From assembly GCA_947168885.1 (NCBI GenBank), contig CAMVNQ010000019.1:1-64000 (forward strand): a stretch of 64,000 bases of DNA, written 5' to 3'. The stretch comes from an uncultured Clostridia bacterium. GTDB taxonomy: Bacteria > Bacillota > Clostridia > Oscillospirales > Ruminococcaceae. Shown here in pieces: positions 1 to 64,000 of the stretch. Each line of letters opens with the position of its first letter. Positions within the stretch are counted from its first letter, which is position 1. The position numbers and the translations under genes were made by a program. The notes under the pieces are model-generated. The model made no database searches and was not told the origin of the DNA. It was given only the letters and a program-made list of their open reading frames with translations.

Positions 1-54
1 AGGACTTTGGAACAATAACTGCCGAAAGGCAGTTATTGAGGACACATTATTTAT
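1..54 (+). ncRNA. 3' end of a structured RNA-like repeat (copy 0)
   Basis: Positions 15-39 form a perfect hairpin (11-bp stem, GAAA loop), followed by GGACACATTATTTAT. The same arrangement ends the complete copy at 31721-31978, so this is the 3' tail of the same element cut by the window edge. In the 31.9-kb copy the matching hairpin has one C/A mismatch that is a C-G pair here, which fits selection on the stem. The 5' part lies outside the window. Confidence 0.6.
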
Positions 55-109
55 ATTATCATATCCGCCGCAAAAAAGCAATAGTTTACAGAAAAATCTC
101 GTCCTGATA

Positions 110-138
110 TTGCAAAATCGGAGAATTTATGATATACT
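110..138 (+). promoter_or_regulatory. SigA promoter for lepA
   Basis: TTGCAA (110-115) and TATACT (133-138) are separated by exactly 17 bp. They lie about 40 bp upstream of the lepA start codon. Confidence 0.6.
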
Positions 139-176
139 ATAATTTGTATATGTCTATAACAAACGGAGGAACAAAA

Positions 177-1994
177 ATGTCCGATAACAGCTACCTCGGC
201 GAAATACGCAATTTCTGCATAATCGCTCATATAGATCACGGCAAATCCACTCTCGCCGACCGCATTCTCGAACAGACAAGCACTGTGGCGGAGCGCGATA
301 TGGAGGAGCAGCTCCTCGATAATATGGAGCTCGAACGCGAGCGCGGCATCACCATAAAAGCCCGCGCCGTGCGCCTTAAATACAAGGCAGACAACGGCGA
401 AACGTATGTGTTCAACCTCATAGATACCCCCGGTCACGTCGATTTCAACTACGAAGTATCGCGTTCACTCAACGCGTGCGAGGGTGCTATACTTATCGTT
501 GACGCATCGCAGGGTATCGAAGCGCAGACTCTCGCCAACACATACCTCGCTATCGAGCAGGATCTCGAAGTCGTTCCCGTAATAAACAAGATAGACCTTA
601 TCTCCGCACGCCCGGACGAAGTAAAGCAGGAGATAGAGGATGTCATAGGCATACCCGCAATGGACGCGCCGCTTATCTCCGCGAAAATGGGTATCAATAT
701 AAAAGAAGTAATGGAGCGAATAGTCACCGATATACCCGCGCCGAAAGGCGATCCCGACGCACCTTTGAAAGCACTTATATTCGACAGCTATTACGACAGC
801 TACAAGGGCGTTATCGTGTATGTCCGCGTAAAAGAGGGGACTCTTCACGTCGGTGACCGGATCCGTATGATGGCTACAAAAGCGGAATTTCAGGTGGTCG
901 AGCTCGGATATATGGGAGCGACCAACCTTGTTCCCGCTTCCGAACTCCGCGCAGGCGAAGTCGGCTACATCGCCGCGTCGATAAAATCTATCGGCGATAC
1001 GAAAGTCGGCGATACCGTAACACGATGCGACACTCCCGCCGACGAGCCGCTCGCAGGATACAGAAGTGTCAATCCTATGGTATTCAGCGGCATCTACCCC
1101 GCCGACGGTTCAAAATACGGCGATCTGCGTGATGCGCTCGAAAAGCTGCGTCTCAACGACGCGTCGCTCACCTTTGAGCCGGAAACCTCGATCGCACTCG
1201 GCTTCGGTTTCCGCTGCGGTTTCCTCGGGCTTCTTCACATGGAGATAATACAGGAGCGTCTCGAACGCGAATACAATCTTGACCTTATCACGACTGCACC
1301 GTCCGTTGTTTATCAGATAGACAAGATGAACGGCGAGACCGTGCTCATCGACAACCCGACCAACTACCCCGACCCTACCGAGATAAAACAGGCTTATGAG
1401 CCTATGGTCGAAGCGCACGTCTATGCGCCGTCGGACTACGTCGGCAATATCATGGAACTCTGTCAGCAGCGCCGCGGCGTTTTCAAGGATATGAAATACC
1501 TCGACAAGACCCGCGTCGATCTGCATTACGACCTGCCGCTCAACGAGATAGTATATGATTTCTTCGATGCGCTCAAATCACGCACCAAGGGCTATGCAAG
1601 CTATGACTACGAATTCAAGGGATTCGTGCCGTCGAAGCTCGTAAAGCTTGATATACTGCTTAACGGAGACGTGGTCGATGCGCTTTCGTTCATCGTCTTT
1701 TCCGACAGCGCCTATCCGCGCGCACGAAAGATATGCGAACGCTTAAAGGACCATATCCCGCGCCAGCTCTTTGAAGTACCGGTGCAGGCTGCGGTCGGCG
1801 GCAAGATAATCGCCCGTGAGACAATAAAAGCTATGCGCAAGGACGTGCTCGCGAAGTGCTACGGCGGCGACATCACACGAAAGAAGAAGCTGCTCGAAAA
1901 ACAGAAAGAGGGCAAGAAGAGAATGCGCCAGTTAGGCTCGGTCGAAGTTCCTCAGGAAGCATTCATGGCAGTCCTCAAGCTTGATGATGAGTAA
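177..1994 (+). CDS. lepA: Elongation factor 4 (LepA), ribosome-associated translational GTPase
   Basis: This 605-aa protein has the usual LepA length. The G1 P-loop is visible near the N terminus (HIDHGKST), followed by G2/switch I (RERGITIKA), G3 (DTPGH) and G4 (NKID), then EF-G-like domains and the LepA C-terminal domain ([17 protein letters not shown]). LepA acts on the ribosome as a GTPase affecting initiation or back-translocation. The start at 177 is chosen over an in-frame ATG at 129 because GGAGG lies at 165-169 with correct spacing and the extra 16 residues do not fit the family. It overlaps the start of hemW, a linkage common in Firmicutes. Confidence 0.97.
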
Positions 1995-3057
1995 TATCGG
2001 GCTGTATATCCACGTACCGTTCTGCCTGTCAAAATGCCCGTACTGCGATTTCTATTCCGTAAGGTTCAGCCGCGAAAAAGCAAGGTCTTACGCCGACGCG
2101 GTAATACGGAACATAAAGCATTACGGCGAGCGATATGATACCGTCTATTTCGGCGGAGGCACACCGATACTGCTCTACGGGCACATCGGAGAGATTCTTG
2201 ATGCGGCGGACATTTCGGACGGCGCAGAAATAACAGTCGAAGCTAACCCGTGTATGGCGGAGCCGCATATTCTTGAAGCCCTGCGGAACGCAGGAGTGAA
2301 CAGACTTTCGTTCGGCGTGCAGTCTATGCAGCCGCAGGAGCTTTCGTTCCTCGGACGAAGACACACTGTATCACAGGCGGAGAACGCGTTTATCAATGCC
2401 CGGAACGCGGGATTTTCAAACATATCTGCGGATATGATGATAGGGCTTGCCGCACAGTCCGAAAACAGTATCACCGATACCGCGCATCGGCTCGCGGAGC
2501 TCGGCGCAGAACATATATCCGCATATATACTAAAAATAGAAGAGAACACACCGTTTGCATCACAAAACATTGAACTGCCCGACGAGGACAAAACAGCGGA
2601 ACTCTACCTGCACACAGTAAACACTCTCGCGGCACTCGGTTATGAGCAGTACGAGATCAGCAACTTCGCGAAGCCGGACTTCCGCAGCCGGCACAATCTG
2701 AAATACTGGCGGTGTGAAGAATACATCGGGATAGGTGCTTCGGCGCATTCATACTTCGGCGGAAAGCGATTCTGCGTAAAGCCGGATATCGACGGGTTCA
2801 TTGCCGCGCCCATTCAGCAGACGACTGTCACCGACGATAAAGCAGGCAGCTGGGAAGAATACGCGATGCTGAAGCTGCGGCTCACAGAGGGACTTACGTT
2901 CACGGAAGCCGAAGAATTCGGGAAAGCCGACGAGCTTCGCAAGAAAGCAAAGATGCTCCCCGCAGAACTCATAAACACATATGATGACCGTGTTTCGCTC
3001 ACAGCCAAAGGGTTTCTCGTGTCGAACACGGTGATAGGAGAACTTATATTCGGATAA
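1984..3057 (+). CDS. hemW: HemW-type radical SAM protein (heme chaperone, formerly HemN-like)
   Basis: This protein of about 357 aa carries the radical-SAM cluster motif CxxxCxxC (CLSKCPYC) near residues 14-21, followed by YFGGGTP and the HemW-type segment SFGVQSM. HemW binds heme and a 4Fe-4S cluster and has been confused with coproporphyrinogen III dehydrogenase. This short form lacks the extra N-terminal Cys of true HemN. It overlaps the lepA stop by about four codons (GATGATGAGTAA), so it is translationally coupled. Starts at 1984 and 1987 cannot be separated. Confidence 0.9.
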
Positions 3058-3099
3058 CCCCGAAGGGACGCATCCGCCGCGCCAGATTGTTTATAAAAA

Positions 3100-3256
3100 G
3101 GGCACCTCTAAAAACCGCTTTGAAAAGAGAAAATGAGATAATTGTGCCGAGAGCAAGGAGAGGCTCCGAAAGCGTGCTGGCGCACGGTGAGGAGGCTTGA
3201 CGCAGCTATCGGTGCAAGTAGCTCTTTTTCTCTCAAATGGGTTTTTAGAGGTTCCC
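3100..3256 (+). mobile_element. MITE-like 157-bp inverted-repeat element, copy 1
   Basis: The element begins GGGCACCTCTAAAAACC and ends with the near-perfect complement GGGTTTTTAGAGGTTCCC. It is flanked by AAAA on both sides (3096-3099 and 3257-3260), consistent with a 4-bp target duplication. It is base-for-base the reverse complement of 23126-23282. No transposase fits in 157 bp, so it is a non-autonomous element needing a helper in trans. It sits between hemW and the next gene. Confidence 0.85.
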
Positions 3257-3278
3257 AAAAGATACAGAGGGAGATAAG

Positions 3279-4088
3279 ATGTCATATCAGGACGATAAAC
3301 GTGAGCTTTTAAAGCTGAAACAAGGTATCATAGACGAGACAGAATCCGAGATACACGAGGAAGAAAAGCCTGTCTATGAGGTCCACGGCTTTAAAAAGAA
3401 AGTCGAAAATTTCTTTTATCACTATAAATGGCACGTTGCAGCAGGCGTTTTCTTTGCTGCCGCGCTTACATTCATGATCGTCACAACACTGCAAAAGAAA
3501 CAGGGCGACATTCGCGTACTTATGATAGCCAAAGACGGTACGAACGCTGCGAACCTTATGTACAAGACCGAGGAATTCGAGCAGGCACTTGAACTTTACT
3601 GCCCCGATTACGATGACAACGGCTATATCCATGTTGAAGTATATAACATTGACCTGAGCGACAACAACCCCGACCCCCAGTATTCACTCGCGTCGGTCAC
3701 GAAAATATCAAGCGAGATAATGCTTGGCGAAGCGCAGTTATTTATCGTTGATTCCGCGGCGGCAACAGCGGTCACCGACGGCGATCTTTCTCAGTTTGTC
3801 GATCTTGGCGCACTCTATCCGGACAACGAGCTTGTGAACGGTCCGTTCCTCCGTGTGAAGGGCAGCGGTCTCGACGTTAACGCACAGTATTACGAAGCCT
3901 GCCCCGACGACCTTTATGTTGCGGTTCGCAAGGTGAGCGAAACGGACAACAATGCCGCGCGTGCCGTTCCGGCACAGAAAAAAGCTCTTGAAGTAGTAGA
4001 TAACATCGTAAACGGCTACTACGCCGGCTGGGTCGATGACAGCGGCAGGATATACGGCATCAGCGGCAAGGAGGATTATACAAGATGA
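3279..4088 (+). CDS. Single-pass membrane protein of unknown function
   Basis: This 269-aa protein is not recognised as a named family. A charged N-terminal cytoplasmic part of about 50 residues (acidic stretch ESEIHEEEKP) is followed by one hydrophobic segment at about residues 54-71 (WHVAAGVFFAAALTFMIV). A C-terminal domain of about 195 residues is predicted outside the membrane. The start has a good site (GAGGGAGATAAG-ATG). Its stop overlaps the start of the next membrane protein (ATGA), so the two are probably co-translated and may act together. The MITE sits immediately upstream and may have moved the native promoter. Confidence 0.75.
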   Translation: MSYQDDKRELLKLKQGIIDETESEIHEEEKPVYEVHGFKKKVENFFYHYKWHVAAGVFFAAALTFMIVTTLQKKQGDIRVLMIAKDGTNAANLMYKTEEFEQALELYCPDYDDNGYIHVEVYNIDLSDNNPDPQYSLASVTKISSEIMLGEAQLFIVDSAAATAVTDGDLSQFVDLGALYPDNELVNGPFLRVKGSGLDVNAQYYEACPDDLYVAVRKVSETDNNAARAVPAQKKALEVVDNIVNGYYAGWVDDSGRIYGISGKEDYTR

Positions 4089-4636
4089 AGCGTGACAATA
4101 TTATCATAATATGGCTCAAAGGGCTTGCTTTCGCGGTATTCGGGAATATCCTCGGCGGCATTATGACCGTTTCGATAGCACCACTCCTGTCTGAATGGTA
4201 TATTCCGTATATAGCTCTGCTCTTCACCGTATTCATCTACGCATCGCTGGTGTTTACTGCGGGGCTACGTGACGGTCAGAAAGAAGCAAAGATGCTCCGC
4301 GCGAAACGTATCGAAAGCATACCGAAGTACCGCTGGATATTTACGGGACTTGCCGTATCGGCAGTTATGCTGATACCTTGTGCGGCGCTGCTCGCCTGCA
4401 CATTCGGGGCGTTCGCACTCACCGGTGAAATACTTCTCGGCTCGTACTTTGTGTTCGGAGCACTCGCACCCTCGTTCTTTATCGTCGAGGACGTTCAGCA
4501 GCTCTCACCGGTATTTCCGGTCGTACTCGCGGCAGTGTATCTTATAGTCACTCCCGTTGCTGCCCAGCTCGGATTTAAATTCGGCACTGACGAGAAATCC
4601 GCAAAAGACTTTATGTATGAGAAAAACGATAAATAG
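4085..4636 (+). CDS. Multi-pass membrane protein of unknown function
   Basis: This 183-aa protein has about four hydrophobic segments (roughly residues 9-32, 39-60, 85-130 and 143-162) and a charged C terminus. It starts in the ATGA overlap with the preceding single-pass protein, so the two form a small operon. No catalytic motif is visible. The pair may be a membrane complex, but that is inference only. Confidence 0.7.
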   Translation: MKRDNIIIIWLKGLAFAVFGNILGGIMTVSIAPLLSEWYIPYIALLFTVFIYASLVFTAGLRDGQKEAKMLRAKRIESIPKYRWIFTGLAVSAVMLIPCAALLACTFGAFALTGEILLGSYFVFGALAPSFFIVEDVQQLSPVFPVVLAAVYLIVTPVAAQLGFKFGTDEKSAKDFMYEKNDK

Positions 4637-4751
4637 GAATATGTGGGGCGCAGCCACAATAAAACGAGCACAAGATTATCACTTGTACTACAGAAAAGCG
4701 GAGTCGCCGCCGCGAGTCCGCGGCAAATTTCGATAAAAAAATAAACACAAT

Positions 4752-5726
4752 ATGGACTACATCAACATTGGAAACGTAAAAATCAAAAAGACCGCTGCAC
4801 TCGCGCCAATGGCGGGGGTAGCGGATACCGCCTTCCGGACGACCGCAAAACGCTTCGGCGCGGCTTATGTCGTCGGTGAAATGGTAAGCATAAAAGGACT
4901 CGCGTACAGCGACCGCAAATCCGCTGAACTCCTCACCATTACCGATGCCGAACGTCCCGCTGCTGTTCAGCTCTTCGGCTCAGAACCGGAATTCGTACCG
5001 AAAGCCGTTGAGATCGCAGAACGATATTCCCCCGATATAATCGACTTCAACGCGGGCTGCCCCGTCCCGAAAGTTGCCGGCAACGGCGCCGGAAGCGCTC
5101 TTATGAAAGATCCGAAGCTTTTCGGTGAAATGGTCACCGCACTCGTGAAAGCTTCCCACGTTCCCGTGACCGTTAAAATTCGCACCGGCTGGGACGCAGA
5201 GCACATCAACGCCGTTGAGACAGCACGTATCGCCGAAGAATGCGGAGCTTCCGCCGTAGTTGTCCACGGCAGGACCAAAACCCAGATGTACAGCGGTTCC
5301 GCCGACTGGAGCGTGATTGCCGCAGTAAAGCAGTCCGTCAGTATCCCCGTTATCGGTAACGGCGATGTCACAAGCGTGGAAAGATGCGTTTCGATGTACC
5401 GCGAGACGGGCTGCGACCTCGTGATGATAGCGCGCGGAGCTTACGGAAACCCGTGGCTGTTCCGCGATATAGATGACTATTTCGAGGGAAGACCCGCACA
5501 GCCTGCACCGACGCTCGACGAACGGCTCAACGTTATGAGGGAGCAGATAGAGCTGCTCGTGAAATGCAAGGGCGAGTTCATCGGGATGAAAGAAGCCCGC
5601 GCACAGGCGGCATTCTACCTAAAAGGCATGACGAACGCAGCAAAATACCGCGGTTTATGTGGTAAGCTCTCAACGCAGGACGACCTGTACGAGCTGATAA
5701 AGCTGATAAAGAAGGAGAACGAATAG
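4752..5726 (+). CDS. dusB: tRNA-dihydrouridine synthase (DusB type)
   Basis: This 324-aa FMN enzyme family reduces specific tRNA uridines to dihydrouridine. The TIM-barrel start APMAGVADTAFR, the active-site Cys motif FNAGCPVPKVAGNGAGSAL, the KIRTGWD strand, VVHGRTKTQMYSG and the phosphate-binding end IGNGDV...IARGAYGNPWLF are all present. Length and motif order match DusB of Gram-positives. No clear ribosome binding site precedes the ATG at 4752. The 115 bp upstream holds only weak hairpins. A small zinc-ribbon gene follows with its ribosome binding site inside the dus C terminus. Confidence 0.93.
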   Translation: MDYINIGNVKIKKTAALAPMAGVADTAFRTTAKRFGAAYVVGEMVSIKGLAYSDRKSAELLTITDAERPAAVQLFGSEPEFVPKAVEIAERYSPDIIDFNAGCPVPKVAGNGAGSALMKDPKLFGEMVTALVKASHVPVTVKIRTGWDAEHINAVETARIAEECGASAVVVHGRTKTQMYSGSADWSVIAAVKQSVSIPVIGNGDVTSVERCVSMYRETGCDLVMIARGAYGNPWLFRDIDDYFEGRPAQPAPTLDERLNVMREQIELLVKCKGEFIGMKEARAQAAFYLKGMTNAAKYRGLCGKLSTQDDLYELIKLIKKENE

Positions 5727-5728
5727 AC

Positions 5729-6232
5729 ATGGGGCTTGGATATGGTTACAAATGCTCGGGATGCGGCTGCGATTATAATGTATGGCTCGGCTGCGGACTG
5801 AGGTTTTCGAGTACATATAAAGAAACTATAGATGATATAAAAGCCGGAAAATACGGTGAGCAATGGCGCAACTTTTTTAACGAAGCGCAGTATATGGCAG
5901 TTGATGCCGAACAATATTTATTCATCTGTAAGGAATGCGGCAAATGGGAGGTCGATAAAAATCTCTCTCTGTACGCACCAAATAATCCGGAGTCCATTCC
6001 CGGAAAAAGATACGGGATAAAAACCGTTGAGGAATGGGGCTATATTCCCTATGTCATGTCTTATGACCTCACGCACGATTACCGGCTTGTGCACAGATAT
6101 GCTCACAAATGCGAAAAATGCGGAAAGAATATGAGTATGATCGGAGAAAAAGATCTGAATAAAGTTAACAAGCTTCCGTGTCCGAAGTGCGGAACGATCA
6201 ATGATATTCACGATTATGTAGATTGGGACTGA
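5729..6232 (+). CDS. Zinc-ribbon protein of unknown function
   Basis: This 167-aa soluble protein has Cys pairs that suggest at least two zinc sites: YKCSGCGCDY at the N terminus, ICKECGKWE in the middle, and CEKCGKNM followed by LPCPKCGTIN near the C terminus. Its ribosome binding site (AAGGAG, about 5713) overlaps the end of dusB and only 2 bp separate the genes, so it is co-transcribed. It might assist RNA modification, but no family was recognised. Confidence 0.8.
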   Translation: MGLGYGYKCSGCGCDYNVWLGCGLRFSSTYKETIDDIKAGKYGEQWRNFFNEAQYMAVDAEQYLFICKECGKWEVDKNLSLYAPNNPESIPGKRYGIKTVEEWGYIPYVMSYDLTHDYRLVHRYAHKCEKCGKNMSMIGEKDLNKVNKLPCPKCGTINDIHDYVDWD

Positions 6233-6279
6233 GACAGCTCTGCTGTCTGTGAATAAAACATTATCCGGGAGGACAACCA

Positions 6280-7167
6280 ATGATAGCACTTATTACTGGC
6301 GCAAGTTCGGGAATGGGCCGCTCGTTCGCGAAGATACTCGCGAGACGCGGCTTCAATCTCGTTATCGTTGCAAGACGCAGACAGCGCCTTGCCGAGCTGA
6401 AAAAGGAACTCACACAGAAATACGGCGTTAAGGTCAAGATACTTTGCCATGACCTTTCCGACCCTGACGAATGCAAACTGCTTTATGAAGAAGTCGAGCA
6501 CGCGAATATTGACATACTTATCAACAACGCAGGCTTCGGAGTTTACGGAAAATTCACCGAGACAGACCTCGACAGCGAGCTTAAAATGATTGATGTAAAT
6601 ATCAAGGCTGTGCATATCCTCACAAAACTGTTTTTGCAGAAATTCGTGAAACGCAACTACGGTTTTATCCTGAATGTCGCGTCACTCGCGGGATTTATGG
6701 CGGGACCGTTCTTCTCGTCGTACTATGCGTCGAAGAACTATGTTTTGCAGCTCACAAAAGCGCTCTACGAGGAGCTCCGCGCCGATCACCGAAATGTCTA
6801 TATCGGAGCGTTCTGCCCCGGACCCGTCAATACCGAGTTCAACGAGGTCGCCGGTGCCGATTTCGCGATAGGCGGACTTAACGAAATGGAAGCGGCAGAG
6901 TATGCAATAGAAAAGATGTTCGACGGACAGCTCGTAATAATCCCGTCGGTATATGCAAAGATCACAGCGGCGGCGGCAAAGGTTGTCCCGACGAAGATGA
7001 TGCTCGCGGCGACCGGAATGGTACAGCGCTCACGCACCGTTCATGAGCCGTCGATAGACACCCCGGTGAACACCGGCGGTGACGAGAAGCTCCGGCTTTC
7101 TGAAGAAGAGCTTGATAAGGCTCTTTCGGGCATTTACGACGACATTAAGGATATCAACGATCTGTAA
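6280..7167 (+). CDS. Short-chain dehydrogenase/reductase (SDR) family oxidoreductase
   Basis: This 295-aa protein opens with the NAD(P)-binding motif TGASSGMGRSFA, with VIVARRR after strand 2 suggesting NADPH preference. NNAGFG follows near residue 84, then the catalytic Ser (NVASLAG) and YxxxK (YYASK). The C-terminal tail of about 50 residues is charged and probably regulatory or disordered. The start has an excellent GGGAGG site. The substrate cannot be told from sequence; related proteins act on short acyl or keto compounds. Confidence 0.88.
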   Translation: MIALITGASSGMGRSFAKILARRGFNLVIVARRRQRLAELKKELTQKYGVKVKILCHDLSDPDECKLLYEEVEHANIDILINNAGFGVYGKFTETDLDSELKMIDVNIKAVHILTKLFLQKFVKRNYGFILNVASLAGFMAGPFFSSYYASKNYVLQLTKALYEELRADHRNVYIGAFCPGPVNTEFNEVAGADFAIGGLNEMEAAEYAIEKMFDGQLVIIPSVYAKITAAAAKVVPTKMMLAATGMVQRSRTVHEPSIDTPVNTGGDEKLRLSEEELDKALSGIYDDIKDINDL

Positions 7168-7210
7168 TGCCGTAATATTGGTTTCGTGAAACACTAAAAG
7201 GAGGACAGAT

Positions 7211-7912
7211 ATGATCAGGGCACTGCTTACGATCGACGATGTTTCGTCAAAGAATACGCCTGACATAGTGGATTATCTCAGCGAAAAGAATATACCGGTC
7301 ATAATGTTCATGGTCGGACAATGGGCGGAGAAATATCCGGAACAGCTCATCTATGCGCTGAAACACGGTATTATCGTCGGCAATCACAGCTACACACATC
7401 CGGAGTTTTCAAAACTGAACTTCGAAGAATGCAAAAATGAGATAGAAAAGAACGAAGACGTACTTGACCGGTTCTATGACCGCGCCGGAGTTGAGCGGAA
7501 ATACAGACCGTTCCGTTTTCCTTACGGCGACAAGGGCGGCAGCAATAAGGAGAAAATACAGGAATATCTTTCCGCTAAAAGATTTGACAAAGTGGACGAC
7601 ACGCAGCTCGGTTACCCGTGGTGGAAGGAGAAAGGGCTCGACAGGGACATCGACACTTTGTGGACGTTCGATTTCGGGGAATACAACATACGCCCGGGCA
7701 GCGGCTTTACGCTTGACGATGTTATGAAGCGGATATACGAACAGAACCCCGGTGACGGTGCTCCGCTTCTCAAAGATGAAAGCCGTCACATTCTCCTCCT
7801 CCACGCTCACGATGAGACCGAGGAGCTGCTTCCCGGGTACTACAGGATATTCATCGAGGAATTGCTGAAAAACGGAGTGGAATTCATTTCACCCGAATTT
7901 ATCAGCCGATAA
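7211..7912 (+). CDS. Polysaccharide deacetylase (NodB/CE4) family protein
   Basis: This 233-aa protein shows CE4 motifs: a TFDD-like motif 1 (LLTIDDVSS), motif 2 HSYTHPEF with the metal His pair, and the arginine motif RFPYGD. A late LLLHAHD segment corresponds to motif 5. CE4 enzymes remove N- or O-acetyl groups from peptidoglycan, chitin or other glycans. There is no signal peptide or membrane anchor, which is unusual for a cell-wall enzyme and may point to a small intracellular substrate. Ribosome binding site AAAGGAGG precedes the ATG. Confidence 0.85.
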   Translation: MIRALLTIDDVSSKNTPDIVDYLSEKNIPVIMFMVGQWAEKYPEQLIYALKHGIIVGNHSYTHPEFSKLNFEECKNEIEKNEDVLDRFYDRAGVERKYRPFRFPYGDKGGSNKEKIQEYLSAKRFDKVDDTQLGYPWWKEKGLDRDIDTLWTFDFGEYNIRPGSGFTLDDVMKRIYEQNPGDGAPLLKDESRHILLLHAHDETEELLPGYYRIFIEELLKNGVEFISPEFISR

Positions 7913-8043
7913 TGATCGGACGCATTATTTCATGACCGGTATTTCTTTGCCCGCGGTCGGTGGGGAAAGAGATGAAAATATAACTGTGTTAAATCATTTC
8001 ATGGTTCATACAGCCGAAAAACAATCAAAAAGGAGACTAAAAA

Positions 8044-8862
8044 ATGAGTGAAGAATGTACACATGACTGCTCAACGTGCAGCGCAAACTGCTCGTCGAGA
8101 GCCGCAGAGAGTCTTATTGCTCCGCAGAACGAATTATCCGATGTAAAGAAGGTCATCGCAGTCGTATCGGGAAAGGGAGGTGTCGGTAAATCCCTTGTTA
8201 CCGCGCTTATGGCTAATGCCGCAAGACGGAAGGAAAAGACTGCCGCTATACTTGACGCGGACATTACGGGACCGTCGGTACCGAAACTTTTCGGATTAAA
8301 AGAGCGCGCAACGGGCACAGAGACTGCGCTTTTCCCTTCCCAGTCAAAGAACGGCGTGCGCATCATGTCTGTGAATCTGCTGCTTGAGCACGAGACAGAC
8401 CCCGTCGTATGGCGCGGTCCGGTAATAGCGGGTGTTATAAAGCAGTTCTGGACAGATGTTATATGGGACAAGGTAGATTATATGTTCGTGGATATGCCTC
8501 CCGGAACCGGCGACGTATCGCTCACGGTATTCCAGTCGCTTCCGGTTGACGGGATCATCGTAGTCACAAGCCCGCAGGAACTTGTCGGAATGATCGTCGA
8601 AAAAGCAGTAAAAATGGCAGGAATGATGAATATACCCGTCCTCGGCATTGTCGAGAACATGAGCTATTTCGAGTGTGACGAGTGCCACAAGAAACACTAT
8701 ATCTTCGGTGAGAGCCATGTTGATTCTATCGCCGCGCAGTACGGCATAAAGAATGTCGCGAAACTCCCGATAAATCCTGCTTTTGCCCAGCTCGCTGACA
8801 GCGGCAATATAGACAGCGCACCCGATATTCTTTCCGACTTTGCATCAAAGATATTTGAGTAA
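8044..8862 (+). CDS. mrp: Mrp/NBP35-family ATP-binding iron-sulfur carrier
   Basis: This 272-aa P-loop NTPase has the deviant Walker A GKGGVGKS near residue 41, with DADITGPSVPK and MPPGTGD typical of Mrp/ApbC. An N-terminal Cys cluster (CTHDCSTCSANC) and a C-terminal CxxC (FECDECHKKH) are the probable bridging Fe-S ligands. Members carry 4Fe-4S clusters to apo-targets. The start has AAAGGAGA. A bidirectional-looking hairpin terminator follows at 8884. Confidence 0.93.
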   Translation: MSEECTHDCSTCSANCSSRAAESLIAPQNELSDVKKVIAVVSGKGGVGKSLVTALMANAARRKEKTAAILDADITGPSVPKLFGLKERATGTETALFPSQSKNGVRIMSVNLLLEHETDPVVWRGPVIAGVIKQFWTDVIWDKVDYMFVDMPPGTGDVSLTVFQSLPVDGIIVVTSPQELVGMIVEKAVKMAGMMNIPVLGIVENMSYFECDECHKKHYIFGESHVDSIAAQYGIKNVAKLPINPAFAQLADSGNIDSAPDILSDFASKIFE

Positions 8863-8883
8863 GCATTTATGACAAACCGAAAA

Positions 8884-8920
8884 AAGCTGTACAGACATAG
8901 CATCTGTACAGCTTCTTTTA
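8884..8920. terminator. Intrinsic terminator between mrp and the opposing small gene
   Basis: A perfect 12-bp stem (AAGCTGTACAGA with its complement, 7-nt loop) lies between convergent genes. T-rich sequence follows on the (+) side and A-rich on the other, so it can serve both directions. Confidence 0.85.
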
Positions 8921-9106
8921 TTGCTTTTTTTCACGCGGCGCACCGTATTTGCGAAGATTATTCGTCTGCACGTACTCGTCCGCACTGTCAACGCTTCCCT
9001 CGGGAACAAGACCTGTGCAGTCCCCCGTACTCGCTGCCCCCGCAAGACACATATCATCGTGCAGCGGGAATTCGTAATGAGCTCCGCGCGCTTTTTTCTT
9101 ATCCAT
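8918..9106 (-). CDS. Small Cys-containing protein, unknown function (62 aa)
   Basis: The reading frame from 9106 gives a 62-aa acidic protein beginning MDKKKARGAHYEFPLHDD. It has a Cys pair in a Gly/Ala/Thr-rich patch (MCLAGAASTGDCTGLVP), a composition that does not look random. A GGAG ribosome binding site lies about 9 nt upstream. A longer frame beginning at 9268 would run into the pseudouridine synthase gene, so the short start is preferred. It lies just downstream of that gene and may share its transcript. Confidence 0.65.
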   Translation of the reverse strand: MDKKKARGAHYEFPLHDDMCLAGAASTGDCTGLVPEGSVDSADEYVQTNNLRKYGAPREKKQ

Positions 9107-9173
9107 TCCACTCACTCCGTTCACATCATTATTGTGACCGCAGAAGAGAGATATATTACTGGAAATGTATGCG

Positions 9174-10127
9174 TTATCTGCCGAATTTTTCAGCGAACCA
9201 CACGTTTTCCGCCGTGAACTCTTTTCCGTCAAGATAAGAGAGGATGCCGGCATCGGTGGTGAACTCAAACCGGAGCTTATAGCTGTAAAGTGCCTGATAC
9301 CGGTAGCCCTTTTCCTTGTTCACGCGGTTAGACCCGTACTTCCCGTCTCCGAGCAGAGGGTGTCCGATATATGCCATGTGCGCACGTATCTGATGCGTAC
9401 GTCCGGTCACAAGATCGACTTCAAGCAGACTGTCGCCATCACTGTTCACCGAAAGGACGCGATATTTCGTGACGATCGTGCGGTTTTCGGGAGTCTTTTT
9501 ATCGGAGATCACGACACGATTTTCAGCCTCGTTCTTATACAAATAAGCAGTAAGCGTATCCTCCCGCTTTTCGGGGACTCCGTTTACTGCACACAGATAG
9601 AGCTTCGTAAGCTCGCGGTCACGTATCTTCTGATTGAGGATACGAAGACTTTCGGCGTTCTTTGCTGCGATCACGATACCGCCGGTGTTGCGGTCAATGC
9701 GATTGCAGAGCGCGGGCGCAAAGCACATCTCATCATCGGGACGGTACTCGCCCTTTTCGTACAGATAGCGCTGTATGCCGGCGATAAGCGTCCGCACGTT
9801 ACCGTCGCTGTCCTCATGTACGAGAAGCCCCGGCTCCTTGTCTGCAAGCAGTATGTTCTCATCCTCATACAGCACCTTAATGTCGGGTGCGTCGGACACA
9901 TCGGCTTTTTCCTTTTGCGCAAGAAGCTCGTCCGGTGCGAAAATGCTTATCTCGTCACCCTCGTTAAGCTTATATGCGGGGTCTGTGCGTTTTCCGCCGA
10001 CTTTAATGTCCTTTTTGCGGATAAGCTTGCAGATCGTACCCTGAGAAAGTGCGGGGAACGATTTCTGAAGGAAACGGTCGATACGCTGTCCCGCAGAATT
10101 TCTGCCGACAGTAAGTAACTGCTTCAC
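9174..10127 (-). CDS. RluC/RluD-family 23S rRNA pseudouridine synthase
   Basis: This 317-aa protein has an N-terminal S4 RNA-binding domain (about residues 12-75, including KLIRKKDIKVGGKR) and a catalytic domain with the active-site Asp in NRIDRNTGGIV. It ends with the family motifs VTGRTHQIRAHMAYIGHPLLGD. It converts uridines of large-subunit rRNA to pseudouridine; the exact site is not deducible. Its start overlaps the stop of the upstream 70-aa gene by 4 bp, indicating coupling. Confidence 0.93.
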   Translation of the reverse strand: MKQLLTVGRNSAGQRIDRFLQKSFPALSQGTICKLIRKKDIKVGGKRTDPAYKLNEGDEISIFAPDELLAQKEKADVSDAPDIKVLYEDENILLADKEPGLLVHEDSDGNVRTLIAGIQRYLYEKGEYRPDDEMCFAPALCNRIDRNTGGIVIAAKNAESLRILNQKIRDRELTKLYLCAVNGVPEKREDTLTAYLYKNEAENRVVISDKKTPENRTIVTKYRVLSVNSDGDSLLEVDLVTGRTHQIRAHMAYIGHPLLGDGKYGSNRVNKEKGYRYQALYSYKLRFEFTTDAGILSYLDGKEFTAENVWFAEKFGR

Positions 10128-10336
10128 CGCTGGATCCTTGTGAAGCCGTATTCTTCAAAATGCTCGACGGCCGCGGACATGAACTGGTTCGGGTTTGTGC
10201 ATTTCTCGCTTACTTCCGGAAGCATATCCACAGCGTTCTGCCAGTTTCTTTCGGCAAACTCATTATCCGGAGCCGAAAACCACAGCTCATTGCGCCATGT
10301 TCCGAAACTAAGGCAGATTATATAAGGCTTGTTCAT
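10124..10336 (-). CDS. Small hypothetical protein (70 aa)
   Basis: This 70-aa soluble protein (start MNKPYIICLSFGTWRNELW, end FEEYGFTRIQR) is rich in aromatic residues and matches no family I know. The only support beyond the open frame is the 4-bp overlap with the pseudouridine synthase start and a shared orientation, which suggests a two-gene operon. Confidence 0.6.
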   Translation of the reverse strand: MNKPYIICLSFGTWRNELWFSAPDNEFAERNWQNAVDMLPEVSEKCTNPNQFMSAAVEHFEEYGFTRIQR

Positions 10337-10407
10337 CTTTTTTCATCCTTTTCGCGTGACCACGCAAAGCGGCCGCGCATATAATAAAAACAGCTGCACA
10401 CACAGTA

Positions 10408-10435
10408 TATATCCCCGCTTTCCGGCGGGGATATA
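10408..10435 (-). terminator. Hairpin downstream of the phosphoesterase gene
   Basis: An 11-bp stem (TATATCCCCGC and its complement) with a 6-nt loop lies between the phosphoesterase stop and the 70-aa gene. No good U-tract is present, so it may be a weak terminator or an mRNA-stabilising hairpin. Confidence 0.4.
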
Positions 10436-10446
10436 CGGATATATGC

Positions 10447-10926
10447 TTACTGTACAGCGACTATGTTCATCAGGAGCTTTCCGCTTCCGTCAATGGTTAT
10501 TATGCCGTAGGAGGGCTTGTTGTGACCTCTCGGCGAGTCAATAGCGCCGGGGTTCATCACATATACGCCGTCGATACATTCTGTACGGTACATATGTGTA
10601 TGACCGTAGAGAGCCACTTTGCAGCCGCGGCATTTGGCTTCGCTTACGATAGGATCGAGGCTTCCCTGTACGTTATGCTCATGTCCGTGAACGCAGAGGA
10701 GCTTATATCCGCCGGCTTCAACGACCTCAAGCATCTTATGCTTTCCGTAATCGCAGTCTCCGCCGACATAGTAGAATGTAAGTTCGGGATGCTCGGCTTT
10801 GACATCGGCGAACTCATGTTCTCCGTTGCCAAGGTGGATTATCATATCGGCGTCGAGGTTCTTTTCAACAACGGCCTTATACTTGTGATAGTCCTTATTC
10901 GTATCAGCAACAACAATGATCTTCAT
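10447..10926 (-). CDS. YfcE/MJ0936-type metallophosphoesterase
   Basis: This 159-aa calcineurin-like phosphoesterase has a degenerate first metal site (VVADTNKD in place of SDTHG), HLGNGEHE in place of GD, VGGDCDYG, then the well-conserved VHGHEHNV and LYGHTHMY. The start at 10926 is set by a strong GGAGGAG site; an upstream in-frame start lies in A/T-rich non-coding sequence. The family hydrolyses phosphodiesters of unknown natural substrate. The changes in the first motif may reduce metal binding. Confidence 0.85.
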   Translation of the reverse strand: MKIIVVADTNKDYHKYKAVVEKNLDADMIIHLGNGEHEFADVKAEHPELTFYYVGGDCDYGKHKMLEVVEAGGYKLLCVHGHEHNVQGSLDPIVSEAKCRGCKVALYGHTHMYRTECIDGVYVMNPGAIDSPRGHNKPSYGIITIDGSGKLLMNIVAVQ

Positions 10927-11156
10927 TGCTCTCCTCCATTTCCGCCTTACGGCAGCAAATATTATACCATATAGAATTATTATAACATTAATGCACGAAA
11001 AAGTCAAATGATTTTTGAAAAAAATTGGTATTTTTGGAAAAAACGTTATCATAGTGATAAACAGGCTTTCGCACAGTGTTTTCCGGCAGTTGCACGATCA
11101 TTTTGCCGGAATAAATCGCAGTAACGCGGCATAATTATTGAAAGGAGATGAGAACT

Positions 11157-11366
11157 ATGGGAATTGATATAAACAGCCTGATTTCTGCGGCGAGCAGGAA
11201 GCTCGGCGTACCTGAGGAAAAGCTTCGTAGAGCAGTGAATGACGGCAGCGTTGCCGAGCTTCGCTCATATCTCAGCGAAAAGGACAACGAAAAACTCGAC
11301 AATGCGCTTCGTGACAAGAAGCTTGCCGACGAGATACAGAAAAAGTATATGGGCGGGAAGCGGTAG
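11157..11366 (+). CDS. Small helical protein (69 aa), unknown function
   Basis: The protein begins MGIDINSLISAASRKLGV and is predicted all-helical and charged. The ATG at 11157 is chosen over the one at 11148 because AAAGGAG ends 9 nt upstream of it and overlaps the earlier ATG. It is first in a run of very small (+) genes at 11.2-12.6 kb. No family recognised. Confidence 0.7.
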   Translation: MGIDINSLISAASRKLGVPEEKLRRAVNDGSVAELRSYLSEKDNEKLDNALRDKKLADEIQKKYMGGKR

Positions 11367-11398
11367 CTCGCCGGGACCGTCGGAGGGGGCAGATCGCT

Positions 11399-11680
11399 TT
11401 GGCGGAGCTTGATGATATATCCGGCATCCTGAACAGTCTTTTCGGGAACGGCGGAAGCGGAGAAAACAGCGAAAACGACGGTGGCATCGACCCGGATACC
11501 CTGCTTAAGATACTTGATATAATGTCGAAGCTCGGCGAAAATGACAAGTACACCGACCTGTTAAGGGCTCTCCGCCCGCTTCTCCGCGAAGATAACCGCC
11601 GTAAGCTCGACCGGGCGGAAATGATACTTAAGCTCATGAGCGTACTGCCGCTTCTCGGCGAAAACGGGCTATTCGGATAA
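11399..11680 (+). CDS. Small acidic helical protein (93 aa), unknown function
   Basis: The start is TTG at 11399, supported by GGAGGGG at 11382-11388 with 10-nt spacing. An N-terminal Gly/Asn/Asp-rich stretch (LFGNGGSGENSENDGG) is followed by two amphipathic helices (LLKILDIMSKLGEND and MILKLMSVLPLLGE). It lies 32 bp after the 69-aa gene and is probably co-transcribed. A hairpin (11694-11721, CCCCGC stem) follows. Confidence 0.65.
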   Translation: MAELDDISGILNSLFGNGGSGENSENDGGIDPDTLLKILDIMSKLGENDKYTDLLRALRPLLREDNRRKLDRAEMILKLMSVLPLLGENGLFG

Positions 11681-11753
11681 AGCATGATACTATGTATTTC
11701 CCCGCAAAAGCGGGGAGATACAACATAATCAAAACATTCACGGAGGTCTTGTT

Positions 11754-12323
11754 ATGGAATGGAAGAAAGAGAACATAAGCACGTCCGAGCTTGAAAAACG
11801 GCAGAAAGAGTACATGAATGAAGCGCTGGCGATGATGAAAAAAAGCAGCTCGCCTGACCCATTACCGGAACCGAAGCCCGCCGAGCAGAAGCCCGCCGAA
11901 CAGCAGCCCGATGAGCCAAAGCCTGATGACCGGCCTGATGCAGCCGCACAGTTCACGGAGGAAGCGTCAGATAAGCTGTCGGAGCTGACCGATGTCCCGA
12001 AGACTGATGTCAACGTACCCGACGAACAGACAAGCGATGAACAGAAGCGCGACGAGCAGATAACCGATGACTTCGGCGACAAGTACGGCGTATATACTGC
12101 CGAGGAGATAATAAACAGTGAATACAGCGGTGAAGGACTCAGGAAAGCGGCAGAGATACTTGAAGAGATGACCCGGAGCACCGAGATGATGAAAAAACTC
12201 GCGAACAGCGACAACGACCCGGATACCACCGACTTTCCGGACTTTTCGGACAGCATACCGAAAGACGGAGAACGGTTTCGCGGGGAACAAGAAACGGAAA
12301 AATGCACAGCGAAAGAAACGTGA
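11754..12323 (+). CDS. Acidic Pro/Glu/Asp-rich low-complexity protein (189 aa)
   Basis: Residues 30-100 are dominated by Pro, Glu, Asp, Lys and Gln with repeated units such as KPAEQ and DEQ. The C-terminal part has one helix-rich section (GEGLRKAAEILEEMTR). It is probably largely disordered, with no signal peptide or membrane segment. It has a GGAGG site and is followed one base after its stop by the next mini-gene. Function unknown. Confidence 0.7.
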   Translation: MEWKKENISTSELEKRQKEYMNEALAMMKKSSSPDPLPEPKPAEQKPAEQQPDEPKPDDRPDAAAQFTEEASDKLSELTDVPKTDVNVPDEQTSDEQKRDEQITDDFGDKYGVYTAEEIINSEYSGEGLRKAAEILEEMTRSTEMMKKLANSDNDPDTTDFPDFSDSIPKDGERFRGEQETEKCTAKET

Positions 12324-12324
12324 T

Positions 12325-12447
12325 ATGTCCGGCTTTCCCGCTATTGACAACGATACTATGCTCATTCTCGCGCTCGTGTACATACTTTACAGACAGAACG
12401 CGGATAAATCCGTACTCATAGCACTTCTGTCAGTACTTATCGGCTGA
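12325..12447 (+). CDS. Hydrophobic 40-aa microprotein
   Basis: The frame encodes a charged/polar N terminus with DNDTM followed by two short hydrophobic stretches separated by YRQNADKS, ending SVLIG. It begins one base after the stop of the 189-aa gene, so it is likely translated by coupling. Small one- or two-helix membrane microproteins of this kind occur near similar small genes in Clostridia (recollection, not checked). Confidence 0.55.
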   Translation: MSGFPAIDNDTMLILALVYILYRQNADKSVLIALLSVLIG

Positions 12448-12533
12448 TGTATATTACCGGCAGCATGGATAATACTAATCATATCACCGGAAAGGTGATA
12501 TATGAACTCTCTTACAGACCGAAAGGACAGTAG
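12447..12533 (+). CDS. Possible 28-aa mini-ORF
   Basis: An ATG overlaps the stop of the hydrophobic microprotein (TGATG) and opens a 28-codon frame (MYITGSMDNTNHITGKVIYE...). There is no separate ribosome binding site. Two bases separate its stop from the next start. This may be chance; support is positional only. Confidence 0.25.
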   Translation: MYITGSMDNTNHITGKVIYELSYRPKGQ

Positions 12534-12535
12534 AA

Positions 12536-12604
12536 ATGGGAAAGAACAAGAAAAACAAACAGCAGGCTGCCACCGACAGTAATGACGGCGGCAAAGCAGG
12601 CTGA
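12536..12604 (+). CDS. Basic 22-aa microprotein
   Basis: ATG at 12536 follows a good site (GAAAGGA). The product begins MGKNKKNKQQ and ends GGKAG: Lys/Asn/Gln-rich and then Gly-rich. It is the last frame before a strong terminator, consistent with being the end of the mini-gene operon. Confidence 0.4.
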   Translation: MGKNKKNKQQAATDSNDGGKAG

Positions 12605-12621
12605 AAAAAGCGCTTATGACC

Positions 12622-12660
12622 GTATTTTCCCCCGCCCCAAAGCGGGGGAAAATACATTTT
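12622..12660 (+). terminator. Strong terminator ending the mini-gene cluster
   Basis: A perfect 14-bp stem (GTATTTTCCCCCGC with its complement, 6-nt loop at 12636-12641) is followed by ATTTT. Confidence 0.85.
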
Positions 12661-12689
12661 ACGGGTTCGCGGACACGCGGCATTTTATC

Positions 12690-12719
12690 TTGACAAAATA
12701 CGGTAAATGGGTGTATAAT
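12690..12719 (+). promoter_or_regulatory. Near-consensus SigA promoter for the hydrolase gene
   Basis: TTGACA (12690-12695) and TATAAT (12714-12719) are spaced by 18 bp and sit about 40 bp upstream of the hydrolase start. Confidence 0.8.
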
Positions 12720-12760
12720 ATATTGGTATGCGATTTTCCCGAAAAAGCCCGGAGGATATG

Positions 12761-13534
12761 ATGAATACAGACATAAACGGCATTTCAACGAACTATATCG
12801 ACAAAGGCGAGGGTGACACCGTTCTCGTGCTTCAGGGCTGGGGAACGAGCGTCGATCTTTACTCGGCGGTCATAGACAAAATGGCGGAGAAATACCGCGT
12901 CCTCGCGCCGGATATGCCGGGGTTCGGAGCTTCTGCCGAGCCGCCTGAACCATGGCACGTTGACGACTATGCCGACTTTGTACTCGCGTTCTGCGAAAAG
13001 CTCGGGGTTTCGAGCTGCATCATCTTCGCGCACAGCTTCGGCGGACGCGTGACACTCAAGCTAATGGCAAGAGACGAATTGCCGCTTAAAGTTACAAAGA
13101 TAATACTCACCGGCGCGGCAGGCATACGCCACGAACCTTCGGAAGAAGCGAAGAAGAAAGCCGCTGCTTATCAGCGTGGAAAGAAGTTCCTTTCAAGCGC
13201 GCCGATGAAGACACTTTTCCCGAACGCACTCGAAAACCTGCGCAATAAGCACGGCTCCGCGGATTACAAAGCGGCGAGCCCGATGATGCGACAGGTGCTC
13301 GTCAACACGGTAAATGAGGACTTGTCCGCGCTGCTGCCGAAATGTACACCCGAAACGCTTCTTATCTGGGGCAGGAACGACGATGCCGCGCCGCTGTGCG
13401 ACGGTGAGAGAATGGAAAAGGAAATGCCCGACGCGGGGCTCGTTACGCTCGACAACGCAGGGCACTTCGCATTCATCGAGCAGCAGTTCATATTCCTTCG
13501 CGTGCTCTCGTCATTCCTCGGGATCGATTTCTGA
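12761..13534 (+). CDS. Alpha/beta-fold hydrolase
   Basis: This 257-aa protein has the nucleophile elbow AHSFGG (Ser about residue 96), the oxyanion region VLQGWGTS, the acidic residue in WGRNDDAAP and the catalytic His in NAGHFAFIEQ. It resembles small-molecule esterases/lactonases of the AB-hydrolase-1 family. The substrate is unknown. The start at 12761 is preferred over 12758 because GGAGG at 12751-12755 would be too close to the latter. It is transcribed from the consensus promoter at 12690. Confidence 0.87.
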   Translation: MNTDINGISTNYIDKGEGDTVLVLQGWGTSVDLYSAVIDKMAEKYRVLAPDMPGFGASAEPPEPWHVDDYADFVLAFCEKLGVSSCIIFAHSFGGRVTLKLMARDELPLKVTKIILTGAAGIRHEPSEEAKKKAAAYQRGKKFLSSAPMKTLFPNALENLRNKHGSADYKAASPMMRQVLVNTVNEDLSALLPKCTPETLLIWGRNDDAAPLCDGERMEKEMPDAGLVTLDNAGHFAFIEQQFIFLRVLSSFLGIDF

Positions 13535-13595
13535 TCCGTAATTCGTAATTATTGTGTCCGACTCACGGACGTATTATAAATAATAAGAGGTCACC

Positions 13596-15203
13596 ATGAC
13601 AGTTATTGCTCACATCTTGTTTTTCGCGGCTACGCTCGCCGTCTTCACAATAAATTTTATACACTATATGCATATGTTCCAGCTCAACTCGTACAGCGCG
13701 CACGAGCATTTTGAATGGCACAAGAAGAACGGCAGAGAATACCTGATACGTGTATGTTTTCCGGTAATATTCGCGTTTATCGCGCTCTACGCAGGCATTG
13801 GGAACTGTTTCGGCGGCGACGAGATCGTATGGACATTAAGCGACCTTCTTCCGTACATAGGTGCGGTCCTGATGTTTGCCGGCACGATACCTGCGATACT
13901 CGGGTTTAAAAAGCCCGCAAAGAAGAAGCTCGTGTTCACTCCGCGAGTAATAAGAATGTGCGTTACAACGACGCTTATTTACGGTGCTGTCTGCCCGCTT
14001 TCATTTATTTTCCTTCACGAAACGAAGCTTTATTTCGCAGTTATCACGCTTCTGCCGATCTTGTGCGTATTAATGCCCTGCGTTGCCAATTTCATAAACA
14101 AACCGATCGAAAAGGCAGTCAACAACTACTATATCAACGACGCAAAGCGCATTATCAACGAGCTTCCGAACACGACAGTCATCGGCATCACCGGAAGCTA
14201 CGGCAAGACATCGACCAAGTTCTACCTCGAAAAGCTTCTTTCCGCAAAGTACAACGTGCTCATGACACCCGGAAGCTTCAATACCACAATGGGCGTTGTG
14301 AAGGTCGTACGCGGAAGCCTCAACGCGACACACGAGATCTTCCTCTGCGAAATGGGGGCAAAGGGCGTCGGCGAGATCAAGGAGATCTGCGACATCGTTC
14401 ACCCGAAGCATTCAATAATCACGTCTATCGGCGAGCAGCATCTGGAGACTTTCGGCTCGGTAGAGAACATCATAAAGACAAAGTTCGAGATCGCCGACGC
14501 TGTCACCGACGGAACCGTATTCTTAAACTACGACAATGAATTTATACGCAGCAAGCCCATCGACAAGAACCATATCACCTACGGCATAAACGGCGGCGAA
14601 TGGGACTACACCGCGTCCGACATAAAGGTCACCGAGAAAGGCACGACCTTCACCGTTCACCACGGGAGCGAAGAAAAGCAGTTCACCACAAAGCTCCTCG
14701 GAGAGCATAACGTACAGAATATCCTCGGAGCTATCGCAGTCTCGCATGAACTCGGGATAACGCTCGATGAACTCGTATATCCGGTAAAACGACTTGAATG
14801 CGTTCCGCACAGAATGGAGATCATCGACAAGGGTAACGGCGTAACGATCATCGACGATGCGTTCAACTCCAACCCCGCCGGTGCGAGAGCGGCGTTTAAA
14901 ACTCTCTCGATGTTCGACGCGCTTCGTATCGTCGCGACCCCGGGAATGATAGAGCTCGGTGAGCGCGAATATCAGCTAAACAAGGAGCTCGGAGCGGACG
15001 CGGCAAGCTGCTGTGACATAGCGATACTCGTAGGTGAGAGACAGGCTCCGCCTATAAAGGAGGGCTTGCTCGCAAAGGGCTTCCCCGAGAACCATATAAT
15101 CGTAGCTAAGGATCTGAACGAAGCTATGAAGAGTGCTTACTCGATACAGCCCGGAAGGAAGCGCGTGATACTGCTCGAAAATGACCTCCCGGATAACTTC
15201 TGA
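13596..15203 (+). CDS. murF: Membrane-anchored MurF-type ligase (UDP-MurNAc-tripeptide--D-Ala-D-Ala ligase)
   Basis: This 535-aa protein starts with about four to five hydrophobic segments (residues 3-25, 50-70, 84-105, 125-165), a membrane region absent from standard MurF. It then has the Mur ligase ATP loop TGITGSYGKTSTK, the central motif EMGAKGVGEIKEI, the His/Asn segment LGEHNVQNILGA and DAFNSNP at the start of the third domain. MurF adds D-Ala-D-Ala to the peptidoglycan precursor. A Ddl gene lies 0.9 kb downstream on the same strand, which supports a cell-wall role. The substrate assignment is by family resemblance only. Confidence 0.85.
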   Translation: MTVIAHILFFAATLAVFTINFIHYMHMFQLNSYSAHEHFEWHKKNGREYLIRVCFPVIFAFIALYAGIGNCFGGDEIVWTLSDLLPYIGAVLMFAGTIPAILGFKKPAKKKLVFTPRVIRMCVTTTLIYGAVCPLSFIFLHETKLYFAVITLLPILCVLMPCVANFINKPIEKAVNNYYINDAKRIINELPNTTVIGITGSYGKTSTKFYLEKLLSAKYNVLMTPGSFNTTMGVVKVVRGSLNATHEIFLCEMGAKGVGEIKEICDIVHPKHSIITSIGEQHLETFGSVENIIKTKFEIADAVTDGTVFLNYDNEFIRSKPIDKNHITYGINGGEWDYTASDIKVTEKGTTFTVHHGSEEKQFTTKLLGEHNVQNILGAIAVSHELGITLDELVYPVKRLECVPHRMEIIDKGNGVTIIDDAFNSNPAGARAAFKTLSMFDALRIVATPGMIELGEREYQLNKELGADAASCCDIAILVGERQAPPIKEGLLAKGFPENHIIVAKDLNEAMKSAYSIQPGRKRVILLENDLPDNF

Positions 15204-15227
15204 TAAATGGTGATATGATAAAAAGTA

Positions 15228-15536
15228 ATGAAGATATACTGTGATTACTGCGGGACGCAGATAGATACCGACACAAATATTACCTGTCCTAACTGCGGGG
15301 CTTCATACGCAAACGACGATGAGCTTAAAACCGAACAGAAACGTCAGGAACGTGAACTTCTGCTCGGCGACCTTGACGCAAAAATGAAGCAGCTGAAAGA
15401 GCAGGAGATAATGAGGGAATTCGAGAATCGCCGGAAAGAAAGCAATCTGGCAGTTATCGGAAAGATAGTCGTCGGAGCTGTACTTGCCTGCATTCTGATC
15501 TATGTTATAATAAGAGTCGGAATGATAGTTAGATAA
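15228..15536 (+). CDS. Zinc-ribbon single-pass membrane protein (102 aa)
   Basis: An N-terminal zinc ribbon (YCDYCG ... CPNCG, residues 3-24) is followed by a charged coiled-coil-like segment (residues 34-70) and one C-terminal membrane helix (IGKIVVGAVLACILIYVII). It is a paralogue of the next gene with the same layout. It lies 25 bp after murF and is probably in the same operon. Ribosome binding is weak (no clear SD within 10 nt). Function unknown. Confidence 0.78.
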   Translation: MKIYCDYCGTQIDTDTNITCPNCGASYANDDELKTEQKRQERELLLGDLDAKMKQLKEQEIMREFENRRKESNLAVIGKIVVGAVLACILIYVIIRVGMIVR

Positions 15537-15569
15537 GTCAAAGATGTAAAAAACGGGAAGGATAAAACA

Positions 15570-16055
15570 ATGAAGATTTACTGTGATTTCTGCGGTTCGC
15601 AGATAGAAACGGCCGAAAACAGAACCTGCCCTCACTGCGGCGGTTACTATTCTGCCGATGAAGAGCTTCTCAAGGAAAAGGAACGCGTGCGCCAGCTGAA
15701 CGAGCTTGAAATGAAGAAGCAGCAGCTCGACATTGAGCGTATGGAACTCGAAAACAAAGGGCTCAACAAGTTTAATATAAATGACTCGAAGCTTGTGAAC
15801 CGCGGTACAAAGGGTTGTCTCGCAGGTTTAATCGTAGGTCTGTCTATACTCGGTATTTTCTTCATCCTGATGATGATATGCGTTTTTGCGGATACGGCAA
15901 GTGAAAAGAAAGAAACGAAGAAAAGAGCTGAGACAGCGGTTCCCCACACCAGCATTACATATTCTGTAAGTCTCGACCCGATAAATATGCCGGAGATAGA
16001 AGTCCCCGACATAACCATTCCGGATATCAAGGTGCCCGATATAAATGTCAGATGA
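15570..16055 (+). CDS. Zinc-ribbon membrane protein with repeated C-terminal tail (161 aa)
   Basis: It has the same N-terminal zinc ribbon as its neighbour (CDFCG ... CPHCGG), a coiled-coil-like segment (residues 32-64) and one membrane helix at about residues 85-106. The C-terminal tail carries a short repeat of the form xPDIxV/I (IEVPDITIPDIKVPDINV). Ribosome binding site GGAAGGA is good. It sits between the MurF-type ligase and Ddl, so a role tied to the cell envelope is possible but unproven. Confidence 0.78.
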   Translation: MKIYCDFCGSQIETAENRTCPHCGGYYSADEELLKEKERVRQLNELEMKKQQLDIERMELENKGLNKFNINDSKLVNRGTKGCLAGLIVGLSILGIFFILMMICVFADTASEKKETKKRAETAVPHTSITYSVSLDPINMPEIEVPDITIPDIKVPDINVR

Positions 16056-16100
16056 CTAAAGATAAACCCAAGAACAAACTACAAGAAAGAAGGCAGTTTT

Positions 16101-17297
16101 ATGAAAATCAGAGTTGGTGTGTTTTTCGGCGGCAAGAGCGTCGAGCATGAAGTTTCGGTCATTTCCGCGCTTCAGGCTTGCAGATCCCTTAACAAAGAAA
16201 AATATGACATCATTCCCGTTTATATTACGAAAAACACCGAATTCTACATAGGCGAGAAAATCGGAAGCATCGAAGCTTACCACAATATCCCCGCGCTTCT
16301 CAGGGAGAGCACGAGAGTGCTTCCCGTCGGGAACAACGGCACAGTTGAATTTCTGAACTACCCTATGAAGAAGTTCGGAAACAACATCGCCGCGGTGATA
16401 GACGTGGCGCTTCCGATAGTTCACGGCACGAACGTTGAGGACGGCGCACTTCAGGGCTACCTCCAGACGCTCGGCGTACCCTATGCGGGCTGTGATGTGC
16501 TTTCAAGCGCTCTGGGCATGGACAAATACGCTATGAAGTGCGTTTTCGCTGATAACGGTATTCCTGTGCTCCCCGCGACGGTAGTGAACGTAAAACAGTT
16601 CACAAGAGAGCACGACGCTGTTATAGAGCTCATCGAGAGCAGAACGCAGTACCCTGTTATCGTGAAGCCTGTGAACCTCGGTTCAAGCGTCGGTATCCGC
16701 AAGGCAAAAGACCGTGCGGAGCTTGAAGACGCACTTGACTATGCGTTCACATTCGCGATAAAGGTACTTGTCGAAAACGCAGTAACAGAGCTCAAAGAGA
16801 TAAACTGCTCGGTACTCGGTGACTACGAAGATGCCGAAGCAAGCGAGTGCGAAGAACCGATCGCTAACGACGAGATATTAAGCTATCAGGACAAATATGT
16901 CGGCGGTACAAAATCCTCGGGCGGAAAGAGCGGTATGGCTTCGCTTAAGCGTAAGATCCCCGCGGATATAACTCCCGAACAGCGCGAGGAAGTACGCACG
17001 CTCGCGGTAAAAGCGTTCCGTTCTCTCGGGTGCGCAGGTGTGGCGCGTATCGACTTCATGCTCGACAAGGCGACAGGAAAGATATATCTCAATGAGATCA
17101 ACACAATTCCCGGAAGCCTCTCGTTCTATCTCTGGGAGCCCGTTGGAGTCAAGTACACAGCTATGCTTGATAAGCTCATAGAGCTCGCACTCAAACGTTC
17201 ACGCGAGAATAAGTCTATAACCTTCTCGTTCGATACGAATATTCTTGAAAATGCGTCATTCGGCGGCTCAAAGGGCAGCAAAGGCGCTAAGTGCTGA
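16101..17297 (+). CDS. ddl: D-alanine--D-alanine ligase
   Basis: This 398-aa ATP-grasp ligase has the N-terminal substrate motif FFGGKSVEHEVSVISA, the glycine/serine loop VKPVNLGSSVGI, the metal-binding end RIDFMLDK...LNEINTIPGS and the omega-loop/closing residues SFYLWEPVGVKY. It forms D-Ala-D-Ala for peptidoglycan. A run GGKSGMASLK precedes the third domain. The last 15 residues (GGSKGSKGAKC) are an unusual Gly/Ser/Lys tail. Whether it makes D-Ala-D-Ala or D-Ala-D-Lac cannot be told here. Confidence 0.94.
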   Translation: MKIRVGVFFGGKSVEHEVSVISALQACRSLNKEKYDIIPVYITKNTEFYIGEKIGSIEAYHNIPALLRESTRVLPVGNNGTVEFLNYPMKKFGNNIAAVIDVALPIVHGTNVEDGALQGYLQTLGVPYAGCDVLSSALGMDKYAMKCVFADNGIPVLPATVVNVKQFTREHDAVIELIESRTQYPVIVKPVNLGSSVGIRKAKDRAELEDALDYAFTFAIKVLVENAVTELKEINCSVLGDYEDAEASECEEPIANDEILSYQDKYVGGTKSSGGKSGMASLKRKIPADITPEQREEVRTLAVKAFRSLGCAGVARIDFMLDKATGKIYLNEINTIPGSLSFYLWEPVGVKYTAMLDKLIELALKRSRENKSITFSFDTNILENASFGGSKGSKGAKC

Positions 17298-17445
17298 TAA
17301 TTTCCGGACAGAGTCCGTCTTTCGTGTCATATCCCCGCCGTCGGTGGGAATATGACACATATTTGTCATTTGTAACAACGCAAGCGTATAAAATCGCCGT
17401 GTATTTGTAGAAGATAAACAAAAATAAAAAATTGCAAAAAAATAC

Positions 17446-17535
17446 TTGATTTTTTTACCGCAAAAGACTATAATATGATTATCGGTTAGCACTCGGAAGA
17501 TATGAGTGCTAACACTCAATCAAGCGAAGTGCTAA
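17446..17535 (+). promoter_or_regulatory. groESL promoter with CIRCE operator and a second degenerate CIRCE
   Basis: TTGATT (17446-17451) and TATAAT (17469-17474) are spaced by 17 bp. A perfect CIRCE (TTAGCACTC-N9-GAGTGCTAA) lies at 17486-17512, the HrcA operator. A second, imperfect copy (CTAACACTC-N9-AAGTGCTAA, three mismatches) follows at 17509-17535 and overlaps the first right arm. HrcA repression of groESL is well established; the second site is an inference. Confidence 0.93.
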
Positions 17536-17575
17536 AAAGCACATTTGAGTTTGTCAATAATTTTATTTATCATAG

Positions 17576-17911
<336 letters not shown>

Positions 17912-17932
17912 CAGACAGAAGAAAGGAATTGA

Positions 17933-19576
<1,644 letters not shown>

Positions 19577-19603
19577 TAAGCACGTCATTTACAGTACAGA
19601 AAG

Positions 19604-19640
19604 AAACAGCAGATTCGGAAGTTCCGGATCTGCTGTTTTT
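19604..19640 (+). terminator. groESL intrinsic terminator
   Basis: An inverted repeat (ACAGCAGAT...ATCTGCTGT, extended inward by CGGAA/TTCCG) is followed by TTTTT. Confidence 0.85.
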
Positions 19641-19654
19641 GGATTCAGACAGAT

Positions 19655-19686
19655 AAAAAAGTTCCTCCGGACAGAACCGGAGGAAC
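19655..19686 (-). terminator. Terminator of the cmk-plsC-ispH/S1 operon
   Basis: A perfect 10-bp stem (GTTCCTCCGG) with a 6-nt loop is followed on the (-) strand by TTTTTT (19655-19660). Confidence 0.9.
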
Positions 19687-19699
19687 CTGAGCAATTCAA

Positions 19700-21688
19700 T
19701 TATTCTTCGGAAGCTTCCTCTTCGTCATCAGCAGCATCGCCGCCGTCAAGAAGAGCCTTTATGGAGAGGCTTACTCTCGACTTCTCTTCGTCGATCTCTG
19801 TGATCTTAGCTTCAACTATCTGACCTACGGAAAGAACCTTAGATACATCGGTAACTCTCTCAAGAGAGATCTGCGAGATGTGGATAAGGCCGTCAACACC
19901 GGGGATGATCTGTGCGAAAGCACCGAAAGGTGTGATAGAAACTATCTGTACCTTTACTACATCGTCGATAGCGAACTCGTTCATGAACTTTGTCCACGGG
20001 TTATCCTCGGGCTTCTTAGCTGTGAGAGAAACTCTCTTCTTCTCGGGATCAAAGCTCTTTACTGTAACTTCGAGCTTGTCACCGATAGCAACTACCTCTT
20101 TCGGATGCTTTACTCTGTTCCATGTGAGCTCAGTGAGGTGAACCATTCCGTCAACACCGCCGAGGTCAACGAATACGCCATAGCTCTCCATTGACTTTAC
20201 TTCGCCGATGAACTTCTTGCCCACTTCAAGCTCTTCCCAGAACTTAGCCTTAACAGCATCGGTAGCTTCTCTCTCCGAAGCCTTGATAGAGCCGACAACT
20301 CTGCCTCTGCCCTCGTTTACTTCGATTACCTTGAAGCCGACTTCCTTCTTGAGGATGTCCTCAAGCTTGCCGTTTCTCGGTACACCGGACTGGGAAGCGG
20401 GTACGAATACTCTTGCGCCGTCCTCACTTGTTACGATAACACCGCCCTTAACGACTGCGGTAACTGTGCCCTTGACAGTGCTGTTCTCTTCTTTGGCCTT
20501 GAGTATCTTCTCCATGCCTGCCTGTGCATCGACCTGCTTCTTGGAGAGGTACACGAAACCGTCTGCGTCGTTTACCTTAGTAACGATACAGTCGATAACG
20601 TCGCCAACCTTTACAACATCTTCAGGCGTAAGGTTAGGATTTGCGGAGAGCTCTTCGGCGGGTATGTAACCCGACTGCTTGATACCAATATCTACAACGG
20701 CCTCCGTCTTATTTACAGCAACAACGGTAGCCTTGACCCTGTTCCCTGCATACGCCCTCACTCTGGGCATTTGATCGATGGCAGCCATAAACTCTGCGTC
20801 TACAGCTTCATCTTTGATGATCTCGCTCATAATATTATGAACCTCCTTAATTATATATGCAGGGGTCGAAGCTCCTGCTGTAATTCCTATTTTAACATCG
20901 TTATAAGATGATATTAGGCTTATAAGAGCGCTTCTATGCTCTTTTTCAAGCTGTGCGGCGTTCTCGGTGAAGAATGTCCGGCAATTCGCCGCGCATATAT
21001 CGGCAAGCTTCCGCGAATTACTGCTGTGTGCTCCGCCGATGACTATCATTGCGTCACACTGCTGTGACAAAGCAGCAGCTTCTTCCTGCCTGTTAATAGT
21101 AGCTCTACATATTGTATCAAAAATTTTTACGTTTGTATAGTGTTTTTTTATAATTTTTTGTAAATCTGTCCATTTGCACATATCAAACGTAGTTTGAACC
21201 ACAACATTTAGCGATTTTGCACCGAAATTTTTATCCGATTTTATGAGTTCATTTAGTTCATTTTCGTCGTTGACTGCTCTGATGTCTCCGTTGGCAAAAC
21301 CGAGGATCCCGACTACCTCGGGGTGTTTTTTATCGCCGACGACGAGAGTGTCGCTTCCGTCGCGTGAATTTTCATCAACGATCTTATGTATGCGGTCAAC
21401 GTAAGGGCAGGTCGCGTCGATACATACGAGTCCGAGCTCTGCGATATGGTCATAAACGCTTCTTGCCGCGCCGTGACTTCGTATTATTATGCAGCCGTTC
21501 GCTTCCTCCGGACTTTCAACAGGTATCACACCGTGTTTCCGAAGTGTTTCGACCGCGTCGTTGTTGTGTATGAGCTGACCGAGAGTATATACCGTTCCGC
21601 GTTCTGATGCGGCTTTTTCCGCTATCTCACAGGCGCGCTTCACACCGAAGCAGAATCCCGCGGTCTCAGCCGTTATTATCTGCATCAT
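19700..21688 (-). CDS. ispH: Bifunctional IspH (HMBPP reductase) / ribosomal protein S1-like fusion
   Basis: This protein of about 662 aa has an N-terminal IspH domain (residues 1 to about 285) with the three cluster Cys in GFCFGVKRA, DATCPYV and TICRAT, plus the HGAARSVY and SSNSRKL motifs. Four S1 RNA-binding domains follow (about 325-650, e.g. GYIPAEELS, GMVHLTELTW, GLIHISQISLERV) and an acidic tail (DDEEEASEE). IspH makes IPP/DMAPP in the MEP pathway. This fusion is known in Clostridia. The start at 21688 has GAGGAG 7 nt upstream and overlaps the end of plsC. Confidence 0.95.
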   Translation of the reverse strand: MMQIITAETAGFCFGVKRACEIAEKAASERGTVYTLGQLIHNNDAVETLRKHGVIPVESPEEANGCIIIRSHGAARSVYDHIAELGLVCIDATCPYVDRIHKIVDENSRDGSDTLVVGDKKHPEVVGILGFANGDIRAVNDENELNELIKSDKNFGAKSLNVVVQTTFDMCKWTDLQKIIKKHYTNVKIFDTICRATINRQEEAAALSQQCDAMIVIGGAHSSNSRKLADICAANCRTFFTENAAQLEKEHRSALISLISSYNDVKIGITAGASTPAYIIKEVHNIMSEIIKDEAVDAEFMAAIDQMPRVRAYAGNRVKATVVAVNKTEAVVDIGIKQSGYIPAEELSANPNLTPEDVVKVGDVIDCIVTKVNDADGFVYLSKKQVDAQAGMEKILKAKEENSTVKGTVTAVVKGGVIVTSEDGARVFVPASQSGVPRNGKLEDILKKEVGFKVIEVNEGRGRVVGSIKASEREATDAVKAKFWEELEVGKKFIGEVKSMESYGVFVDLGGVDGMVHLTELTWNRVKHPKEVVAIGDKLEVTVKSFDPEKKRVSLTAKKPEDNPWTKFMNEFAIDDVVKVQIVSITPFGAFAQIIPGVDGLIHISQISLERVTDVSKVLSVGQIVEAKITEIDEEKSRVSLSIKALLDGGDAADDEEEASEE

Positions 21689-22328
21689 TTGTGGGCTCCT
21701 CGGTCTTTTTCTTTTCGGGGAGAGGTTCTCCCGCAGCGTCATAGATCTCTTTCTGGAGCCGCGCGAGCTCATCGCCTATACGCTTTGCAGATTTACGCAT
21801 ACTATGCCTGTCATCTTCGTCAATGTGGACATCTTCGGGCGGGATAAGCTTACCGATATTCGCGGTAACGTGCTTGCGTCCCTTGCCGGTGTAGCGCAGG
21901 CATACCGGCAGGATAGGAGCATTCGCTGTCGAAGCGATAAGTATTACACCGGATTTCATTCTTCCGAGAGTACCGTCTTTTGAGCGCGTTCCCTCGGGGA
22001 AGATCACAAGTATCCTGTTTTTCTGCACAGCCTCGACTGACATCCGTATCGGAGCATCATCGCCGGAGCCGCGTGTTACAGGGAATGCCCCGCAGTGGGT
22101 GATGACGAAGGTCACAAAGCCGTTCTTATGAAAAAGTTCTTCCTTTGCCATAAAGGAGAATTTCCCGCGTATAAACGTTGCTACCATAGGAGGGTCGAGG
22201 TTTGAAAGGTGGTTACAGGCTATTATGTATCCGCCTTTCAGGTCGGGGATATTTTCCTTATGCATGACCGTTATCTTGAATTTTATGTGGAAAACTATCG
22301 AAAGAAGTTTTCTTAAAAGCATATACAT
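21666..22328 (-). CDS. plsC: 1-acyl-sn-glycerol-3-phosphate acyltransferase (PlsC family)
   Basis: This 220-aa protein has the catalytic HX4D motif NHLSNLD near residue 39, the PFVTRGSG-like block (GAFPVTRGSGD) and FPEGTRSKDG. A hydrophobic N terminus gives membrane association. It makes phosphatidic acid from lysophosphatidate. The C-terminal Lys/Glu-rich tail is disordered. It lies between cmk and ispH/S1 in the classic clostridial order and overlaps the latter by 23 bp. Confidence 0.93.
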   Translation of the reverse strand: MYMLLRKLLSIVFHIKFKITVMHKENIPDLKGGYIIACNHLSNLDPPMVATFIRGKFSFMAKEELFHKNGFVTFVITHCGAFPVTRGSGDDAPIRMSVEAVQKNRILVIFPEGTRSKDGTLGRMKSGVILIASTANAPILPVCLRYTGKGRKHVTANIGKLIPPEDVHIDEDDRHSMRKSAKRIGDELARLQKEIYDAAGEPLPEKKKTEEPTNDADNNG

Positions 22329-22345
22329 AGCTTATCTGCCTGTCC

Positions 22346-23026
22346 TTATAAAAGCTTTCCGAGCTTATCCGCAAGTCCGGTCACACGCGCAACGGTCTGC
22401 TCAAAATCAAGTTCCGATGTATCAAGGAGCACTGCGTCCTCTGCTTGTACGAGTGGAGCTTCCTTGCGGTGCATATCGTTATAGTCGCGTTTGTTCAGAT
22501 CGGCGAGCACCTCATCGAATGTGATGTCGGTGCCTTTGGCTTTAAGCTCGTCATATCGACGTTTTGCACGTATTTCGGGTTTCGCGGTGATGAATATTTT
22601 CAGATCAGCATTCGGGAGAACTACCGTACCTATGTCTCTTCCGTCCATTATTACACTGTTGTTCGCCGCAAGCTCACGCTGTCGTCCGAGAAGAAAGGCA
22701 CGCACCGACGCGAGTGCCGAAACTGCGCTTGCCGCCATACTGATGCTGTTCTCTCTTATCGCTTCGGAGACATCCTCTCCGTTTACAATAACGTGCTGAA
22801 CGCCGTCAACAAGCGTTATCTCAAGCTTAAGACCGTCGTTGAGGAGCTTTGCTATTTCCGCTTCGTTCTCCGGCTTTATATCAACGCCGTTTCTGACGCA
22901 GAACAACGCACACGCGCGGTACATAGCACCTGTATCGACATAGATTATCCCGAGCCGTTTTGCGCATTCTCTCGCAACTGTGCTTTTTCCCGCACCTACG
23001 GGTCCGTCGACAGCAATGTTGATCAT
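22346..23026 (-). CDS. cmk: Cytidylate kinase
   Basis: This 226-aa protein has the P-loop DGPVGAGKS, the CMP-binding region YVDTGAMYRA and MDGRDIGTVVLPNADLKIFITA, the textbook Cmk motif. It phosphorylates CMP/dCMP. The start at 23026 is chosen because GGAGAGGAG precedes it; an upstream in-frame codon at 23050 lacks a site. First gene of the cmk-plsC-ispH/S1 operon, with a promoter at 23063-23091. Confidence 0.95.
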   Translation of the reverse strand: MINIAVDGPVGAGKSTVARECAKRLGIIYVDTGAMYRACALFCVRNGVDIKPENEAEIAKLLNDGLKLEITLVDGVQHVIVNGEDVSEAIRENSISMAASAVSALASVRAFLLGRQRELAANNSVIMDGRDIGTVVLPNADLKIFITAKPEIRAKRRYDELKAKGTDITFDEVLADLNKRDYNDMHRKEAPLVQAEDAVLLDTSELDFEQTVARVTGLADKLGKLL

Positions 23027-23062
23027 AGCTTTCTCCTCTCCGAAACACACTTCACGGATAAT

Positions 23063-23091
23063 ATTATACCATATTTTCAGAAAAATATCAA
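23063..23091 (-). promoter_or_regulatory. SigA promoter for the cmk operon
   Basis: On the (-) strand TTGATA (23091-23086) and TATAAT (23068-23063) are spaced by 17 bp, about 40 bp upstream of cmk. The MITE lies just upstream of the -35. Confidence 0.75.
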
Positions 23092-23125
23092 CACTTTTCA
23101 GAAAGTTTTCTGAGTATTATATTCA

Positions 23126-23282
23126 GGGAACCTCTAAAAACCCATTTGAGAGAAAAAGAGCTACTTGCACCGATAGCTGCGTCAAGCCTCCTCACCGTGC
23201 GCCAGCACGCTTTCGGAGCCTCTCCTTGCTCTCGGCACAATTATCTCATTTTCTCTTTTCAAAGCGGTTTTTAGAGGTGCCC
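23126..23282 (-). mobile_element. MITE-like 157-bp inverted-repeat element, copy 2
   Basis: By eye this is the exact reverse complement of 3100-3256. It is flanked by TTCA at 23122-23125 and 23283-23286, a clear 4-bp target-site duplication. It lies between the cmk promoter and the terminator of the next gene, 20 kb from copy 1. Complete identity indicates recent movement. Confidence 0.9.
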
Positions 23283-23304
23283 TTCATAAATTTACAGCAG
23301 GAAA

Positions 23305-23340
23305 CATTGTCTCCTCCCGCATAAGCGGGAGAAGGCAATG
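23305..23340 (-). terminator. Terminator of the DUF11-type gene
   Basis: A 16-nt stem (CATTGTCTCCTCCCGC paired with its near complement, ATAA loop) lies directly downstream of the (-) strand gene and is followed by TTTCC. Confidence 0.7.
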
Positions 23341-23355
23341 TCTGACATACTGTTT

Positions 23356-24195
23356 TCAGATCGTTCCTGTAACGGTGACCGTTGCTGTTCCCGGGATAAC
23401 CGTATAAGCTCCTGTAACCGGGTCCTGTGTGAACTGCGCGGCAGGAACGGTGAACGCGCCCGTGTTCGTCTCGAACTCACCAGTCGTCTCGCTGTAAATG
23501 AAGTCCGTTGTCTGTGCGGCAGCACCGTCGATTCCGACAGTTATGCTCTTAAGCACAGGGGTGAACGTATCGCCGATCACAGCTCCGCTTTCCGCAGTAT
23601 TGCCTGTGTTCTGTATCAGGAACGTGTAGGTTATCTGCTCGTTCTCTGCGACCTCGGCAGGGCTTAAAGCTTTGTTTATCGAAAGCAGAGCTTCGTTTGC
23701 CGCAGGAACAGTTGCACTCGCGGTAACAGAGGGGGCTCCCGTTCCGTCAACGGTCACTGTATTGGTGATCTCCGAACCAGCGTCGAGCGGTGCGAACTCG
23801 TTTACGGCTGCCTGATAGATTATGACTGCGTCGCCGCCGGCGGGAACAGTGATACCGGATATTACGAGCGTCGTTCCGCCGGTCGCAGCGGGCGAGGGTC
23901 TCAGAACACCGTCCGCGAAATACTGCACCGAGCCGTCAACGTACGTGAGCGGCACGAGCGTCGTTGTTCCGAAATCGTACCCGCCAAGATCGTCGGTTAT
24001 CGTAACATCGGTGAGCGGCACAGTGCCGCTGTTTACAAGAGATACGGCGTAGGTGAGCGTTTCACCGGCGCTGTACGAGCCGGAAACCGCTGTCTTTGCC
24101 GCAGAAAGCACCTCAGCTATCTCGCCGGTGACGATATTCGAGCTTACGGTGATGTTTTTATATGAAAGGGTCGCCTGATTAGTGAATGATGCCAT
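23356..24195 (-). CDS. DUF11/conserved-repeat-domain protein
   Basis: This 279-aa Thr/Val/Ala-rich beta-sandwich protein has two DUF11-like repeats: residues about 33-165 (GETLTYAVSLVNSGTVPLTDVTITDDL) shortened in key positions to NSGT and TDDL, and about 170-279 (ITYTFLIQNTGNTAES). Such repeats usually occur in surface proteins, but this one starts MASFTNQATLSYKN with no signal peptide, anchor or sorting motif. It may be secreted by another route or be a structural capsid/spore-like protein. The start has AAGGAGG. Confidence 0.8.
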   Translation of the reverse strand: MASFTNQATLSYKNITVSSNIVTGEIAEVLSAAKTAVSGSYSAGETLTYAVSLVNSGTVPLTDVTITDDLGGYDFGTTTLVPLTYVDGSVQYFADGVLRPSPAATGGTTLVISGITVPAGGDAVIIYQAAVNEFAPLDAGSEITNTVTVDGTGAPSVTASATVPAANEALLSINKALSPAEVAENEQITYTFLIQNTGNTAESGAVIGDTFTPVLKSITVGIDGAAAQTTDFIYSETTGEFETNTGAFTVPAAQFTQDPVTGAYTVIPGTATVTVTGTI

Positions 24196-24269
24196 TGCTT
24201 TTTCCTCCTTGATGTTTTGTGTGGAGCATACCCCACACTGCATTATATGCGGGAAGGAAAAAGCTGACA

Positions 24270-24300
24270 CAAAAACACCCCGCAACGAATTGCGGGGTGT
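24270..24300 (-). terminator. fba terminator
   Basis: A perfect 11-bp stem (ACACCCCGCAA, CGAA loop) is followed on the (-) strand by TTTTTG, just after the fba stop. Confidence 0.9.
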
Positions 24301-24327
24301 GATCCTGTATTATGCCTTTCAGACCGA

Positions 24328-25191
24328 TCAAGCCTTGCCGACAGAACCGAAGAGTTCCATCTTTTCCTTGACTGTAGCCTTGATAGCGTCGAAGCCGGGA
24401 GCGAGAAGCTTTCTCGGGTCGAAGCCCTTGCCCTGCAGATCCTTGCCTTCTTCGATGTACTTTCTTGTAGCTTCCTGGAAAGCGAGCTGGCACTCGGTAT
24501 TAACGTTGATCTTCGCAACGCCGAGAGAGATAGCCTTCTTGATCTGGTCTGCGGGGATACCTGTACCGCCGTGGAGTACGAGCGGCATATCGCCTACCTT
24601 AGCCTTTATAGCTTCGAGAGTAGAGAAGCTTAAACCGGGCCAGTTTGCGGGGTACTTGCCGTGGATATTACCGATACCTGCTGCGAGCATTGTAACGCCG
24701 AGATCAGCGATCTTCTTGCACTCGTCGGGATCAGCGCATTCGCCCTGTCCGATAACGCCGTCCTCTTCGCCGCCGATAGCGCCGACTTCAGCCTCAAGAG
24801 AGAGACCGAGAACGTCACAGGTATTTACGAGAGCTGTGGTCTTAGCGAAGTTCTCTTCGAACGGGAGGTGAGAACCGTCGAACATTATAGACGAGAAACC
24901 TGCGTTGATGCAAGCCTTTGCGCCCTCAAATGTACCGTGGTCGAGGTGAAGAGCGACCGGAACAGTTATCTTTAATGTCTCGATCATACCCTTTGTCATG
25001 CCTACTACGGTGTTGAAGCCGCACATATACTTTCCTGCGCCCTCGGAAACACCGAGGATAACGGGAGAGTTGAGCTCCTGAGCTGTGAGGAGGATAGCCT
25101 TTGTCCATTCAAGGTTGTTGATGTTGAACTGACCGACTGCGTACTTGCCGTCACGAGCCTTGTTCAGCATATCTTTTGCAGATACTAACAT
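24328..25191 (-). CDS. fba: Class II fructose-bisphosphate aldolase
   Basis: This 287-aa zinc aldolase has LHLDHGTFEGAKACINAGF with the zinc-binding His and catalytic Asp, SSIMFDGSHLPFEEN, LEAEVGAIGGEED, GNIHGKY and LVLHGGTGIPADQI followed by the KINVNTE phosphate site. It cleaves fructose-1,6-bisphosphate in glycolysis. The start at 25191 is selected because the GAAAGGAAG site overlaps the longer frame's first codons. Single-gene transcription unit: own promoter (25232-25260) and terminator. Confidence 0.96.
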   Translation of the reverse strand: MLVSAKDMLNKARDGKYAVGQFNINNLEWTKAILLTAQELNSPVILGVSEGAGKYMCGFNTVVGMTKGMIETLKITVPVALHLDHGTFEGAKACINAGFSSIMFDGSHLPFEENFAKTTALVNTCDVLGLSLEAEVGAIGGEEDGVIGQGECADPDECKKIADLGVTMLAAGIGNIHGKYPANWPGLSFSTLEAIKAKVGDMPLVLHGGTGIPADQIKKAISLGVAKINVNTECQLAFQEATRKYIEEGKDLQGKGFDPRKLLAPGFDAIKATVKEKMELFGSVGKA

Positions 25192-25231
25192 ATTTTGGGT
25201 ACTTCCTTTCAAAGAAATTTTTTACAGATAT

Positions 25232-25260
25232 ATTCTATCACATTTTGCCTGAAATTGCAA
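25232..25260 (-). promoter_or_regulatory. SigA promoter for fba
   Basis: (-) strand TTGCAA (25260-25255) and TAGAAT (25237-25232) with 17-bp spacing lie about 40 bp upstream of fba. Confidence 0.7.
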
Positions 25261-25343
25261 GAGATATTTTACATTTTCGGCAAAATAAGTTAGCAGACGC
25301 TATTTCGGCCGGCGGCTTACGGGAACGGATAATGAAAGCCGTG

Positions 25344-27002
25344 TCATATCCCGTTTCTGCCCAGCATATCGGTTATGCTGCGAAGTCCGTCTATCGTGGC
25401 GGTCTTGCGGGTCTGGGCCCGCGGAACACTTCCGAGCGTCGTCACGTTATCCGCGAGCTGACGCAGCGTAGATGATACACGCTCATTCACGGGGTCAGAG
25501 CTTTTCGCACGGATATTGGCAGACTGCATAAGAAGAAGAAGCCGCGTGTATTCCATACCGCAAAACTCGGTATAACGAACGACATTTTCGGGGGAAATGC
25601 GGTCATCGTGATGCATTATCATAAACAGTACGCGCTCTTTAAGAGCATCGTCCGCTTCATAGTCCTCAAACACATCGCGTGCGAGCATAACGCCGCGTTC
25701 GGAATGACCGTAGTATGTCATATAATCGCCGCGGTCGGCAGCGCAGTCATACTTGCCTATCGAATGGAGCAGCAGCGCGAGTCTCACCGCATAGTCAGGG
25801 AACGCATATCCCACAGCTTTTGCCGTATGCTCGTAAAGCGTGTATTCCTGATAATCGCTCTTCTGGTCGAAATCGTATTCGGCGCGGAGCACAGGGAAAA
25901 TGCGGAAGATGACCTCCTTGAAATTGAGCAGCGTGTCGGTTATCCTTCGCCCGAGGATTATACGCCTGAAGTAGCGTGACAATTCCGCCGGCATTATCAT
26001 ATCGGTCAGCTCGGCATTGTCGTTGATGTTCTTAAGCGTGTATTCGCTAAGTTCGGCCTCCCCGCGCGCGTATTTCTGCATAGCTATCAATATTGTCTCG
26101 GGGTTGTCGCGAAGCGCCGGGATAACGACTTTCGGCACCTGCTCACGGGCTTTTTTCTTCAGCTTCGACTGCTCGTCTTCAAGCCGCTCGTAGATCTCTT
26201 CGTCGATGGCTTTCAGTACTGTCTTTTCCTCTGATATGCAGGCAAGTCCGCCGAACGGGTCATATATACCCGCATAAGGATTATACGCCACGGTCTCCGA
26301 TGTGAACGTGCGGCGGTGAAGATCCTCGTCGATCGTTTTGCAGTATATCGGTCTGCCGTTCCCGTCGATGCGTGAGCGGTACGGCGCAACGGATATACCC
26401 ATTCCTCCGTTTATAATGATGAGCTCGCCGCGTGAGAGCAGGTCCTCGCGCGTCTTGAAACGCTCGTCAAATATGGCGATTATACGGTCGAGAGATGCGT
26501 TGCAGGCAATATCGAAGTCCATTACGCGCTCGCCGAGATACATCATATTGACACACTCGCCGACGAGGTAGCTCGTATAAGTGTGTTCCTTAAGTATGTC
26601 GATTATCTCCATGACCGAGAGCGGAACATCAAGCGTGACCGTGTTGTCGCCCTTGGGAGGCTCGCTTGAGAACTCGACCGGCGGTCCGGAGGGTTCATCG
26701 GCGGGTATCATACGGACAGGGACCGCGGTCTTCTCCGGTGTCCTTTCCTGCACAGAAGGCATTTCCTGTTTCGGGGCACCGAACCCGTTCTCCCTCACGG
26801 GCGGTCTCTGCGGCATTACCGGCGGCGTATCGACGAACTCATCGAATTCGTCGTCATCATCGTCAAACTCGTCATATTCGCCGTGATCGCCGTATATATC
26901 GTCCTCTATATATTCCTCATAATCCTCGTAGCCGTATTCTTCTTCGTCCTCTATATAATCTTCACCGAGTAGGTCGTCAATATCAAACTTTTTCTTTTCC
27001 AC
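25344..27002 (-). CDS. PcnB/CCA-adding-enzyme-like protein with degenerate active site and acidic N terminus
   Basis: This 552-aa protein starts at GTG after AAGGGGG. Residues 1-58 are extremely acidic (EDEEEYGYEDYEEYIEDD and a run of Asp). Residues 60-120 are Pro-rich. A nucleotidyltransferase-like fold begins about residue 127: LVGECVNMMYLG replaces the usual GGxVRDxLLG, while DFDIACNA keeps the DxD pair. An HD-like region follows (LALLLHSIGK, the D of HD replaced by S), with MIMHHDD later. It is first in an operon with a PP-loop ATPase, hflX and galK. It may be a pseudoenzyme or an RNA-binding regulator. Confidence 0.75.
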   Translation of the reverse strand: MEKKKFDIDDLLGEDYIEDEEEYGYEDYEEYIEDDIYGDHGEYDEFDDDDDEFDEFVDTPPVMPQRPPVRENGFGAPKQEMPSVQERTPEKTAVPVRMIPADEPSGPPVEFSSEPPKGDNTVTLDVPLSVMEIIDILKEHTYTSYLVGECVNMMYLGERVMDFDIACNASLDRIIAIFDERFKTREDLLSRGELIIINGGMGISVAPYRSRIDGNGRPIYCKTIDEDLHRRTFTSETVAYNPYAGIYDPFGGLACISEEKTVLKAIDEEIYERLEDEQSKLKKKAREQVPKVVIPALRDNPETILIAMQKYARGEAELSEYTLKNINDNAELTDMIMPAELSRYFRRIILGRRITDTLLNFKEVIFRIFPVLRAEYDFDQKSDYQEYTLYEHTAKAVGYAFPDYAVRLALLLHSIGKYDCAADRGDYMTYYGHSERGVMLARDVFEDYEADDALKERVLFMIMHHDDRISPENVVRYTEFCGMEYTRLLLLMQSANIRAKSSDPVNERVSSTLRQLADNVTTLGSVPRAQTRKTATIDGLRSITDMLGRNGI

Positions 27003-27045
27003 GATCCGACCCCCTTTTTTAGAATGCTTAACTCACAATCACGGA

Positions 27046-27762
27046 TTACTTTCTCCAGCCGTCTATGCCGCTTCTTTCAAGCGCACCGAAAATGCGGTCT
27101 TTAAAGCCCCTGTCGTTTTTCTCCCGTTCGCGGAGCCACAGCTTCATCTCCTCGCGGGAAGTATGCTTGTCCGCGGGGCAAAGCGGTTTTAACGGCGTAA
27201 TTCCGTTTCGGCGGCAGCACGCCAATATATCTTTCTCCGGCGCGAGTATCAGCGGCCGTATCAGAGCCTGCCCGCGGTCGGGATATTCCGTGACCGGTGA
27301 GAAACAGCCTATCCGCCCCTCGTTGAACAGGCACATCATAAATGTCTCGACCACATCGTCGTTGTGATGTCCGAGAGCTATCTTGCTGCAGCCCATATTC
27401 TTTGCTTCATCTATCAGCGCACCGCGCCGCATCTTGGCGCACAGCGAACACGGATTCGGTTCTTTCCGGACATCGAATACGACCTGCGCTATATCTGTCG
27501 GAAGTATGCGGTACTCTATGCCGAGCTGTGCACACATCTCCGTGATATACGAAAAGTCTGTATCGATGCCTCCGAAGCGCATATCCACGCTAAGCGCCTT
27601 TACCGTGAAGCGCTGCTCCGAAAACCGACTGTACGCGGCAAGCGCACGGAGCAGCACGATACTGTCCTTGCCGCCGGAAACACCGACAGCTATAACATCG
27701 CCGTCCGAGATCATTGCATATCTTTCACAGGCTTTTCTCACATATCCAAGTATCTTCTGCAT
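27046..27762 (-). CDS. TtcA-family PP-loop ATPase (tRNA thiolation)
   Basis: This 238-aa protein has the PP-loop motif VGVSGGKDSIVLL, the CxxC NPCSLCAKMRRG and the second region LGHHNDDVVETF typical of TtcA/CTU1-type tRNA 2-thiolation enzymes that bind an Fe-S cluster. TtcA thiolates cytidine 32 in some tRNAs; other members act at U34 or U54, so the exact site is uncertain. The start follows the hflX stop by one base and has no strong site of its own, implying coupling. A longer in-frame start at 27804 would overlap hflX and lacks support. Confidence 0.87.
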   Translation of the reverse strand: MQKILGYVRKACERYAMISDGDVIAVGVSGGKDSIVLLRALAAYSRFSEQRFTVKALSVDMRFGGIDTDFSYITEMCAQLGIEYRILPTDIAQVVFDVRKEPNPCSLCAKMRRGALIDEAKNMGCSKIALGHHNDDVVETFMMCLFNEGRIGCFSPVTEYPDRGQALIRPLILAPEKDILACCRRNGITPLKPLCPADKHTSREEMKLWLREREKNDRGFKDRIFGALERSGIDGWRK

Positions 27763-27763
27763 A

Positions 27764-29014
27764 TTATTCTTTGCTGACAGCGAACTCCTCCGCCTTGTGC
27801 ACAACAGAAATGTCCACGAGAACGTCGGCTTCGATGCCGTTTTCGGTGTATTCCTCGGAGATCACCTTTCCGAGCGCGCGTATCTCGGCCAGCAATCCCG
27901 CCTTGTCATACGGGACGAGAAGCTTCATACGCTTTGCGCTTTCCGGAAGATTTTTCGCGATAAGTCCGAGCATTCTGTCAATACCGTCGCCGTTCTTTGC
28001 GGAAATGCAGACTGTCGTATCATTCTCGGGAATGTCGTAATCAACGGTGTCGCACTTGTTCAGCACGTGTATAACGGGAATTTCCGCACAGCCGAGCTCC
28101 GCAAGAAGCTTCTCGGTCGTCTGCGTCTTTTCCTTCGCCTCGGGGTCGGAAATGTCCGAAACGTGCAGTATTATATCCGCATTCGCCGCTTCCTCAAGCG
28201 TCGAGCGGAAAGCTTCGACAAGATGATGCGGAAGACGGCGTATAAGTCCGACGGTATCTATGAGCGTCACGCTTCGTCCGTCGGGAAGCTCGACAGCACG
28301 CGACGTAAGGTCAAGCGTCGCAAAAAGCTTGTCCTCTGCGAGAACGCCCGCATCGGTGAGCCGGTTCAGAAGCGTGGATTTTCCCGCGTTGGTATAGCCG
28401 ACGATAGCCGCGGTGAGGACATTGTCCTTTTTGCGGCGCGAACGCGAAAAGCTCCTGCGCTGTTCAAGTTCTTTAAGGTCGTCCTCAAGCTTCTCTATGC
28501 GGTGACGTATATGTCGGCGGTCAGTCTCAAGCTGCTTTTCGCCGGGTCCTCTGGTACCGATACCTCCGCCGAGACGCGACAGGGACCTGCCGATACCCAT
28601 AAGGCGCGGAAGGCGGTAACGGAGCTGCGCGAGCTCGACCTGAAGCTTGCCCTCGTTTGATACGGCGCGGGCTGCAAAAATATCGAGGATAAGCATGGTG
28701 CGGTCGATGACGCGTATGTTCACTATGTCTTCTATGTTGCGTATTTCACTTGCGGTCAGCTCGGTGTCAAAGACTATGAGCTCGGCTTCAAGACTTTTCG
28801 CAAGTTCGGCGAGTTCGTCGATCTTGCCCTCACCGAGAACAGTCGCGCTGTCTGCGGAAGGACGCTTCTGTATCACGCGCGCAAGCACCTCGGCGTTGGC
28901 GGTCTTTGCAAGCTCTTCAAGCTCGTCCATAGAGCTCTCCGCGTCATATTCGCCGGTGTCGAGAGCCGCGAGTATGGTTTTAACGGGAGCTTTTACATTT
29001 TCGATCTCGGTCAT
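27764..29014 (-). CDS. hflX: GTPase HflX
   Basis: This 416-aa protein has an N-terminal HflX domain with the signature GGGIGTRGPGEKQLETDRR, then the G1 loop GYTNAGKSTLLNRL, G3 DTVGLIRRLP and G4 NKCD. HflX binds the large ribosomal subunit and rescues stalled or hibernating ribosomes. The start has AAGGAAG. It lies 9 bp after galK in the same operon. Confidence 0.96.
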   Translation of the reverse strand: MTEIENVKAPVKTILAALDTGEYDAESSMDELEELAKTANAEVLARVIQKRPSADSATVLGEGKIDELAELAKSLEAELIVFDTELTASEIRNIEDIVNIRVIDRTMLILDIFAARAVSNEGKLQVELAQLRYRLPRLMGIGRSLSRLGGGIGTRGPGEKQLETDRRHIRHRIEKLEDDLKELEQRRSFSRSRRKKDNVLTAAIVGYTNAGKSTLLNRLTDAGVLAEDKLFATLDLTSRAVELPDGRSVTLIDTVGLIRRLPHHLVEAFRSTLEEAANADIILHVSDISDPEAKEKTQTTEKLLAELGCAEIPVIHVLNKCDTVDYDIPENDTTVCISAKNGDGIDRMLGLIAKNLPESAKRMKLLVPYDKAGLLAEIRALGKVISEEYTENGIEADVLVDISVVHKAEEFAVSKE

Positions 29015-29023
29015 TGTTCTTCC

Positions 29024-30292
29024 TTATTCGATCGACGACTTATCTATCTCACAGCCGCCGATCTGTCGTATTTTAAGTACATGGCAGGAGCCGTTTCCGA
29101 ACACCTTTTCAAGCTCCATTTTGAAAAGCTTGAGAAGTTCAAACGGCACGAACGCCTGGATACCGCCGGAGAAACCTCCGCCGTGAACACGAGAAGCGCC
29201 CTTTCTGTCAAGAGCGTACTCAGCTATATTCAGACCGACGCTCAATCCCTGATGTGTCACGTCGCTGCTCGAATAGACGTTCTGGAGATACTTGTACGAA
29301 GAGTTTCCGCTTTCATTTATCGAAGCGAGGAACGCCTGGAAATCGTTGCGTTTGAGCGCATTCACAAGCTTATCGACACGCTTGTTTTCCTCAAAGAAAT
29401 GGATAGCACGGAGCACCGCCCTGTCTCCAAACTTTTCACGGAGTATGTTTATGTTGAGGATAATATCCTGCTTTACGATCTGGCGCAGGCTGTTCACCGA
29501 GAAATAATCGGCTATCTGATGCATTTCTTCCAGTATCGCGGCATATTCGGTGATGCGGTCGCCGCTGTGGCTGTTGGTATCAATAATGCAGAGTGCGTGC
29601 CCGAAGCTTTCGAAATCGACGCCGATGTTTTCGATTATGGGGCTGTCTATGTCCTTGAAATCTATGGCAACGAATCCGCCGACCGATGCAGCGGTCTGAT
29701 CCATAAGTCCGCCGTTCTTGCCGAAGAATTTGTTTTCCGCGAACTGACCTATCTGCGCAAGTTTTATGCGGTCAACACAGCCGCCGTTGAAAAGGTACGA
29801 ATATATGGTTGCAATGAGTACCTCAAACGCTGCGGAAGAAGACAGTCCTGAGCCTTTCGCGACGTTTGACACGGTATATGCATTGAAACCGCCGACCGCA
29901 AGTCCGCGATCTCTGAATCCGCGCGTTATACCGCGGAGGATGCCGGTCGCGGTGAGCTTTTCCTCCTCGCGGACATCAAGCTCGGTTATGTTGATGCAGG
30001 CTTCATCGTGACCCTCGGAGCGTATTATCGCGACAGGCTTGTCGGTAGGTTCGACCACCGCAACAATGTCGAGATCGACGCTTGCGGCAAGGACTTTTCC
30101 GCAGTTATGGTCGGTGTGGTTGCCGCCTATCTCTGCTCTGCCAGGTGCGGAAAACAGGCGTATATCCGCGCCGTCTGACGAGAAACTGTTCTTGTACAGG
30201 TCTATGACCCTTTTATAGCGCTTTTTCTGATACGCGAGCGTATCTTCTCTGTAAAGCTGTCCGATCTCTGCGATGATTGGTTTTGTCGCCAT
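29024..30292 (-). CDS. galK: Galactokinase
   Basis: This 422-aa GHMP kinase has SAPGRAEIGGNHTDHNCG (Firmicute form of the GEHTDY motif), the ATP loop KGSGLSSSAAFEVL and motif 3 RVHGGGFSGGIQAF. It phosphorylates galactose to galactose-1-phosphate in the Leloir pathway, yet no galT/galE is next to it in this window. The start at 30292 has a GGAGG site. First gene of galK-hflX-PP-loop-PcnB-like. Confidence 0.93.
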   Translation of the reverse strand: MATKPIIAEIGQLYREDTLAYQKKRYKRVIDLYKNSFSSDGADIRLFSAPGRAEIGGNHTDHNCGKVLAASVDLDIVAVVEPTDKPVAIIRSEGHDEACINITELDVREEEKLTATGILRGITRGFRDRGLAVGGFNAYTVSNVAKGSGLSSSAAFEVLIATIYSYLFNGGCVDRIKLAQIGQFAENKFFGKNGGLMDQTAASVGGFVAIDFKDIDSPIIENIGVDFESFGHALCIIDTNSHSGDRITEYAAILEEMHQIADYFSVNSLRQIVKQDIILNINILREKFGDRAVLRAIHFFEENKRVDKLVNALKRNDFQAFLASINESGNSSYKYLQNVYSSSDVTHQGLSVGLNIAEYALDRKGASRVHGGGFSGGIQAFVPFELLKLFKMELEKVFGNGSCHVLKIRQIGGCEIDKSSIE

Positions 30293-30321
30293 TTTTGTTA
30301 TCCTCCGGCCTTTTGTTGTAA

Positions 30322-30470
30322 TGCACAATGCACAATTGTGGCGGTCTGCCTGCGGCAGACATATCTGAATTGTGAAAAAATATATTATAAACTATCTGCA
30401 CATTCACGCTCATATTGTCACAATTCAGATGCATCGCCGAAGACGATACATTGATCGTGCATTGTGAATT
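30322..30470. repeat. Nested inverted-repeat element between galK and rodA
   Basis: About 150 bp hold nested inverted repeats: CACAATGCAC (30324-30333) with GTGCATTGTG (30457-30466), a GTCTGCC hairpin (30344-30360), and TCTGAATTGTGA (30364-30375) with TCACAATTCAGA (30418-30429). The layout is MITE- or REP-like. No other copy was seen in this window. Confidence 0.5.
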
Positions 30471-30477
30471 TTGCATC

Positions 30478-31638
30478 TTATTCGATCTTCTCTTTATAGA
30501 ACATATGCTCTTCTATGCGGCGGTGGTAATAGACACTCATTACAAGCCCTATCGCCATATAGAGCGATATGACCGAAGTGCCGCCCGCGCTTATAAACGG
30601 AAGCGGTATTCCTATTACCGGAAGCACGCCGAGATCCATTCCTATGTTTATGACAGAGTGCGAGAACACCACGGCAAACACGCCGACGCAGACAAGGCGG
30701 CCGAGACTGTCCTTGGCACCAGACGCGACAGACAGCACCTTAACGCATATAACCGCAAGCAGCAGCACCGTAATGATGCACCCGATGAAACCGAGCGTCA
30801 TTCCTATATACGCAAAGATAAAGTCTGTGTCTATCTCCGGAACATAGGTGTACTTGTCGCTTCCGAATATGCCAAGCCCTGTTATCCGCCCCGAGCCGAG
30901 TGCCTTTTTGCCGAGATACTGCTGCATATATATGCCGAGCATCTCTTCCTGCTGCATCTCCGTATCCCAGAGTATCTGTATGCGCTTGATCTGATACGGC
31001 TGCATAAGCTTCGTCCATGCAAGCCAGCCGAGTACCGGCAGGGCAATTATCGCCGCAGCGATGTACTTCCATGATATACCCGCCGAAAACAGCATCACAA
31101 GGAATATCGAGATAAATACCAGAGCCGAACCGTCGTCTCCCTGCTTCATGATAATGAATATCGGAACGCCGCCGTGAACACACAGCAGCAGCATATTGAG
31201 TGGCTCATTGAGCCTTGACCCGAGCTTGCTTATATGAAGCGCAAACGTCATGATGAACGCGATCTTGAGCAGCTCGGACGGCTGGAACTGGATTATACCG
31301 AGGTTGAGCCAGCCGATATCGTCCGCACCTTCGACCCCTCGCCCGAGAGAGGTAAACAGAAGCAGCACAAGTATGAGCGAAGCAGGCGCGTAAATGAACC
31401 ACAGCTTCGCTATCAGTTTATAGTCTATCGCCGCTATCACGAGTGCAGCGAAAATACCTATCACAGAGGCAATAGCGTTTATCTTCCACTGGCGGGAACT
31501 GACCTGACCGCTTATGCCGTTCGCATCAAGCGTATAGAGCAGGAACACGCTGAACGCACTCATCAGTACGCACAGTATCAGAAGCGCTTTATCTAGATTT
31601 TTGAAATAACCTGATATATATTTTAAGATCTTTTTCAT
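30478..31638 (-). CDS. rodA: SEDS-family peptidoglycan glycosyltransferase (RodA type)
   Basis: This 386-aa integral membrane protein has about ten transmembrane segments and the SEDS signatures WLNLGIIQFQPSELLKI, ITGLGIFGSDKYTYVPEIDTDFIFAYIG and NIGMDLGVLPVIGIPLPFISAGGTS. It polymerises glycan strands during cell elongation with a class B PBP (not in the window). RodA is preferred over FtsW from the GMDLGVLPVIGIPLPF form; the split is not absolute. The start is ATG with AAAGAG upstream. Confidence 0.92.
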   Translation of the reverse strand: MKKILKYISGYFKNLDKALLILCVLMSAFSVFLLYTLDANGISGQVSSRQWKINAIASVIGIFAALVIAAIDYKLIAKLWFIYAPASLILVLLLFTSLGRGVEGADDIGWLNLGIIQFQPSELLKIAFIMTFALHISKLGSRLNEPLNMLLLCVHGGVPIFIIMKQGDDGSALVFISIFLVMLFSAGISWKYIAAAIIALPVLGWLAWTKLMQPYQIKRIQILWDTEMQQEEMLGIYMQQYLGKKALGSGRITGLGIFGSDKYTYVPEIDTDFIFAYIGMTLGFIGCIITVLLLAVICVKVLSVASGAKDSLGRLVCVGVFAVVFSHSVINIGMDLGVLPVIGIPLPFISAGGTSVISLYMAIGLVMSVYYHRRIEEHMFYKEKIE

Positions 31639-31720
31639 TTTGCTCTTTCTGATCGTTATTATAGCGCAGCAGCAATTATACTGCCGCTGTTATCACAAAT
31701 CAGGCAATACCGTTATTTAA

Positions 31721-31978
31721 TGTCTGCTCATCAGCCAATAAATTGCTTCGTAGCGCAGCTTGAAGCAATTTATTGGCTGCAAAAGTGCAAGGAAAATTTA
31801 TATATTTTAGGATTTTCCATGCACTTTTGTTCGTCCGAAGGACGAAATGAGCTTGACATCAAGGAATGTGTCCGTTGTTTAAATGCACCGCAGGCGCATT
31901 TAAACAACATCTGAAAATCTGTTTTGCAGATTTTCAGCCAATAACTGCCAAAAGGCAATTATTGAGGACACATTATTT
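31721..31978 (+). ncRNA. Highly structured RNA-like element, complete copy (A)
   Basis: The 258-bp region folds into two multi-branched modules. Module 1 is closed by GCTCAT (31726-31731) with ATGAGC (31847-31852) and holds a perfect 17-bp stem (31733-31749/31762-31778), a long stem (31780-31797/31812-31829) and a 7-bp stem (31830-31846). Module 2 is closed by AATGTGTCC (31865-31873) with GGACACATT (31966-31974) and holds a 13-bp stem (31874-31886/31896-31908), an 11-bp stem (31911-31921/31927-31937) and an 11-bp stem with one mismatch (31939-31964). It matches copies at 42351 and 1-54 only in the unpaired consensus blocks. No protein frame is convincing. Confidence 0.65.
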
Positions 31979-32045
31979 ATCACCTGTTTAATATTATATA
32001 CCAAAACAGAGCAATTTGCAATATTTTTGACAAAAATTTGTACTG

Positions 32046-33326
32046 TCACAGAACTGTCGGCATCTTCTCAACGCCGCAGTCCGCGAGAAACGTTGCTTCC
32101 GCTTCACCGATAAGCTCTCCGGGCATAACGACCGGAACGCACGGCGGACACGACGAACACACTTCCGCACAGATGCGGCCGACAGCCTGCATTACGGGAA
32201 CACTTTTCTTTGCGGCAAAACAAGCTTCACGCGGCGACAGCTTCCGCTCCGGTCTGAACACCGGGGCTGTCTTCGGCGCAAGCGGAGTTTTACGCGGAAT
32301 ATCGCGCAGTATCTCTGCGGTGCGTTCAAAGTCGTGCTCCGGCTGAACAACGGAGAACAGCAACACGACGTACCTCATTCCGCTCATCTCGCATTCCGCA
32401 CCGTTTTCACGCATGAGCGCCGCGAGCTCATATCCCGTGTATCCGAGTGCATTCGCGTCGATCGTTATACGCATTGCGTCACTCTCGCGAAGCGCGACCC
32501 CGTCTGCAGCAAGCGTTCGTTTAAGTTCACTGACCAGATCTGCCGTCCGCAGTGCTTCTGTGCGCTTTTCCGATATGTACGCATTGCAAAGGTCTAAGCT
32601 GTCGAGCATAAGATACGACGGACTTGAGCTCCCGAAAAGAGACATCGCCGCTTTCGCCGGAGCGAAAAAGACGCTGTCGGCAAGGTGAAGATATGCCGTT
32701 CCCGTTATAGCGGGCAGCGTTTTATGGGCGCTGTCGGCAGTCATATCCGCACCGAGCCGCAGAGGGTGGTCTCCGGTGAAGACTTTGTATGCACCGTGTG
32801 CATTATCGGTGAGCAGAAGTACACCGCGTTTCTTACAGACTTCTGAAAGCGCGGCAATATCAGCTTCTCCGCCGAGATAATCCACCGAATTAACGAATAC
32901 GGCAGCGGTATCGCTGTCTATGGCGGCTTCCACCGCGTCGTGAGAGAGCGCGCAGCCGAGGAACTCTTCGGGATATATCCATGTTATATCAAGATCAAGC
33001 AGTATAGCCGCGTTTACGAGGCTCTTGTGCGAGAAGCGTCCTGCCGCGATCTTCCGCTTTCCGGTGACCTCACAAGCGGCAGAAAGCATAGCCTGTATGG
33101 CAAGCGTCGCGCCCCCGCAGGAATAACAGGTATCCGACGCACCGAAGAGTGCCGCCGCGTTTCGTTCGCTCGCACGAATGATGCCGGCACAGTCATAAAG
33201 CTCGTCCGCACCGCTTATCTCGGTGATGTCATAAGGGTACATCAGCCCTTTTCCGCCGGGCATATGCAGACGGACAGTGCCGCTTTTTGCGTAGTTTTCC
33301 AGAAAATCGTGTATTGGTGTGTTCAT
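32046..33326 (-). CDS. Orn/Lys/Arg decarboxylase-family PLP protein (short form)
   Basis: This 426-aa fold-type I PLP enzyme begins MNTPIHDFLENYAKSG with GGAGG upstream. The PLP Lys lies in DSAHKTLPA, with CGGATLAIQAM for phosphate contact, and LLTDNAHGAYKVF supplies the Asp over the pyridine ring. It lacks the large N-terminal wing of inducible amino-acid decarboxylases, as in the short Firmicute forms acting on Arg, Lys or Orn for polyamines. C-terminal domain ends CPPCVPVVMPGE. The substrate is not determined. Confidence 0.88.
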   Translation of the reverse strand: MNTPIHDFLENYAKSGTVRLHMPGGKGLMYPYDITEISGADELYDCAGIIRASERNAAALFGASDTCYSCGGATLAIQAMLSAACEVTGKRKIAAGRFSHKSLVNAAILLDLDITWIYPEEFLGCALSHDAVEAAIDSDTAAVFVNSVDYLGGEADIAALSEVCKKRGVLLLTDNAHGAYKVFTGDHPLRLGADMTADSAHKTLPAITGTAYLHLADSVFFAPAKAAMSLFGSSSPSYLMLDSLDLCNAYISEKRTEALRTADLVSELKRTLAADGVALRESDAMRITIDANALGYTGYELAALMRENGAECEMSGMRYVVLLFSVVQPEHDFERTAEILRDIPRKTPLAPKTAPVFRPERKLSPREACFAAKKSVPVMQAVGRICAEVCSSCPPCVPVVMPGELIGEAEATFLADCGVEKMPTVL

Positions 33327-33340
33327 TGCCGCCTCCGGAA

Positions 33341-33368
33341 AAAAGCTCCCCGGATATGGGGAGCTTTC
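33341..33368 (-). terminator. Terminator of the solute-binding protein gene
   Basis: AAAGCTCCCC pairs with GGGGAGCTTT (6-nt loop), followed by T-rich sequence on the (-) strand. It overlaps the leader of the downstream decarboxylase gene, whose GGAGG lies inside the tail of the hairpin region. Confidence 0.8.
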
Positions 33369-33384
33369 CTCTGTGTAATTTTTA

Positions 33385-35004
33385 TTATTCGCTGAATGCC
33401 TTGCGGTACTTGTCAAAATAAGTTTCCGCCACATTGTAGAACGCCTCAACCTGCTCGGAGAATACAGCGTTTCCGTGCAGAGGTGTATCGAACATATTGT
33501 CCGCGCTCTCACAGAACAGGTTCATGCAGTCTGTACCGAAGCCTCTGTGGTCATCATATACGAATGTGAACTTGGAGGAATCGCATACATCCTTCGCTAC
33601 CTGGAGCTGCTCGGGCGAATATGTGATCTTGAACTTGGGCTTTCTGGGCTCGCCGCACTCGGGACAAGTCTCGTTCTCTTCACCGCGCTCGGAGTCAAAA
33701 GCGTGCTTGCACTTTGTGCACTTGCCGTAGTAATACGGGCCGTCGTAGAGGATCATTTCGTCTTCCTTGGCAATAACGTCGGGATCCGTTCTGTAGATAC
33801 GTCCCGCGAGTATCCACGATACCGCGCCCTGGAGATTCGGTGCGCCGGCAGGAACAAGATAGCCGTATGTACTGCCCATGAGGTAATACTTGTCAGCCTC
33901 GGGATCACGCGGCATAGGAACGAACTCTACCGTACCTTCGAGATTGTTCTGGAAGTTGGTCTGCTGACCGCACTTTGTTGCCCACTCGGGTCCCATGATA
34001 AAGAACATGAGCTTTCCGGAAGTCCATGCGAGCTGGTTATCGGGTCCGATGTAGTCGATATCGGCGATGTCACCTGCGTTATGGATAAGACGGGCTCTGC
34101 TGAGCTTATCCATGAACTCCATAGCTCTCGTTACAGGCTGGGACTTTACGTTGTTGATGATATCGGTGCCGGTGTACTCAACGGTAGGAGTACCTGTCGT
34201 AGCGATAAGGTGGATAGCGGAGCTTGCCGCAACAGCAACGCCGACATTGCTCGGATCGTTTGCCTTCCACTTCATCATGATGTCTTCAAACTCGTTCCAT
34301 GTCCAGTTGCCCTGGAAATAGAGATCCATAGGTCTTTCCGCGCCGATCTCTTCGATATGAGCCGTGTTATAAACTACACCATAGCCCGGCTTTCTTTCCT
34401 GCGGGAAGTAGAAATGCTTGCCCTTGTACTGATAGTAGTCGATCTGGTCACGCATTTCCGCCCAGATAGGCGAGTCAATATCGAGCCAGTCATCGAGTGC
34501 CGTAAACTTGTTTTCAAGCATAAGACCGGGGAGCATGGTCCACTCATATCTTATGAGGTCGGGAGAATCGCCGGAAGCGAGAAGCATACCGAGCTTTTCG
34601 GAATAGTTGCCGAAAGAGCACATATTTACTTCTACCGTGCCGCCGAAACGCTCGGCATAGAGATCGAGAATGCGGTTCTCAGGCTCTTCGTTCTCAAACT
34701 TGTAGTAGCAGAGTGCATTGAGCACGCCCGCCTTCTTGCCGGACTCGTAAAGCTTGCCTGCACCCTCTTCGTTCTTGGAATCGACTTCCTCGATATTTGC
34801 AAGTTCGTCATAGTTCTTCTCTAAGTCGAACTCCTTGTTGGGGTCGTCGGTCACGGCAGGTGCTGCCTCTGTTGTTGCAGCCGTATCACCGCCGCCTGCG
34901 GCTGCCGTAGTTGACGCAGGTCTTCCGCCGCCTCCGCAGCTCGCCGTTCCGATAAGCAGTATCGACGCGAGGATCGCGGAAACGGCTTTTTTAGATGTCT
35001 TCAT
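33385..35004 (-). CDS. Extracellular sugar-type solute-binding lipoprotein with an internal zinc-ribbon
   Basis: This 539-aa protein has a signal peptide (MKTSKKAVSAILASILLIG) ending in a lipobox (GTASC), a Gly/Ala/Thr-rich linker to about residue 55, then a family-1 solute-binding fold (e.g. LLASGDSPDLI, GNWTWNEFEDIMMKW). Near residue 430 a rubredoxin-like Cys4 segment is inserted (KCTKCKHAF ... CPECGEP), unusual in this family. It would capture an oligosaccharide for an ABC importer, but no permease genes are adjacent. AAAGGAGC precedes the start. A 59-aa Cys-rich gene lies immediately upstream. Confidence 0.88.
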   Translation of the reverse strand: MKTSKKAVSAILASILLIGTASCGGGGRPASTTAAAGGGDTAATTEAAPAVTDDPNKEFDLEKNYDELANIEEVDSKNEEGAGKLYESGKKAGVLNALCYYKFENEEPENRILDLYAERFGGTVEVNMCSFGNYSEKLGMLLASGDSPDLIRYEWTMLPGLMLENKFTALDDWLDIDSPIWAEMRDQIDYYQYKGKHFYFPQERKPGYGVVYNTAHIEEIGAERPMDLYFQGNWTWNEFEDIMMKWKANDPSNVGVAVAASSAIHLIATTGTPTVEYTGTDIINNVKSQPVTRAMEFMDKLSRARLIHNAGDIADIDYIGPDNQLAWTSGKLMFFIMGPEWATKCGQQTNFQNNLEGTVEFVPMPRDPEADKYYLMGSTYGYLVPAGAPNLQGAVSWILAGRIYRTDPDVIAKEDEMILYDGPYYYGKCTKCKHAFDSERGEENETCPECGEPRKPKFKITYSPEQLQVAKDVCDSSKFTFVYDDHRGFGTDCMNLFCESADNMFDTPLHGNAVFSEQVEAFYNVAETYFDKYRKAFSE

Positions 35005-35029
35005 TGGGTTTAACGCTCCTTTCAGAATA

Positions 35030-35209
35030 TCACACAGATCCCCCTTTCCTTTCAGGGGGAAATTTACCGGGGTCACCGGCGCAGTTCTCCTTCTGCTCAT
35101 AATAACAGCAGGGCGAACTCACCGCGTTGGTTATGACGGCTCTGCCTTCAAGACAGCAGTAACCGTCTTTCTGGTAACGGCAGTCGCTGCCGCACACGAT
35201 CATATTCAT
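35030..35209 (-). CDS. Small Cys-rich protein (59 aa)
   Basis: The product begins MNMIVCGSDCRYQKDGYCC and contains seven Cys (CxxxC, CC, CC, C) plus SSPCCYY and a Pro/Lys-rich tail. The pattern looks like a small metal-binding or disulfide protein of a type seen in Clostridia. A GAAAGG site lies 11 nt upstream. It ends 25 bp before the lipoprotein start, so the two are probably co-transcribed. Function unknown. Confidence 0.6.
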   Translation of the reverse strand: MNMIVCGSDCRYQKDGYCCLEGRAVITNAVSSPCCYYEQKENCAGDPGKFPPERKGGSV

Positions 35210-35276
35210 AGTATCACAGCCTTTCGGAGATATGATATGCTCATATCTCCGAATTATCCGTGATACCTTATGGATT

Positions 35277-36755
35277 TCAGCAGAACGGGTTCTCTGTTCT
35301 GTAAAGCATTCCCTTCGGACGTGCGAAGCCTATGTCCTGAACGCCGAGAAGTCTGAATGTCTCATACAGGAGCTTTCCGTAGTGACCGAACGCAACAGCG
35401 CCGTGATGCGGGAAGCGCTTTTCGATAAGGACGTGTCTGTAGAAGCGTCCCATTTCCTTTATCGCGAAGATACCGATACCGCCGAAGGAACGTGTCTTGA
35501 CGTCGAGTATCTCGCCCTCTGCGATATACGAACGGAGAATGCCGTCGGAATCGCACTGGAGACGGTAGAATGTGATATCGCTCGCAGCGATGTCGCCTTC
35601 AAGAGTACCTCTTGTAAAGTCGGGGTCGCTTCCCTCGGGTTCGAGAAGTCTGTGCTGAATGAGCTGGTACTTGACAGCTCTGTCAGCGCACATCTTGCAC
35701 TCGGGAGTATTTCCGCAGTGGAAGCCCATGAATGTATCGGTAAGAGAATAATCGTACTTGCCCTTGATGTCCTCGTCGTAGATGTACTGCGGTACGGAGT
35801 TGTTGATATCGAGAAGAGTAACAGTGTCTGCGGAGATGCAGATACCGATGTACTCACTGAGAGCGCCGTAGATATCCACCTCACAGGATACCGGTATTCC
35901 GCGGCTCGCGAGACGGCTGTTGACATAGCAGGGCTCGAAGCCGAACTGGGACGGGAATGCCGGCCAGCACTTGTCGGCGAATGCAACATACTTGCGCGCG
36001 CCCTTGTGGTTCTCTGCCCAGTCAAGGAGCGTAAGCTCGAACTGTGCCATTCTCTCGCTCATCTCGGGGTAGTACTTGCCCTCGCCCATTTCCTTCGCCA
36101 TATCAGCGCATACTTCGGGGATACGCGGGTCGCCGGCGTGCTCTTTGAACGAAACGAGAAGGTCGAGCTCCGAGTTTTCCTCGATCTCTACACCAAGCTC
36201 ATAAAGACCCTTTATGGGAGCGTTGCAGGCAAAGAAGTCCTGCGGACGCGGACCGAAAGTGATGATCTTGAGGTCCTTTACTCCTATGTACGCGCGTGCG
36301 ATCGGAACGAAGTCAGCGATCATAGCAGCGATGTCATCGGCTGTTCCTACGGGGTAGGACGGGATATAGCCCTTGAGATGACGCATTCCGAGGTTGTACG
36401 AGCAGTTGAGCATTCCGCAGTAAGCGTCGCCTCTGCCGTTTATCATGTCACCGTCGCCTTCAGCTGCGGCCACGAACATACAAGGACCGTCAAATTCCTT
36501 CGCGATGAGCGTTTCGGGAGTCTCGGGGCCGAAGTTGCCGAGGAACACCACGAGAGCGTTGCAGCCCTGCTTGTTCACATCTTCAACGGCTTTGAGCATA
36601 TCCTTCTCGTTCTCTACCGTCACAGGACATTCGTAGAGCTCGCCCTTGTAGGCTGCCTTTATTGCAGCACGTCTCTTTTCAGACAAAGCTATAGGGAAGC
36701 AGTCTCTTGAAACCGCTACCATACCAAGCTTCACCTGAGGGATATTCGTTATCAT
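35277..36755 (-). CDS. L-fucose/L-arabinose isomerase family protein
   Basis: This 492-aa protein belongs to the FucI/AraA fold by its layout: an N-terminal Rossmann-like domain (KLGMVAVSRDCFPIALSEKRR), the central LVVFLGNFGPETPE segment, PVSCEVDIYGALSEYI with a metal-ligand Glu, and FMGFHCGNTPE late in the chain. The family interconverts aldoses and ketoses such as fucose/fuculose. Its neighbour is a sugar-binding lipoprotein, supporting sugar catabolism. Individual catalytic residues were not verified. GGAGG precedes the ATG. Confidence 0.85.
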   Translation of the reverse strand: MITNIPQVKLGMVAVSRDCFPIALSEKRRAAIKAAYKGELYECPVTVENEKDMLKAVEDVNKQGCNALVVFLGNFGPETPETLIAKEFDGPCMFVAAAEGDGDMINGRGDAYCGMLNCSYNLGMRHLKGYIPSYPVGTADDIAAMIADFVPIARAYIGVKDLKIITFGPRPQDFFACNAPIKGLYELGVEIEENSELDLLVSFKEHAGDPRIPEVCADMAKEMGEGKYYPEMSERMAQFELTLLDWAENHKGARKYVAFADKCWPAFPSQFGFEPCYVNSRLASRGIPVSCEVDIYGALSEYIGICISADTVTLLDINNSVPQYIYDEDIKGKYDYSLTDTFMGFHCGNTPECKMCADRAVKYQLIQHRLLEPEGSDPDFTRGTLEGDIAASDITFYRLQCDSDGILRSYIAEGEILDVKTRSFGGIGIFAIKEMGRFYRHVLIEKRFPHHGAVAFGHYGKLLYETFRLLGVQDIGFARPKGMLYRTENPFC

Positions 36756-36833
36756 TGTTTGTTTCCTCCTTAAAGTTAAATCGTTTACATTTATAAGCGG
36801 AAAAACAGCTTCATGCTGCGTTTTCCGATATAT

Positions 36834-37832
36834 TCAGTTGTTCCAGTACTGCTCGCGTTCGTGTGTCTGCGGACGCATCATAAGGTTATGCACGCACTCG
36901 GCGGGAGCCTTGTCCTCAAAGCACACCTTATACAGCTCGTCGATTATCGGCGTTCTTACGTGCATACTGTATGCCTGCTTGTACGCTATGCTGCAGCAGT
37001 TATAGCCCTCGACAGTCCCGACGTTCGCGACGGCATCCGCGGCTTTCATTCCCTCGCCGATGAGTATTCCAGCTCTGTGGTTGCGGGAATGTTTTGAGGT
37101 GCAGGTAACTATGAGGTCACCGACACCCGCGAGACCCGTAAAAGTCTCCCATTTCGCGCCCATAGCCGAACCGAGCCTTGTTATCTCGGCAAGACCGCGG
37201 GTCATAAGTGACGCTATCGTGTTGTCGCCAAGCTTCATCCCCTCGACGATACCGCAGCACAATGCTATCGGGTTCTTCAGAGCCGAAGCTATCTCACAGC
37301 CCGCAACATCGCTGTTGCCGTAGATACGGAATGTCTCGGTCTGAAGAGCTTCCTGAAGCTGTTCGGCGGCGGACATATCCTCGGACGACATAACGACGGT
37401 GGTAGGTATTCCGCGTCCGACCTCTTCGGCGTGACACGGGCCGCCCATTACGACGAGCTTGTTGTCCGGTATCTCCTCGGAGATCACCTGAGAGAGACGT
37501 TTTGCCGAGCCCTCTTCAAAGCCCTTTCCGACGTTAAGTACGATTGTGTTCTTGTCTATCACCGCAGCAGCTTTCTTTGCGACACTGCGAACATACGGCG
37601 ACGGTATTGCAAACACAAGCACATCGGCGCCGTTTATGCATCCAATGTCTGTTGTAAATCCTATCCTGTTCGATACCGCAACGCCCGGGAGCAGTCGTTT
37701 ATGCTCACCATGGCGGAGTATATCGCTTATCTCTTCCTCACTGTTCGACCACGCGGTAACTTCGTGACCCGCCTTGTTCCAGAGAACGGCGAGCGCGGTG
37801 CCGAAACCGCAGCCGAGTATCGTTACTTTCAT
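36834..37832 (-). CDS. gpsA: Glycerol-3-phosphate dehydrogenase [NAD(P)+]
   Basis: This 332-aa protein starts MKVTILGCGFGTALAVLW (NAD-binding GxGxxG variant with Cys at the second Gly), includes FAIPSPYVR, GKGFEEG, VVMGGPCHAEEV, the catalytic Lys in SALKNPIALCCGIVEG and GLAGVGDLIVTCTSKHSRN. It supplies sn-glycerol-3-phosphate for phospholipids. The start at 37832 has GGAG upstream; a longer in-frame start at 37913 would overlap the glgA terminator. Confidence 0.95.
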   Translation of the reverse strand: MKVTILGCGFGTALAVLWNKAGHEVTAWSNSEEEISDILRHGEHKRLLPGVAVSNRIGFTTDIGCINGADVLVFAIPSPYVRSVAKKAAAVIDKNTIVLNVGKGFEEGSAKRLSQVISEEIPDNKLVVMGGPCHAEEVGRGIPTTVVMSSEDMSAAEQLQEALQTETFRIYGNSDVAGCEIASALKNPIALCCGIVEGMKLGDNTIASLMTRGLAEITRLGSAMGAKWETFTGLAGVGDLIVTCTSKHSRNHRAGILIGEGMKAADAVANVGTVEGYNCCSIAYKQAYSMHVRTPIIDELYKVCFEDKAPAECVHNLMMRPQTHEREQYWNN

Positions 37833-37859
37833 TGTTATCTCCGAATTCAGCAGAAATAA

Positions 37860-37898
37860 CGCCGCGCACCTCAATGTTGTCTGTCGGGATGCGCGGCG
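37860..37898 (-). terminator. Probable glgA terminator
   Basis: CGCCGCGCA (37860-37868) pairs with TGCGCGGCG (37890-37898). A modest T-rich stretch (GTTATTTCTG) follows on the (-) strand. It separates glgA from gpsA. Confidence 0.6.
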
Positions 37899-37922
37899 CT
37901 CATACCTTTGCACTGGACAGCA

Positions 37923-39359
37923 TCAGCTCTCCCAGCTGCACAGTTCCTCGTAAAGTCCGATATAGAGCTTTGCGGACTGCTTCCAGCTGAAGTCCTTCTT
38001 CATACCTGTCTCGACAAGCTTCTTCCACTTCGTCTGATCATCATAGACTTCCTTCGCTCTGTTGATAGCTCCGAGCATATCGAGCGCGTTGTAGGACTGG
38101 AATGTGAAGCCTACGCCCTCACCGCTCTCATCGCCGTAGTCCATGATCGAATCCTTAAGGCCGCCGGTAGCGCGTACTATCGGGACGGTTCCGTAGCGAA
38201 GCGCGATCATCTGCGCAAGTCCGCAGGGCTCGCTCTTGCTCGGCATAAGGAACATATCGGCGCCGGCGTAGATACGCTTAGCGTAAGCGGGGATATAGCC
38301 GCACTTGAAGCTTACCGCCTCGGGGTACTTGTTCTGCATATAGTAGAAGTAGTCTTCATACTGCTTGTCGCCGGAACCGAGTACAACGACCTTGATACCG
38401 GAGCAAACTACGTCGTCAAGGACGCACTTGATAAGGTCGAAGCCCTTGTGCTCAACAAGGCGGGAGATTATACCCATAACGGGGGAATCGCCGCCGGGAA
38501 GCCCCGCTTCTTCAAGGAGCTTTTCCTTACAGGTCTTCTTGCCTGCCATCTTGCCGACGCTGAAATTCGCGGGGATATCCTTGTCGGTCTTGCTGTTGTA
38601 CATATCGGTGTCGATACCGTTAAGGAAGCCGCAGGTCTTGTACTGCTTCGAATTGAGGCAGCGGTCGAGACCGTGCGAGAACCACGGGTTGAGTATCTCC
38701 TTAGCGTAAGTCGGCGATACAGTGGTTACCTTATCCGCCATTTCGATAGCGCCCTTCATGAGGTTCGCGTCGCCGTCATACTCGATGATCGAGCTTAAAT
38801 GTCTCGGTATCGAGAAGATCTCTTCTGTGAGTTCAAGTCCGTACTGTCCCTGGTAGCCGATATTGTGTATCGTGAACACATTGCGTATTCCCCACATATT
38901 GTGGTGATACTTATAGTAGATGTTGTAGTATATCGGGATAAGGGCAGTCTGCCAATCGTTGGAATTGATTATATCGGGCTTGATCTCAAGATGCTCGAGC
39001 ATTTCGAGAACGGCTCTCGAGAAGAACGCGTATCTTTCTGCGTCATCGTAATATCCGTAAAGGCCGAAATCACGCTTGAAATAATACTCATTGTCGATGA
39101 AATAATACTTGACACCGTTCAGTTCCGTTGTGAAGATACCGCAGTACTGGGAGCGCCAGCCTACCGGTACATAGAAATTCGTGATGTATTCGAGTTTTTC
39201 CCGCACTTCGGGCTTGACCGTATTGATGTAGTAAGGCATGACCACCATACACTCGTGACCAGCCTCAACGAGCGCTTTCGGGAGTGATCCCGCTACATCT
39301 GCAAGTCCGCCGGACGCTGCAAACGGCTGCGCCTCACTTGCGGCATATAATATCTTCAT
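37923..39359 (-). CDS. glgA: Glycogen synthase (ADP-glucose, GT5)
   Basis: This 478-aa protein begins MKILYAASEAQPFAASGGLADV, the GT5 KxGGL-type motif as ASGGLADV, with VVMPYY, NDWQTALIPI, FTIHNIGYQGQY and the C-terminal Rossmann signature PSKSEPCGLAQMIALRYGTVPIV. It extends alpha-1,4-glucan from ADP-glucose. The usual glgC/glgP partners are absent from the window. AGGAGGAG precedes the ATG; a longer frame from 39518 has no site and starts upstream of the promoter. Confidence 0.94.
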   Translation of the reverse strand: MKILYAASEAQPFAASGGLADVAGSLPKALVEAGHECMVVMPYYINTVKPEVREKLEYITNFYVPVGWRSQYCGIFTTELNGVKYYFIDNEYYFKRDFGLYGYYDDAERYAFFSRAVLEMLEHLEIKPDIINSNDWQTALIPIYYNIYYKYHHNMWGIRNVFTIHNIGYQGQYGLELTEEIFSIPRHLSSIIEYDGDANLMKGAIEMADKVTTVSPTYAKEILNPWFSHGLDRCLNSKQYKTCGFLNGIDTDMYNSKTDKDIPANFSVGKMAGKKTCKEKLLEEAGLPGGDSPVMGIISRLVEHKGFDLIKCVLDDVVCSGIKVVVLGSGDKQYEDYFYYMQNKYPEAVSFKCGYIPAYAKRIYAGADMFLMPSKSEPCGLAQMIALRYGTVPIVRATGGLKDSIMDYGDESGEGVGFTFQSYNALDMLGAINRAKEVYDDQTKWKKLVETGMKKDFSWKQSAKLYIGLYEELCSWES

Positions 39360-39448
39360 GATAAGCTCCTCCTGTCTAAAGCTCTTTACGAGCTGCTCGG
39401 ACCGTTCAGTCAGTCCGTTTCGGGCAGCAATACACCTACCCAAATATA

Positions 39449-39476
39449 ATTGTACCACATTTTTGGAAAATTTCAA
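39449..39476 (-). promoter_or_regulatory. Promoter for glgA with structured leader
   Basis: (-) strand TTGAAA (39476-39471) and TACAAT (39454-39449), 16-bp spacing. The 80-nt leader downstream holds a stem (GCTGC/GCAGC around a CGGAC/GTCCG hairpin) that may affect translation. Confidence 0.55.
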
Positions 39477-39537
39477 TAGATTTATGAAAATATCATCATT
39501 TTTGACTAACAAATTCATTAAATCTGCACAAACAGCA

Positions 39538-42309
39538 TTATTGACCGAGAAGCTTTTTCAGCTCGCCCCAATCAATGTTGTCTGCCGCGGCGTTTATCGC
39601 TTTCATAAGTTCCTTATGCATATCCGGGAAGGAGTATTCGTTAAGTTCATCGAGGATACCGCAGAGTCCGTCGTAATCAAGGTCAGACACCGCAACGCGC
39701 AGATCATCGTACGCATCGTACATCATCGCCTCGGTAGCTTCGGGCTTAGGTGCTTCATCTTTCCGGGGCGAAGCGGCAGCGCTGTACTTCTCCCCTACCC
39801 CGCGGTACATTGCGAGCAGTGTGGGTGTACTTGCGTGAATAAGGTCAAGATCGCCGTCATCGCCTGCTTTTTCGAGCTTCTCCGCGAGATCGGCAAGTTC
39901 CGTCTCACCCACAAGGCGCGACGTGCTCTTCAGTGCGTGCACCTTTATGGTGTAGTTTGCCCAATCCGCGTTGTTATACAGCATCTCTATCTCATCGGCA
40001 CCGGACTGTATCTTTCCAAGATATATTCCGAGGAGCTCATCCCTCTGCTCTTCCGCGCCACTGCTGACCGCGGCTGCGGGTGCGGGGCTGTGATCGTCGT
40101 CGGAAGCGGGCTTTACAAGCTCTTCCGGCAGGAAAGCGACTATCATCGACTCAAGGCGCGCGGGATCTATCGGCTTTGTGAGATATTCGCTGAAACCTGC
40201 GGCAATATACTTCTCGCGAACTCCGGAAATGGCATTCGCGGTGATGCACACGGACGGGGTCTCACGGTTAAGGCTGTCCGCATCGGCTTTGAGTTCGGCA
40301 AGAGTTTCGATGCCGTCCTTGTTCGGCATACGGTGATCGAGAAAGATAATGTCGTACTTCTTCTCTCGCGCAAGCTTTATCGCTTCATCGCCGCTCATAG
40401 CGGTATCTATCTGAATACGGGTCTTTTTCAGAAGATTTGTGAATACCACAAGATTCATCTCGGTATCATCCACCACAAGTATATGCGCATCCGGCGCGTT
40501 GAAAGACTCACGATACTTTCCGCGGGCATCCACGGATCTTTCAAGCGACTTCGAGTAATCGCCGATCGGCTCGTCCTTGACTATCTCCTGCTTTATAACA
40601 AAGCGGAAATTTGATCCCTTTCCGTAAACGCTGTCAACTTCAAGTCTGCTGTCCATGAGAGCAAGGAGCCGCTGAACGATAGTTATTCCGAGACCGGTGC
40701 CCTCAATTGAACGGTTGCGCTTTTCTTCGATCCTCTCGAAGGCTATGAAAAGCTTGTCTATATCTTCCTGCTTTATGCCGGCACCTGTATCGCGTACACT
40801 CACCTTGAGGTAAACGAAGTTATCGAAGCGCTCATGCTCCACACTTAAGGTAACTGTGCCTTCATTCGTGTACTTTACCGCATTCGTGAGCAGGTTCGTT
40901 ATTATCTGCTTTATGCGTATCTCATCGCCGTGAAGGGTATCGGGTATAGACGGATCGACCTTGACCACGAATTCAAGGTCCTTCTCCGCAGCGCGCGGCG
41001 CTATCATATTCGACAGATCGTTAAGCACGGACGAGAGCTGATAATCAACAGGAATAAGCTCGGTCTTCCCCGCCTCTATCTTCGAAAAATCGAGTATATC
41101 GTTTATAAGTCCGAGCAGGGTGTTGCCCGCCTTGCGGATATCCTCCGCATATTCGAGCGTCTGCCTTTCGCCGCTTTCACGGAGTATCATCTCGTCCATA
41201 CCGAGAATGGCATTGATAGGAGTCCTTATCTCATGGGACATATGGGCAAGGAAGTCGCCCTTCGCCTGAGAGACCGTCTCCGCGAAACGCCTGTCTTCCT
41301 GAAGCAGCTCGATATATCTGCGCTCGTCGGTATTGTCATAAACGCTTATCTGATAGCCCTTTTTCTTTCCCTTGAAATATACATACGTCACCGTTATACG
41401 GTATGAGACATGGTTGCGTTCCATAGCAAACTCGGACACGTGCCCGTTGATGTCGGTCATGTCGAACCACCGGTGTATAAGATCAAAGCGCGGGTCGCCC
41501 CTGTTGAGCGGTCCGTCGATATACAGTTCTCCGAGTTCGGGAAGGTATTCGATAGCCGGTCCGCTGCAGCCGAGATAGCTTCTCGACTTATCAAACAGAG
41601 CATAGCCTATCTTGCCCTCCTGCGTGATAGAGTCTATTGCCATTTCCTCTACCGAATACATTCTAAGGCGATCACTCAGGACAAGCATGACGATCTGTGT
41701 AAGGTTGTACGCCATCGGCTGGGTCTCGACGGGTATCTGAAAAACTCTCGGAATAAAGAACGACATTACGTCGATGACATAGATTATGCACAGAATTATA
41801 GCATTCTTCTTTGAAACGTCTTTTTTGGTAAAACTGAACACGAGCACGGAAACATCTATAAGCAGATAGATTATGACCATTGCGTAATACACGGTATGCG
41901 CGGGGCCGTAGGATTTCACAAGATGCGAGACTCCGTTTTCAAGAACGAGTTCAGACTCGGTATAGAGCAGATGATTCAGGTTCGTTGTAAGAGCTATCAT
42001 GCCGACAGCAACATTTCCGATAAACAGCGGCACACTTATAAACCGCGGAAATTTCAGCTTACAGAACGAGAATATATAAGACATCATTCCGAGCTGGATA
42101 AAGCCGGAAAGCAGATAGACAAGACCGTTCGCAAGTATAGCCTCGGTGTATGCTTCCGCAACTGCAACACGCATATACGCGAGGTTGATTATAGGGATAA
42201 GCAGGAAAACAACGGAATAGCTCACGGAAATGTATCTGTTCCATTTCCAAAGGAATATTCCCGAAAGCGTAGTCGCGATATAGAGCGAGATCTGGTAATA
42301 AAGCAGCAT
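39538..42309 (-). CDS. Hybrid sensor histidine kinase with 7TM-type sensor, receiver and Hpt domains
   Basis: This 923-aa protein has seven hydrophobic segments (about residues 5-210) like the histidine-kinase 7TM sensory region, a PAS-like domain (230-325), and a HisKA domain with phospho-His 359 (AHMSHEIRTP). An HATPase domain follows (465-575; NAVKY, DTGAGI, GTGLGI). A receiver has phospho-Asp 658 (IIFLDHRMPNKDG), and an Hpt domain has His 791 (KVHALKSTSR). No response regulator with an output domain is adjacent, so the final target is unknown. Start with AGGGGAT upstream. It is convergent with nothing and lies upstream of glgA on the same strand. Confidence 0.93.
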   Translation of the reverse strand: MLLYYQISLYIATTLSGIFLWKWNRYISVSYSVVFLLIPIINLAYMRVAVAEAYTEAILANGLVYLLSGFIQLGMMSYIFSFCKLKFPRFISVPLFIGNVAVGMIALTTNLNHLLYTESELVLENGVSHLVKSYGPAHTVYYAMVIIYLLIDVSVLVFSFTKKDVSKKNAIILCIIYVIDVMSFFIPRVFQIPVETQPMAYNLTQIVMLVLSDRLRMYSVEEMAIDSITQEGKIGYALFDKSRSYLGCSGPAIEYLPELGELYIDGPLNRGDPRFDLIHRWFDMTDINGHVSEFAMERNHVSYRITVTYVYFKGKKKGYQISVYDNTDERRYIELLQEDRRFAETVSQAKGDFLAHMSHEIRTPINAILGMDEMILRESGERQTLEYAEDIRKAGNTLLGLINDILDFSKIEAGKTELIPVDYQLSSVLNDLSNMIAPRAAEKDLEFVVKVDPSIPDTLHGDEIRIKQIITNLLTNAVKYTNEGTVTLSVEHERFDNFVYLKVSVRDTGAGIKQEDIDKLFIAFERIEEKRNRSIEGTGLGITIVQRLLALMDSRLEVDSVYGKGSNFRFVIKQEIVKDEPIGDYSKSLERSVDARGKYRESFNAPDAHILVVDDTEMNLVVFTNLLKKTRIQIDTAMSGDEAIKLAREKKYDIIFLDHRMPNKDGIETLAELKADADSLNRETPSVCITANAISGVREKYIAAGFSEYLTKPIDPARLESMIVAFLPEELVKPASDDDHSPAPAAAVSSGAEEQRDELLGIYLGKIQSGADEIEMLYNNADWANYTIKVHALKSTSRLVGETELADLAEKLEKAGDDGDLDLIHASTPTLLAMYRGVGEKYSAAASPRKDEAPKPEATEAMMYDAYDDLRVAVSDLDYDGLCGILDELNEYSFPDMHKELMKAINAAADNIDWGELKKLLGQ

Positions 42310-42350
42310 TTCTTATCCCCTGCCTTTCCGTAATATTCCATTTATCAACG

Positions 42351-42500
42351 TCTGCTCATCAACCGTAATTCTGCTTCAGAACAAAGCGCGAAAACGATCT
42401 GCGCTTATGTCCGTCCGCAGCGCGGAATGAGCCTGGCATCAAGAGATGTGTCCGTTGTAAAAGGCACTGAAAGCGTGTTTTACAACATAGGAAAGCCTTT
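42351..42500 (+). ncRNA. Structured RNA-like element, 3'-truncated copy (B)
   Basis: It shares with copy A the blocks GTCTGCTCATCA, AATGAGC and ATGTGTCCGTTGT in the same order. The stems between differ but still pair: TTCTG/CAGAA, AAGCGC/GCGCTT, TCCG/CGGA, GTTGTAAAA/TTTTACAAC and GAAAG/CTTTC. The final hairpin and the GGACACATT closing strand are missing, so module 2 is not closed. Confidence 0.6.
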
Positions 42501-42660
42501 TTACAGACTTTCACGCAATAATTATATCATATGACAGAATATTTTGTCAACATTTCACATAACGGTGCGCAAAAATTAGTTATATGTGCAAATTCTGCTG
42601 CAACAGACGAATAAAAGACGTACAGCCATACCGACCGCACGTCTTTGTTAGCCATTATAT

Positions 42661-43347
42661 TCACTCACCGCGCGGAGGCATACCGTCCGGCGGAGCACCG
42701 GCAGGAGAGCGCTGTCCGCCGTGAGTTCCGTGCGGAGGTCCAAGCTTCTTAAGCAGTATCTTAAGATAAAGCGGCTGAACAAGGACTATTAACACATAAC
42801 CCGCGGGATAGCATACAAGAAGCGAAATGAGGATCGATTTACCCATAGGCGGCTTCGCAGCTTCCATTCCCGCTTTCTGCCCGTCGAGCTCCGCAAGCCT
42901 TCCCTGAAGTGAGCCGATCTGTGCCTGAAACCCGTCTGCTTTTTCGGGGTCACTGTCGCCGAGCGAAGCAAGCTCAGACTGCAACGAAGTGATCTGAGAC
43001 TGCACACCGGCAATCTCACCGTCTACACCGGCGATGCCCTTGTCGATGCCGGCAGTCGCTGTACCGACCATGATAAGCACCATTACTACCGTCATTAACG
43101 GCGTGTATATCGTGTCCGAGATGAGCGCGGAAAGAAGTGTCGCAGGGAGTGTCCCGGGATGAAGCTTCGCTTTCCTGCACGCCGCAGCCTCAATGCGCGG
43201 CATAGGTACTACAAAACCGATGAAAAGACTTATTGCGAGACTTATTCCAAAGCTTATGAGCCATGACACAAAAGTGAAATGACCGGATATGAGCGTTCCC
43301 AGCAGCGACATGAAAAAGCTCAGCGTAACGCCCATAAGTATGCTCAT
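42661..43347 (-). CDS. Multi-pass membrane protein with coiled-coil insert
   Basis: This protein of about 228 aa has two N-terminal hydrophobic segments, a third near residues 85-105 and a fourth after a coiled-coil-like region (VQSQITSLQSELASLG ... QIGSLQGRLAEL), then a Pro/Gly-rich tail (PPHGTHGGQRSPAGAPPDG). The pair of segments around PMPRIEA resembles DUF2798 proteins. A frame from GTG 43419 overlaps the -10 box, so the ATG at 43347 (weak AGG 7 nt upstream) is preferred; non-AUG starts at 43360-43370 after AAAGGA are possible. Confidence 0.65.
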   Translation of the reverse strand: MSILMGVTLSFFMSLLGTLISGHFTFVSWLISFGISLAISLFIGFVVPMPRIEAAACRKAKLHPGTLPATLLSALISDTIYTPLMTVVMVLIMVGTATAGIDKGIAGVDGEIAGVQSQITSLQSELASLGDSDPEKADGFQAQIGSLQGRLAELDGQKAGMEAAKPPMGKSILISLLVCYPAGYVLIVLVQPLYLKILLKKLGPPHGTHGGQRSPAGAPPDGMPPRGE

Positions 43348-43410
43348 TATAATACCTATCTTTTTTATGACAATCAGTCCTTTCGGTACGGTAAAAGATG
43401 CGTTTTCTTC

Positions 43411-43439
43411 ATTATACACTATCTTAAAGCAAAAATCAA
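43411..43439 (-). promoter_or_regulatory. Promoter for the 42.7-kb membrane protein
   Basis: (-) strand TTGATT (43439-43434) and TATAAT (43416-43411) with 17-bp spacing. It places the transcript start downstream of 43411 and excludes an upstream start codon. Confidence 0.75.
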
Positions 43440-43556
43440 GAGGGCTATAACCCGAAAAAACAATAGTATTTCACACCGGACAATATACCTCAAACGCTCT
43501 GTTTCCGGCATTTATTCCTTTTTCAAAAAAATTTTCATAATTTTTTCAAAAAGATG

Positions 43557-43585
43557 TTGACAAATCGAATTTTGTGTGATATAAT
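43557..43585 (+). promoter_or_regulatory. Consensus promoter of the tRNA operon
   Basis: TTGACA (43557-43562) and TATAAT (43580-43585), 17-bp spacing, 18 bp upstream of tRNA-Met. Confidence 0.9.
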
Positions 43586-43603
43586 AATTCATACCACGAA
43601 TTC

Positions 43604-43680
43604 GGCGGCATAGCTCAGCTGGCTAGAGCACTTGGTTCATACCCAGGGTGTCGGTGGTTCAAGTCCACTTGCCGCTACCA
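43604..43680 (+). tRNA. tRNA-Met (CAT)
   Basis: The 77-nt gene has acceptor stem GGCGGCA/TGCCGCT with encoded CCA, anticodon loop TTCATAC (CAT) and T loop GGTTCAAGTCC. The G1-U72 pair differs from the C1-A72 mismatch of initiator tRNA, so it is an elongator Met (or the lysidine-modified Ile) tRNA. Confidence 0.95.
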
Positions 43681-43685
43681 AATTC

Positions 43686-43760
43686 GGCCCGTTGGTCAAG
43701 AGGTTAAGACATCGCCCTTTCACGGCGGAATCATGGGTTCAATTCCCGTACGGGTCACCA
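43686..43760 (+). tRNA. tRNA-Glu (TTC)
   Basis: The 75-nt gene has acceptor stem GGCCCGT/ACGGGTC with encoded CCA and anticodon loop CTTTCAC (TTC). Its 3' end is the attachment site of the element that follows; the tRNA is left intact by integration. Confidence 0.96.
43737..43760 (+). repeat. attL, left copy of the 24-bp att repeat
   Basis: Starts GTTCAATTCCCGTACGGG and ends TCACCA; it spans the T arm, acceptor 3' strand and CCA of tRNA-Glu. Identical to 63046-63069. Confidence 0.9.
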
Positions 43761-43768
43761 AGGTCAGG

Positions 43769-43815
43769 TCTCGGAAGTGCCTATTTAAAGGCATTTCCGA
43801 GATTTTGTTTTACCC
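43769..43815. terminator. Terminator after tRNA-Glu/integrase
   Basis: A 14-bp stem (TCTCGGAAGTGCCT with its complement, one wobble; loop 43783-43788) is followed by TTTTGTTTT on (+). It lies between the tRNA operon and the oppositely oriented integrase gene. Confidence 0.85.
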
Positions 43816-43828
43816 ATAAATCTGGATC

Positions 43829-43848
43829 TGTCCATTACTTGTCCATTA
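43829..43848 (+). repeat. Left integrase arm-type direct repeats (candidate)
   Basis: TGTCCATTA occurs at 43829-43837 and 43840-43848, period 11 bp. The same motif pair is found near the right end (62911-62930) with the same spacing and orientation. Confidence 0.65.
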
Positions 43849-43876
43849 TGCTATCTTGTTCGCGCTATTCATATCT

Positions 43877-45091
43877 TCATGCAACTGTGCTGCCTGAGTC
43901 CTTTTTATCTTCCTCAGGATCCTTCTTGTCACCGAAGTCCAATACTGCTGCGATCGCATCAGAAGCTCTTGCTGATGCCTCTTGAAAGGCATGCAAATAG
44001 ATATTGCTCGTCGTTGAGACTGTGCTGTGACCTAATGCTGTTGATACAGACATCAGATCAACATTGGCATTGATAAGTGAACTTGCGAAAAAATGTCTCA
44101 GGGAGTGTATGTCACAGAAGCGGAAGTGATGAGCTTCGCAGAACTCCGAGAACCAGAAATAAGGGGTGTTATTATTCATCGGCAGCCCATTCCACTTGAC
44201 GAACAGGCGGTCGGTATATACCCACTTAGTACCTATACGTTTCCTTTCAGCATCCTGCTCAGCTTTAAATGCTTTCAGCAAGTCTATCACGAATCCAGGG
44301 AACTTCATATTACGCTGCGACTTCTTTGTTTTAGTGATATCTGTGTATGTACCCTTTCCGGCAGTGTAATTACTTGTTCTGCGGACACTTATTACACCGT
44401 TGTCCCAGTCTATATCCTTCCATTCCAGTCCGAGGAGCTCCCCTCGACGGAATCCGCTGTAAATTGCCAGAGTGAAGAACGTCCTGTACTTTGTCGGAGC
44501 CGTCTCAAGAAGCTGCAGGAGCTGCCTGATCTCATCAAGGGTATAGATCTGCTTTTCTCTTTTCTCTCCCTTCGGCACATAGACTCTGGTACAGGGATTG
44601 TCACTCAGCATACCCATTCGTACAGCATAGCTGAATACATCACTGATAAAGCTCAGATGATGTACCGCTGTCTTCCTCGACAATGGTTTACCTGTCTTCT
44701 TGCTCTTTCCGTTAAGGGCAAGATCGTTAATGAACTGTTGAATGTGGCGTGTTGTGACCTTATCAAGCCTCAGATGCCCTATAGCCGGATAAACCCTATC
44801 CCGAAGCTGCTTCATACGTTCGTACGATGTGTTGCGAAGATTAGGTTTTGCATACTCCTCGAACCACTGCTCCGCGAAATCCTCGAACTTAACATTAGAC
44901 GTAACCTGTCCTTTAAGGCATTTTTCCTCAAATAGGACAGCCTGCCTCTGCAGTTCCTTCTCGATCTGCTTTTCAGTCATACCCTGCGGGGGCTTCCATG
45001 ACATGGTCTGAACCACCTGTTCGCCCATGCTGTCGTAGCCGCAGCTTACCCTTATCTGATACGAGTCGCCGCGTTTTCTTATGCTTGCCAT
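43877..45091 (-). CDS. int: Tyrosine integrase of the Tn916 type
   Basis: This 404-aa protein has an N-terminal AT-hook-like/DUF-type domain (ASIRKRGDSYQIRVSCGYD), a SAM-like core-binding domain (about residues 70-155) and a catalytic domain with Arg (YSGFRRGELLGLEW), HSLRHFFAS (HxxR), GHSTV (His) and the nucleophile Tyr (SNIYLHAF). It catalyses integration and excision at the tRNA-Glu site beside it. The end has an Asp/Lys/Glu-rich tail. The start has AGGAGG; promoter at 45137-45165. Confidence 0.95.
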   Translation of the reverse strand: MASIRKRGDSYQIRVSCGYDSMGEQVVQTMSWKPPQGMTEKQIEKELQRQAVLFEEKCLKGQVTSNVKFEDFAEQWFEEYAKPNLRNTSYERMKQLRDRVYPAIGHLRLDKVTTRHIQQFINDLALNGKSKKTGKPLSRKTAVHHLSFISDVFSYAVRMGMLSDNPCTRVYVPKGEKREKQIYTLDEIRQLLQLLETAPTKYRTFFTLAIYSGFRRGELLGLEWKDIDWDNGVISVRRTSNYTAGKGTYTDITKTKKSQRNMKFPGFVIDLLKAFKAEQDAERKRIGTKWVYTDRLFVKWNGLPMNNNTPYFWFSEFCEAHHFRFCDIHSLRHFFASSLINANVDLMSVSTALGHSTVSTTSNIYLHAFQEASARASDAIAAVLDFGDKKDPEEDKKDSGSTVA

Positions 45092-45113
45092 TGTCTGTTC
45101 CTCCTTTTACAGA

Positions 45114-45167
45114 CCTTGACATCTGCTGCAACAGGTATTATACTATAATATAAGCAAAATGTCAAGG
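45114..45167 (-). promoter_or_regulatory. Integrase promoter flanked by an inverted repeat
   Basis: (-) strand TTGACA (45165-45160) and TATAAT (45142-45137), 17-bp spacing. CCTTGACAT (45114-45122) and ATGTCAAGG (45159-45167) form an inverted repeat around it that could be an operator. Confidence 0.75.
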
Positions 45168-45206
45168 AAAGTGCCGCCCTCGGCATTAACGAGAGCGGCT
45201 TACGGC

Positions 45207-45503
45207 TCATGCCGACTTTTTCAAATTATTGATGTACTCCATCAGAGCAGCCTTACTCACGAGAATCTTGCCTCTCTTCCCTTCCCCCGTGCGGAGTGAA
45301 GGTATCTCTCCGCGGATCACAAGTTTACGTATGGTGCTACGGGATAAGCCCTTTACTGCCTCAGCGCATTCGGCAAGGGTCAGCATCTCGATTGGCTGAT
45401 TTTCGTCGGTTGGAGCCACCGACTTGATGTCGGTGACGGTGAGCTCTGCGTCGAGCAGGGTCGTAATTTTTGCAATGATGATTGCTTTTTCGGTTGTTGT
45501 CAT
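45207..45503 (-). CDS. xis: Excisionase-like helix-turn-helix protein
   Basis: This 98-aa protein has an N-terminal helical extension and a C-terminal MerR/excisionase-type wHTH (LTLAECAEAVKGLSRSTIRKLVIRGEIPSLRTGEGKRGKILVS). Such proteins direct integrase towards excision or regulate it. It lies next to the integrase, same strand, under its own operator (45524-45552). Name by position and fold only. Confidence 0.75.
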   Translation of the reverse strand: MTTTEKAIIIAKITTLLDAELTVTDIKSVAPTDENQPIEMLTLAECAEAVKGLSRSTIRKLVIRGEIPSLRTGEGKRGKILVSKAALMEYINNLKKSA

Positions 45504-45523
45504 AGTTAAGACCTCCTTATTTT

Positions 45524-45552
45524 TATACCATACGCTTCACCAATATGGTATA
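45524..45552. promoter_or_regulatory. Operator-like palindrome upstream of xis
   Basis: TATACCATA (45524-45532) and TATGGTATA (45544-45552) are a perfect 9-bp inverted repeat with 11-bp spacer, 21 bp upstream of the xis start. Probably a repressor site. Confidence 0.55.
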
Positions 45553-45565
45553 TAATTAAACTATT

Positions 45566-48151
45566 TTACTTTATCTGTTCTGTCTTTCGGAAAAGCACCT
45601 TCAGTTGCTTTTCCGAAAGCGTTCCGAACACAGGATAGTTTACTGAGCTTGTTTCTGTCGCAAGAGCACCTTGGGCAAGAAACGAATAGCGCGTCCTGTT
45701 AGTAATCATATTACGCCTTTCGGTATCATCGGATTTTACGCCAAAATGGCGCAGTACTTCGGAATCATCTGCAATATCGAACGCAACAAAGGTTCCACAT
45801 TGATTGAGAGCGTGCCGGATATTACGCGCATTTTCTGCCGTAAAGCTCTGCGCTGCTATAACTGTAGCGATGCCAAGACTACGTCCCTGACGAAGAATGA
45901 GCTTTACGATTCCGCTGTTTTGCGAAAGATCGAAATTAGTCGCTTCATCGATCATAAAGAACACCGGCGCATCAATGATACCGTTCTGCTTCATCAATAT
46001 TACCCTTTCAATCAGCAGATCAATAACAGATCTTTGATCTTTGGTATTAAAAACATCCCGGTCTTCTACGACAAAGTTGACTGTGTTGCCTGCATACAGA
46101 TGAGACAGAAAATCCGAATTGTTCTCGAACACACCTCTGTCATAAAGGTCATCAAGTATATTCCTCAAGTGCTCTGAAATATCGCTGTCGGGGAGCAATT
46201 TTTTTAGAATTTCGACCGCACTTATGATGTCACTTACGCACATATCTTCACAAGATTTGCTTACATCTATAAGCAGATCGCTCTCCTCCTCAAAAAACTC
46301 TCCCGAACATACCGCAACGTCAATAATGTCACTAATGCAAACACCGTAATCATTGATCATACTACGCTTAAGGTCAACTGTATCGGCATCTGGCATAAGG
46401 ATTTTGTAGCGTAGCGACTTCACACAAAGCGTTATAACCACGCAGCCATTAGCGGCTGCTCCAAGAGCATAGTTGCGCTGCCACCATGTTTTTCCGGAAC
46501 CCGAGTTCCCCAAAACAGCAATATTGAGATTGTCGTCAGCCGCGCATTCTGAGGAATTAAGATAAAGCGGAACACCTTCTGCCTCACCGATACATATTTT
46601 GAGTTGCGGTTTCCTTCCGATCAGGTCTCTCGTTTGGAAACGAAGCTGAAAAGGCTCATATAACTTGTCTTGAAGGATCTTGTAGGCACGACCTTCAAAC
46701 CCGTTGGCAAAAATCTTTACCTGATTTTTTACCGGTGCGTGTAGAACGCCTTCTCCTTTGAGGTCTGAACATAGACTCTCACAACTGATGCCTCCGCTTG
46801 CTGCAGCTTCTTTCATAGCAGGCGGCATCAGGTACAGCGATGCACCACTGTATGCTACGCCGGTCGAGTTATAAAAAATCTCGTCAACTTTGCTCTTTTC
46901 GGAAACGGCATAATTGCGTCCAGCGAGATACTCGCGCAAGATGCGCTTTCCTGTGGCTTCGATGTTATCGAGATTGTTCTTTATATACTTTTTGAACTCG
47001 GAAATCAGCTTCCGAACACTTTTATCGTCATCCTGTATTCTTGACAGTACGCAATCTGCGACGCACATGAGGGCATTCACAAACCGTTCTTCGATTTCTT
47101 CGTAAGAATCAGCATTCCCACATTTTTTCAGGCACTCGATCAAGTCGGACGAATGAAGAAATGCATCAACAATAATCGCACGAATCGCCTCTGAATCTGT
47201 TAATTTGATCTCTGAAAGTGGCAGGTAAACTGAATTGCCATCGATTATTTCGTCAGAAATAATTCGGGCATCCCTTACGACTGCCACAACCGTATTTCTT
47301 TCCGATAACTGTGATAAAATCCGTGCTGCAGAACGCTTCTTGTAGTCGCTCAAGCCCGAAAGATCACATACAAGAGGGCGCTCATAACAAACGTGAGAAT
47401 CGAGCTTAAGCGGATCCGCACATGGCTGTACTTTCATAACTCTTCCGAACTCATTTGTAATTTCTATCGGATTGCTTGAAACAACGACCAACATAGGCGG
47501 AATATAACCCGTAATATGACGAACCTCATCGAGAGCCCAAAGGCAGTATGGAAATAAGCTCCCTTTGGCTCCATCCTGCAAGTTTAACAGCTGCTCTGCC
47601 GTGCTGTGAGAAGGGAGAGTTTTTAGAGTGCTTTCGGCATTAGAGTAATTTAAAAGTCTGTTCTCATCCATATAAAAGCCTTCCTTCTTGAGTGATACTT
47701 TATCAATTGAACTGTATGCGAATCTCAGGAATCTTAAGATTCGACCGTATGAAGCATTATTAACAAAATCCATTCCTGCCCTTAACAGCGCATCACGCAA
47801 TTTTGTTCCTGAAAAATAGAACTCGTCTATTGACACATCGAGATACTTACATGGCTGAGACGGATTCGCCGAACGGACGCACAGTGTAGCCTTAAGTTCA
47901 CCCGTTCTTTCGGAACGAAACGCCGCAGTTATTGAAACCGACCCGTGTGCGAAAATCTTTCCAACACTAACGTTTTTCGTTTGCTGAGGGTCGATCGTTG
48001 GTATTAAGCCGAAGTTTGTCATCATAAAGCGAACAGCGCCTTGAACGCTGTTTTTTATCCACATTTCAGCCATATACGAGCCGTCGTTTGAAATGAAAAC
48101 GAGATTATCCTCGAGCGAAGCAATGCCTGTTAATTGGTTTGAATTATTCAT
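45566..48151 (-). CDS. Large P-loop ATPase (HerA/FtsK-like motor fold), unknown role
   Basis: This 861-aa protein has about 540 residues of unrecognised N-terminal domain and a C-terminal AAA-like motor: Walker A GNSGSGKT at residues 548-555, Walker B VFFMIDEATNF near 770, and a sensor/arginine region LILRQGRSLGIATVIAAQS near 790-810, as in HerA, TraD or VirD4-type motors. No transmembrane helix precedes the motor, so a conjugative coupling role is less likely. GGGAGG precedes the ATG. Divergent from the 687-aa HTH protein with a 178-bp gap. Possible defence or maintenance function; not established. Confidence 0.7.
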   Translation of the reverse strand: MNNSNQLTGIASLEDNLVFISNDGSYMAEMWIKNSVQGAVRFMMTNFGLIPTIDPQQTKNVSVGKIFAHGSVSITAAFRSERTGELKATLCVRSANPSQPCKYLDVSIDEFYFSGTKLRDALLRAGMDFVNNASYGRILRFLRFAYSSIDKVSLKKEGFYMDENRLLNYSNAESTLKTLPSHSTAEQLLNLQDGAKGSLFPYCLWALDEVRHITGYIPPMLVVVSSNPIEITNEFGRVMKVQPCADPLKLDSHVCYERPLVCDLSGLSDYKKRSAARILSQLSERNTVVAVVRDARIISDEIIDGNSVYLPLSEIKLTDSEAIRAIIVDAFLHSSDLIECLKKCGNADSYEEIEERFVNALMCVADCVLSRIQDDDKSVRKLISEFKKYIKNNLDNIEATGKRILREYLAGRNYAVSEKSKVDEIFYNSTGVAYSGASLYLMPPAMKEAAASGGISCESLCSDLKGEGVLHAPVKNQVKIFANGFEGRAYKILQDKLYEPFQLRFQTRDLIGRKPQLKICIGEAEGVPLYLNSSECAADDNLNIAVLGNSGSGKTWWQRNYALGAAANGCVVITLCVKSLRYKILMPDADTVDLKRSMINDYGVCISDIIDVAVCSGEFFEEESDLLIDVSKSCEDMCVSDIISAVEILKKLLPDSDISEHLRNILDDLYDRGVFENNSDFLSHLYAGNTVNFVVEDRDVFNTKDQRSVIDLLIERVILMKQNGIIDAPVFFMIDEATNFDLSQNSGIVKLILRQGRSLGIATVIAAQSFTAENARNIRHALNQCGTFVAFDIADDSEVLRHFGVKSDDTERRNMITNRTRYSFLAQGALATETSSVNYPVFGTLSEKQLKVLFRKTEQIK

Positions 48152-48329
48152 TTTAAGTTCCTCCCGATAATTTTTCTTTGACTATATGATATCACAACCC
48201 GTTTTATTTTTTTCCGGGTTTTCTTTCCGTTTTATTTCTTCGCTGATGCCTAAATACTCGCGTTTTGTCCCAATTTGCCTTAACATTTAAAAGCTTTTCG
48301 GATTATTATCTTTAATGGAGACATAAATT

Positions 48330-50393
48330 ATGAAGAACTCGAAATATTTGATTAAACTAACAGATGACGACAAAAAATGGCTTGTCGCTATATCTGACAG
48401 CAATGAATCCAGCCAACGTTACAAAACGCGAGCACAAATACTACTTTCATCCGATGTAACCTGTAGCCCACAAATGACTGTTAAGGAAATTGCAAAAATG
48501 TACTCCACAACACCAACTACTGTTATGACGGTTAGAAAAGCATACGCCGAAAACGGGTTAAGTGGAGTCTTCAAGAATCTTGATGTAACCTTATATAAGA
48601 CCCCTCTCTATATAAATAGTGCATTTATCGATATATTTGAGTCCGATGATATGCTGGAAAAAGCCGTCAAAAACGGACGAGGTCCCTATAAAACATTAGC
48701 GCTTCTTATAAATATAAACAAAGAATCCAGAATTGTTCTTTCGAGAATGCAAGAAGACCTAAAAGCAGATAAAGATCGTAGTTTTAATCACATCTCTGAA
48801 ATAATACAAAAGGCTATCAATGACTACTATAAGGACTGTCAAGAGGCTTTTCTGGAGGAAAAGAAATCGTGGATAAATTGGTGGCTCATAAGATACTATA
48901 TCAGAGAAGAGTACAAGGCGTTGGAGTTTTCTCCTCTATGTCCCGCTGTCAGAAATTATAGCAAAAACTTGCTTGCAGATTTAAGAAGCGCAGCCAGCCC
49001 CGGTATCTTTATAAACAAATATTGTGGAAAGCTGATGAGATCATTTTTTAATGAAGCTGCTTTAAAATGTGAGGTCAGCGATGACAGAGTAGTTTATTAT
49101 AAAGAACTGGTCGGTACTTTGAGAGAAAACAGAAAAGGCACGCTTGAGCGTGCCGATATGTTTAGCCTTGTTGCTTATCTGGAATGTCTACAAATAATAT
49201 ACAATAAAAACATCATTCTCCACTTTAAACATCACAAGCCGTCATCAGCATATCATGGAGATTATTCCGCTGCAGGGATAAACGACGAAGGAGATATAAC
49301 GGGTAAGATCCTTTATGATATTTCACAAGGGCTTGATTGTTTGTTTCTTATTTCTTGTCAGCAAGCATTAAATCATATTTATACCTGTTTATATAACATC
49401 AGTCTTATACTTGCACTCCCTCGTTATTTATCCGACATAAATCGAAAAAAGGATGCCCAAGATCTATGTTCAAGAATAATCTCAGAAGTTGTGTCGATCA
49501 ATATAAAGCAAATTGACAGCAAGCTTGATGTGCTGCAAAAGTTTTATTCTAAAATTCTGCTCTTTGATTTCAAGTGTAAATATGGGTTATATAAACTATC
49601 AGCCAAACTGACTGCAAAATATAAATGTCCTAAGTTAAATAACATAATAGCCCGCGAGCTTATGAATACTCCTGTTACTTTTATTGAGGCTAAGAATCAG
49701 GAAATAAAGGCTTATATAACAGATACCGTCGAAGAAATTGCAGAAAAGCAAGATACAGATATAAAACTTAAAAGATATAGCTTACCATTTGTTTACATAA
49801 ATCGTTCCGGACTTAACGAAATAGATTTTGATGCCTTCTTCAGCGATAATATAAGCGATATCAAAGATTTTTGCTCGAAAGCTGACTTGTCTGATTCCTA
49901 CCGCAATAACTTCACCAAGAATTTTAAAAATAATATGGGAAACCTTAAATGGTTTTCAAATACTCTGCTAGGAAATCACACGGACGGTCTTTCAATATTT
50001 ATATGCTGCTACTTGTTCTTTGAGCTAGCTGATTGGTCAGCGGATGCTCATACGATTAAGAGTAGCATTATAAATAAAACATTATCTCCAAATGAACTGA
50101 ACATTGCATCAAGCTTATTACAAAGGATTAGATATGATATTTTGACAGGTAAATATAAAAAGGAAGAAGGCGTTGATTTTAAGCCCGTTAATAATCATAT
50201 TTTTGACGAAATATTGAAATTATTTTATGATGACAATATTTTTTGTATACAAGATCGGTTAGATGATTTTCTCGGTCAGTTTATCAAAGTATCAAGACCA
50301 TATTATGTCAAGCACTCAATAATGTTTCCGTTTGACGACAAAAGATTTCATGCTCATACTCGTTCTGACATTTCCTGTAAAACTGAATCATAA
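48330..50393 (+). CDS. 687-aa protein with IS630-type HTH and long unrecognised C terminus
   Basis: Residues about 10-85 form a winged HTH like that of IS630-family transposases (RYKTRAQILLSSD, TVKEIAKMYSTTPTTVMTVRKAYAENGLSGVF). The remaining 600 residues match no family I know, show no DDE catalytic set and are Lys/Asp/Ile/Tyr-rich. The gene is markedly A/T-richer than its neighbours and uses AAA/ATA/TTA codons often, a sign of transfer. It is divergent from the ATPase. GGAG precedes the ATG at 48330. It could be a DNA-binding effector of a defence or selfish system. Confidence 0.7.
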   Translation: MKNSKYLIKLTDDDKKWLVAISDSNESSQRYKTRAQILLSSDVTCSPQMTVKEIAKMYSTTPTTVMTVRKAYAENGLSGVFKNLDVTLYKTPLYINSAFIDIFESDDMLEKAVKNGRGPYKTLALLININKESRIVLSRMQEDLKADKDRSFNHISEIIQKAINDYYKDCQEAFLEEKKSWINWWLIRYYIREEYKALEFSPLCPAVRNYSKNLLADLRSAASPGIFINKYCGKLMRSFFNEAALKCEVSDDRVVYYKELVGTLRENRKGTLERADMFSLVAYLECLQIIYNKNIILHFKHHKPSSAYHGDYSAAGINDEGDITGKILYDISQGLDCLFLISCQQALNHIYTCLYNISLILALPRYLSDINRKKDAQDLCSRIISEVVSINIKQIDSKLDVLQKFYSKILLFDFKCKYGLYKLSAKLTAKYKCPKLNNIIARELMNTPVTFIEAKNQEIKAYITDTVEEIAEKQDTDIKLKRYSLPFVYINRSGLNEIDFDAFFSDNISDIKDFCSKADLSDSYRNNFTKNFKNNMGNLKWFSNTLLGNHTDGLSIFICCYLFFELADWSADAHTIKSSIINKTLSPNELNIASSLLQRIRYDILTGKYKKEEGVDFKPVNNHIFDEILKLFYDDNIFCIQDRLDDFLGQFIKVSRPYYVKHSIMFPFDDKRFHAHTRSDISCKTES

Positions 50394-50411
50394 TGAGAAT
50401 AAGTCTGAACC

Positions 50412-50497
50412 GACACTTTCGCGAAAAAAATACAAAAATTATTGTGAAATCACAATGTTTTTGGTACATAATTTGAACTATTTTTTTCGAAAGTGTC
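50412..50497. repeat. Long inverted repeat between convergent genes
   Basis: GACACTTTCGCGAAAAAAATA (50412-50432) is mirrored by TATTTTTTTCGAAAGTGTC (50479-50497), and inside lies a perfect hairpin ATTGTG-AAAT-CACAAT (50441-50456). It sits between the ends of the HTH protein and relaxase genes. It may be a bidirectional terminator or a remnant of an element end. Confidence 0.5.
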
Positions 50498-50530
50498 TGT
50501 TTCGCTGCAAAATGTATTCGCCGTATCAGA

Positions 50531-51028
50531 TTATACTGTCGGAATAATGAGGTTGCTTTCTATTTTTCTAATAAATTCTACGCACTTATAAACATAATCT
50601 CTGAAAGCATAATATTCCTCATACCCCTCGTGCAGTTTGCTCCCGTCCTTATAGCTTACGGTGTTTACTGCAAAATGTATATGAAGGTGATCGGTATCCT
50701 CGTGTACCGAGAAGATGATCTGAAATTTACAATAGTAATATTGACATATCAACATCCCGAGATCGTAAGCCATCCGGGGTGTGAAGCGATCCTTCTTCTC
50801 GAACGTGATGTAGAAATGCTTGATCTGCCTACCAAAGGACTTACCAAAGTATCTTTTTATATGCAGAAATTCATCTCCTGCACTCGCTATATCATTGATA
50901 CCCATACCACCTGAATATCTGTTCATGGCAAAGCCTTGCTTACGCTTATCTCGGAGGATGTAGTTTGTTACATCATAGATGCTGTCTATGTCCGTATATG
51001 GTTTATTGACCACAAAAAAGTTTACCAT
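50531..51028 (-). CDS. Minimal relaxase (MobP-type, PF03432-like), catalytic domain only
   Basis: This 165-aa protein has the relaxase motif III VHEDTDHLHIHFAVN (HxDxxHxHxHF) and the N-terminal segment VTNYILRDKRKQG that normally bears the motif I region. Typical relaxases run to 300 residues or more, and this one ends just after the catalytic domain, so it is either a truncated gene or a minimal form. It overlaps the end of the MobC-like gene by 26 bp. It would nick at oriT for mobilization by a helper element. The start is set at 51028; an upstream in-frame codon at 51070 is possible. Confidence 0.8.
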   Translation of the reverse strand: MVNFFVVNKPYTDIDSIYDVTNYILRDKRKQGFAMNRYSGGMGINDIASAGDEFLHIKRYFGKSFGRQIKHFYITFEKKDRFTPRMAYDLGMLICQYYYCKFQIIFSVHEDTDHLHIHFAVNTVSYKDGSKLHEGYEEYYAFRDYVYKCVEFIRKIESNLIIPTV

Positions 51029-51347
51029 AAAGGCTGTCCATCCCTTCTCTGAAATTCTTGTGCATTTCACTGTTCCACTTATCCTGTGGCACCTGCAGCA
51101 TATTGTACATTCCGGTCAGAGTCACAAGCAGCTCGGGGGTTAAACCGATATTTCCGTTAATGCCTGACTGAACGAGCTGCTTGCAATAGAGATTTACCGA
51201 AAGGTGCTGCTCATCGGCTCGTTCCTGTAATCTCTTATACTGCTCATTATTGATCTTAAATTGTATTAGTTTAGAATTACTATATTCTCTATAATGCTTA
51301 TTAGTAGTATATCTACTATTCAGTTTACCAGTGTTATTGGTATACAT
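51003..51347 (-). CDS. MobC-like relaxosome accessory protein
   Basis: This 114-aa protein has a ribbon-helix-helix-like core (LIQFKINNEQYKRLQERADEQHLSVNLYCKQLV), the pattern of MobC/MbeB-type proteins that help the relaxase bind and open oriT. The N terminus is Asn/Tyr/Thr-rich. AAGGAGAG precedes the ATG. It lies directly upstream of the relaxase, with the candidate oriT just before it. Confidence 0.7.
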   Translation of the reverse strand: MYTNNTGKLNSRYTTNKHYREYSNSKLIQFKINNEQYKRLQERADEQHLSVNLYCKQLVQSGINGNIGLTPELLVTLTGMYNMLQVPQDKWNSEMHKNFREGMDSLYGKLFCGQ

Positions 51348-51380
51348 ATATACTCTCCTTCATGATAGATTATTTCCGCA

Positions 51381-51422
51381 GGATTAGCCATTAGTAATAC
51401 CATAAAAGGTAACGGCTGATCC
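51381..51422. other. Candidate origin of transfer (oriT)
   Basis: GGATTAGCCATTA (51381-51393) and TAACGGCTGATCC (51410-51422) form a 13-nt inverted repeat with two G-T-compatible mismatches and a 16-bp spacer, immediately upstream of the MobC-like gene, the usual oriT location. No nic sequence can be assigned. Confidence 0.35.
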
Positions 51423-51510
51423 TTGAAATTAATTTTATGTTAGTTGAGATATAGTTTATAATCGTTATTTTAAAGGATTATTAGTGCTATAAAACCTATT
51501 AGCCCAAGCA

Positions 51511-51539
51511 CATAACCGTCAGGTGCCCTGACGGTTATG
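51511..51539. terminator. Perfect hairpin downstream of the small HTH gene
   Basis: CATAACCGTCAGG (51511-51523) pairs perfectly with CCTGACGGTTATG (51527-51539), 3-nt loop, TTTT on the (+) side (51544-51547). Probably a terminator or processing hairpin; its position also allows a role at oriT. Confidence 0.5.
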
Positions 51540-51558
51540 CTGTGTTTTCCTCCAAGGG

Positions 51559-51738
51559 TCATCTGCTGCGCTTCATGATGTAATCCACTACAACGTGTTT
51601 GGGTATCTTCCAGATACGTCCTTCCTTAAAGCCTCCTATGATTCCGCCGCGCAGCAGCTCGTAAGCTTTGTTTTTGCCGATCTTTAGCATATCACACAAT
51701 TCATCGATAGTTACTACATCTGAATATTCTTGGAACAT
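51559..51738 (-). CDS. Small excisionase-type HTH protein (59 aa)
   Basis: The product begins MFQEYSDVVTIDELCDML and has the HTH_17/excisionase layout (IGKNKAYELLRGGIIGGFKEGRIWKIPK). GGAGGAG lies 8 nt upstream. It is a near paralogue in layout of the next gene and may regulate transfer or replication of the element. Confidence 0.75.
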   Translation of the reverse strand: MFQEYSDVVTIDELCDMLKIGKNKAYELLRGGIIGGFKEGRIWKIPKHVVVDYIMKRSR

Positions 51739-51757
51739 GATAAACTCCTCCGTTCAT

Positions 51758-51952
51758 TTATTGATGTACATCGTTATTAATATGTTCTGATATATATTGA
51801 ATTACACTGCTCTTCAACACACGCCATTCTCTGACGTTCCTGAAGCCAATCAGTTCGCCGGTGTTAAGCATACGGTAAGCCTTGCTCGGGCAGATGCGAA
51901 GCATAACACAGACCTCTGCAACTGTCAGCAGGTCTCTGTATTCGTTGAACAT
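51758..51952 (-). CDS. Small excisionase-type HTH protein (64 aa)
   Basis: MFNEYRDLLTVAEVCVMLRICPSKAYRMLN... gives the same HTH_17 fold as the 59-aa neighbour, with GFRNVREWRVLKSSV as the wing. AAAGGAG precedes the ATG. The tandem pair could bind related sites as DNA adaptors. Confidence 0.75.
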   Translation of the reverse strand: MFNEYRDLLTVAEVCVMLRICPSKAYRMLNTGELIGFRNVREWRVLKSSVIQYISEHINNDVHQ

Positions 51953-52155
51953 AGTAATTTGCTCCTTTCATTAAGTATTTACTGATATGTTATTATTAAT
52001 AGCTGTCTTTTTGTATTATTTAGTATATCTATGCTGTTTGGAATAACGGACATACACAAAGTGAGAGCGATATAACGGAAATTGCTATAAATGCTCCTCG
52101 ATACAGGAGCCTCATCTCTGACAAAAAATAACGGGCAGCAGCGCTGCCCGCTATT

Positions 52156-52773
52156 TCAGCATCTCTGAACGATCTCCGGCATCTTCTCATTCACAAGTTT
52201 ATAGAATGTAGTCTTCTTCAAGCCCGTCTTTCGCATAGCCTCGACAGCCGTTTGCTCTCCCTCAAGCCAGCGGCTGCATTCGGAATAAAAATTATCGGGG
52301 ATCTCGGTTTTCTTTCTGCCGAAATGTATCCCTTTTGCAAGTGCGAGCTTGATTCCCTCAGTCTGTCTGACCTTAATCTTCTGTCGTTCTTTTTCGGCTG
52401 TGTAGGCAAGAAGCTCGAAAACGATGTTTGCGATAAGTGATTTTTCGAGGTCGCTTTTTTCTGCTGTGTTCAGAATAGGCATATCAATGATCACGATATC
52501 CACGCCCATTTTCTGAAGCTCCTGCCACTCGACCTTGATCTGCTCATAGTCACGACCGAGGCGGTCGAGTTCTTTGATAACAAGTATATCCCCGGCGCGG
52601 AGAATGTGTTCTTTCAGAGTCAGATAACCCTTGCGATTGAAGTCCTTACCGGAGAATTTATCGGTGATGATGTCTCGCTCGGCTACGCCGTAGTTCCGCA
52701 AGGCTTCGAGTTGTCGGTCAAGATGCTGGTCTGTGGTAGAGACACGAGCATATCCGAACAGTCTTCCTTTCAT
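52156..52773 (-). CDS. Resolvase/invertase-type serine recombinase (small)
   Basis: This 205-aa protein has the catalytic Ser in YARVSTTDQHLDRQLEAL, with LDRLGRDYEQI containing conserved Arg, and a C-terminal HTH (TAVEAMRKTGLKKTTFYKLV). Small serine recombinases resolve dimers or invert DNA; Tn3-resolvase length fits. GGAGGG precedes the start. The 129-bp gap upstream may hold its res site. Confidence 0.9.
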   Translation of the reverse strand: MKGRLFGYARVSTTDQHLDRQLEALRNYGVAERDIITDKFSGKDFNRKGYLTLKEHILRAGDILVIKELDRLGRDYEQIKVEWQELQKMGVDIVIIDMPILNTAEKSDLEKSLIANIVFELLAYTAEKERQKIKVRQTEGIKLALAKGIHFGRKKTEIPDNFYSECSRWLEGEQTAVEAMRKTGLKKTTFYKLVNEKMPEIVQRC

Positions 52774-52902
52774 TAGTTCACCCTCCTTGTGTTCGTTAAA
52801 GTGTCAGTAATTGCGGACATAGCCGAAAAGTGCGAATAGGTATTTTTCGGACGTTCAAAACGCCGATTTTTCATCGTTCGTAATAGTACACTTTTCCGGA
52901 CA
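52774..52902. other. Gap with imperfect inverted repeats, possible res site
   Basis: CCGAAAAGTG (52822-52831) and CACTTTTCCGG (52890-52900) are imperfect inverted repeats, and CGGACGTTC...GCCG repeats lie between. Position directly upstream of the resolvase fits a res site, but no subsites can be assigned. Confidence 0.25.
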
Positions 52903-53847
52903 TCAGCACCACCCGCCGTACTCCAAGACCTCTGCATACGTCATGAGTTCATCAGGTTCATACAGAAGCTCTTCTATCTCGTCCGCAGAGAAGCCGTTGT
53001 CGTGCAGTAAGTCAATGTATTCCGGATCTACGCCGAAACAGCTTGCAAACTCTTTGAGCTGTTCGATATAGAAATCATCGCACAGGCTATTGTGCGTTTT
53101 AGGAAAGTAAAACGAGTATATGTCATCGTAAGCAGAGAAATCCGAACGCTCGATCTCACCGTAAGAGTTGATACGCAGTATATCTCCGAGACTCGTTTTT
53201 ACCTCGGTTTTTATGGCTCTCGACATTCCGATCTGTCGGAGCGTCCGGTCGAGTATCTCTTTTGTGCTCGCGTACAGGTAGAATCCATGGGTGTGGAAGT
53301 TGTAAATGCAGAGCGGATTGTTCCCACGCACGAAGTAGATGTTATCGCAGTCGTCGAGTATCGTAAACACAAATGAGCCGATAAGCGCTTCCGACATATC
53401 CTTGATGCTGTTGAAGTCGAGCGCTCCCGCCTGTTCAAGAAGCTGAACTGCGATATACGAATCGGTCTGAACTATTGGATCCGGCAGCTTCTTTTCTCTG
53501 CGAAGCAGCCTGTCATTTGACAGCACACCGTTATGTGCCAGTGCGAAGCGGCAATCTCCTGCCTTTCCCGGGAACGGATGATTGTTGTAGTTGAGCTTCT
53601 CACTGCCCTGTGTCGCCATGCGTGTGTGACCCATGACCACGCTCACACCATCTGGCAGTTTCAAGTGCATTTTGCGTGCCGGAAGCGGGCGTTTGTATAT
53701 CGAAATATGCCCGCCGTGATTGTACGCGAAGCCTGTAGCGTCGGTTCCACGGATTTCGCATTCTTTAGACAACACTTTGAGTATCTTCTCTTTTGCTCTT
53801 GTCGTGAGCCGATGTTCGTAGTCAATCATTCCGAATATTGCGCACAT
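52903..53847 (-). CDS. Class II glutamine amidotransferase-like Ntn hydrolase
   Basis: This 314-aa protein begins MCAIFG, so removal of Met exposes the Cys nucleophile. RGTDATGFAY, GHTRMATQGSEKLNYNNHPF, LAHNGVLSN and TDSYIAVQLLEQ match the glutamine-binding set of GlmS/PurF-type domains. There is no synthase domain: the C-terminal 110 residues (DDFYIEQLKEFASCFG and on) look unrelated. The start at 53847 has GAGGAGG 7 nt upstream; a GTG 6 bp earlier would hide the Cys. It overlaps the end of the amidoligase gene, so the two are coupled. Likely supplies or strips an amide group. Confidence 0.88.
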   Translation of the reverse strand: MCAIFGMIDYEHRLTTRAKEKILKVLSKECEIRGTDATGFAYNHGGHISIYKRPLPARKMHLKLPDGVSVVMGHTRMATQGSEKLNYNNHPFPGKAGDCRFALAHNGVLSNDRLLRREKKLPDPIVQTDSYIAVQLLEQAGALDFNSIKDMSEALIGSFVFTILDDCDNIYFVRGNNPLCIYNFHTHGFYLYASTKEILDRTLRQIGMSRAIKTEVKTSLGDILRINSYGEIERSDFSAYDDIYSFYFPKTHNSLCDDFYIEQLKEFASCFGVDPEYIDLLHDNGFSADEIEELLYEPDELMTYAEVLEYGGWC

Positions 53848-53849
53848 AA

Positions 53850-54971
53850 TCACACCTCCTCTTCGTCAGCGTCAACGGGCTCGTTGACGTAAAGCCGCCG
53901 CTCTTTCAGATACATGATAAGCTCCGGATATTCGCCTGCAGGTATGCTCGAAACGAAATCCGTCCAGCTCAACCGTGATATTTCGTTGTCGTTGAACTTT
54001 ACTGCGAGATCGCATACAATGTTCACGAGCTCCAGAGTTGCGATTATCGTATTGACCTTGAGCGTCCCGCGAAACATTCTGAACTCGATAGTGTCGCGGT
54101 TCGTGAGATTAACGCAGGCATAGCGGCCTAACCCTTTTTTCTTCGCGCTCTCGTATGTCTCTTTGGGGCTATCCTTATAACCGTATCTCGCTGCCCAGCG
54201 GTTCATCTGTGATTCCGTCCGGCGGCTGAATTTCAGCAACTCGGCCCAGTGATGCTCCACAAAATAAAGAACGCGGGAAATGCACTCGTCTTGCATCTCC
54301 CGCGTTTTACCGAATGTTGTACGATTGACGTGGACATGCAGTCCACAGGTGCTTGTTTTGTGGCTGAGATAATCGAGCCGCAACGCTTTATCTGCGACTT
54401 CGAGCCATGGCATTTCGTTCTTGTGAATCTCCAGTGTCATGGGGTGCGTGACGATCTCCAGACCGTCGTTGAGCGAACCGTCAGTTTTGATGTATATAAG
54501 CTCGTCACCGCTGTTCGCAGTATCAAGTATCATCTCGGCTTTATCCTTGTACTTACCACCGCCGTCGATCTCCAGCTCCACACCGAAGTAACGAGTGCCG
54601 CTGCCGTAGAATATCGGCTCGGGTTTGTAGCTGTATTCGTGAATAGCCCCGTTACAGCAGTTGCGGTAGCAGCTCCGACAGTACGGCACATCGTCGTCAT
54701 CGTAGTACGCGTCATCGTTGCTCATAAGTGTGTCGCACTCGTTGCAGCGCGTGTAGTTGTCGTCGCGGCAGGTCTCGCAGAGACAGATGCTGTCATTACC
54801 GTAGTCGTCCTCGTTCCAGATGCGGTCGCCGCAGCAGTCGCAGTGAACCGTCCGTTCAGCCATGCAGTCGCTGCACATCATCACGCCGTCAAATTCGCAG
54901 ACAGTTTCGGTTGTCAGCTCTCGTCCGCAGTACTCGCAGAAGTACGCGGGTTCATTTGTTTTCTTACTCAT
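53850..54971 (-). CDS. Amidoligase (COOH-NH2 ligase, Amidoligase_2-like) with N-terminal zinc fingers
   Basis: This 373-aa protein opens with five Cys-pair zinc modules (residues 12-105, e.g. FCEYCG, CSDCM, CDCCG, CETC, CNECD, CRSCYRNCC). The ligase core has FGVELEIDGG (131-138), IKTDGSLNDGLEIVTHPM (161-178), CGLHVHVNRT (209-218) and TIEFRMFRGT near 315, the pattern of Amidoligase_2 proteins of the glutamine-synthetase-like fold. Known families ligate amines to carboxylates of peptides or proteins. Published comparative work links such ligases to class II amidotransferases. Preceded by a terminator hairpin and a short leader frame. Confidence 0.85.
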   Translation of the reverse strand: MSKKTNEPAYFCEYCGRELTTETVCEFDGVMMCSDCMAERTVHCDCCGDRIWNEDDYGNDSICLCETCRDDNYTRCNECDTLMSNDDAYYDDDDVPYCRSCYRNCCNGAIHEYSYKPEPIFYGSGTRYFGVELEIDGGGKYKDKAEMILDTANSGDELIYIKTDGSLNDGLEIVTHPMTLEIHKNEMPWLEVADKALRLDYLSHKTSTCGLHVHVNRTTFGKTREMQDECISRVLYFVEHHWAELLKFSRRTESQMNRWAARYGYKDSPKETYESAKKKGLGRYACVNLTNRDTIEFRMFRGTLKVNTIIATLELVNIVCDLAVKFNDNEISRLSWTDFVSSIPAGEYPELIMYLKERRLYVNEPVDADEEEV

Positions 54972-54992
54972 TTTCGTCCTCCTTCAAAACGC

Positions 54993-55077
54993 AAAAAGCC
55001 CGCTGCGGATGAGCTCCACAGCGGGAAATTTCCTATGAACCGTAATTAACGGGTCTACGCATATCGCAGACATTCAT
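54993..55077 (-). promoter_or_regulatory. Leader with 14-aa frame and terminator hairpin before the amidoligase gene
   Basis: Reading on the (-) strand, a 14-codon frame (55077-55033, MNVCDMRRPVNYGS) precedes a stem CCCGCTG/CAGCGGG (54999-55005/55019-55025, extended by CC/GG) and TTTTT (54997-54993), which together form an intrinsic terminator. Its U-tract ends about 8 nt before the amidoligase ribosome binding site. The hairpin can end kinase transcripts or act as an attenuator for the amidoligase gene. The leader peptide has no clear ribosome binding site. Confidence 0.5.
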
Positions 55078-55115
55078 AGTGATAATATATAATTAAAATT
55101 TTGAAGGATAGCGGA

Positions 55116-56348
55116 TCACTTGTTTTCCGCAATACTTATCCTGCATTGCGGAAAAGCGCTATACTTTTCTGTGTCTTCAACATAAAGCAATATTATGTAA
55201 CCGCTGAAAGTATTATTACTGCATTTCCACTGAATCGTGCGCCCCATTCGTGTTGATCTATCATCTACCTTTGCGGTCTCACCGAGCCATTTTGTGATGT
55301 TATCAATGAGTGCACTGGCATCATCCTGAGCTAACTTCTCCCATTCGATCTTCTTGACGTGTTCGGTATCATCAACCTTTGTAACACCGTCGGGAAGCGC
55401 GGGAAAGCCTTTCGGGAGAAATGGTATTTCTGGATTTGCAGTATCCTCGGCTGTGGTCATTTCGGTAGTTTGCGGTGTGGTCGTGATCTTTGCAAACGCC
55501 GTGGTAATAACTGTTTGTTCGGCTGTTGTTATCTCAGACGTTTGAGGCACAGTCGTTGTCTCCGCAGTCGCATCGGTAATAATCCCAACTGTTTGCTCGG
55601 TCGTTTCCGATACCGGAATAGCATCTGTCCTGCTAAACATAAATGTTACAGCAAGCACAATTCCCACGACTGTTATAACAGCAGCACAGGCTATCGGAAC
55701 TGCATGATAGCGGCGAAGAATAACCGCGTGTTTAACTTTCTGTGCGGACGAGTAACGCTCGTCGGGGTTGAAGCGCATACACTTTTCTGCTACCGCGCGG
55801 AGAAATGAACTGTCATAGTTTTCCTTCAGAAGTAGCTTTATCGTCACGCCGAGAGCGTAGATGTCACTGCGCTCATCGGTTTGCATAAAGCCGTATTGTT
55901 CGGGTGGAGCAAAGCCGTCAGTACCAATAAAAGATGTATCCTTTTCGGCTTCGGGCTTCTTTACACGTGCTGCATCGAAGTCGATTATTTTTATATGTCC
56001 GTAGTCAGTGAGCATAATATTCGACGGCTTTATGTCGCGATGAATAACGCCTGCATCATGAAGCGCGCTAAGCCCGTCACATATCTCGCAAACGATCTCA
56101 GGAAGCTGTGACGCGGGAACTGCAAGAGCGGAAAGAGGCGTTCCCGAAACGTACTCCATAACTATTTCGGCGTCGGAACAATCGTACATACGAACAATGA
56201 ACGGCGAGTCGATTGCCGCTATCCTTGACAGTGTTTCTGTGTTGAAGCTGCCCGTTTTGCGTACATATTCACGCCCGTTTTCATCGGTCACAAGCGCTAT
56301 CGCGCCTCGTTCGGACGTATGTAATACACCTTGCTCCGTAAGCTTCAT
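55116..56348 (-). CDS. Transmembrane Ser/Thr protein kinase with Thr-rich stalk
   Basis: This 410-aa protein has a kinase domain at residues about 10-210: an indistinct Gly loop, the Lys in YVRKTG (31), the catalytic loop HRDIKPSN (103-110), FDAA in place of DFG (124-127), PPE in place of APE (148-150) and DERSDIYALGV. One membrane helix lies at about 217-238, a Thr-rich stalk at 244-315 (TTEQTV, TTAE repeats), and an extracellular domain at 316-410. GTG/ATG start at 56348 with GGCGGTGA. Divergent from an XRE regulator with overlapping control region. Confidence 0.87.
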   Translation of the reverse strand: MKLTEQGVLHTSERGAIALVTDENGREYVRKTGSFNTETLSRIAAIDSPFIVRMYDCSDAEIVMEYVSGTPLSALAVPASQLPEIVCEICDGLSALHDAGVIHRDIKPSNIMLTDYGHIKIIDFDAARVKKPEAEKDTSFIGTDGFAPPEQYGFMQTDERSDIYALGVTIKLLLKENYDSSFLRAVAEKCMRFNPDERYSSAQKVKHAVILRRYHAVPIACAAVITVVGIVLAVTFMFSRTDAIPVSETTEQTVGIITDATAETTTVPQTSEITTAEQTVITTAFAKITTTPQTTEMTTAEDTANPEIPFLPKGFPALPDGVTKVDDTEHVKKIEWEKLAQDDASALIDNITKWLGETAKVDDRSTRMGRTIQWKCSNNTFSGYIILLYVEDTEKYSAFPQCRISIAENK

Positions 56349-56369
56349 TATCTCACCGCCTTTTCATTT

Positions 56370-56446
56370 ATTGTAGCATTTCCCGTAGAAAAAGTCAAGC
56401 TGTAAGCTGTCAGCTAATTGACTTTGCAAAAGGTTTCCTGTATAAT
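56370..56446. promoter_or_regulatory. Divergent promoters with shared operator, kinase/XRE
   Basis: On (+), TTGACT (56418-56423) and TATAAT (56441-56446), 17 bp apart, drive the XRE gene. On (-), TTGACT (56398-56393) and TACAAT (56375-56370), 17 bp apart, drive the kinase. The two -35 boxes belong to one inverted repeat (AGTCAAGCTG ... CAGCTAATTGACT, 56393-56423). Confidence 0.75.
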
Positions 56447-56462
56447 GAAAAAGGGTGATCTT

Positions 56463-56891
56463 ATGGCTGAAAAAACTACCGACGAGCTGCTCAACGAGAT
56501 AAAGCAGACCGGCGAGATCGAGGATTTCCTCGAAAAAAACAGTGCAGAGTTTTCTGAGAAACCTCTGCACAAGTATATTAATGATCTGATCGACGCTTCC
56601 GGCGACTCGAAGGCTGATATTATCGCACGCAGCGGACTTAACCGTATCTACGCTTACCAGATACTTTCCGGAAAGCGCCTGCCGTCCCGTGATAAGCTGA
56701 TAGCGTTCGCGTTCGGCTTGCAACTCGGACTTGATGATACCGATAGACTGCTGAAATACGCTGGGTACTCTCCGCTTTATGCACGAAGCAAGCGTGACGC
56801 GATCATCATTTCCGTCATCGACAAGCACGGGAATATCTTTAATGTCAACGAAAAGCTTTATGATAACGGATTCAGGATATTGACAGCGTGA
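56463..56891 (+). CDS. XRE-family HTH regulator
   Basis: This 142-aa protein has an HTH at residues about 43-100 (DLIDASGDSKADIIARSGLNRIYAYQILSGKRLPSRDKLIAFAFGL), a Cro/CI-like pattern. A C-terminal extension (YARSKRDAIIISVIDKHGNIFN) may be a dimerisation part. The start at 56463 has AAAGGGTGA; longer in-frame codons lie upstream of the -10 box. It faces the kinase across a shared operator and is likely its regulator, possibly also a phosphorylation target (inference). Confidence 0.83.
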   Translation: MAEKTTDELLNEIKQTGEIEDFLEKNSAEFSEKPLHKYINDLIDASGDSKADIIARSGLNRIYAYQILSGKRLPSRDKLIAFAFGLQLGLDDTDRLLKYAGYSPLYARSKRDAIIISVIDKHGNIFNVNEKLYDNGFRILTA

Positions 56892-56938
56892 AAACTTAAC
56901 TTATCTTATATAATCATAAATTTGATTATATATTACTA

Positions 56939-59548
56939 TCAACCATAATAATCTCCAAAATCCGGGAAATTGTTGGAGACGTGACATCCAATAAATTCAT
57001 AATACTGACCGTTATCTAAATGAGTTGGATACCATTTAATGTAATAGTCTCCGGAACCTCGCATATACGCCCATTCACAGTAGCCATAGCCTACTCCCAT
57101 AGTAAATACTGTACCTTCTCCGCTGTTATGATCATCAGACGTGTAATATAGAGTAATGGAAAAATTGCTATATGTATCTCTACACTTCTCTCCATTTAGA
57201 TACATTTCATCCATTCCTTCACACCACAAACTCTTATAATCGGTATCATATTGATGTGAACTCTTAACATTATTATACATTTCCTCGTTTGAATATGTGG
57301 GAACTACATCATCAAATATCAGCGCATCGCCTTTACGTTCAAACACATAAATTGAGTTATCAGTCCACTTTATTCTGACGCCACTGGAACCGGATAATTC
57401 ATAATTCATTGTATCAGAACCTATTTGTATTGTTCCGTTATCTTTAACGTAAACATCCCATACATCAAGTTCAGAGATTCCATACAGTATTCCACGGCCA
57501 TCTTCATCGATGCTCAAACCAAGTCTGTAATTATAATAAGATATATTATTCCAGAAATCATCGTAAATCAATACTTTCCCTGATTCAAGCTCTAATTTTA
57601 TTAAATCGTATGTTCCGGATGGTATTTTTTTCTTAATAATAGGAGCTGTTGTTGTCATCGGCGCAGCAGTTGTCGATACAGCAGTGGTTGTCGCTGCGGT
57701 TGAGGTTGTTACAACAACGGTAGTCTCATTGTTTTGAGCCGTCCCGTGAAGATCATTATAACTTACACCTTCAAAAATATTGCCATTCTCATCACTTGCA
57801 AGATAAAGATAGAGATGATAGTTTACAACAGAGTCGTTATCAATAATTTTAAAGTCTATTTCTGTCAGATCTTCAGTTGCATTTATTGAATCAAACGTAA
57901 ATTTCTTGCCACTGTCATATTTACACTCAATGCCGTTTTCTGTTTTATTTATACAACCTTTCTCGGTTATAGCATGATCCTTTGAGTGATAAAACAATCC
58001 CGTTCCATCTTCATACATAGTTACCGAGACCATATCATTACTTTCTATGTCCCAATCCGGATCCGAAAGATATAACAATGACCCGATCCCGGTTTTATAT
58101 TTATACTCGTCGAAATAATTTCCTTCGGGGATTGCACTGTATTTAGCAGAAAAATACCCCACTAATGTCGGTACAATTATTATAGCAAGTACAAGGATCA
58201 AACCGAGAATGATAAACAGTACCGGTAAGGAGATCCTTTTTCTTTTTTGGGGTTCCGTTTGATATTGTTCTGCATTCCCTGCGCGCATTGCCTGTGTTTC
58301 GCGTTTCGTTCCTTTATAAATAATATTGATCATTATGCAGTTAGGAATACATATAGCAAGCGGTATAAGTCCTATCAATAACCAGATAAACGAGGCATAA
58401 ACCGACCCTATAAGCGATATAACAAACAGTATTGCACTAATTGCGGCCGCAAGAAGATAAACAGCATCAAGCACCGCTACAGCTGGGCGCTTTTTCATCA
58501 GAACGCCGATGCCCGTGGGAATAAAGATAATTCCGGAAATAAGATAAAACCAGAATCTGAATCCGGTCATAGATAAAGACGAAAGTATAGCTCCGGCTCC
58601 GCCTAACAATGTCAGCACACCGACTACTATGATAAGCACGTTTTCCGTGGGGGTCAGTATCATTTTTCGGGAGCTTACATAATTATTGGAGTTATATGTA
58701 CTGTTTATAGGTTTTGCCGCACCCATACTGCTTTTGGTCGGTATTGTATTATTTTGAGCGCTTATACCTGTACCGCCGGATGTGTTTTGCTTTTCGCGGC
58801 GCTCGGCTTTTTCGTCGGCAACAATACCTTGAATGTCTAAAGTTTTTACCGTAGAGTATTCTTCCAATATCTTGAGGGCGCGTTCCCTTTTCTTTTCGCC
58901 GTTGATCTCAACAGTTACTGCGCAGTCTCCGATTATTTCGTTTTCCGTAGGGAAGAAACCGATATTCGGTATTGCAAATGTCCAGAAAGAAAGGTCTTTG
59001 TATGCAGGACTATTCTGCATTCTTTTTATTGCATTTATGCCATCATAACGGACACGATAAAAGCCGTGCTTGCGGAAGAGCTGCTCTATTGCAAATTTTG
59101 CGGCTATATCCTTATAGTTTTCATTTATTGTTTTTTCCTTAAACGATGTGGTGCCATATTTACTGTCGCCGATAAAAGCATAGTTATAATATGTCGTTCC
59201 CTCTATCAGAACAGGCTTGTCAAACTGTATGACATTACCCTCGACAGTGCCGGATATTTCGTTCTCTGTCGGTTTCTTTTCCGTAACGACCGGTGCTTGA
59301 ACTTTTGGTACATTGACCGGGACAACGGATTTATTTTCTATTGGTGCAGAATTTGAAGTAACAGGTTTGGCAGCATTTAGCTCATGCCCGCATATACTGC
59401 ATTTAGAATCTGTTTCCGGAATCTCTTCCGCGCAGTAAGGGCATTTCTTTGTTTTGATCTTAGGCTCATTCGTAAGATCGTGCTTACAGAAACGACAGAA
59501 TATGGCTTCGTCCTGTATTTCTTCCGCACAATATGGACACTTTTTCAT
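56939..59548 (-). CDS. Zinc-ribbon polytopic membrane protein A (869 aa)
   Basis: Two zinc ribbons at the N terminus (CPYC 4-7 with CRFC 18-21; CPYC 36-39 with CSIC 50-53), a middle domain (residues about 103-255) shared with protein B, about six hydrophobic segments (305-430) and one at about 445-470. Two extracellular domains follow, separated by a Thr-rich linker (TTVVVTTSTAATTTAV). Each extracellular domain starts with GTY/GNY- and has EDGTG/DEDGRG turns, so they look like repeats. The Thr-rich linker resembles the kinase stalk. GAGGAG precedes the ATG. Function unknown. Confidence 0.75.
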   Translation of the reverse strand: MKKCPYCAEEIQDEAIFCRFCKHDLTNEPKIKTKKCPYCAEEIPETDSKCSICGHELNAAKPVTSNSAPIENKSVVPVNVPKVQAPVVTEKKPTENEISGTVEGNVIQFDKPVLIEGTTYYNYAFIGDSKYGTTSFKEKTINENYKDIAAKFAIEQLFRKHGFYRVRYDGINAIKRMQNSPAYKDLSFWTFAIPNIGFFPTENEIIGDCAVTVEINGEKKRERALKILEEYSTVKTLDIQGIVADEKAERREKQNTSGGTGISAQNNTIPTKSSMGAAKPINSTYNSNNYVSSRKMILTPTENVLIIVVGVLTLLGGAGAILSSLSMTGFRFWFYLISGIIFIPTGIGVLMKKRPAVAVLDAVYLLAAAISAILFVISLIGSVYASFIWLLIGLIPLAICIPNCIMINIIYKGTKRETQAMRAGNAEQYQTEPQKRKRISLPVLFIILGLILVLAIIIVPTLVGYFSAKYSAIPEGNYFDEYKYKTGIGSLLYLSDPDWDIESNDMVSVTMYEDGTGLFYHSKDHAITEKGCINKTENGIECKYDSGKKFTFDSINATEDLTEIDFKIIDNDSVVNYHLYLYLASDENGNIFEGVSYNDLHGTAQNNETTVVVTTSTAATTTAVSTTAAPMTTTAPIIKKKIPSGTYDLIKLELESGKVLIYDDFWNNISYYNYRLGLSIDEDGRGILYGISELDVWDVYVKDNGTIQIGSDTMNYELSGSSGVRIKWTDNSIYVFERKGDALIFDDVVPTYSNEEMYNNVKSSHQYDTDYKSLWCEGMDEMYLNGEKCRDTYSNFSITLYYTSDDHNSGEGTVFTMGVGYGYCEWAYMRGSGDYYIKWYPTHLDNGQYYEFIGCHVSNNFPDFGDYYG

Positions 59549-59560
59549 AATCTTGTCTCC

Positions 59561-60781
59561 TCATTTCTTCCTGATTTTCTGAACAAGTCCGTATATACTT
59601 GCGCCAATCATTATGATTATTCCTATTATCATTAAATAGAATCCAAAACCTTTATTTACCAAAGCTTCGTAATCTGAGTTTATTCCTTTACTAAAGAAAT
59701 AAAAAGGAAGAATCAGGTGAGCAATACAGATAAGTGCAGATATTATATAGTGCTTCTTTACAAAGAAACCTGACGGTACTGAAACCAAAGCTATAAAAGC
59801 CAAAATCCACCACCAACCGTCTTCAAACATCGATTTTGATGTAGAAATGCCAAGGAAACTTACTGTCCACATGGGGAAAAATACGGAAATTATATAAGCA
59901 AGTCCGCCAATACCAAAGATACCATCCGGAGATAGCAGCCATATTACATCGGGATCTTTGGATAACGGAACATCCTTTTCCGTGTTTTCCATAATAATGT
60001 TTTTTTGATTGTTAGGTGCCTGATTATTACTCTGTAATTGACTAATTGTTCTGTTTGATGTTCCTGTAGTGGTATACTGTTTTTTTTCTTCTTTTACCTT
60101 ATTCCGAAGACTGTTTATATCATAAGAAGAATTTTCTTGTATCACCTTTAGTGTTCGGGTTTGTATAGTTAATCCATCGTCATCGATATCAACGACATTG
60201 TTATTAATAATATCGTCCATAGTAGGATAAAACCGTTTTTGAGGAAGCGCATACTGCCAGTATATCATATCCTCAAAATCACTTGAAATTTGATCATTGA
60301 TATTAGCGTCTTTACCATCCATACGAACACGATAAAAACCGTGGTATCTGAACAACTGTTCCACAGCATAGCGAACGGCTTTTGCTCTGTCTTTTTTGTC
60401 TATTTTAGCATCCTTGGTATCAAATTGGAATGAACCATACTCGATTCCCTTTATTACTACAGGCGGGTCAAATTCAATCGTATCTCCGTTTATGGCACCG
60501 TTTATCTGAACAGGTGCTTTGATTGGTTCAACTGCCATTGACTGGTTATTACCCGTTGGCAATGTTTTATCGACTGATGTTTCAGTTTTCATGGGCGCTG
60601 ATGCATTCTGAAGGGCATGGCTGCATATTGGACAAACAGTCGAATCTTCTGGTATCTCTTCCGCACAGTACGGGCATTTCTTTGTTTTAACTTTTGGAGC
60701 ATTTGTAAGATCATGTTTGCAGAAACGACAAAATATAGCTTCATCTTGTATTTCTTCCGCACAATATGGACACTTTTTCAT
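59561..60781 (-). CDS. Zinc-ribbon membrane protein B (406 aa), mosaic of A and C
   Basis: The N-terminal 45 residues are nearly identical to protein A ([18 protein letters not shown]...). Residues about 110-245 match the middle domain of A (HGFYRVRMDG versus HGFYRVRYDG). The C-terminal four membrane helices match protein C (FEDGWWWI, KGFGFYLM). Start at 60781 with GGAGGG; a longer frame to 60841 is not supported. It links the two relatives and suggests domain shuffling. Confidence 0.78.
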   Translation of the reverse strand: MKKCPYCAEEIQDEAIFCRFCKHDLTNAPKVKTKKCPYCAEEIPEDSTVCPICSHALQNASAPMKTETSVDKTLPTGNNQSMAVEPIKAPVQINGAINGDTIEFDPPVVIKGIEYGSFQFDTKDAKIDKKDRAKAVRYAVEQLFRYHGFYRVRMDGKDANINDQISSDFEDMIYWQYALPQKRFYPTMDDIINNNVVDIDDDGLTIQTRTLKVIQENSSYDINSLRNKVKEEKKQYTTTGTSNRTISQLQSNNQAPNNQKNIIMENTEKDVPLSKDPDVIWLLSPDGIFGIGGLAYIISVFFPMWTVSFLGISTSKSMFEDGWWWILAFIALVSVPSGFFVKKHYIISALICIAHLILPFYFFSKGINSDYEALVNKGFGFYLMIIGIIIMIGASIYGLVQKIRKK

Positions 60782-60800
60782 TATAAATTCCCTCCATTTT

Positions 60801-61427
60801 TTATTTACTAGACATTTTGTTACCAGCGACAATTCCAGCAATGCAGATGCCGATTACAGTTAAATGGCATATCAGCATAAGGTAAAACGCAAATCCCTTT
60901 CCATAGACTGCGCTTATTTCCGGATTAGTTACCCACCCGAATATCAGAAAAGGTAAGACGATCGTAATTACTGAAAAAATCGTTGCAACAATATAATTCT
61001 TTTGTTCAAAGAAGGCGTAAGGGAGCCCGATAATAACCGCCAATACAATTATCCACCACCACCCCAAGTCAAACAGTGACTTGTTTACTGTAAAAACAGT
61101 GACAAACGGCAAAAAAACAGACAAAACATAAATTGCGTCTATAATATCATAGGCTAATCTTAATTTTTTAATGATATTGTTTTCCGCAGGGGTCGCAGGC
61201 GAATCATTAGAAAAAGCACTTTCCACGAATTCATATGCCATATTCTTTAGCTCTTGTTTGCCTTCTTTGTCATGCATAAAGTCTTTTATTTCACTAAAAA
61301 TGCCTTCTATTTGGTTTTCTTGTTGGGTATTATCAACAGTTTCTATATTAGGTAAATCATGCTGACAAAAGCGACAGAATATGGCTTCGTCTTGTATTTC
61401 TTCCGCGCAGTACGGACATTTCTTCAT
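60801..61427 (-). CDS. Zinc-ribbon membrane protein C (208 aa)
   Basis: The N terminus repeats the ribbon of A and B ([20 protein letters not shown]), followed by a helical linker and a C-terminal four-helix membrane domain ([20 protein letters not shown]). ATG at 61427 follows AGAGGTGATATAT. It is the first gene of the three and has a strong divergent promoter (61465-61493). Function unknown; the ribbon may act as a cytosolic sensor or scaffold. Confidence 0.76.
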
Positions 61428-61464
61428 ATATATCACCTCTTGAGCCCCATTTCGCTGTTACCTT

Positions 61465-61539
61465 ATTATATCACAACATATTTGTTTTGTCAATAACAAC
61501 CAAATTTCTTTTTGATAAACGCTCCCGTTTTGGTATAAT
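61465..61539. promoter_or_regulatory. Divergent promoters, zinc-ribbon operon / XRE gene
   Basis: On (-), TTGACA (61493-61488) and TATAAT (61470-61465) with 17-bp spacing drive the C-B-A genes. On (+), TTGATA (61512-61517) and TATAAT (61534-61539) with 16-bp spacing drive the XRE gene. The -35 boxes are 18 bp apart, so one repressor could block both. Confidence 0.75.
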
Positions 61540-61558
61540 AATCTACAGGGGTGTTTTT

Positions 61559-61885
61559 ATGGTACGAAATCTAAAATCTCTGCGTGAAGAGCACGGACTG
61601 TCGCAGCAACGGCTTGCTGAACTTATCGGGCTCACGCAGCAAGCAGTTTATAAATACGAACGAACATCGATTGAACCGGATATCGATACGCTCATAGCGC
61701 TTGCCGATGTGCTTCATACGACGGTGGATCACCTTATCGGTCATGATGACAGTCCTACACCGGACATAAAGCTCACAGACGAGGAAGCTAAGTGCATCAA
61801 GAGTCTGCGAAAACAGTCCCCCGAGGTTCGGAAGAACTTCTACCGGCTCGCCGAAAGTATTTCGCGCAAGTCAAAAGGGACATAA
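61559..61885 (+). CDS. XRE-family HTH regulator (108 aa)
   Basis: The HTH covers residues about 5-60 (LKSLREEHGLSQQRLAELIGLTQQAVYKYERTSIEPDIDTLIALADVL), the classic Cro/CI form. The C-terminal helical tail (TDEEAKCIKSLRKQSPEVRKNFYRL) resembles small immunity-type repressors. Start at 61559 with AGGGG; a longer upstream start overlaps the -10. It probably controls itself and the zinc-ribbon genes. Confidence 0.87.
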   Translation: MVRNLKSLREEHGLSQQRLAELIGLTQQAVYKYERTSIEPDIDTLIALADVLHTTVDHLIGHDDSPTPDIKLTDEEAKCIKSLRKQSPEVRKNFYRLAESISRKSKGT

Positions 61886-61951
61886 TAACTATAACTTATT
61901 TTTTTGGTCTTGTGGTAAGCTGCGAGCTTACAAATCCGACACATCATTTTC

Positions 61952-61980
61952 TTGACATCACAGAATATACCTGTTATAAT
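61952..61980 (+). promoter_or_regulatory. Promoter for the KilA-N gene
   Basis: TTGACA (61952-61957) and TATAAT (61975-61980), exactly 17 bp apart, 34 bp upstream of the start codon. Confidence 0.9.
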
Positions 61981-62013
61981 AAAAGTATGATCTGTCAGGA
62001 AGGAAGTAACTCT

Positions 62014-62853
62014 ATGGCAAAGAAGATCGTAAAGGACGTTATAAATGCCAACGGCTACGAGATCGGCATTTATACCGAGGATTTTGAAAACGAGTTCATC
62101 TCACTTACCGATATAGCAAGATACAAAAGCGATGCACCGCATGATGTTCTAAAGAATTGGCTCCGTTCCCGTGAGACTATAGAATTTCTCGGTCTGTGGG
62201 AATCTATGCATAATCCCAATTTTAAACAGGTCGAATTCGACCTGTTTAGAATGAACGCCGGTCTTAACAGCTTCACGATGTCACCGCAGAAATGGATCGA
62301 AGGCGTTAACGCTGTCGGAATGGTATCAAAAGCAGGTCGTTACGGTGGTACCTACGCTCATTCCGATATCGCTTTTGAATTTGCTTCATGGGTTTCGGCA
62401 GAATTCAAACTTTACATCATAAAAGACTACAAACGGCTTAAATCCGATGAAAACAGCCGCCTTTCGTTAAGCTGGAACCTGAATCGCGAGATCTCAAAGC
62501 TCAACTACAAGATACATACCGATGCAATTAAAGATAATCTCATACCGCCCGAACTTACTCCTGCACAGATAGGATTTACGTATGCAAGTGAAGCTGACCT
62601 TCTGAATGTAGCGCTGTTCGGGATGACCGCAAAACAGTGGCGAGACGCGAATCCCGATAAGAAAGGTAATATCAGAGACTATTCCGACATCAACCACCTG
62701 CTCGTCCTCGCCAACATGGAGAGCTACAATGCTATCCTTATCGAGCAGGGCAAACCTCAATCCGAACGGCTTCAGATACTCCGTAATACATCAGTATCAC
62801 AGCTTACAGCTATTGCGAAGATAAGTATAGAAGAAATAAAGAAGTTGAAATAA
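62014..62853 (+). CDS. KilA-N domain protein
   Basis: This 279-aa protein has a KilA-N domain at about 10-110 (ISLTDIARYKSDAPHDVLKNWLRSRETIEFLGLWE, GGTYAHSDIAFEFASWVS), the APSES-like DNA-binding fold found in phage and mobile elements. The C-terminal part (NREISKLNYKIHTDAIKDNLIPP..., MTAKQWRDANPD) is a conserved helical extension in such proteins. GGAAGGAAG precedes ATG 62014; a start at 61987 would be leaderless. It is the last gene before attR. Role in this element unknown, perhaps regulation or phage interference. Confidence 0.85.
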   Translation: MAKKIVKDVINANGYEIGIYTEDFENEFISLTDIARYKSDAPHDVLKNWLRSRETIEFLGLWESMHNPNFKQVEFDLFRMNAGLNSFTMSPQKWIEGVNAVGMVSKAGRYGGTYAHSDIAFEFASWVSAEFKLYIIKDYKRLKSDENSRLSLSWNLNREISKLNYKIHTDAIKDNLIPPELTPAQIGFTYASEADLLNVALFGMTAKQWRDANPDKKGNIRDYSDINHLLVLANMESYNAILIEQGKPQSERLQILRNTSVSQLTAIAKISIEEIKKLK

Positions 62854-62910
62854 AAAGGCCCACGTTCGTTGATCCGAACGCAGGCACACTAGCAGAAATG
62901 TCAAAAGTCT

Positions 62911-62930
62911 TGTCCATTGTTTGTCCATTA
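62911..62930 (+). repeat. Right integrase arm-type direct repeats (candidate)
   Basis: TGTCCATT(G) at 62911-62919 and TGTCCATTA at 62922-62930, period 11 bp, same strand as the left pair. Lies 115 bp inside attR. Confidence 0.65.
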
Positions 62931-63045
62931 AAGTTGTAAAAATCTAATTGTTTTAAGATGTTAACCGAAAAGATAAACAGCGTCAAATCCGCTGTTTTAC
63001 AGTATTCAGCGACCTCGTTATGCATTGATTTTCCCCAAAACTACA

Positions 63046-63069
63046 GTTCAATTCCCGTACGGGTCACCA
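63046..63069 (+). repeat. attR, right copy of the 24-bp att repeat
   Basis: Identical to 43737-43760, but here the sequence before it is not a tRNA, so this is the distal copy. The original tRNA operon terminator follows at 63079. Confidence 0.9.
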
Positions 63070-63078
63070 TCACCTAAT

Positions 63079-63120
63079 CCCGCGAATGCGCTTGTAGAGC
63101 GTGTTTGCGGGTTTTGCTTT
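63079..63120 (+). terminator. Original tRNA-Glu operon terminator, displaced to the right of the element
   Basis: CCCGCGAATGCGCT (63079-63092) pairs with AGCGTGTTTGCGGG (63098-63111) with one wobble-type mismatch, then TTTTGCTTTTTT. In an empty chromosome it would follow tRNA-Glu directly. Confidence 0.85.
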
Positions 63121-63139
63121 TTTCGGATTTTGGCTGTTA

Positions 63140-63181
63140 CCACTTATCTGCCACTTATTTCAGAAAAATAAGTGGCAGATG
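63140..63181. repeat. Direct and inverted repeats of a second integrase's arm region (candidate)
   Basis: CCACTTAT occurs at 63140-63147 and 63151-63158 (period 11 bp), and ATCTGCCACTTATTT is inverted at about 63167-63181. This mirrors the arm layout of the intact element and lies next to the truncated integrase. Confidence 0.55.
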
Positions 63182-63220
63182 TTGATTTTTCAGAAAATTT
63201 TTCGTAAATTCCGTCAGATT

Positions 63221-63505
63221 TTATGATGCTTTCTTCTCGTTCTCGTCCATGTCGTCACCCTTCTTGCCGAACGAGAGAGCTGCCGTGATCGCGTCGCAGT
63301 TACGAGCCTTTGCCTCTTGGAACATATGGGAATACAGATTTAAAGTTGTTCCGACGCAAGAGTGCCCTAAATCGCCCGACACAGCTACCACATCTATGCC
63401 CGCATTGATTAAAAGCGAACAATGAAGATGGCGGAGGCTGTGAATATCGCAGAAGCGGAAGCCGTGTTTCTCGCAGAACTCCGAAAATGTAAGCGTGAAC
63501 TATGG
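63221..63505 (-). pseudogene. C-terminal fragment of a tyrosine integrase
   Basis: The (-) frame gives about 90 residues matching the end of the intact integrase (FSEFCEKHGFRFCDIHSLRH, LGHSCVGTT, NLYSHMFQEAKARNCDAI) and stops at 63221. It contains the HxxR, His and Tyr of the active site but the core-binding and upstream catalytic parts are missing, cut near 63500 where sequence leading to the serine recombinase begins. Remnant of a related element in the same tRNA site. Confidence 0.88.
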
Positions 63506-63554
63506 GTAGTTTTTAATCTTCAATCCAACAAAATAGCTTTTGAGTATCAATCGA

Positions 63555-64000
63555 TCATTTTTTGATTGCCCCTGCTTGTTCAGCGAGGGCATTATTTTTG
63601 TTTTTCAGCGGCTTATCGATCAGCTTGTAGTAGATGTGAATATCACGAGGGATAGCTTTCTTTCTCGGATTTTCATCTATCGTAATATACTCGATCAGGT
63701 CAAGTGCCATCTGTCTTGTAAGCTCCTCAGCACCTGCATACGACTTCAAACGGCGGATATATTCGTCTACATCGGCTTCGTCCTGCTTTGCCATATCAGT
63801 ACACTTCTGCATTTCATCGCTCTCAGCCTGCAAAGACTTCTTTTCGGTCTGATACTTGTCGAGCAAGGAGAACGCCATATCTTCGGGCATCTTGCCTGTA
63901 ACCTTGTCCTCATACACACTTGCGATCAGCCTGTCAAGCTCTGCGATACGTTTGTTGATGTCACGGAGCTTTTTCTTGTCACCGCTGTGTTGTTCTGCAT
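63555..64000 (-). CDS. Large serine recombinase, C-terminal part (runs off the window)
   Basis: The frame is open to the window edge on its 5' side. The visible 148 residues are a helical/coiled-coil region (KKLRDINKRIAELDRLIASVYEDKVTGKMPED, LDKYQTEKKSLQAESDEM) and an end segment LTRQMALDLIEYITIDENPRK with DIHIYYKLID, the layout of Tn4451/TnpX-type large serine recombinase C termini. No catalytic Ser is in view. It lies beside the integrase break, so its element probably inserted there. Confidence 0.8.
   Translation of the reverse strand, partial: AEQHSGDKKKLRDINKRIAELDRLIASVYEDKVTGKMPEDMAFSLLDKYQTEKKSLQAESDEMQKCTDMAKQDEADVDEYIRRLKSYAGAEELTRQMALDLIEYITIDENPRKKAIPRDIHIYYKLIDKPLKNKNNALAEQAGAIKK

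Follow-up and report, generated by a model that had tools for sequence, protein, structure and literature searches.

The window analysed here (the first 64,000 bases of a 71.5-kb contig, G000:C19) contains a complete copy of a 254-bp repeat that is probably a non-autonomous element of the MITE type, moved as DNA by a putative trans-acting enzyme into TWNTTA sites, where it leaves a target duplication. Comparison among copies and genomes reveals two folded modules with covarying stems, a duplication at the flanks, sites that are empty in relatives, spread to many copies, and recurrent internal deletions. Our best reading is a new family of non-autonomous, MITE-like elements whose fold is unusual.

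Results

The initial annotation of this window had reported three copies of a structured, RNA-like element. All three copies are present, with slightly different edges, and all of their features lie on the + strand. The complete copy (ATGTCTGCTCATCA ... GAGGACACAT) spans positions 31720–31973, as defined by direct repeats and by an alignment of 43 full copies, and it is flanked by a target-site duplication in which TATTTA at 31714–31719 is matched by the same letters at 31974–31979. The second copy (1–47; match at C19:13-54) comprises only the right end, i.e., the last 47 bases, because the window begins at the first base of the contig; it is followed by its right-hand target-site repeat, TATTTA (48–53), the left-hand one lying off the contig. 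The third copy (42348–42520, the right edge being approximate) is decayed, has no last hairpin or right end, and has several broken stems. The G+C content is 0.39 for the complete element, 0.422 on average over the 43 copies, and 0.477 for the window. The element is without genes, and its conserved features are stems, not codons. Its length is nearly constant, as 41 of 56 distinct sequences measure 252–255 bp. The genome from which the window comes holds 56 element matches, a count that includes partial hits and hairpin self-matches, and 20 exact occurrences of the left-end 15-mer.

The fold of the complete copy supports the two multi-branched modules that had been proposed earlier. Module 1 (31720–31859; helices 1–5, from the fold and pair counts) is closed by the helix ATGTC/GACAT plus GCTCAT/ATGAGC, in which the element's first bases take part, and has three hairpins at 31732–31779, 31780–31829, and 31830–31846. 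An unpaired linker, CAAGGA (31860–31865), identified from the fold and the alignment, joins it to module 2 (31866–31973; helices 6–9, likewise from the fold and pair counts), which has three hairpins of its own (31874–31908, 31911–31937, and 31939–31964) and is closed by ATGTGTCC/GGACACAT, where GGACACAT forms the last bases of the element. Each end of the element thus pairs with a partner near the middle and not with the opposite end, giving two separate modules. The terminal inverted repeats, as read from the sequence, are imperfect (ATGTCTGCTCA vs ATGTGTCCTCA, 9 of 11 letters). When the segment 31715–31990 was folded, its energy was −129.2 kcal/mol compared to a mean of −60.2 for shuffled sequences (z −14.4), and none of 200 shuffles was as low. 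The third copy gave a weak fold (z −1.86; 10 of 200 shuffles as low), and with its last hairpin and right end gone it contradicts the previous claim that every stem still pairs. Among distant relatives, those in G024 and G025 keep the two-module plan with different stems (most clearly L237, L238, and L242), and the two copies in G018 keep the end sequences while their plan is variable.

We measured covariation on full-length copies. Both ends were found 180–400 bp apart in 56 distinct sequences, and the 43 of these that measure 250–258 bp make up the alignment A1. Standard pairs occupy 97.7% of the 4031 pair cells of these 43 distinct full copies, and both sides have changed in 29 of 94 pairs. 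The covariation score was 0.259, as compared to a shuffled mean of 0.109 (0 of 500 shuffles as high) and to 0.031–0.056 for slid partners, a control biased towards any structure drawn from the alignment being tested; further pair types were no more numerous than in the shuffles (69 vs 73.6). These results uphold the covarying stems of the initial annotation.

The stem letters were then divided, with identical copies collapsed beforehand, into shared letters, which are common to at least four copies, and private letters, which occur in one copy only. In A1, a Watson–Crick pair is kept by 743 of 849 shared letters vs none of the 36 private ones. The contrast is weaker on the smaller single-module sets (shared 221/261 vs private 3/25 in one, and 319/358 vs 12/36 in the other). 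On the A1 tree, which is disturbed by module exchange between copies, 32 double Watson–Crick changes fall on internal branches and 7 on terminal ones; the internal branches also carry 9 changes from Watson–Crick to G-U and 5 to A-C. If the host used the RNA at each place, the stems of every copy would be expected to be kept. Because the shared letters pair and the private ones do not, the fold seems to matter for spreading and not later; it appears to be kept along spreading lineages and lost after landing.

Elements with both ends and flanks numbered 74, of which 53 are bordered by identical 6-mers, 4 by identical 7-mers, and 17 by neither; by comparison, in 2000 shuffles of the flanks, identical 6-mers averaged 13.7 and never exceeded 25. 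The target logo, built from 123 left ends and 136 right ends, including some chance hits, reads TWNTTA, commonly followed by T. Its right half, TTA, is stricter than its left half, and therefore insertion is oriented relative to the site. Among 36 full copies, the core is shared in 22 of 108 pairs that are at least 95% alike and in 102 of 522 other pairs (both 0.20). Since the likeness of the core is unrelated to that of the element, the core seems to be derived from the target, which speaks against an element that brings its own core, as it would in site-specific recombination that requires identity. Where unequal flanks differ by a single letter, 9 of 13 differences are at position 2 or 3, which are variable site positions; exchange between copies or mis-assembly could explain them. 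Tandem copies with one repeat in common also occur (e.g., L234).

Four sites of the own genome were joined without the element and aligned to the own genome and to 15 relatives. In 6 of 15 relatives an unbroken alignment crosses the junction of the site in front of a PhoH-like gene, and at a second site it does so in 7 of 15; the remaining two junctions are crossed in one relative each, with length differences. Junction letters were read at two of the four sites. At the PhoH site, five of the eight sequences read run through without an insert, and their site letters differ from the TAATTA of the own genome; one has 28 extra bases, and two are unaligned upstream. At the fourth site, the relative G107 reads CTTTATTG followed by CATCTC where the own genome has CTTTATTA-element-TTATTACATCTC, so that TTATTG is present once in G107. 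A search for empty sites in the DNA around the collected copies gave two candidates, neither of them clean. Together with the genome-wide copies and the flanking duplications, the sites found empty in relatives agree with the earlier description of the element as mobile or multi-copy. The copy at the PhoH site (L004, G000:C2:108870-109123) lies between a TATAAT-like box, recognised by eye, and the start of the gene, whose product is PhoH-like (PF02562, E 6.8e-96); its hairpins would therefore lie in the mRNA leader.

We used the strand bias of the pairs to compare RNA with DNA as the folding molecule, since folding of the + strand should make G-U commoner than A-C. For pairs predicted from both strands, the G-U and A-C cells numbered 19 and 21 in module 1, 41 and 16 in module 2, and 58 and 40 in whole copies. 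The excess in module 2 is moderate. Prediction from the + strand alone gave 130 G-U vs 40 A-C cells in whole copies, 41 of the 130 coming from one nearly fixed G-U pair. The mean energy did not differ between the + and − strands for module 1 (−71.2 and −71.4; + lower in 12 of 31) and was a little lower on + for module 2 (−61.0 and −58.8; + lower in 20 of 32). An exactly reverse-complemented hairpin top was found in four modules, looser matches being uncounted; the first hairpin of module 1 accounts for one case, the first hairpin of module 2 for two, and the last hairpin of module 2 for one. Such flips are most simply DNA events. By crude ORF calling on 42 copies, 32 lie outside long joined ORFs, and all four arrangements relative to the neighbouring genes are found (−+ 13, −− 12, +− 9, and ++ 8). 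The reading as a structured RNA is thus not demonstrated, given the lack of a G-U excess in module 1, the flipped tops, and the four gene arrangements; the element, above all module 2, may nevertheless have an RNA role.

The suggested relation to HEARO/omega RNA is not supported. In an Rfam search of the window, only two tRNAs reached the gathering score, and for 31600–32100 the matches up to E = 10 did not include HEARO (RF02033); other Rfam families were rejected as well, as none matched the element. None of six window proteins around the copies matches IscB or TnpB.

To define the distribution of the element, we searched genomes of its genus and order. A DNA search matched 16 of 99 genomes: all of them belong to the genus (16 of 60, the own genome included), and the 39 genomes from other genera of the order gave no match. 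With stricter filters, the module 1 covariance model (R1) matched 18 of 71 genomes of the genus. The linker pattern was found in at least 104 named stretches, from MAGs labelled Ruminiclostridium sp., Ruminococcus sp., Ruminococcaceae bacterium, and Clostridia bacterium, many of which come from water deer, goat, or rumen samples. Plasmid and phage records gave no blastn match at E 1e-5, and viral contigs gave no exact match to the linker pattern.

A search for end pairs in the collected loci returned only full, truncated, and deletion copies, and no copy with a gene or transposase between its ends. Four enzyme families were tried as the mover, none of which tracks the element. Y1 is absent from the element-rich G033 and present in G009 and G013, where no element was found; the own genome has no DDE_Tnp_1 and no PDDEXK_2; and rve, of which the own genome has two, is missing from G002, G033, G042, and G058. 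Such absences are weak evidence, because many assemblies are incomplete and multi-copy elements are easily lost.

Forms of up to 240 bp flanked by a target-site duplication numbered 27; two contain N runs and were left out, and the other 25 are all different. Junctions recur among these short forms, at 51, 126, and 154 bp. At both 126 and 154 bp, one junction is common to different subfamily sequences, which fits, as expected, repeated deletion between short repeats at the hairpin bases. Equal lengths had suggested mobile short forms, an idea that was mostly dropped because the subfamily sequence varies among the 126- and the 154-bp forms that share a junction. An identical 126-bp form occurs twice in one genome (L290/L190 and L389), the second time with a one-base mismatch in its flanks, so a shortened form may be mobile in its own right. 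The lone left ends that lie within contigs are truncated copies or chance matches.

Discussion

We propose that an enzyme supplied in trans would move the 254-bp unit as DNA to A/T-rich TWNTTA sites in an orientation fixed relative to the site, and that a staggered cut of 6, sometimes 7, bases would give rise to the duplication. The two ends would fold independently, each giving a three-armed module, probably in DNA that is single-stranded or extruded, and the enzyme or a replication step may need this fold. Copies that go on to produce new ones would then be selected for their fold, and a landed copy would be free to decay by point mutation and hairpin loss. Effects on neighbouring genes, such as that of the copy in front of the PhoH-like gene, would be incidental. 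A bolder version of this scheme, which we regard as unlikely, is a new route of transposition in which an enzyme reads the two folded three-armed ends, as single-stranded DNA or RNA, by their shape and inserts the element in a fixed orientation at TWNTTA with a duplication of 6–7 bases. If so, the fold would be a cis-acting signal, and the mover would lie outside the four transposase families tried.

The strong covariation would also be expected of a mobile structured RNA, whose + transcript folds and spreads via RNA, either as a SINE-like template of reverse transcriptase or through an RNA-guided system of the HEARO/omega type. The G-U excess of module 2 (41 vs 16) and the position of L004, which would be in the mRNA leader of the PhoH-like gene, point the same way. 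Against this stand the balance of G-U and A-C in module 1 (19 vs 21), the four modules with flipped hairpin tops, the lack of any Rfam match, and the six neighbouring window proteins, none of which is IscB or TnpB; in addition, a DNA transposase would better account for imperfect terminal inverted repeats and a short duplication whose length hardly varies. We therefore hold spread via RNA to be improbable. The flipped tops raise another explanation, as they are expected if one arm is copied onto the other during replication (template switching at a palindrome), a process that would keep the arms matched without selection for the fold. It would also agree with the internal branches, on which the 32 double Watson–Crick changes exceed the 9 to G-U and 5 to A-C, yet it should have corrected the private mutations, of which 0 of 36 are paired in A1, and by itself it leaves the conserved closing helices that span the modules and the unpaired blocks unexplained; we give it little credence. 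It is very unlikely that the element is a duplicated host cis-regulatory RNA, such as a leader or riboswitch-like RNA: L004, behind its TATAAT-like box and before the PhoH-like gene, has the position of one, but the copies occur in all four gene arrangements (n = 42; crude ORF calling), sites are empty in relatives, and individual copies do not keep the fold.

Movement as DNA by an enzyme acting in trans, the reading we prefer, can be set beside known systems. HEARO/omega RNAs, which are linked to IscB, are likewise multi-copy, mobile, and structured; the present element differs in having no HEARO match and no IscB/TnpB among the six scanned neighbours. Elements of the IS200/IS605 type and REP sequences have their own hairpin at each end and insert oriented to a short T-rich site, and the IS200/IS605 type is not known to leave a target duplication. 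A derivative of that type is not supported, since the element has a target duplication and the presence of Y1 does not track it. MITEs are described as non-autonomous, shorter than ~500 bp, and without a transposase gene, with a target duplication and terminal inverted repeats of ~4–30 bp; they are A/T-rich, mainly intergenic, and highly base-paired, and have an autonomous relative with similar ends (PMC10969869, PMC3049150). The present element is short, gene-free, A/T-rich, and base-paired, has imperfect inverted repeats, and is flanked by identical 6- or 7-mers in 57 of 74 cases. By these features it counts as a MITE, apart from the autonomous relative, for which neither the four enzyme families tried nor the collected loci gave a candidate.

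The nearest described systems found are bcr1–bcr3 and BOX/RUP. The repeats bcr1–bcr3 of the Bacillus cereus group are described as mobile and MITE-like; a TTTAT motif is linked to their mobility, copies are found in UTRs, and they resemble the present element as short, high-copy chromosomal repeats of one bacterial group (PMC6542083, PMC3446304). By description, the element differs from them in its host, its TWNTTA site, and its 6–7 bp duplication. BOX and RUP of Streptococcus pneumoniae are small interspersed repeats with extensive predicted secondary structure, BOX being modular, and their terminal inverted repeats are reported to pair with each other (PMC3049150), unlike the present element, in which each end pairs near the middle to give two independent three-armed modules. 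No published description of the element was found in the literature searched, which mostly excludes subscription journals.

Covariation is widely taken as a sign of functional RNA, and here it is strong within a mobile DNA repeat. The contrast between shared and private letters suggests that only spreading lineages keep the fold, and the same test is applicable to other repeated structured-RNA candidates. In these assemblies many contig ends carry the element, which can also place strong hairpins in front of host genes.

Other features of the window

An exact 24-base direct repeat, GTTCAATTCCCGTACGGGTCACCA, occurs at 43737–43760 and 63046–63069, one copy being the 3′ end of a tRNA-Glu gene. 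The ~19.3 kb between the repeats encode a tyrosine integrase (43877–45091), a relaxase-like protein (50531–51070), and a resolvase-like protein (52156–52773), and this segment is probably an integrated mobilisable element. Inside it, at 52903–54971, a glutamine-amidotransferase-like protein adjoins an amidoligase-like protein. Two neighbouring zinc-ribbon genes have a repeated stretch near their starts (59414–59569 and 60647–60802; 83% over 156 bases). A stretch of the integrase coding sequence (44090–44152) is repeated (73%) at 63425–63487, just past the right boundary, perhaps as a relic of a second element related to the first.
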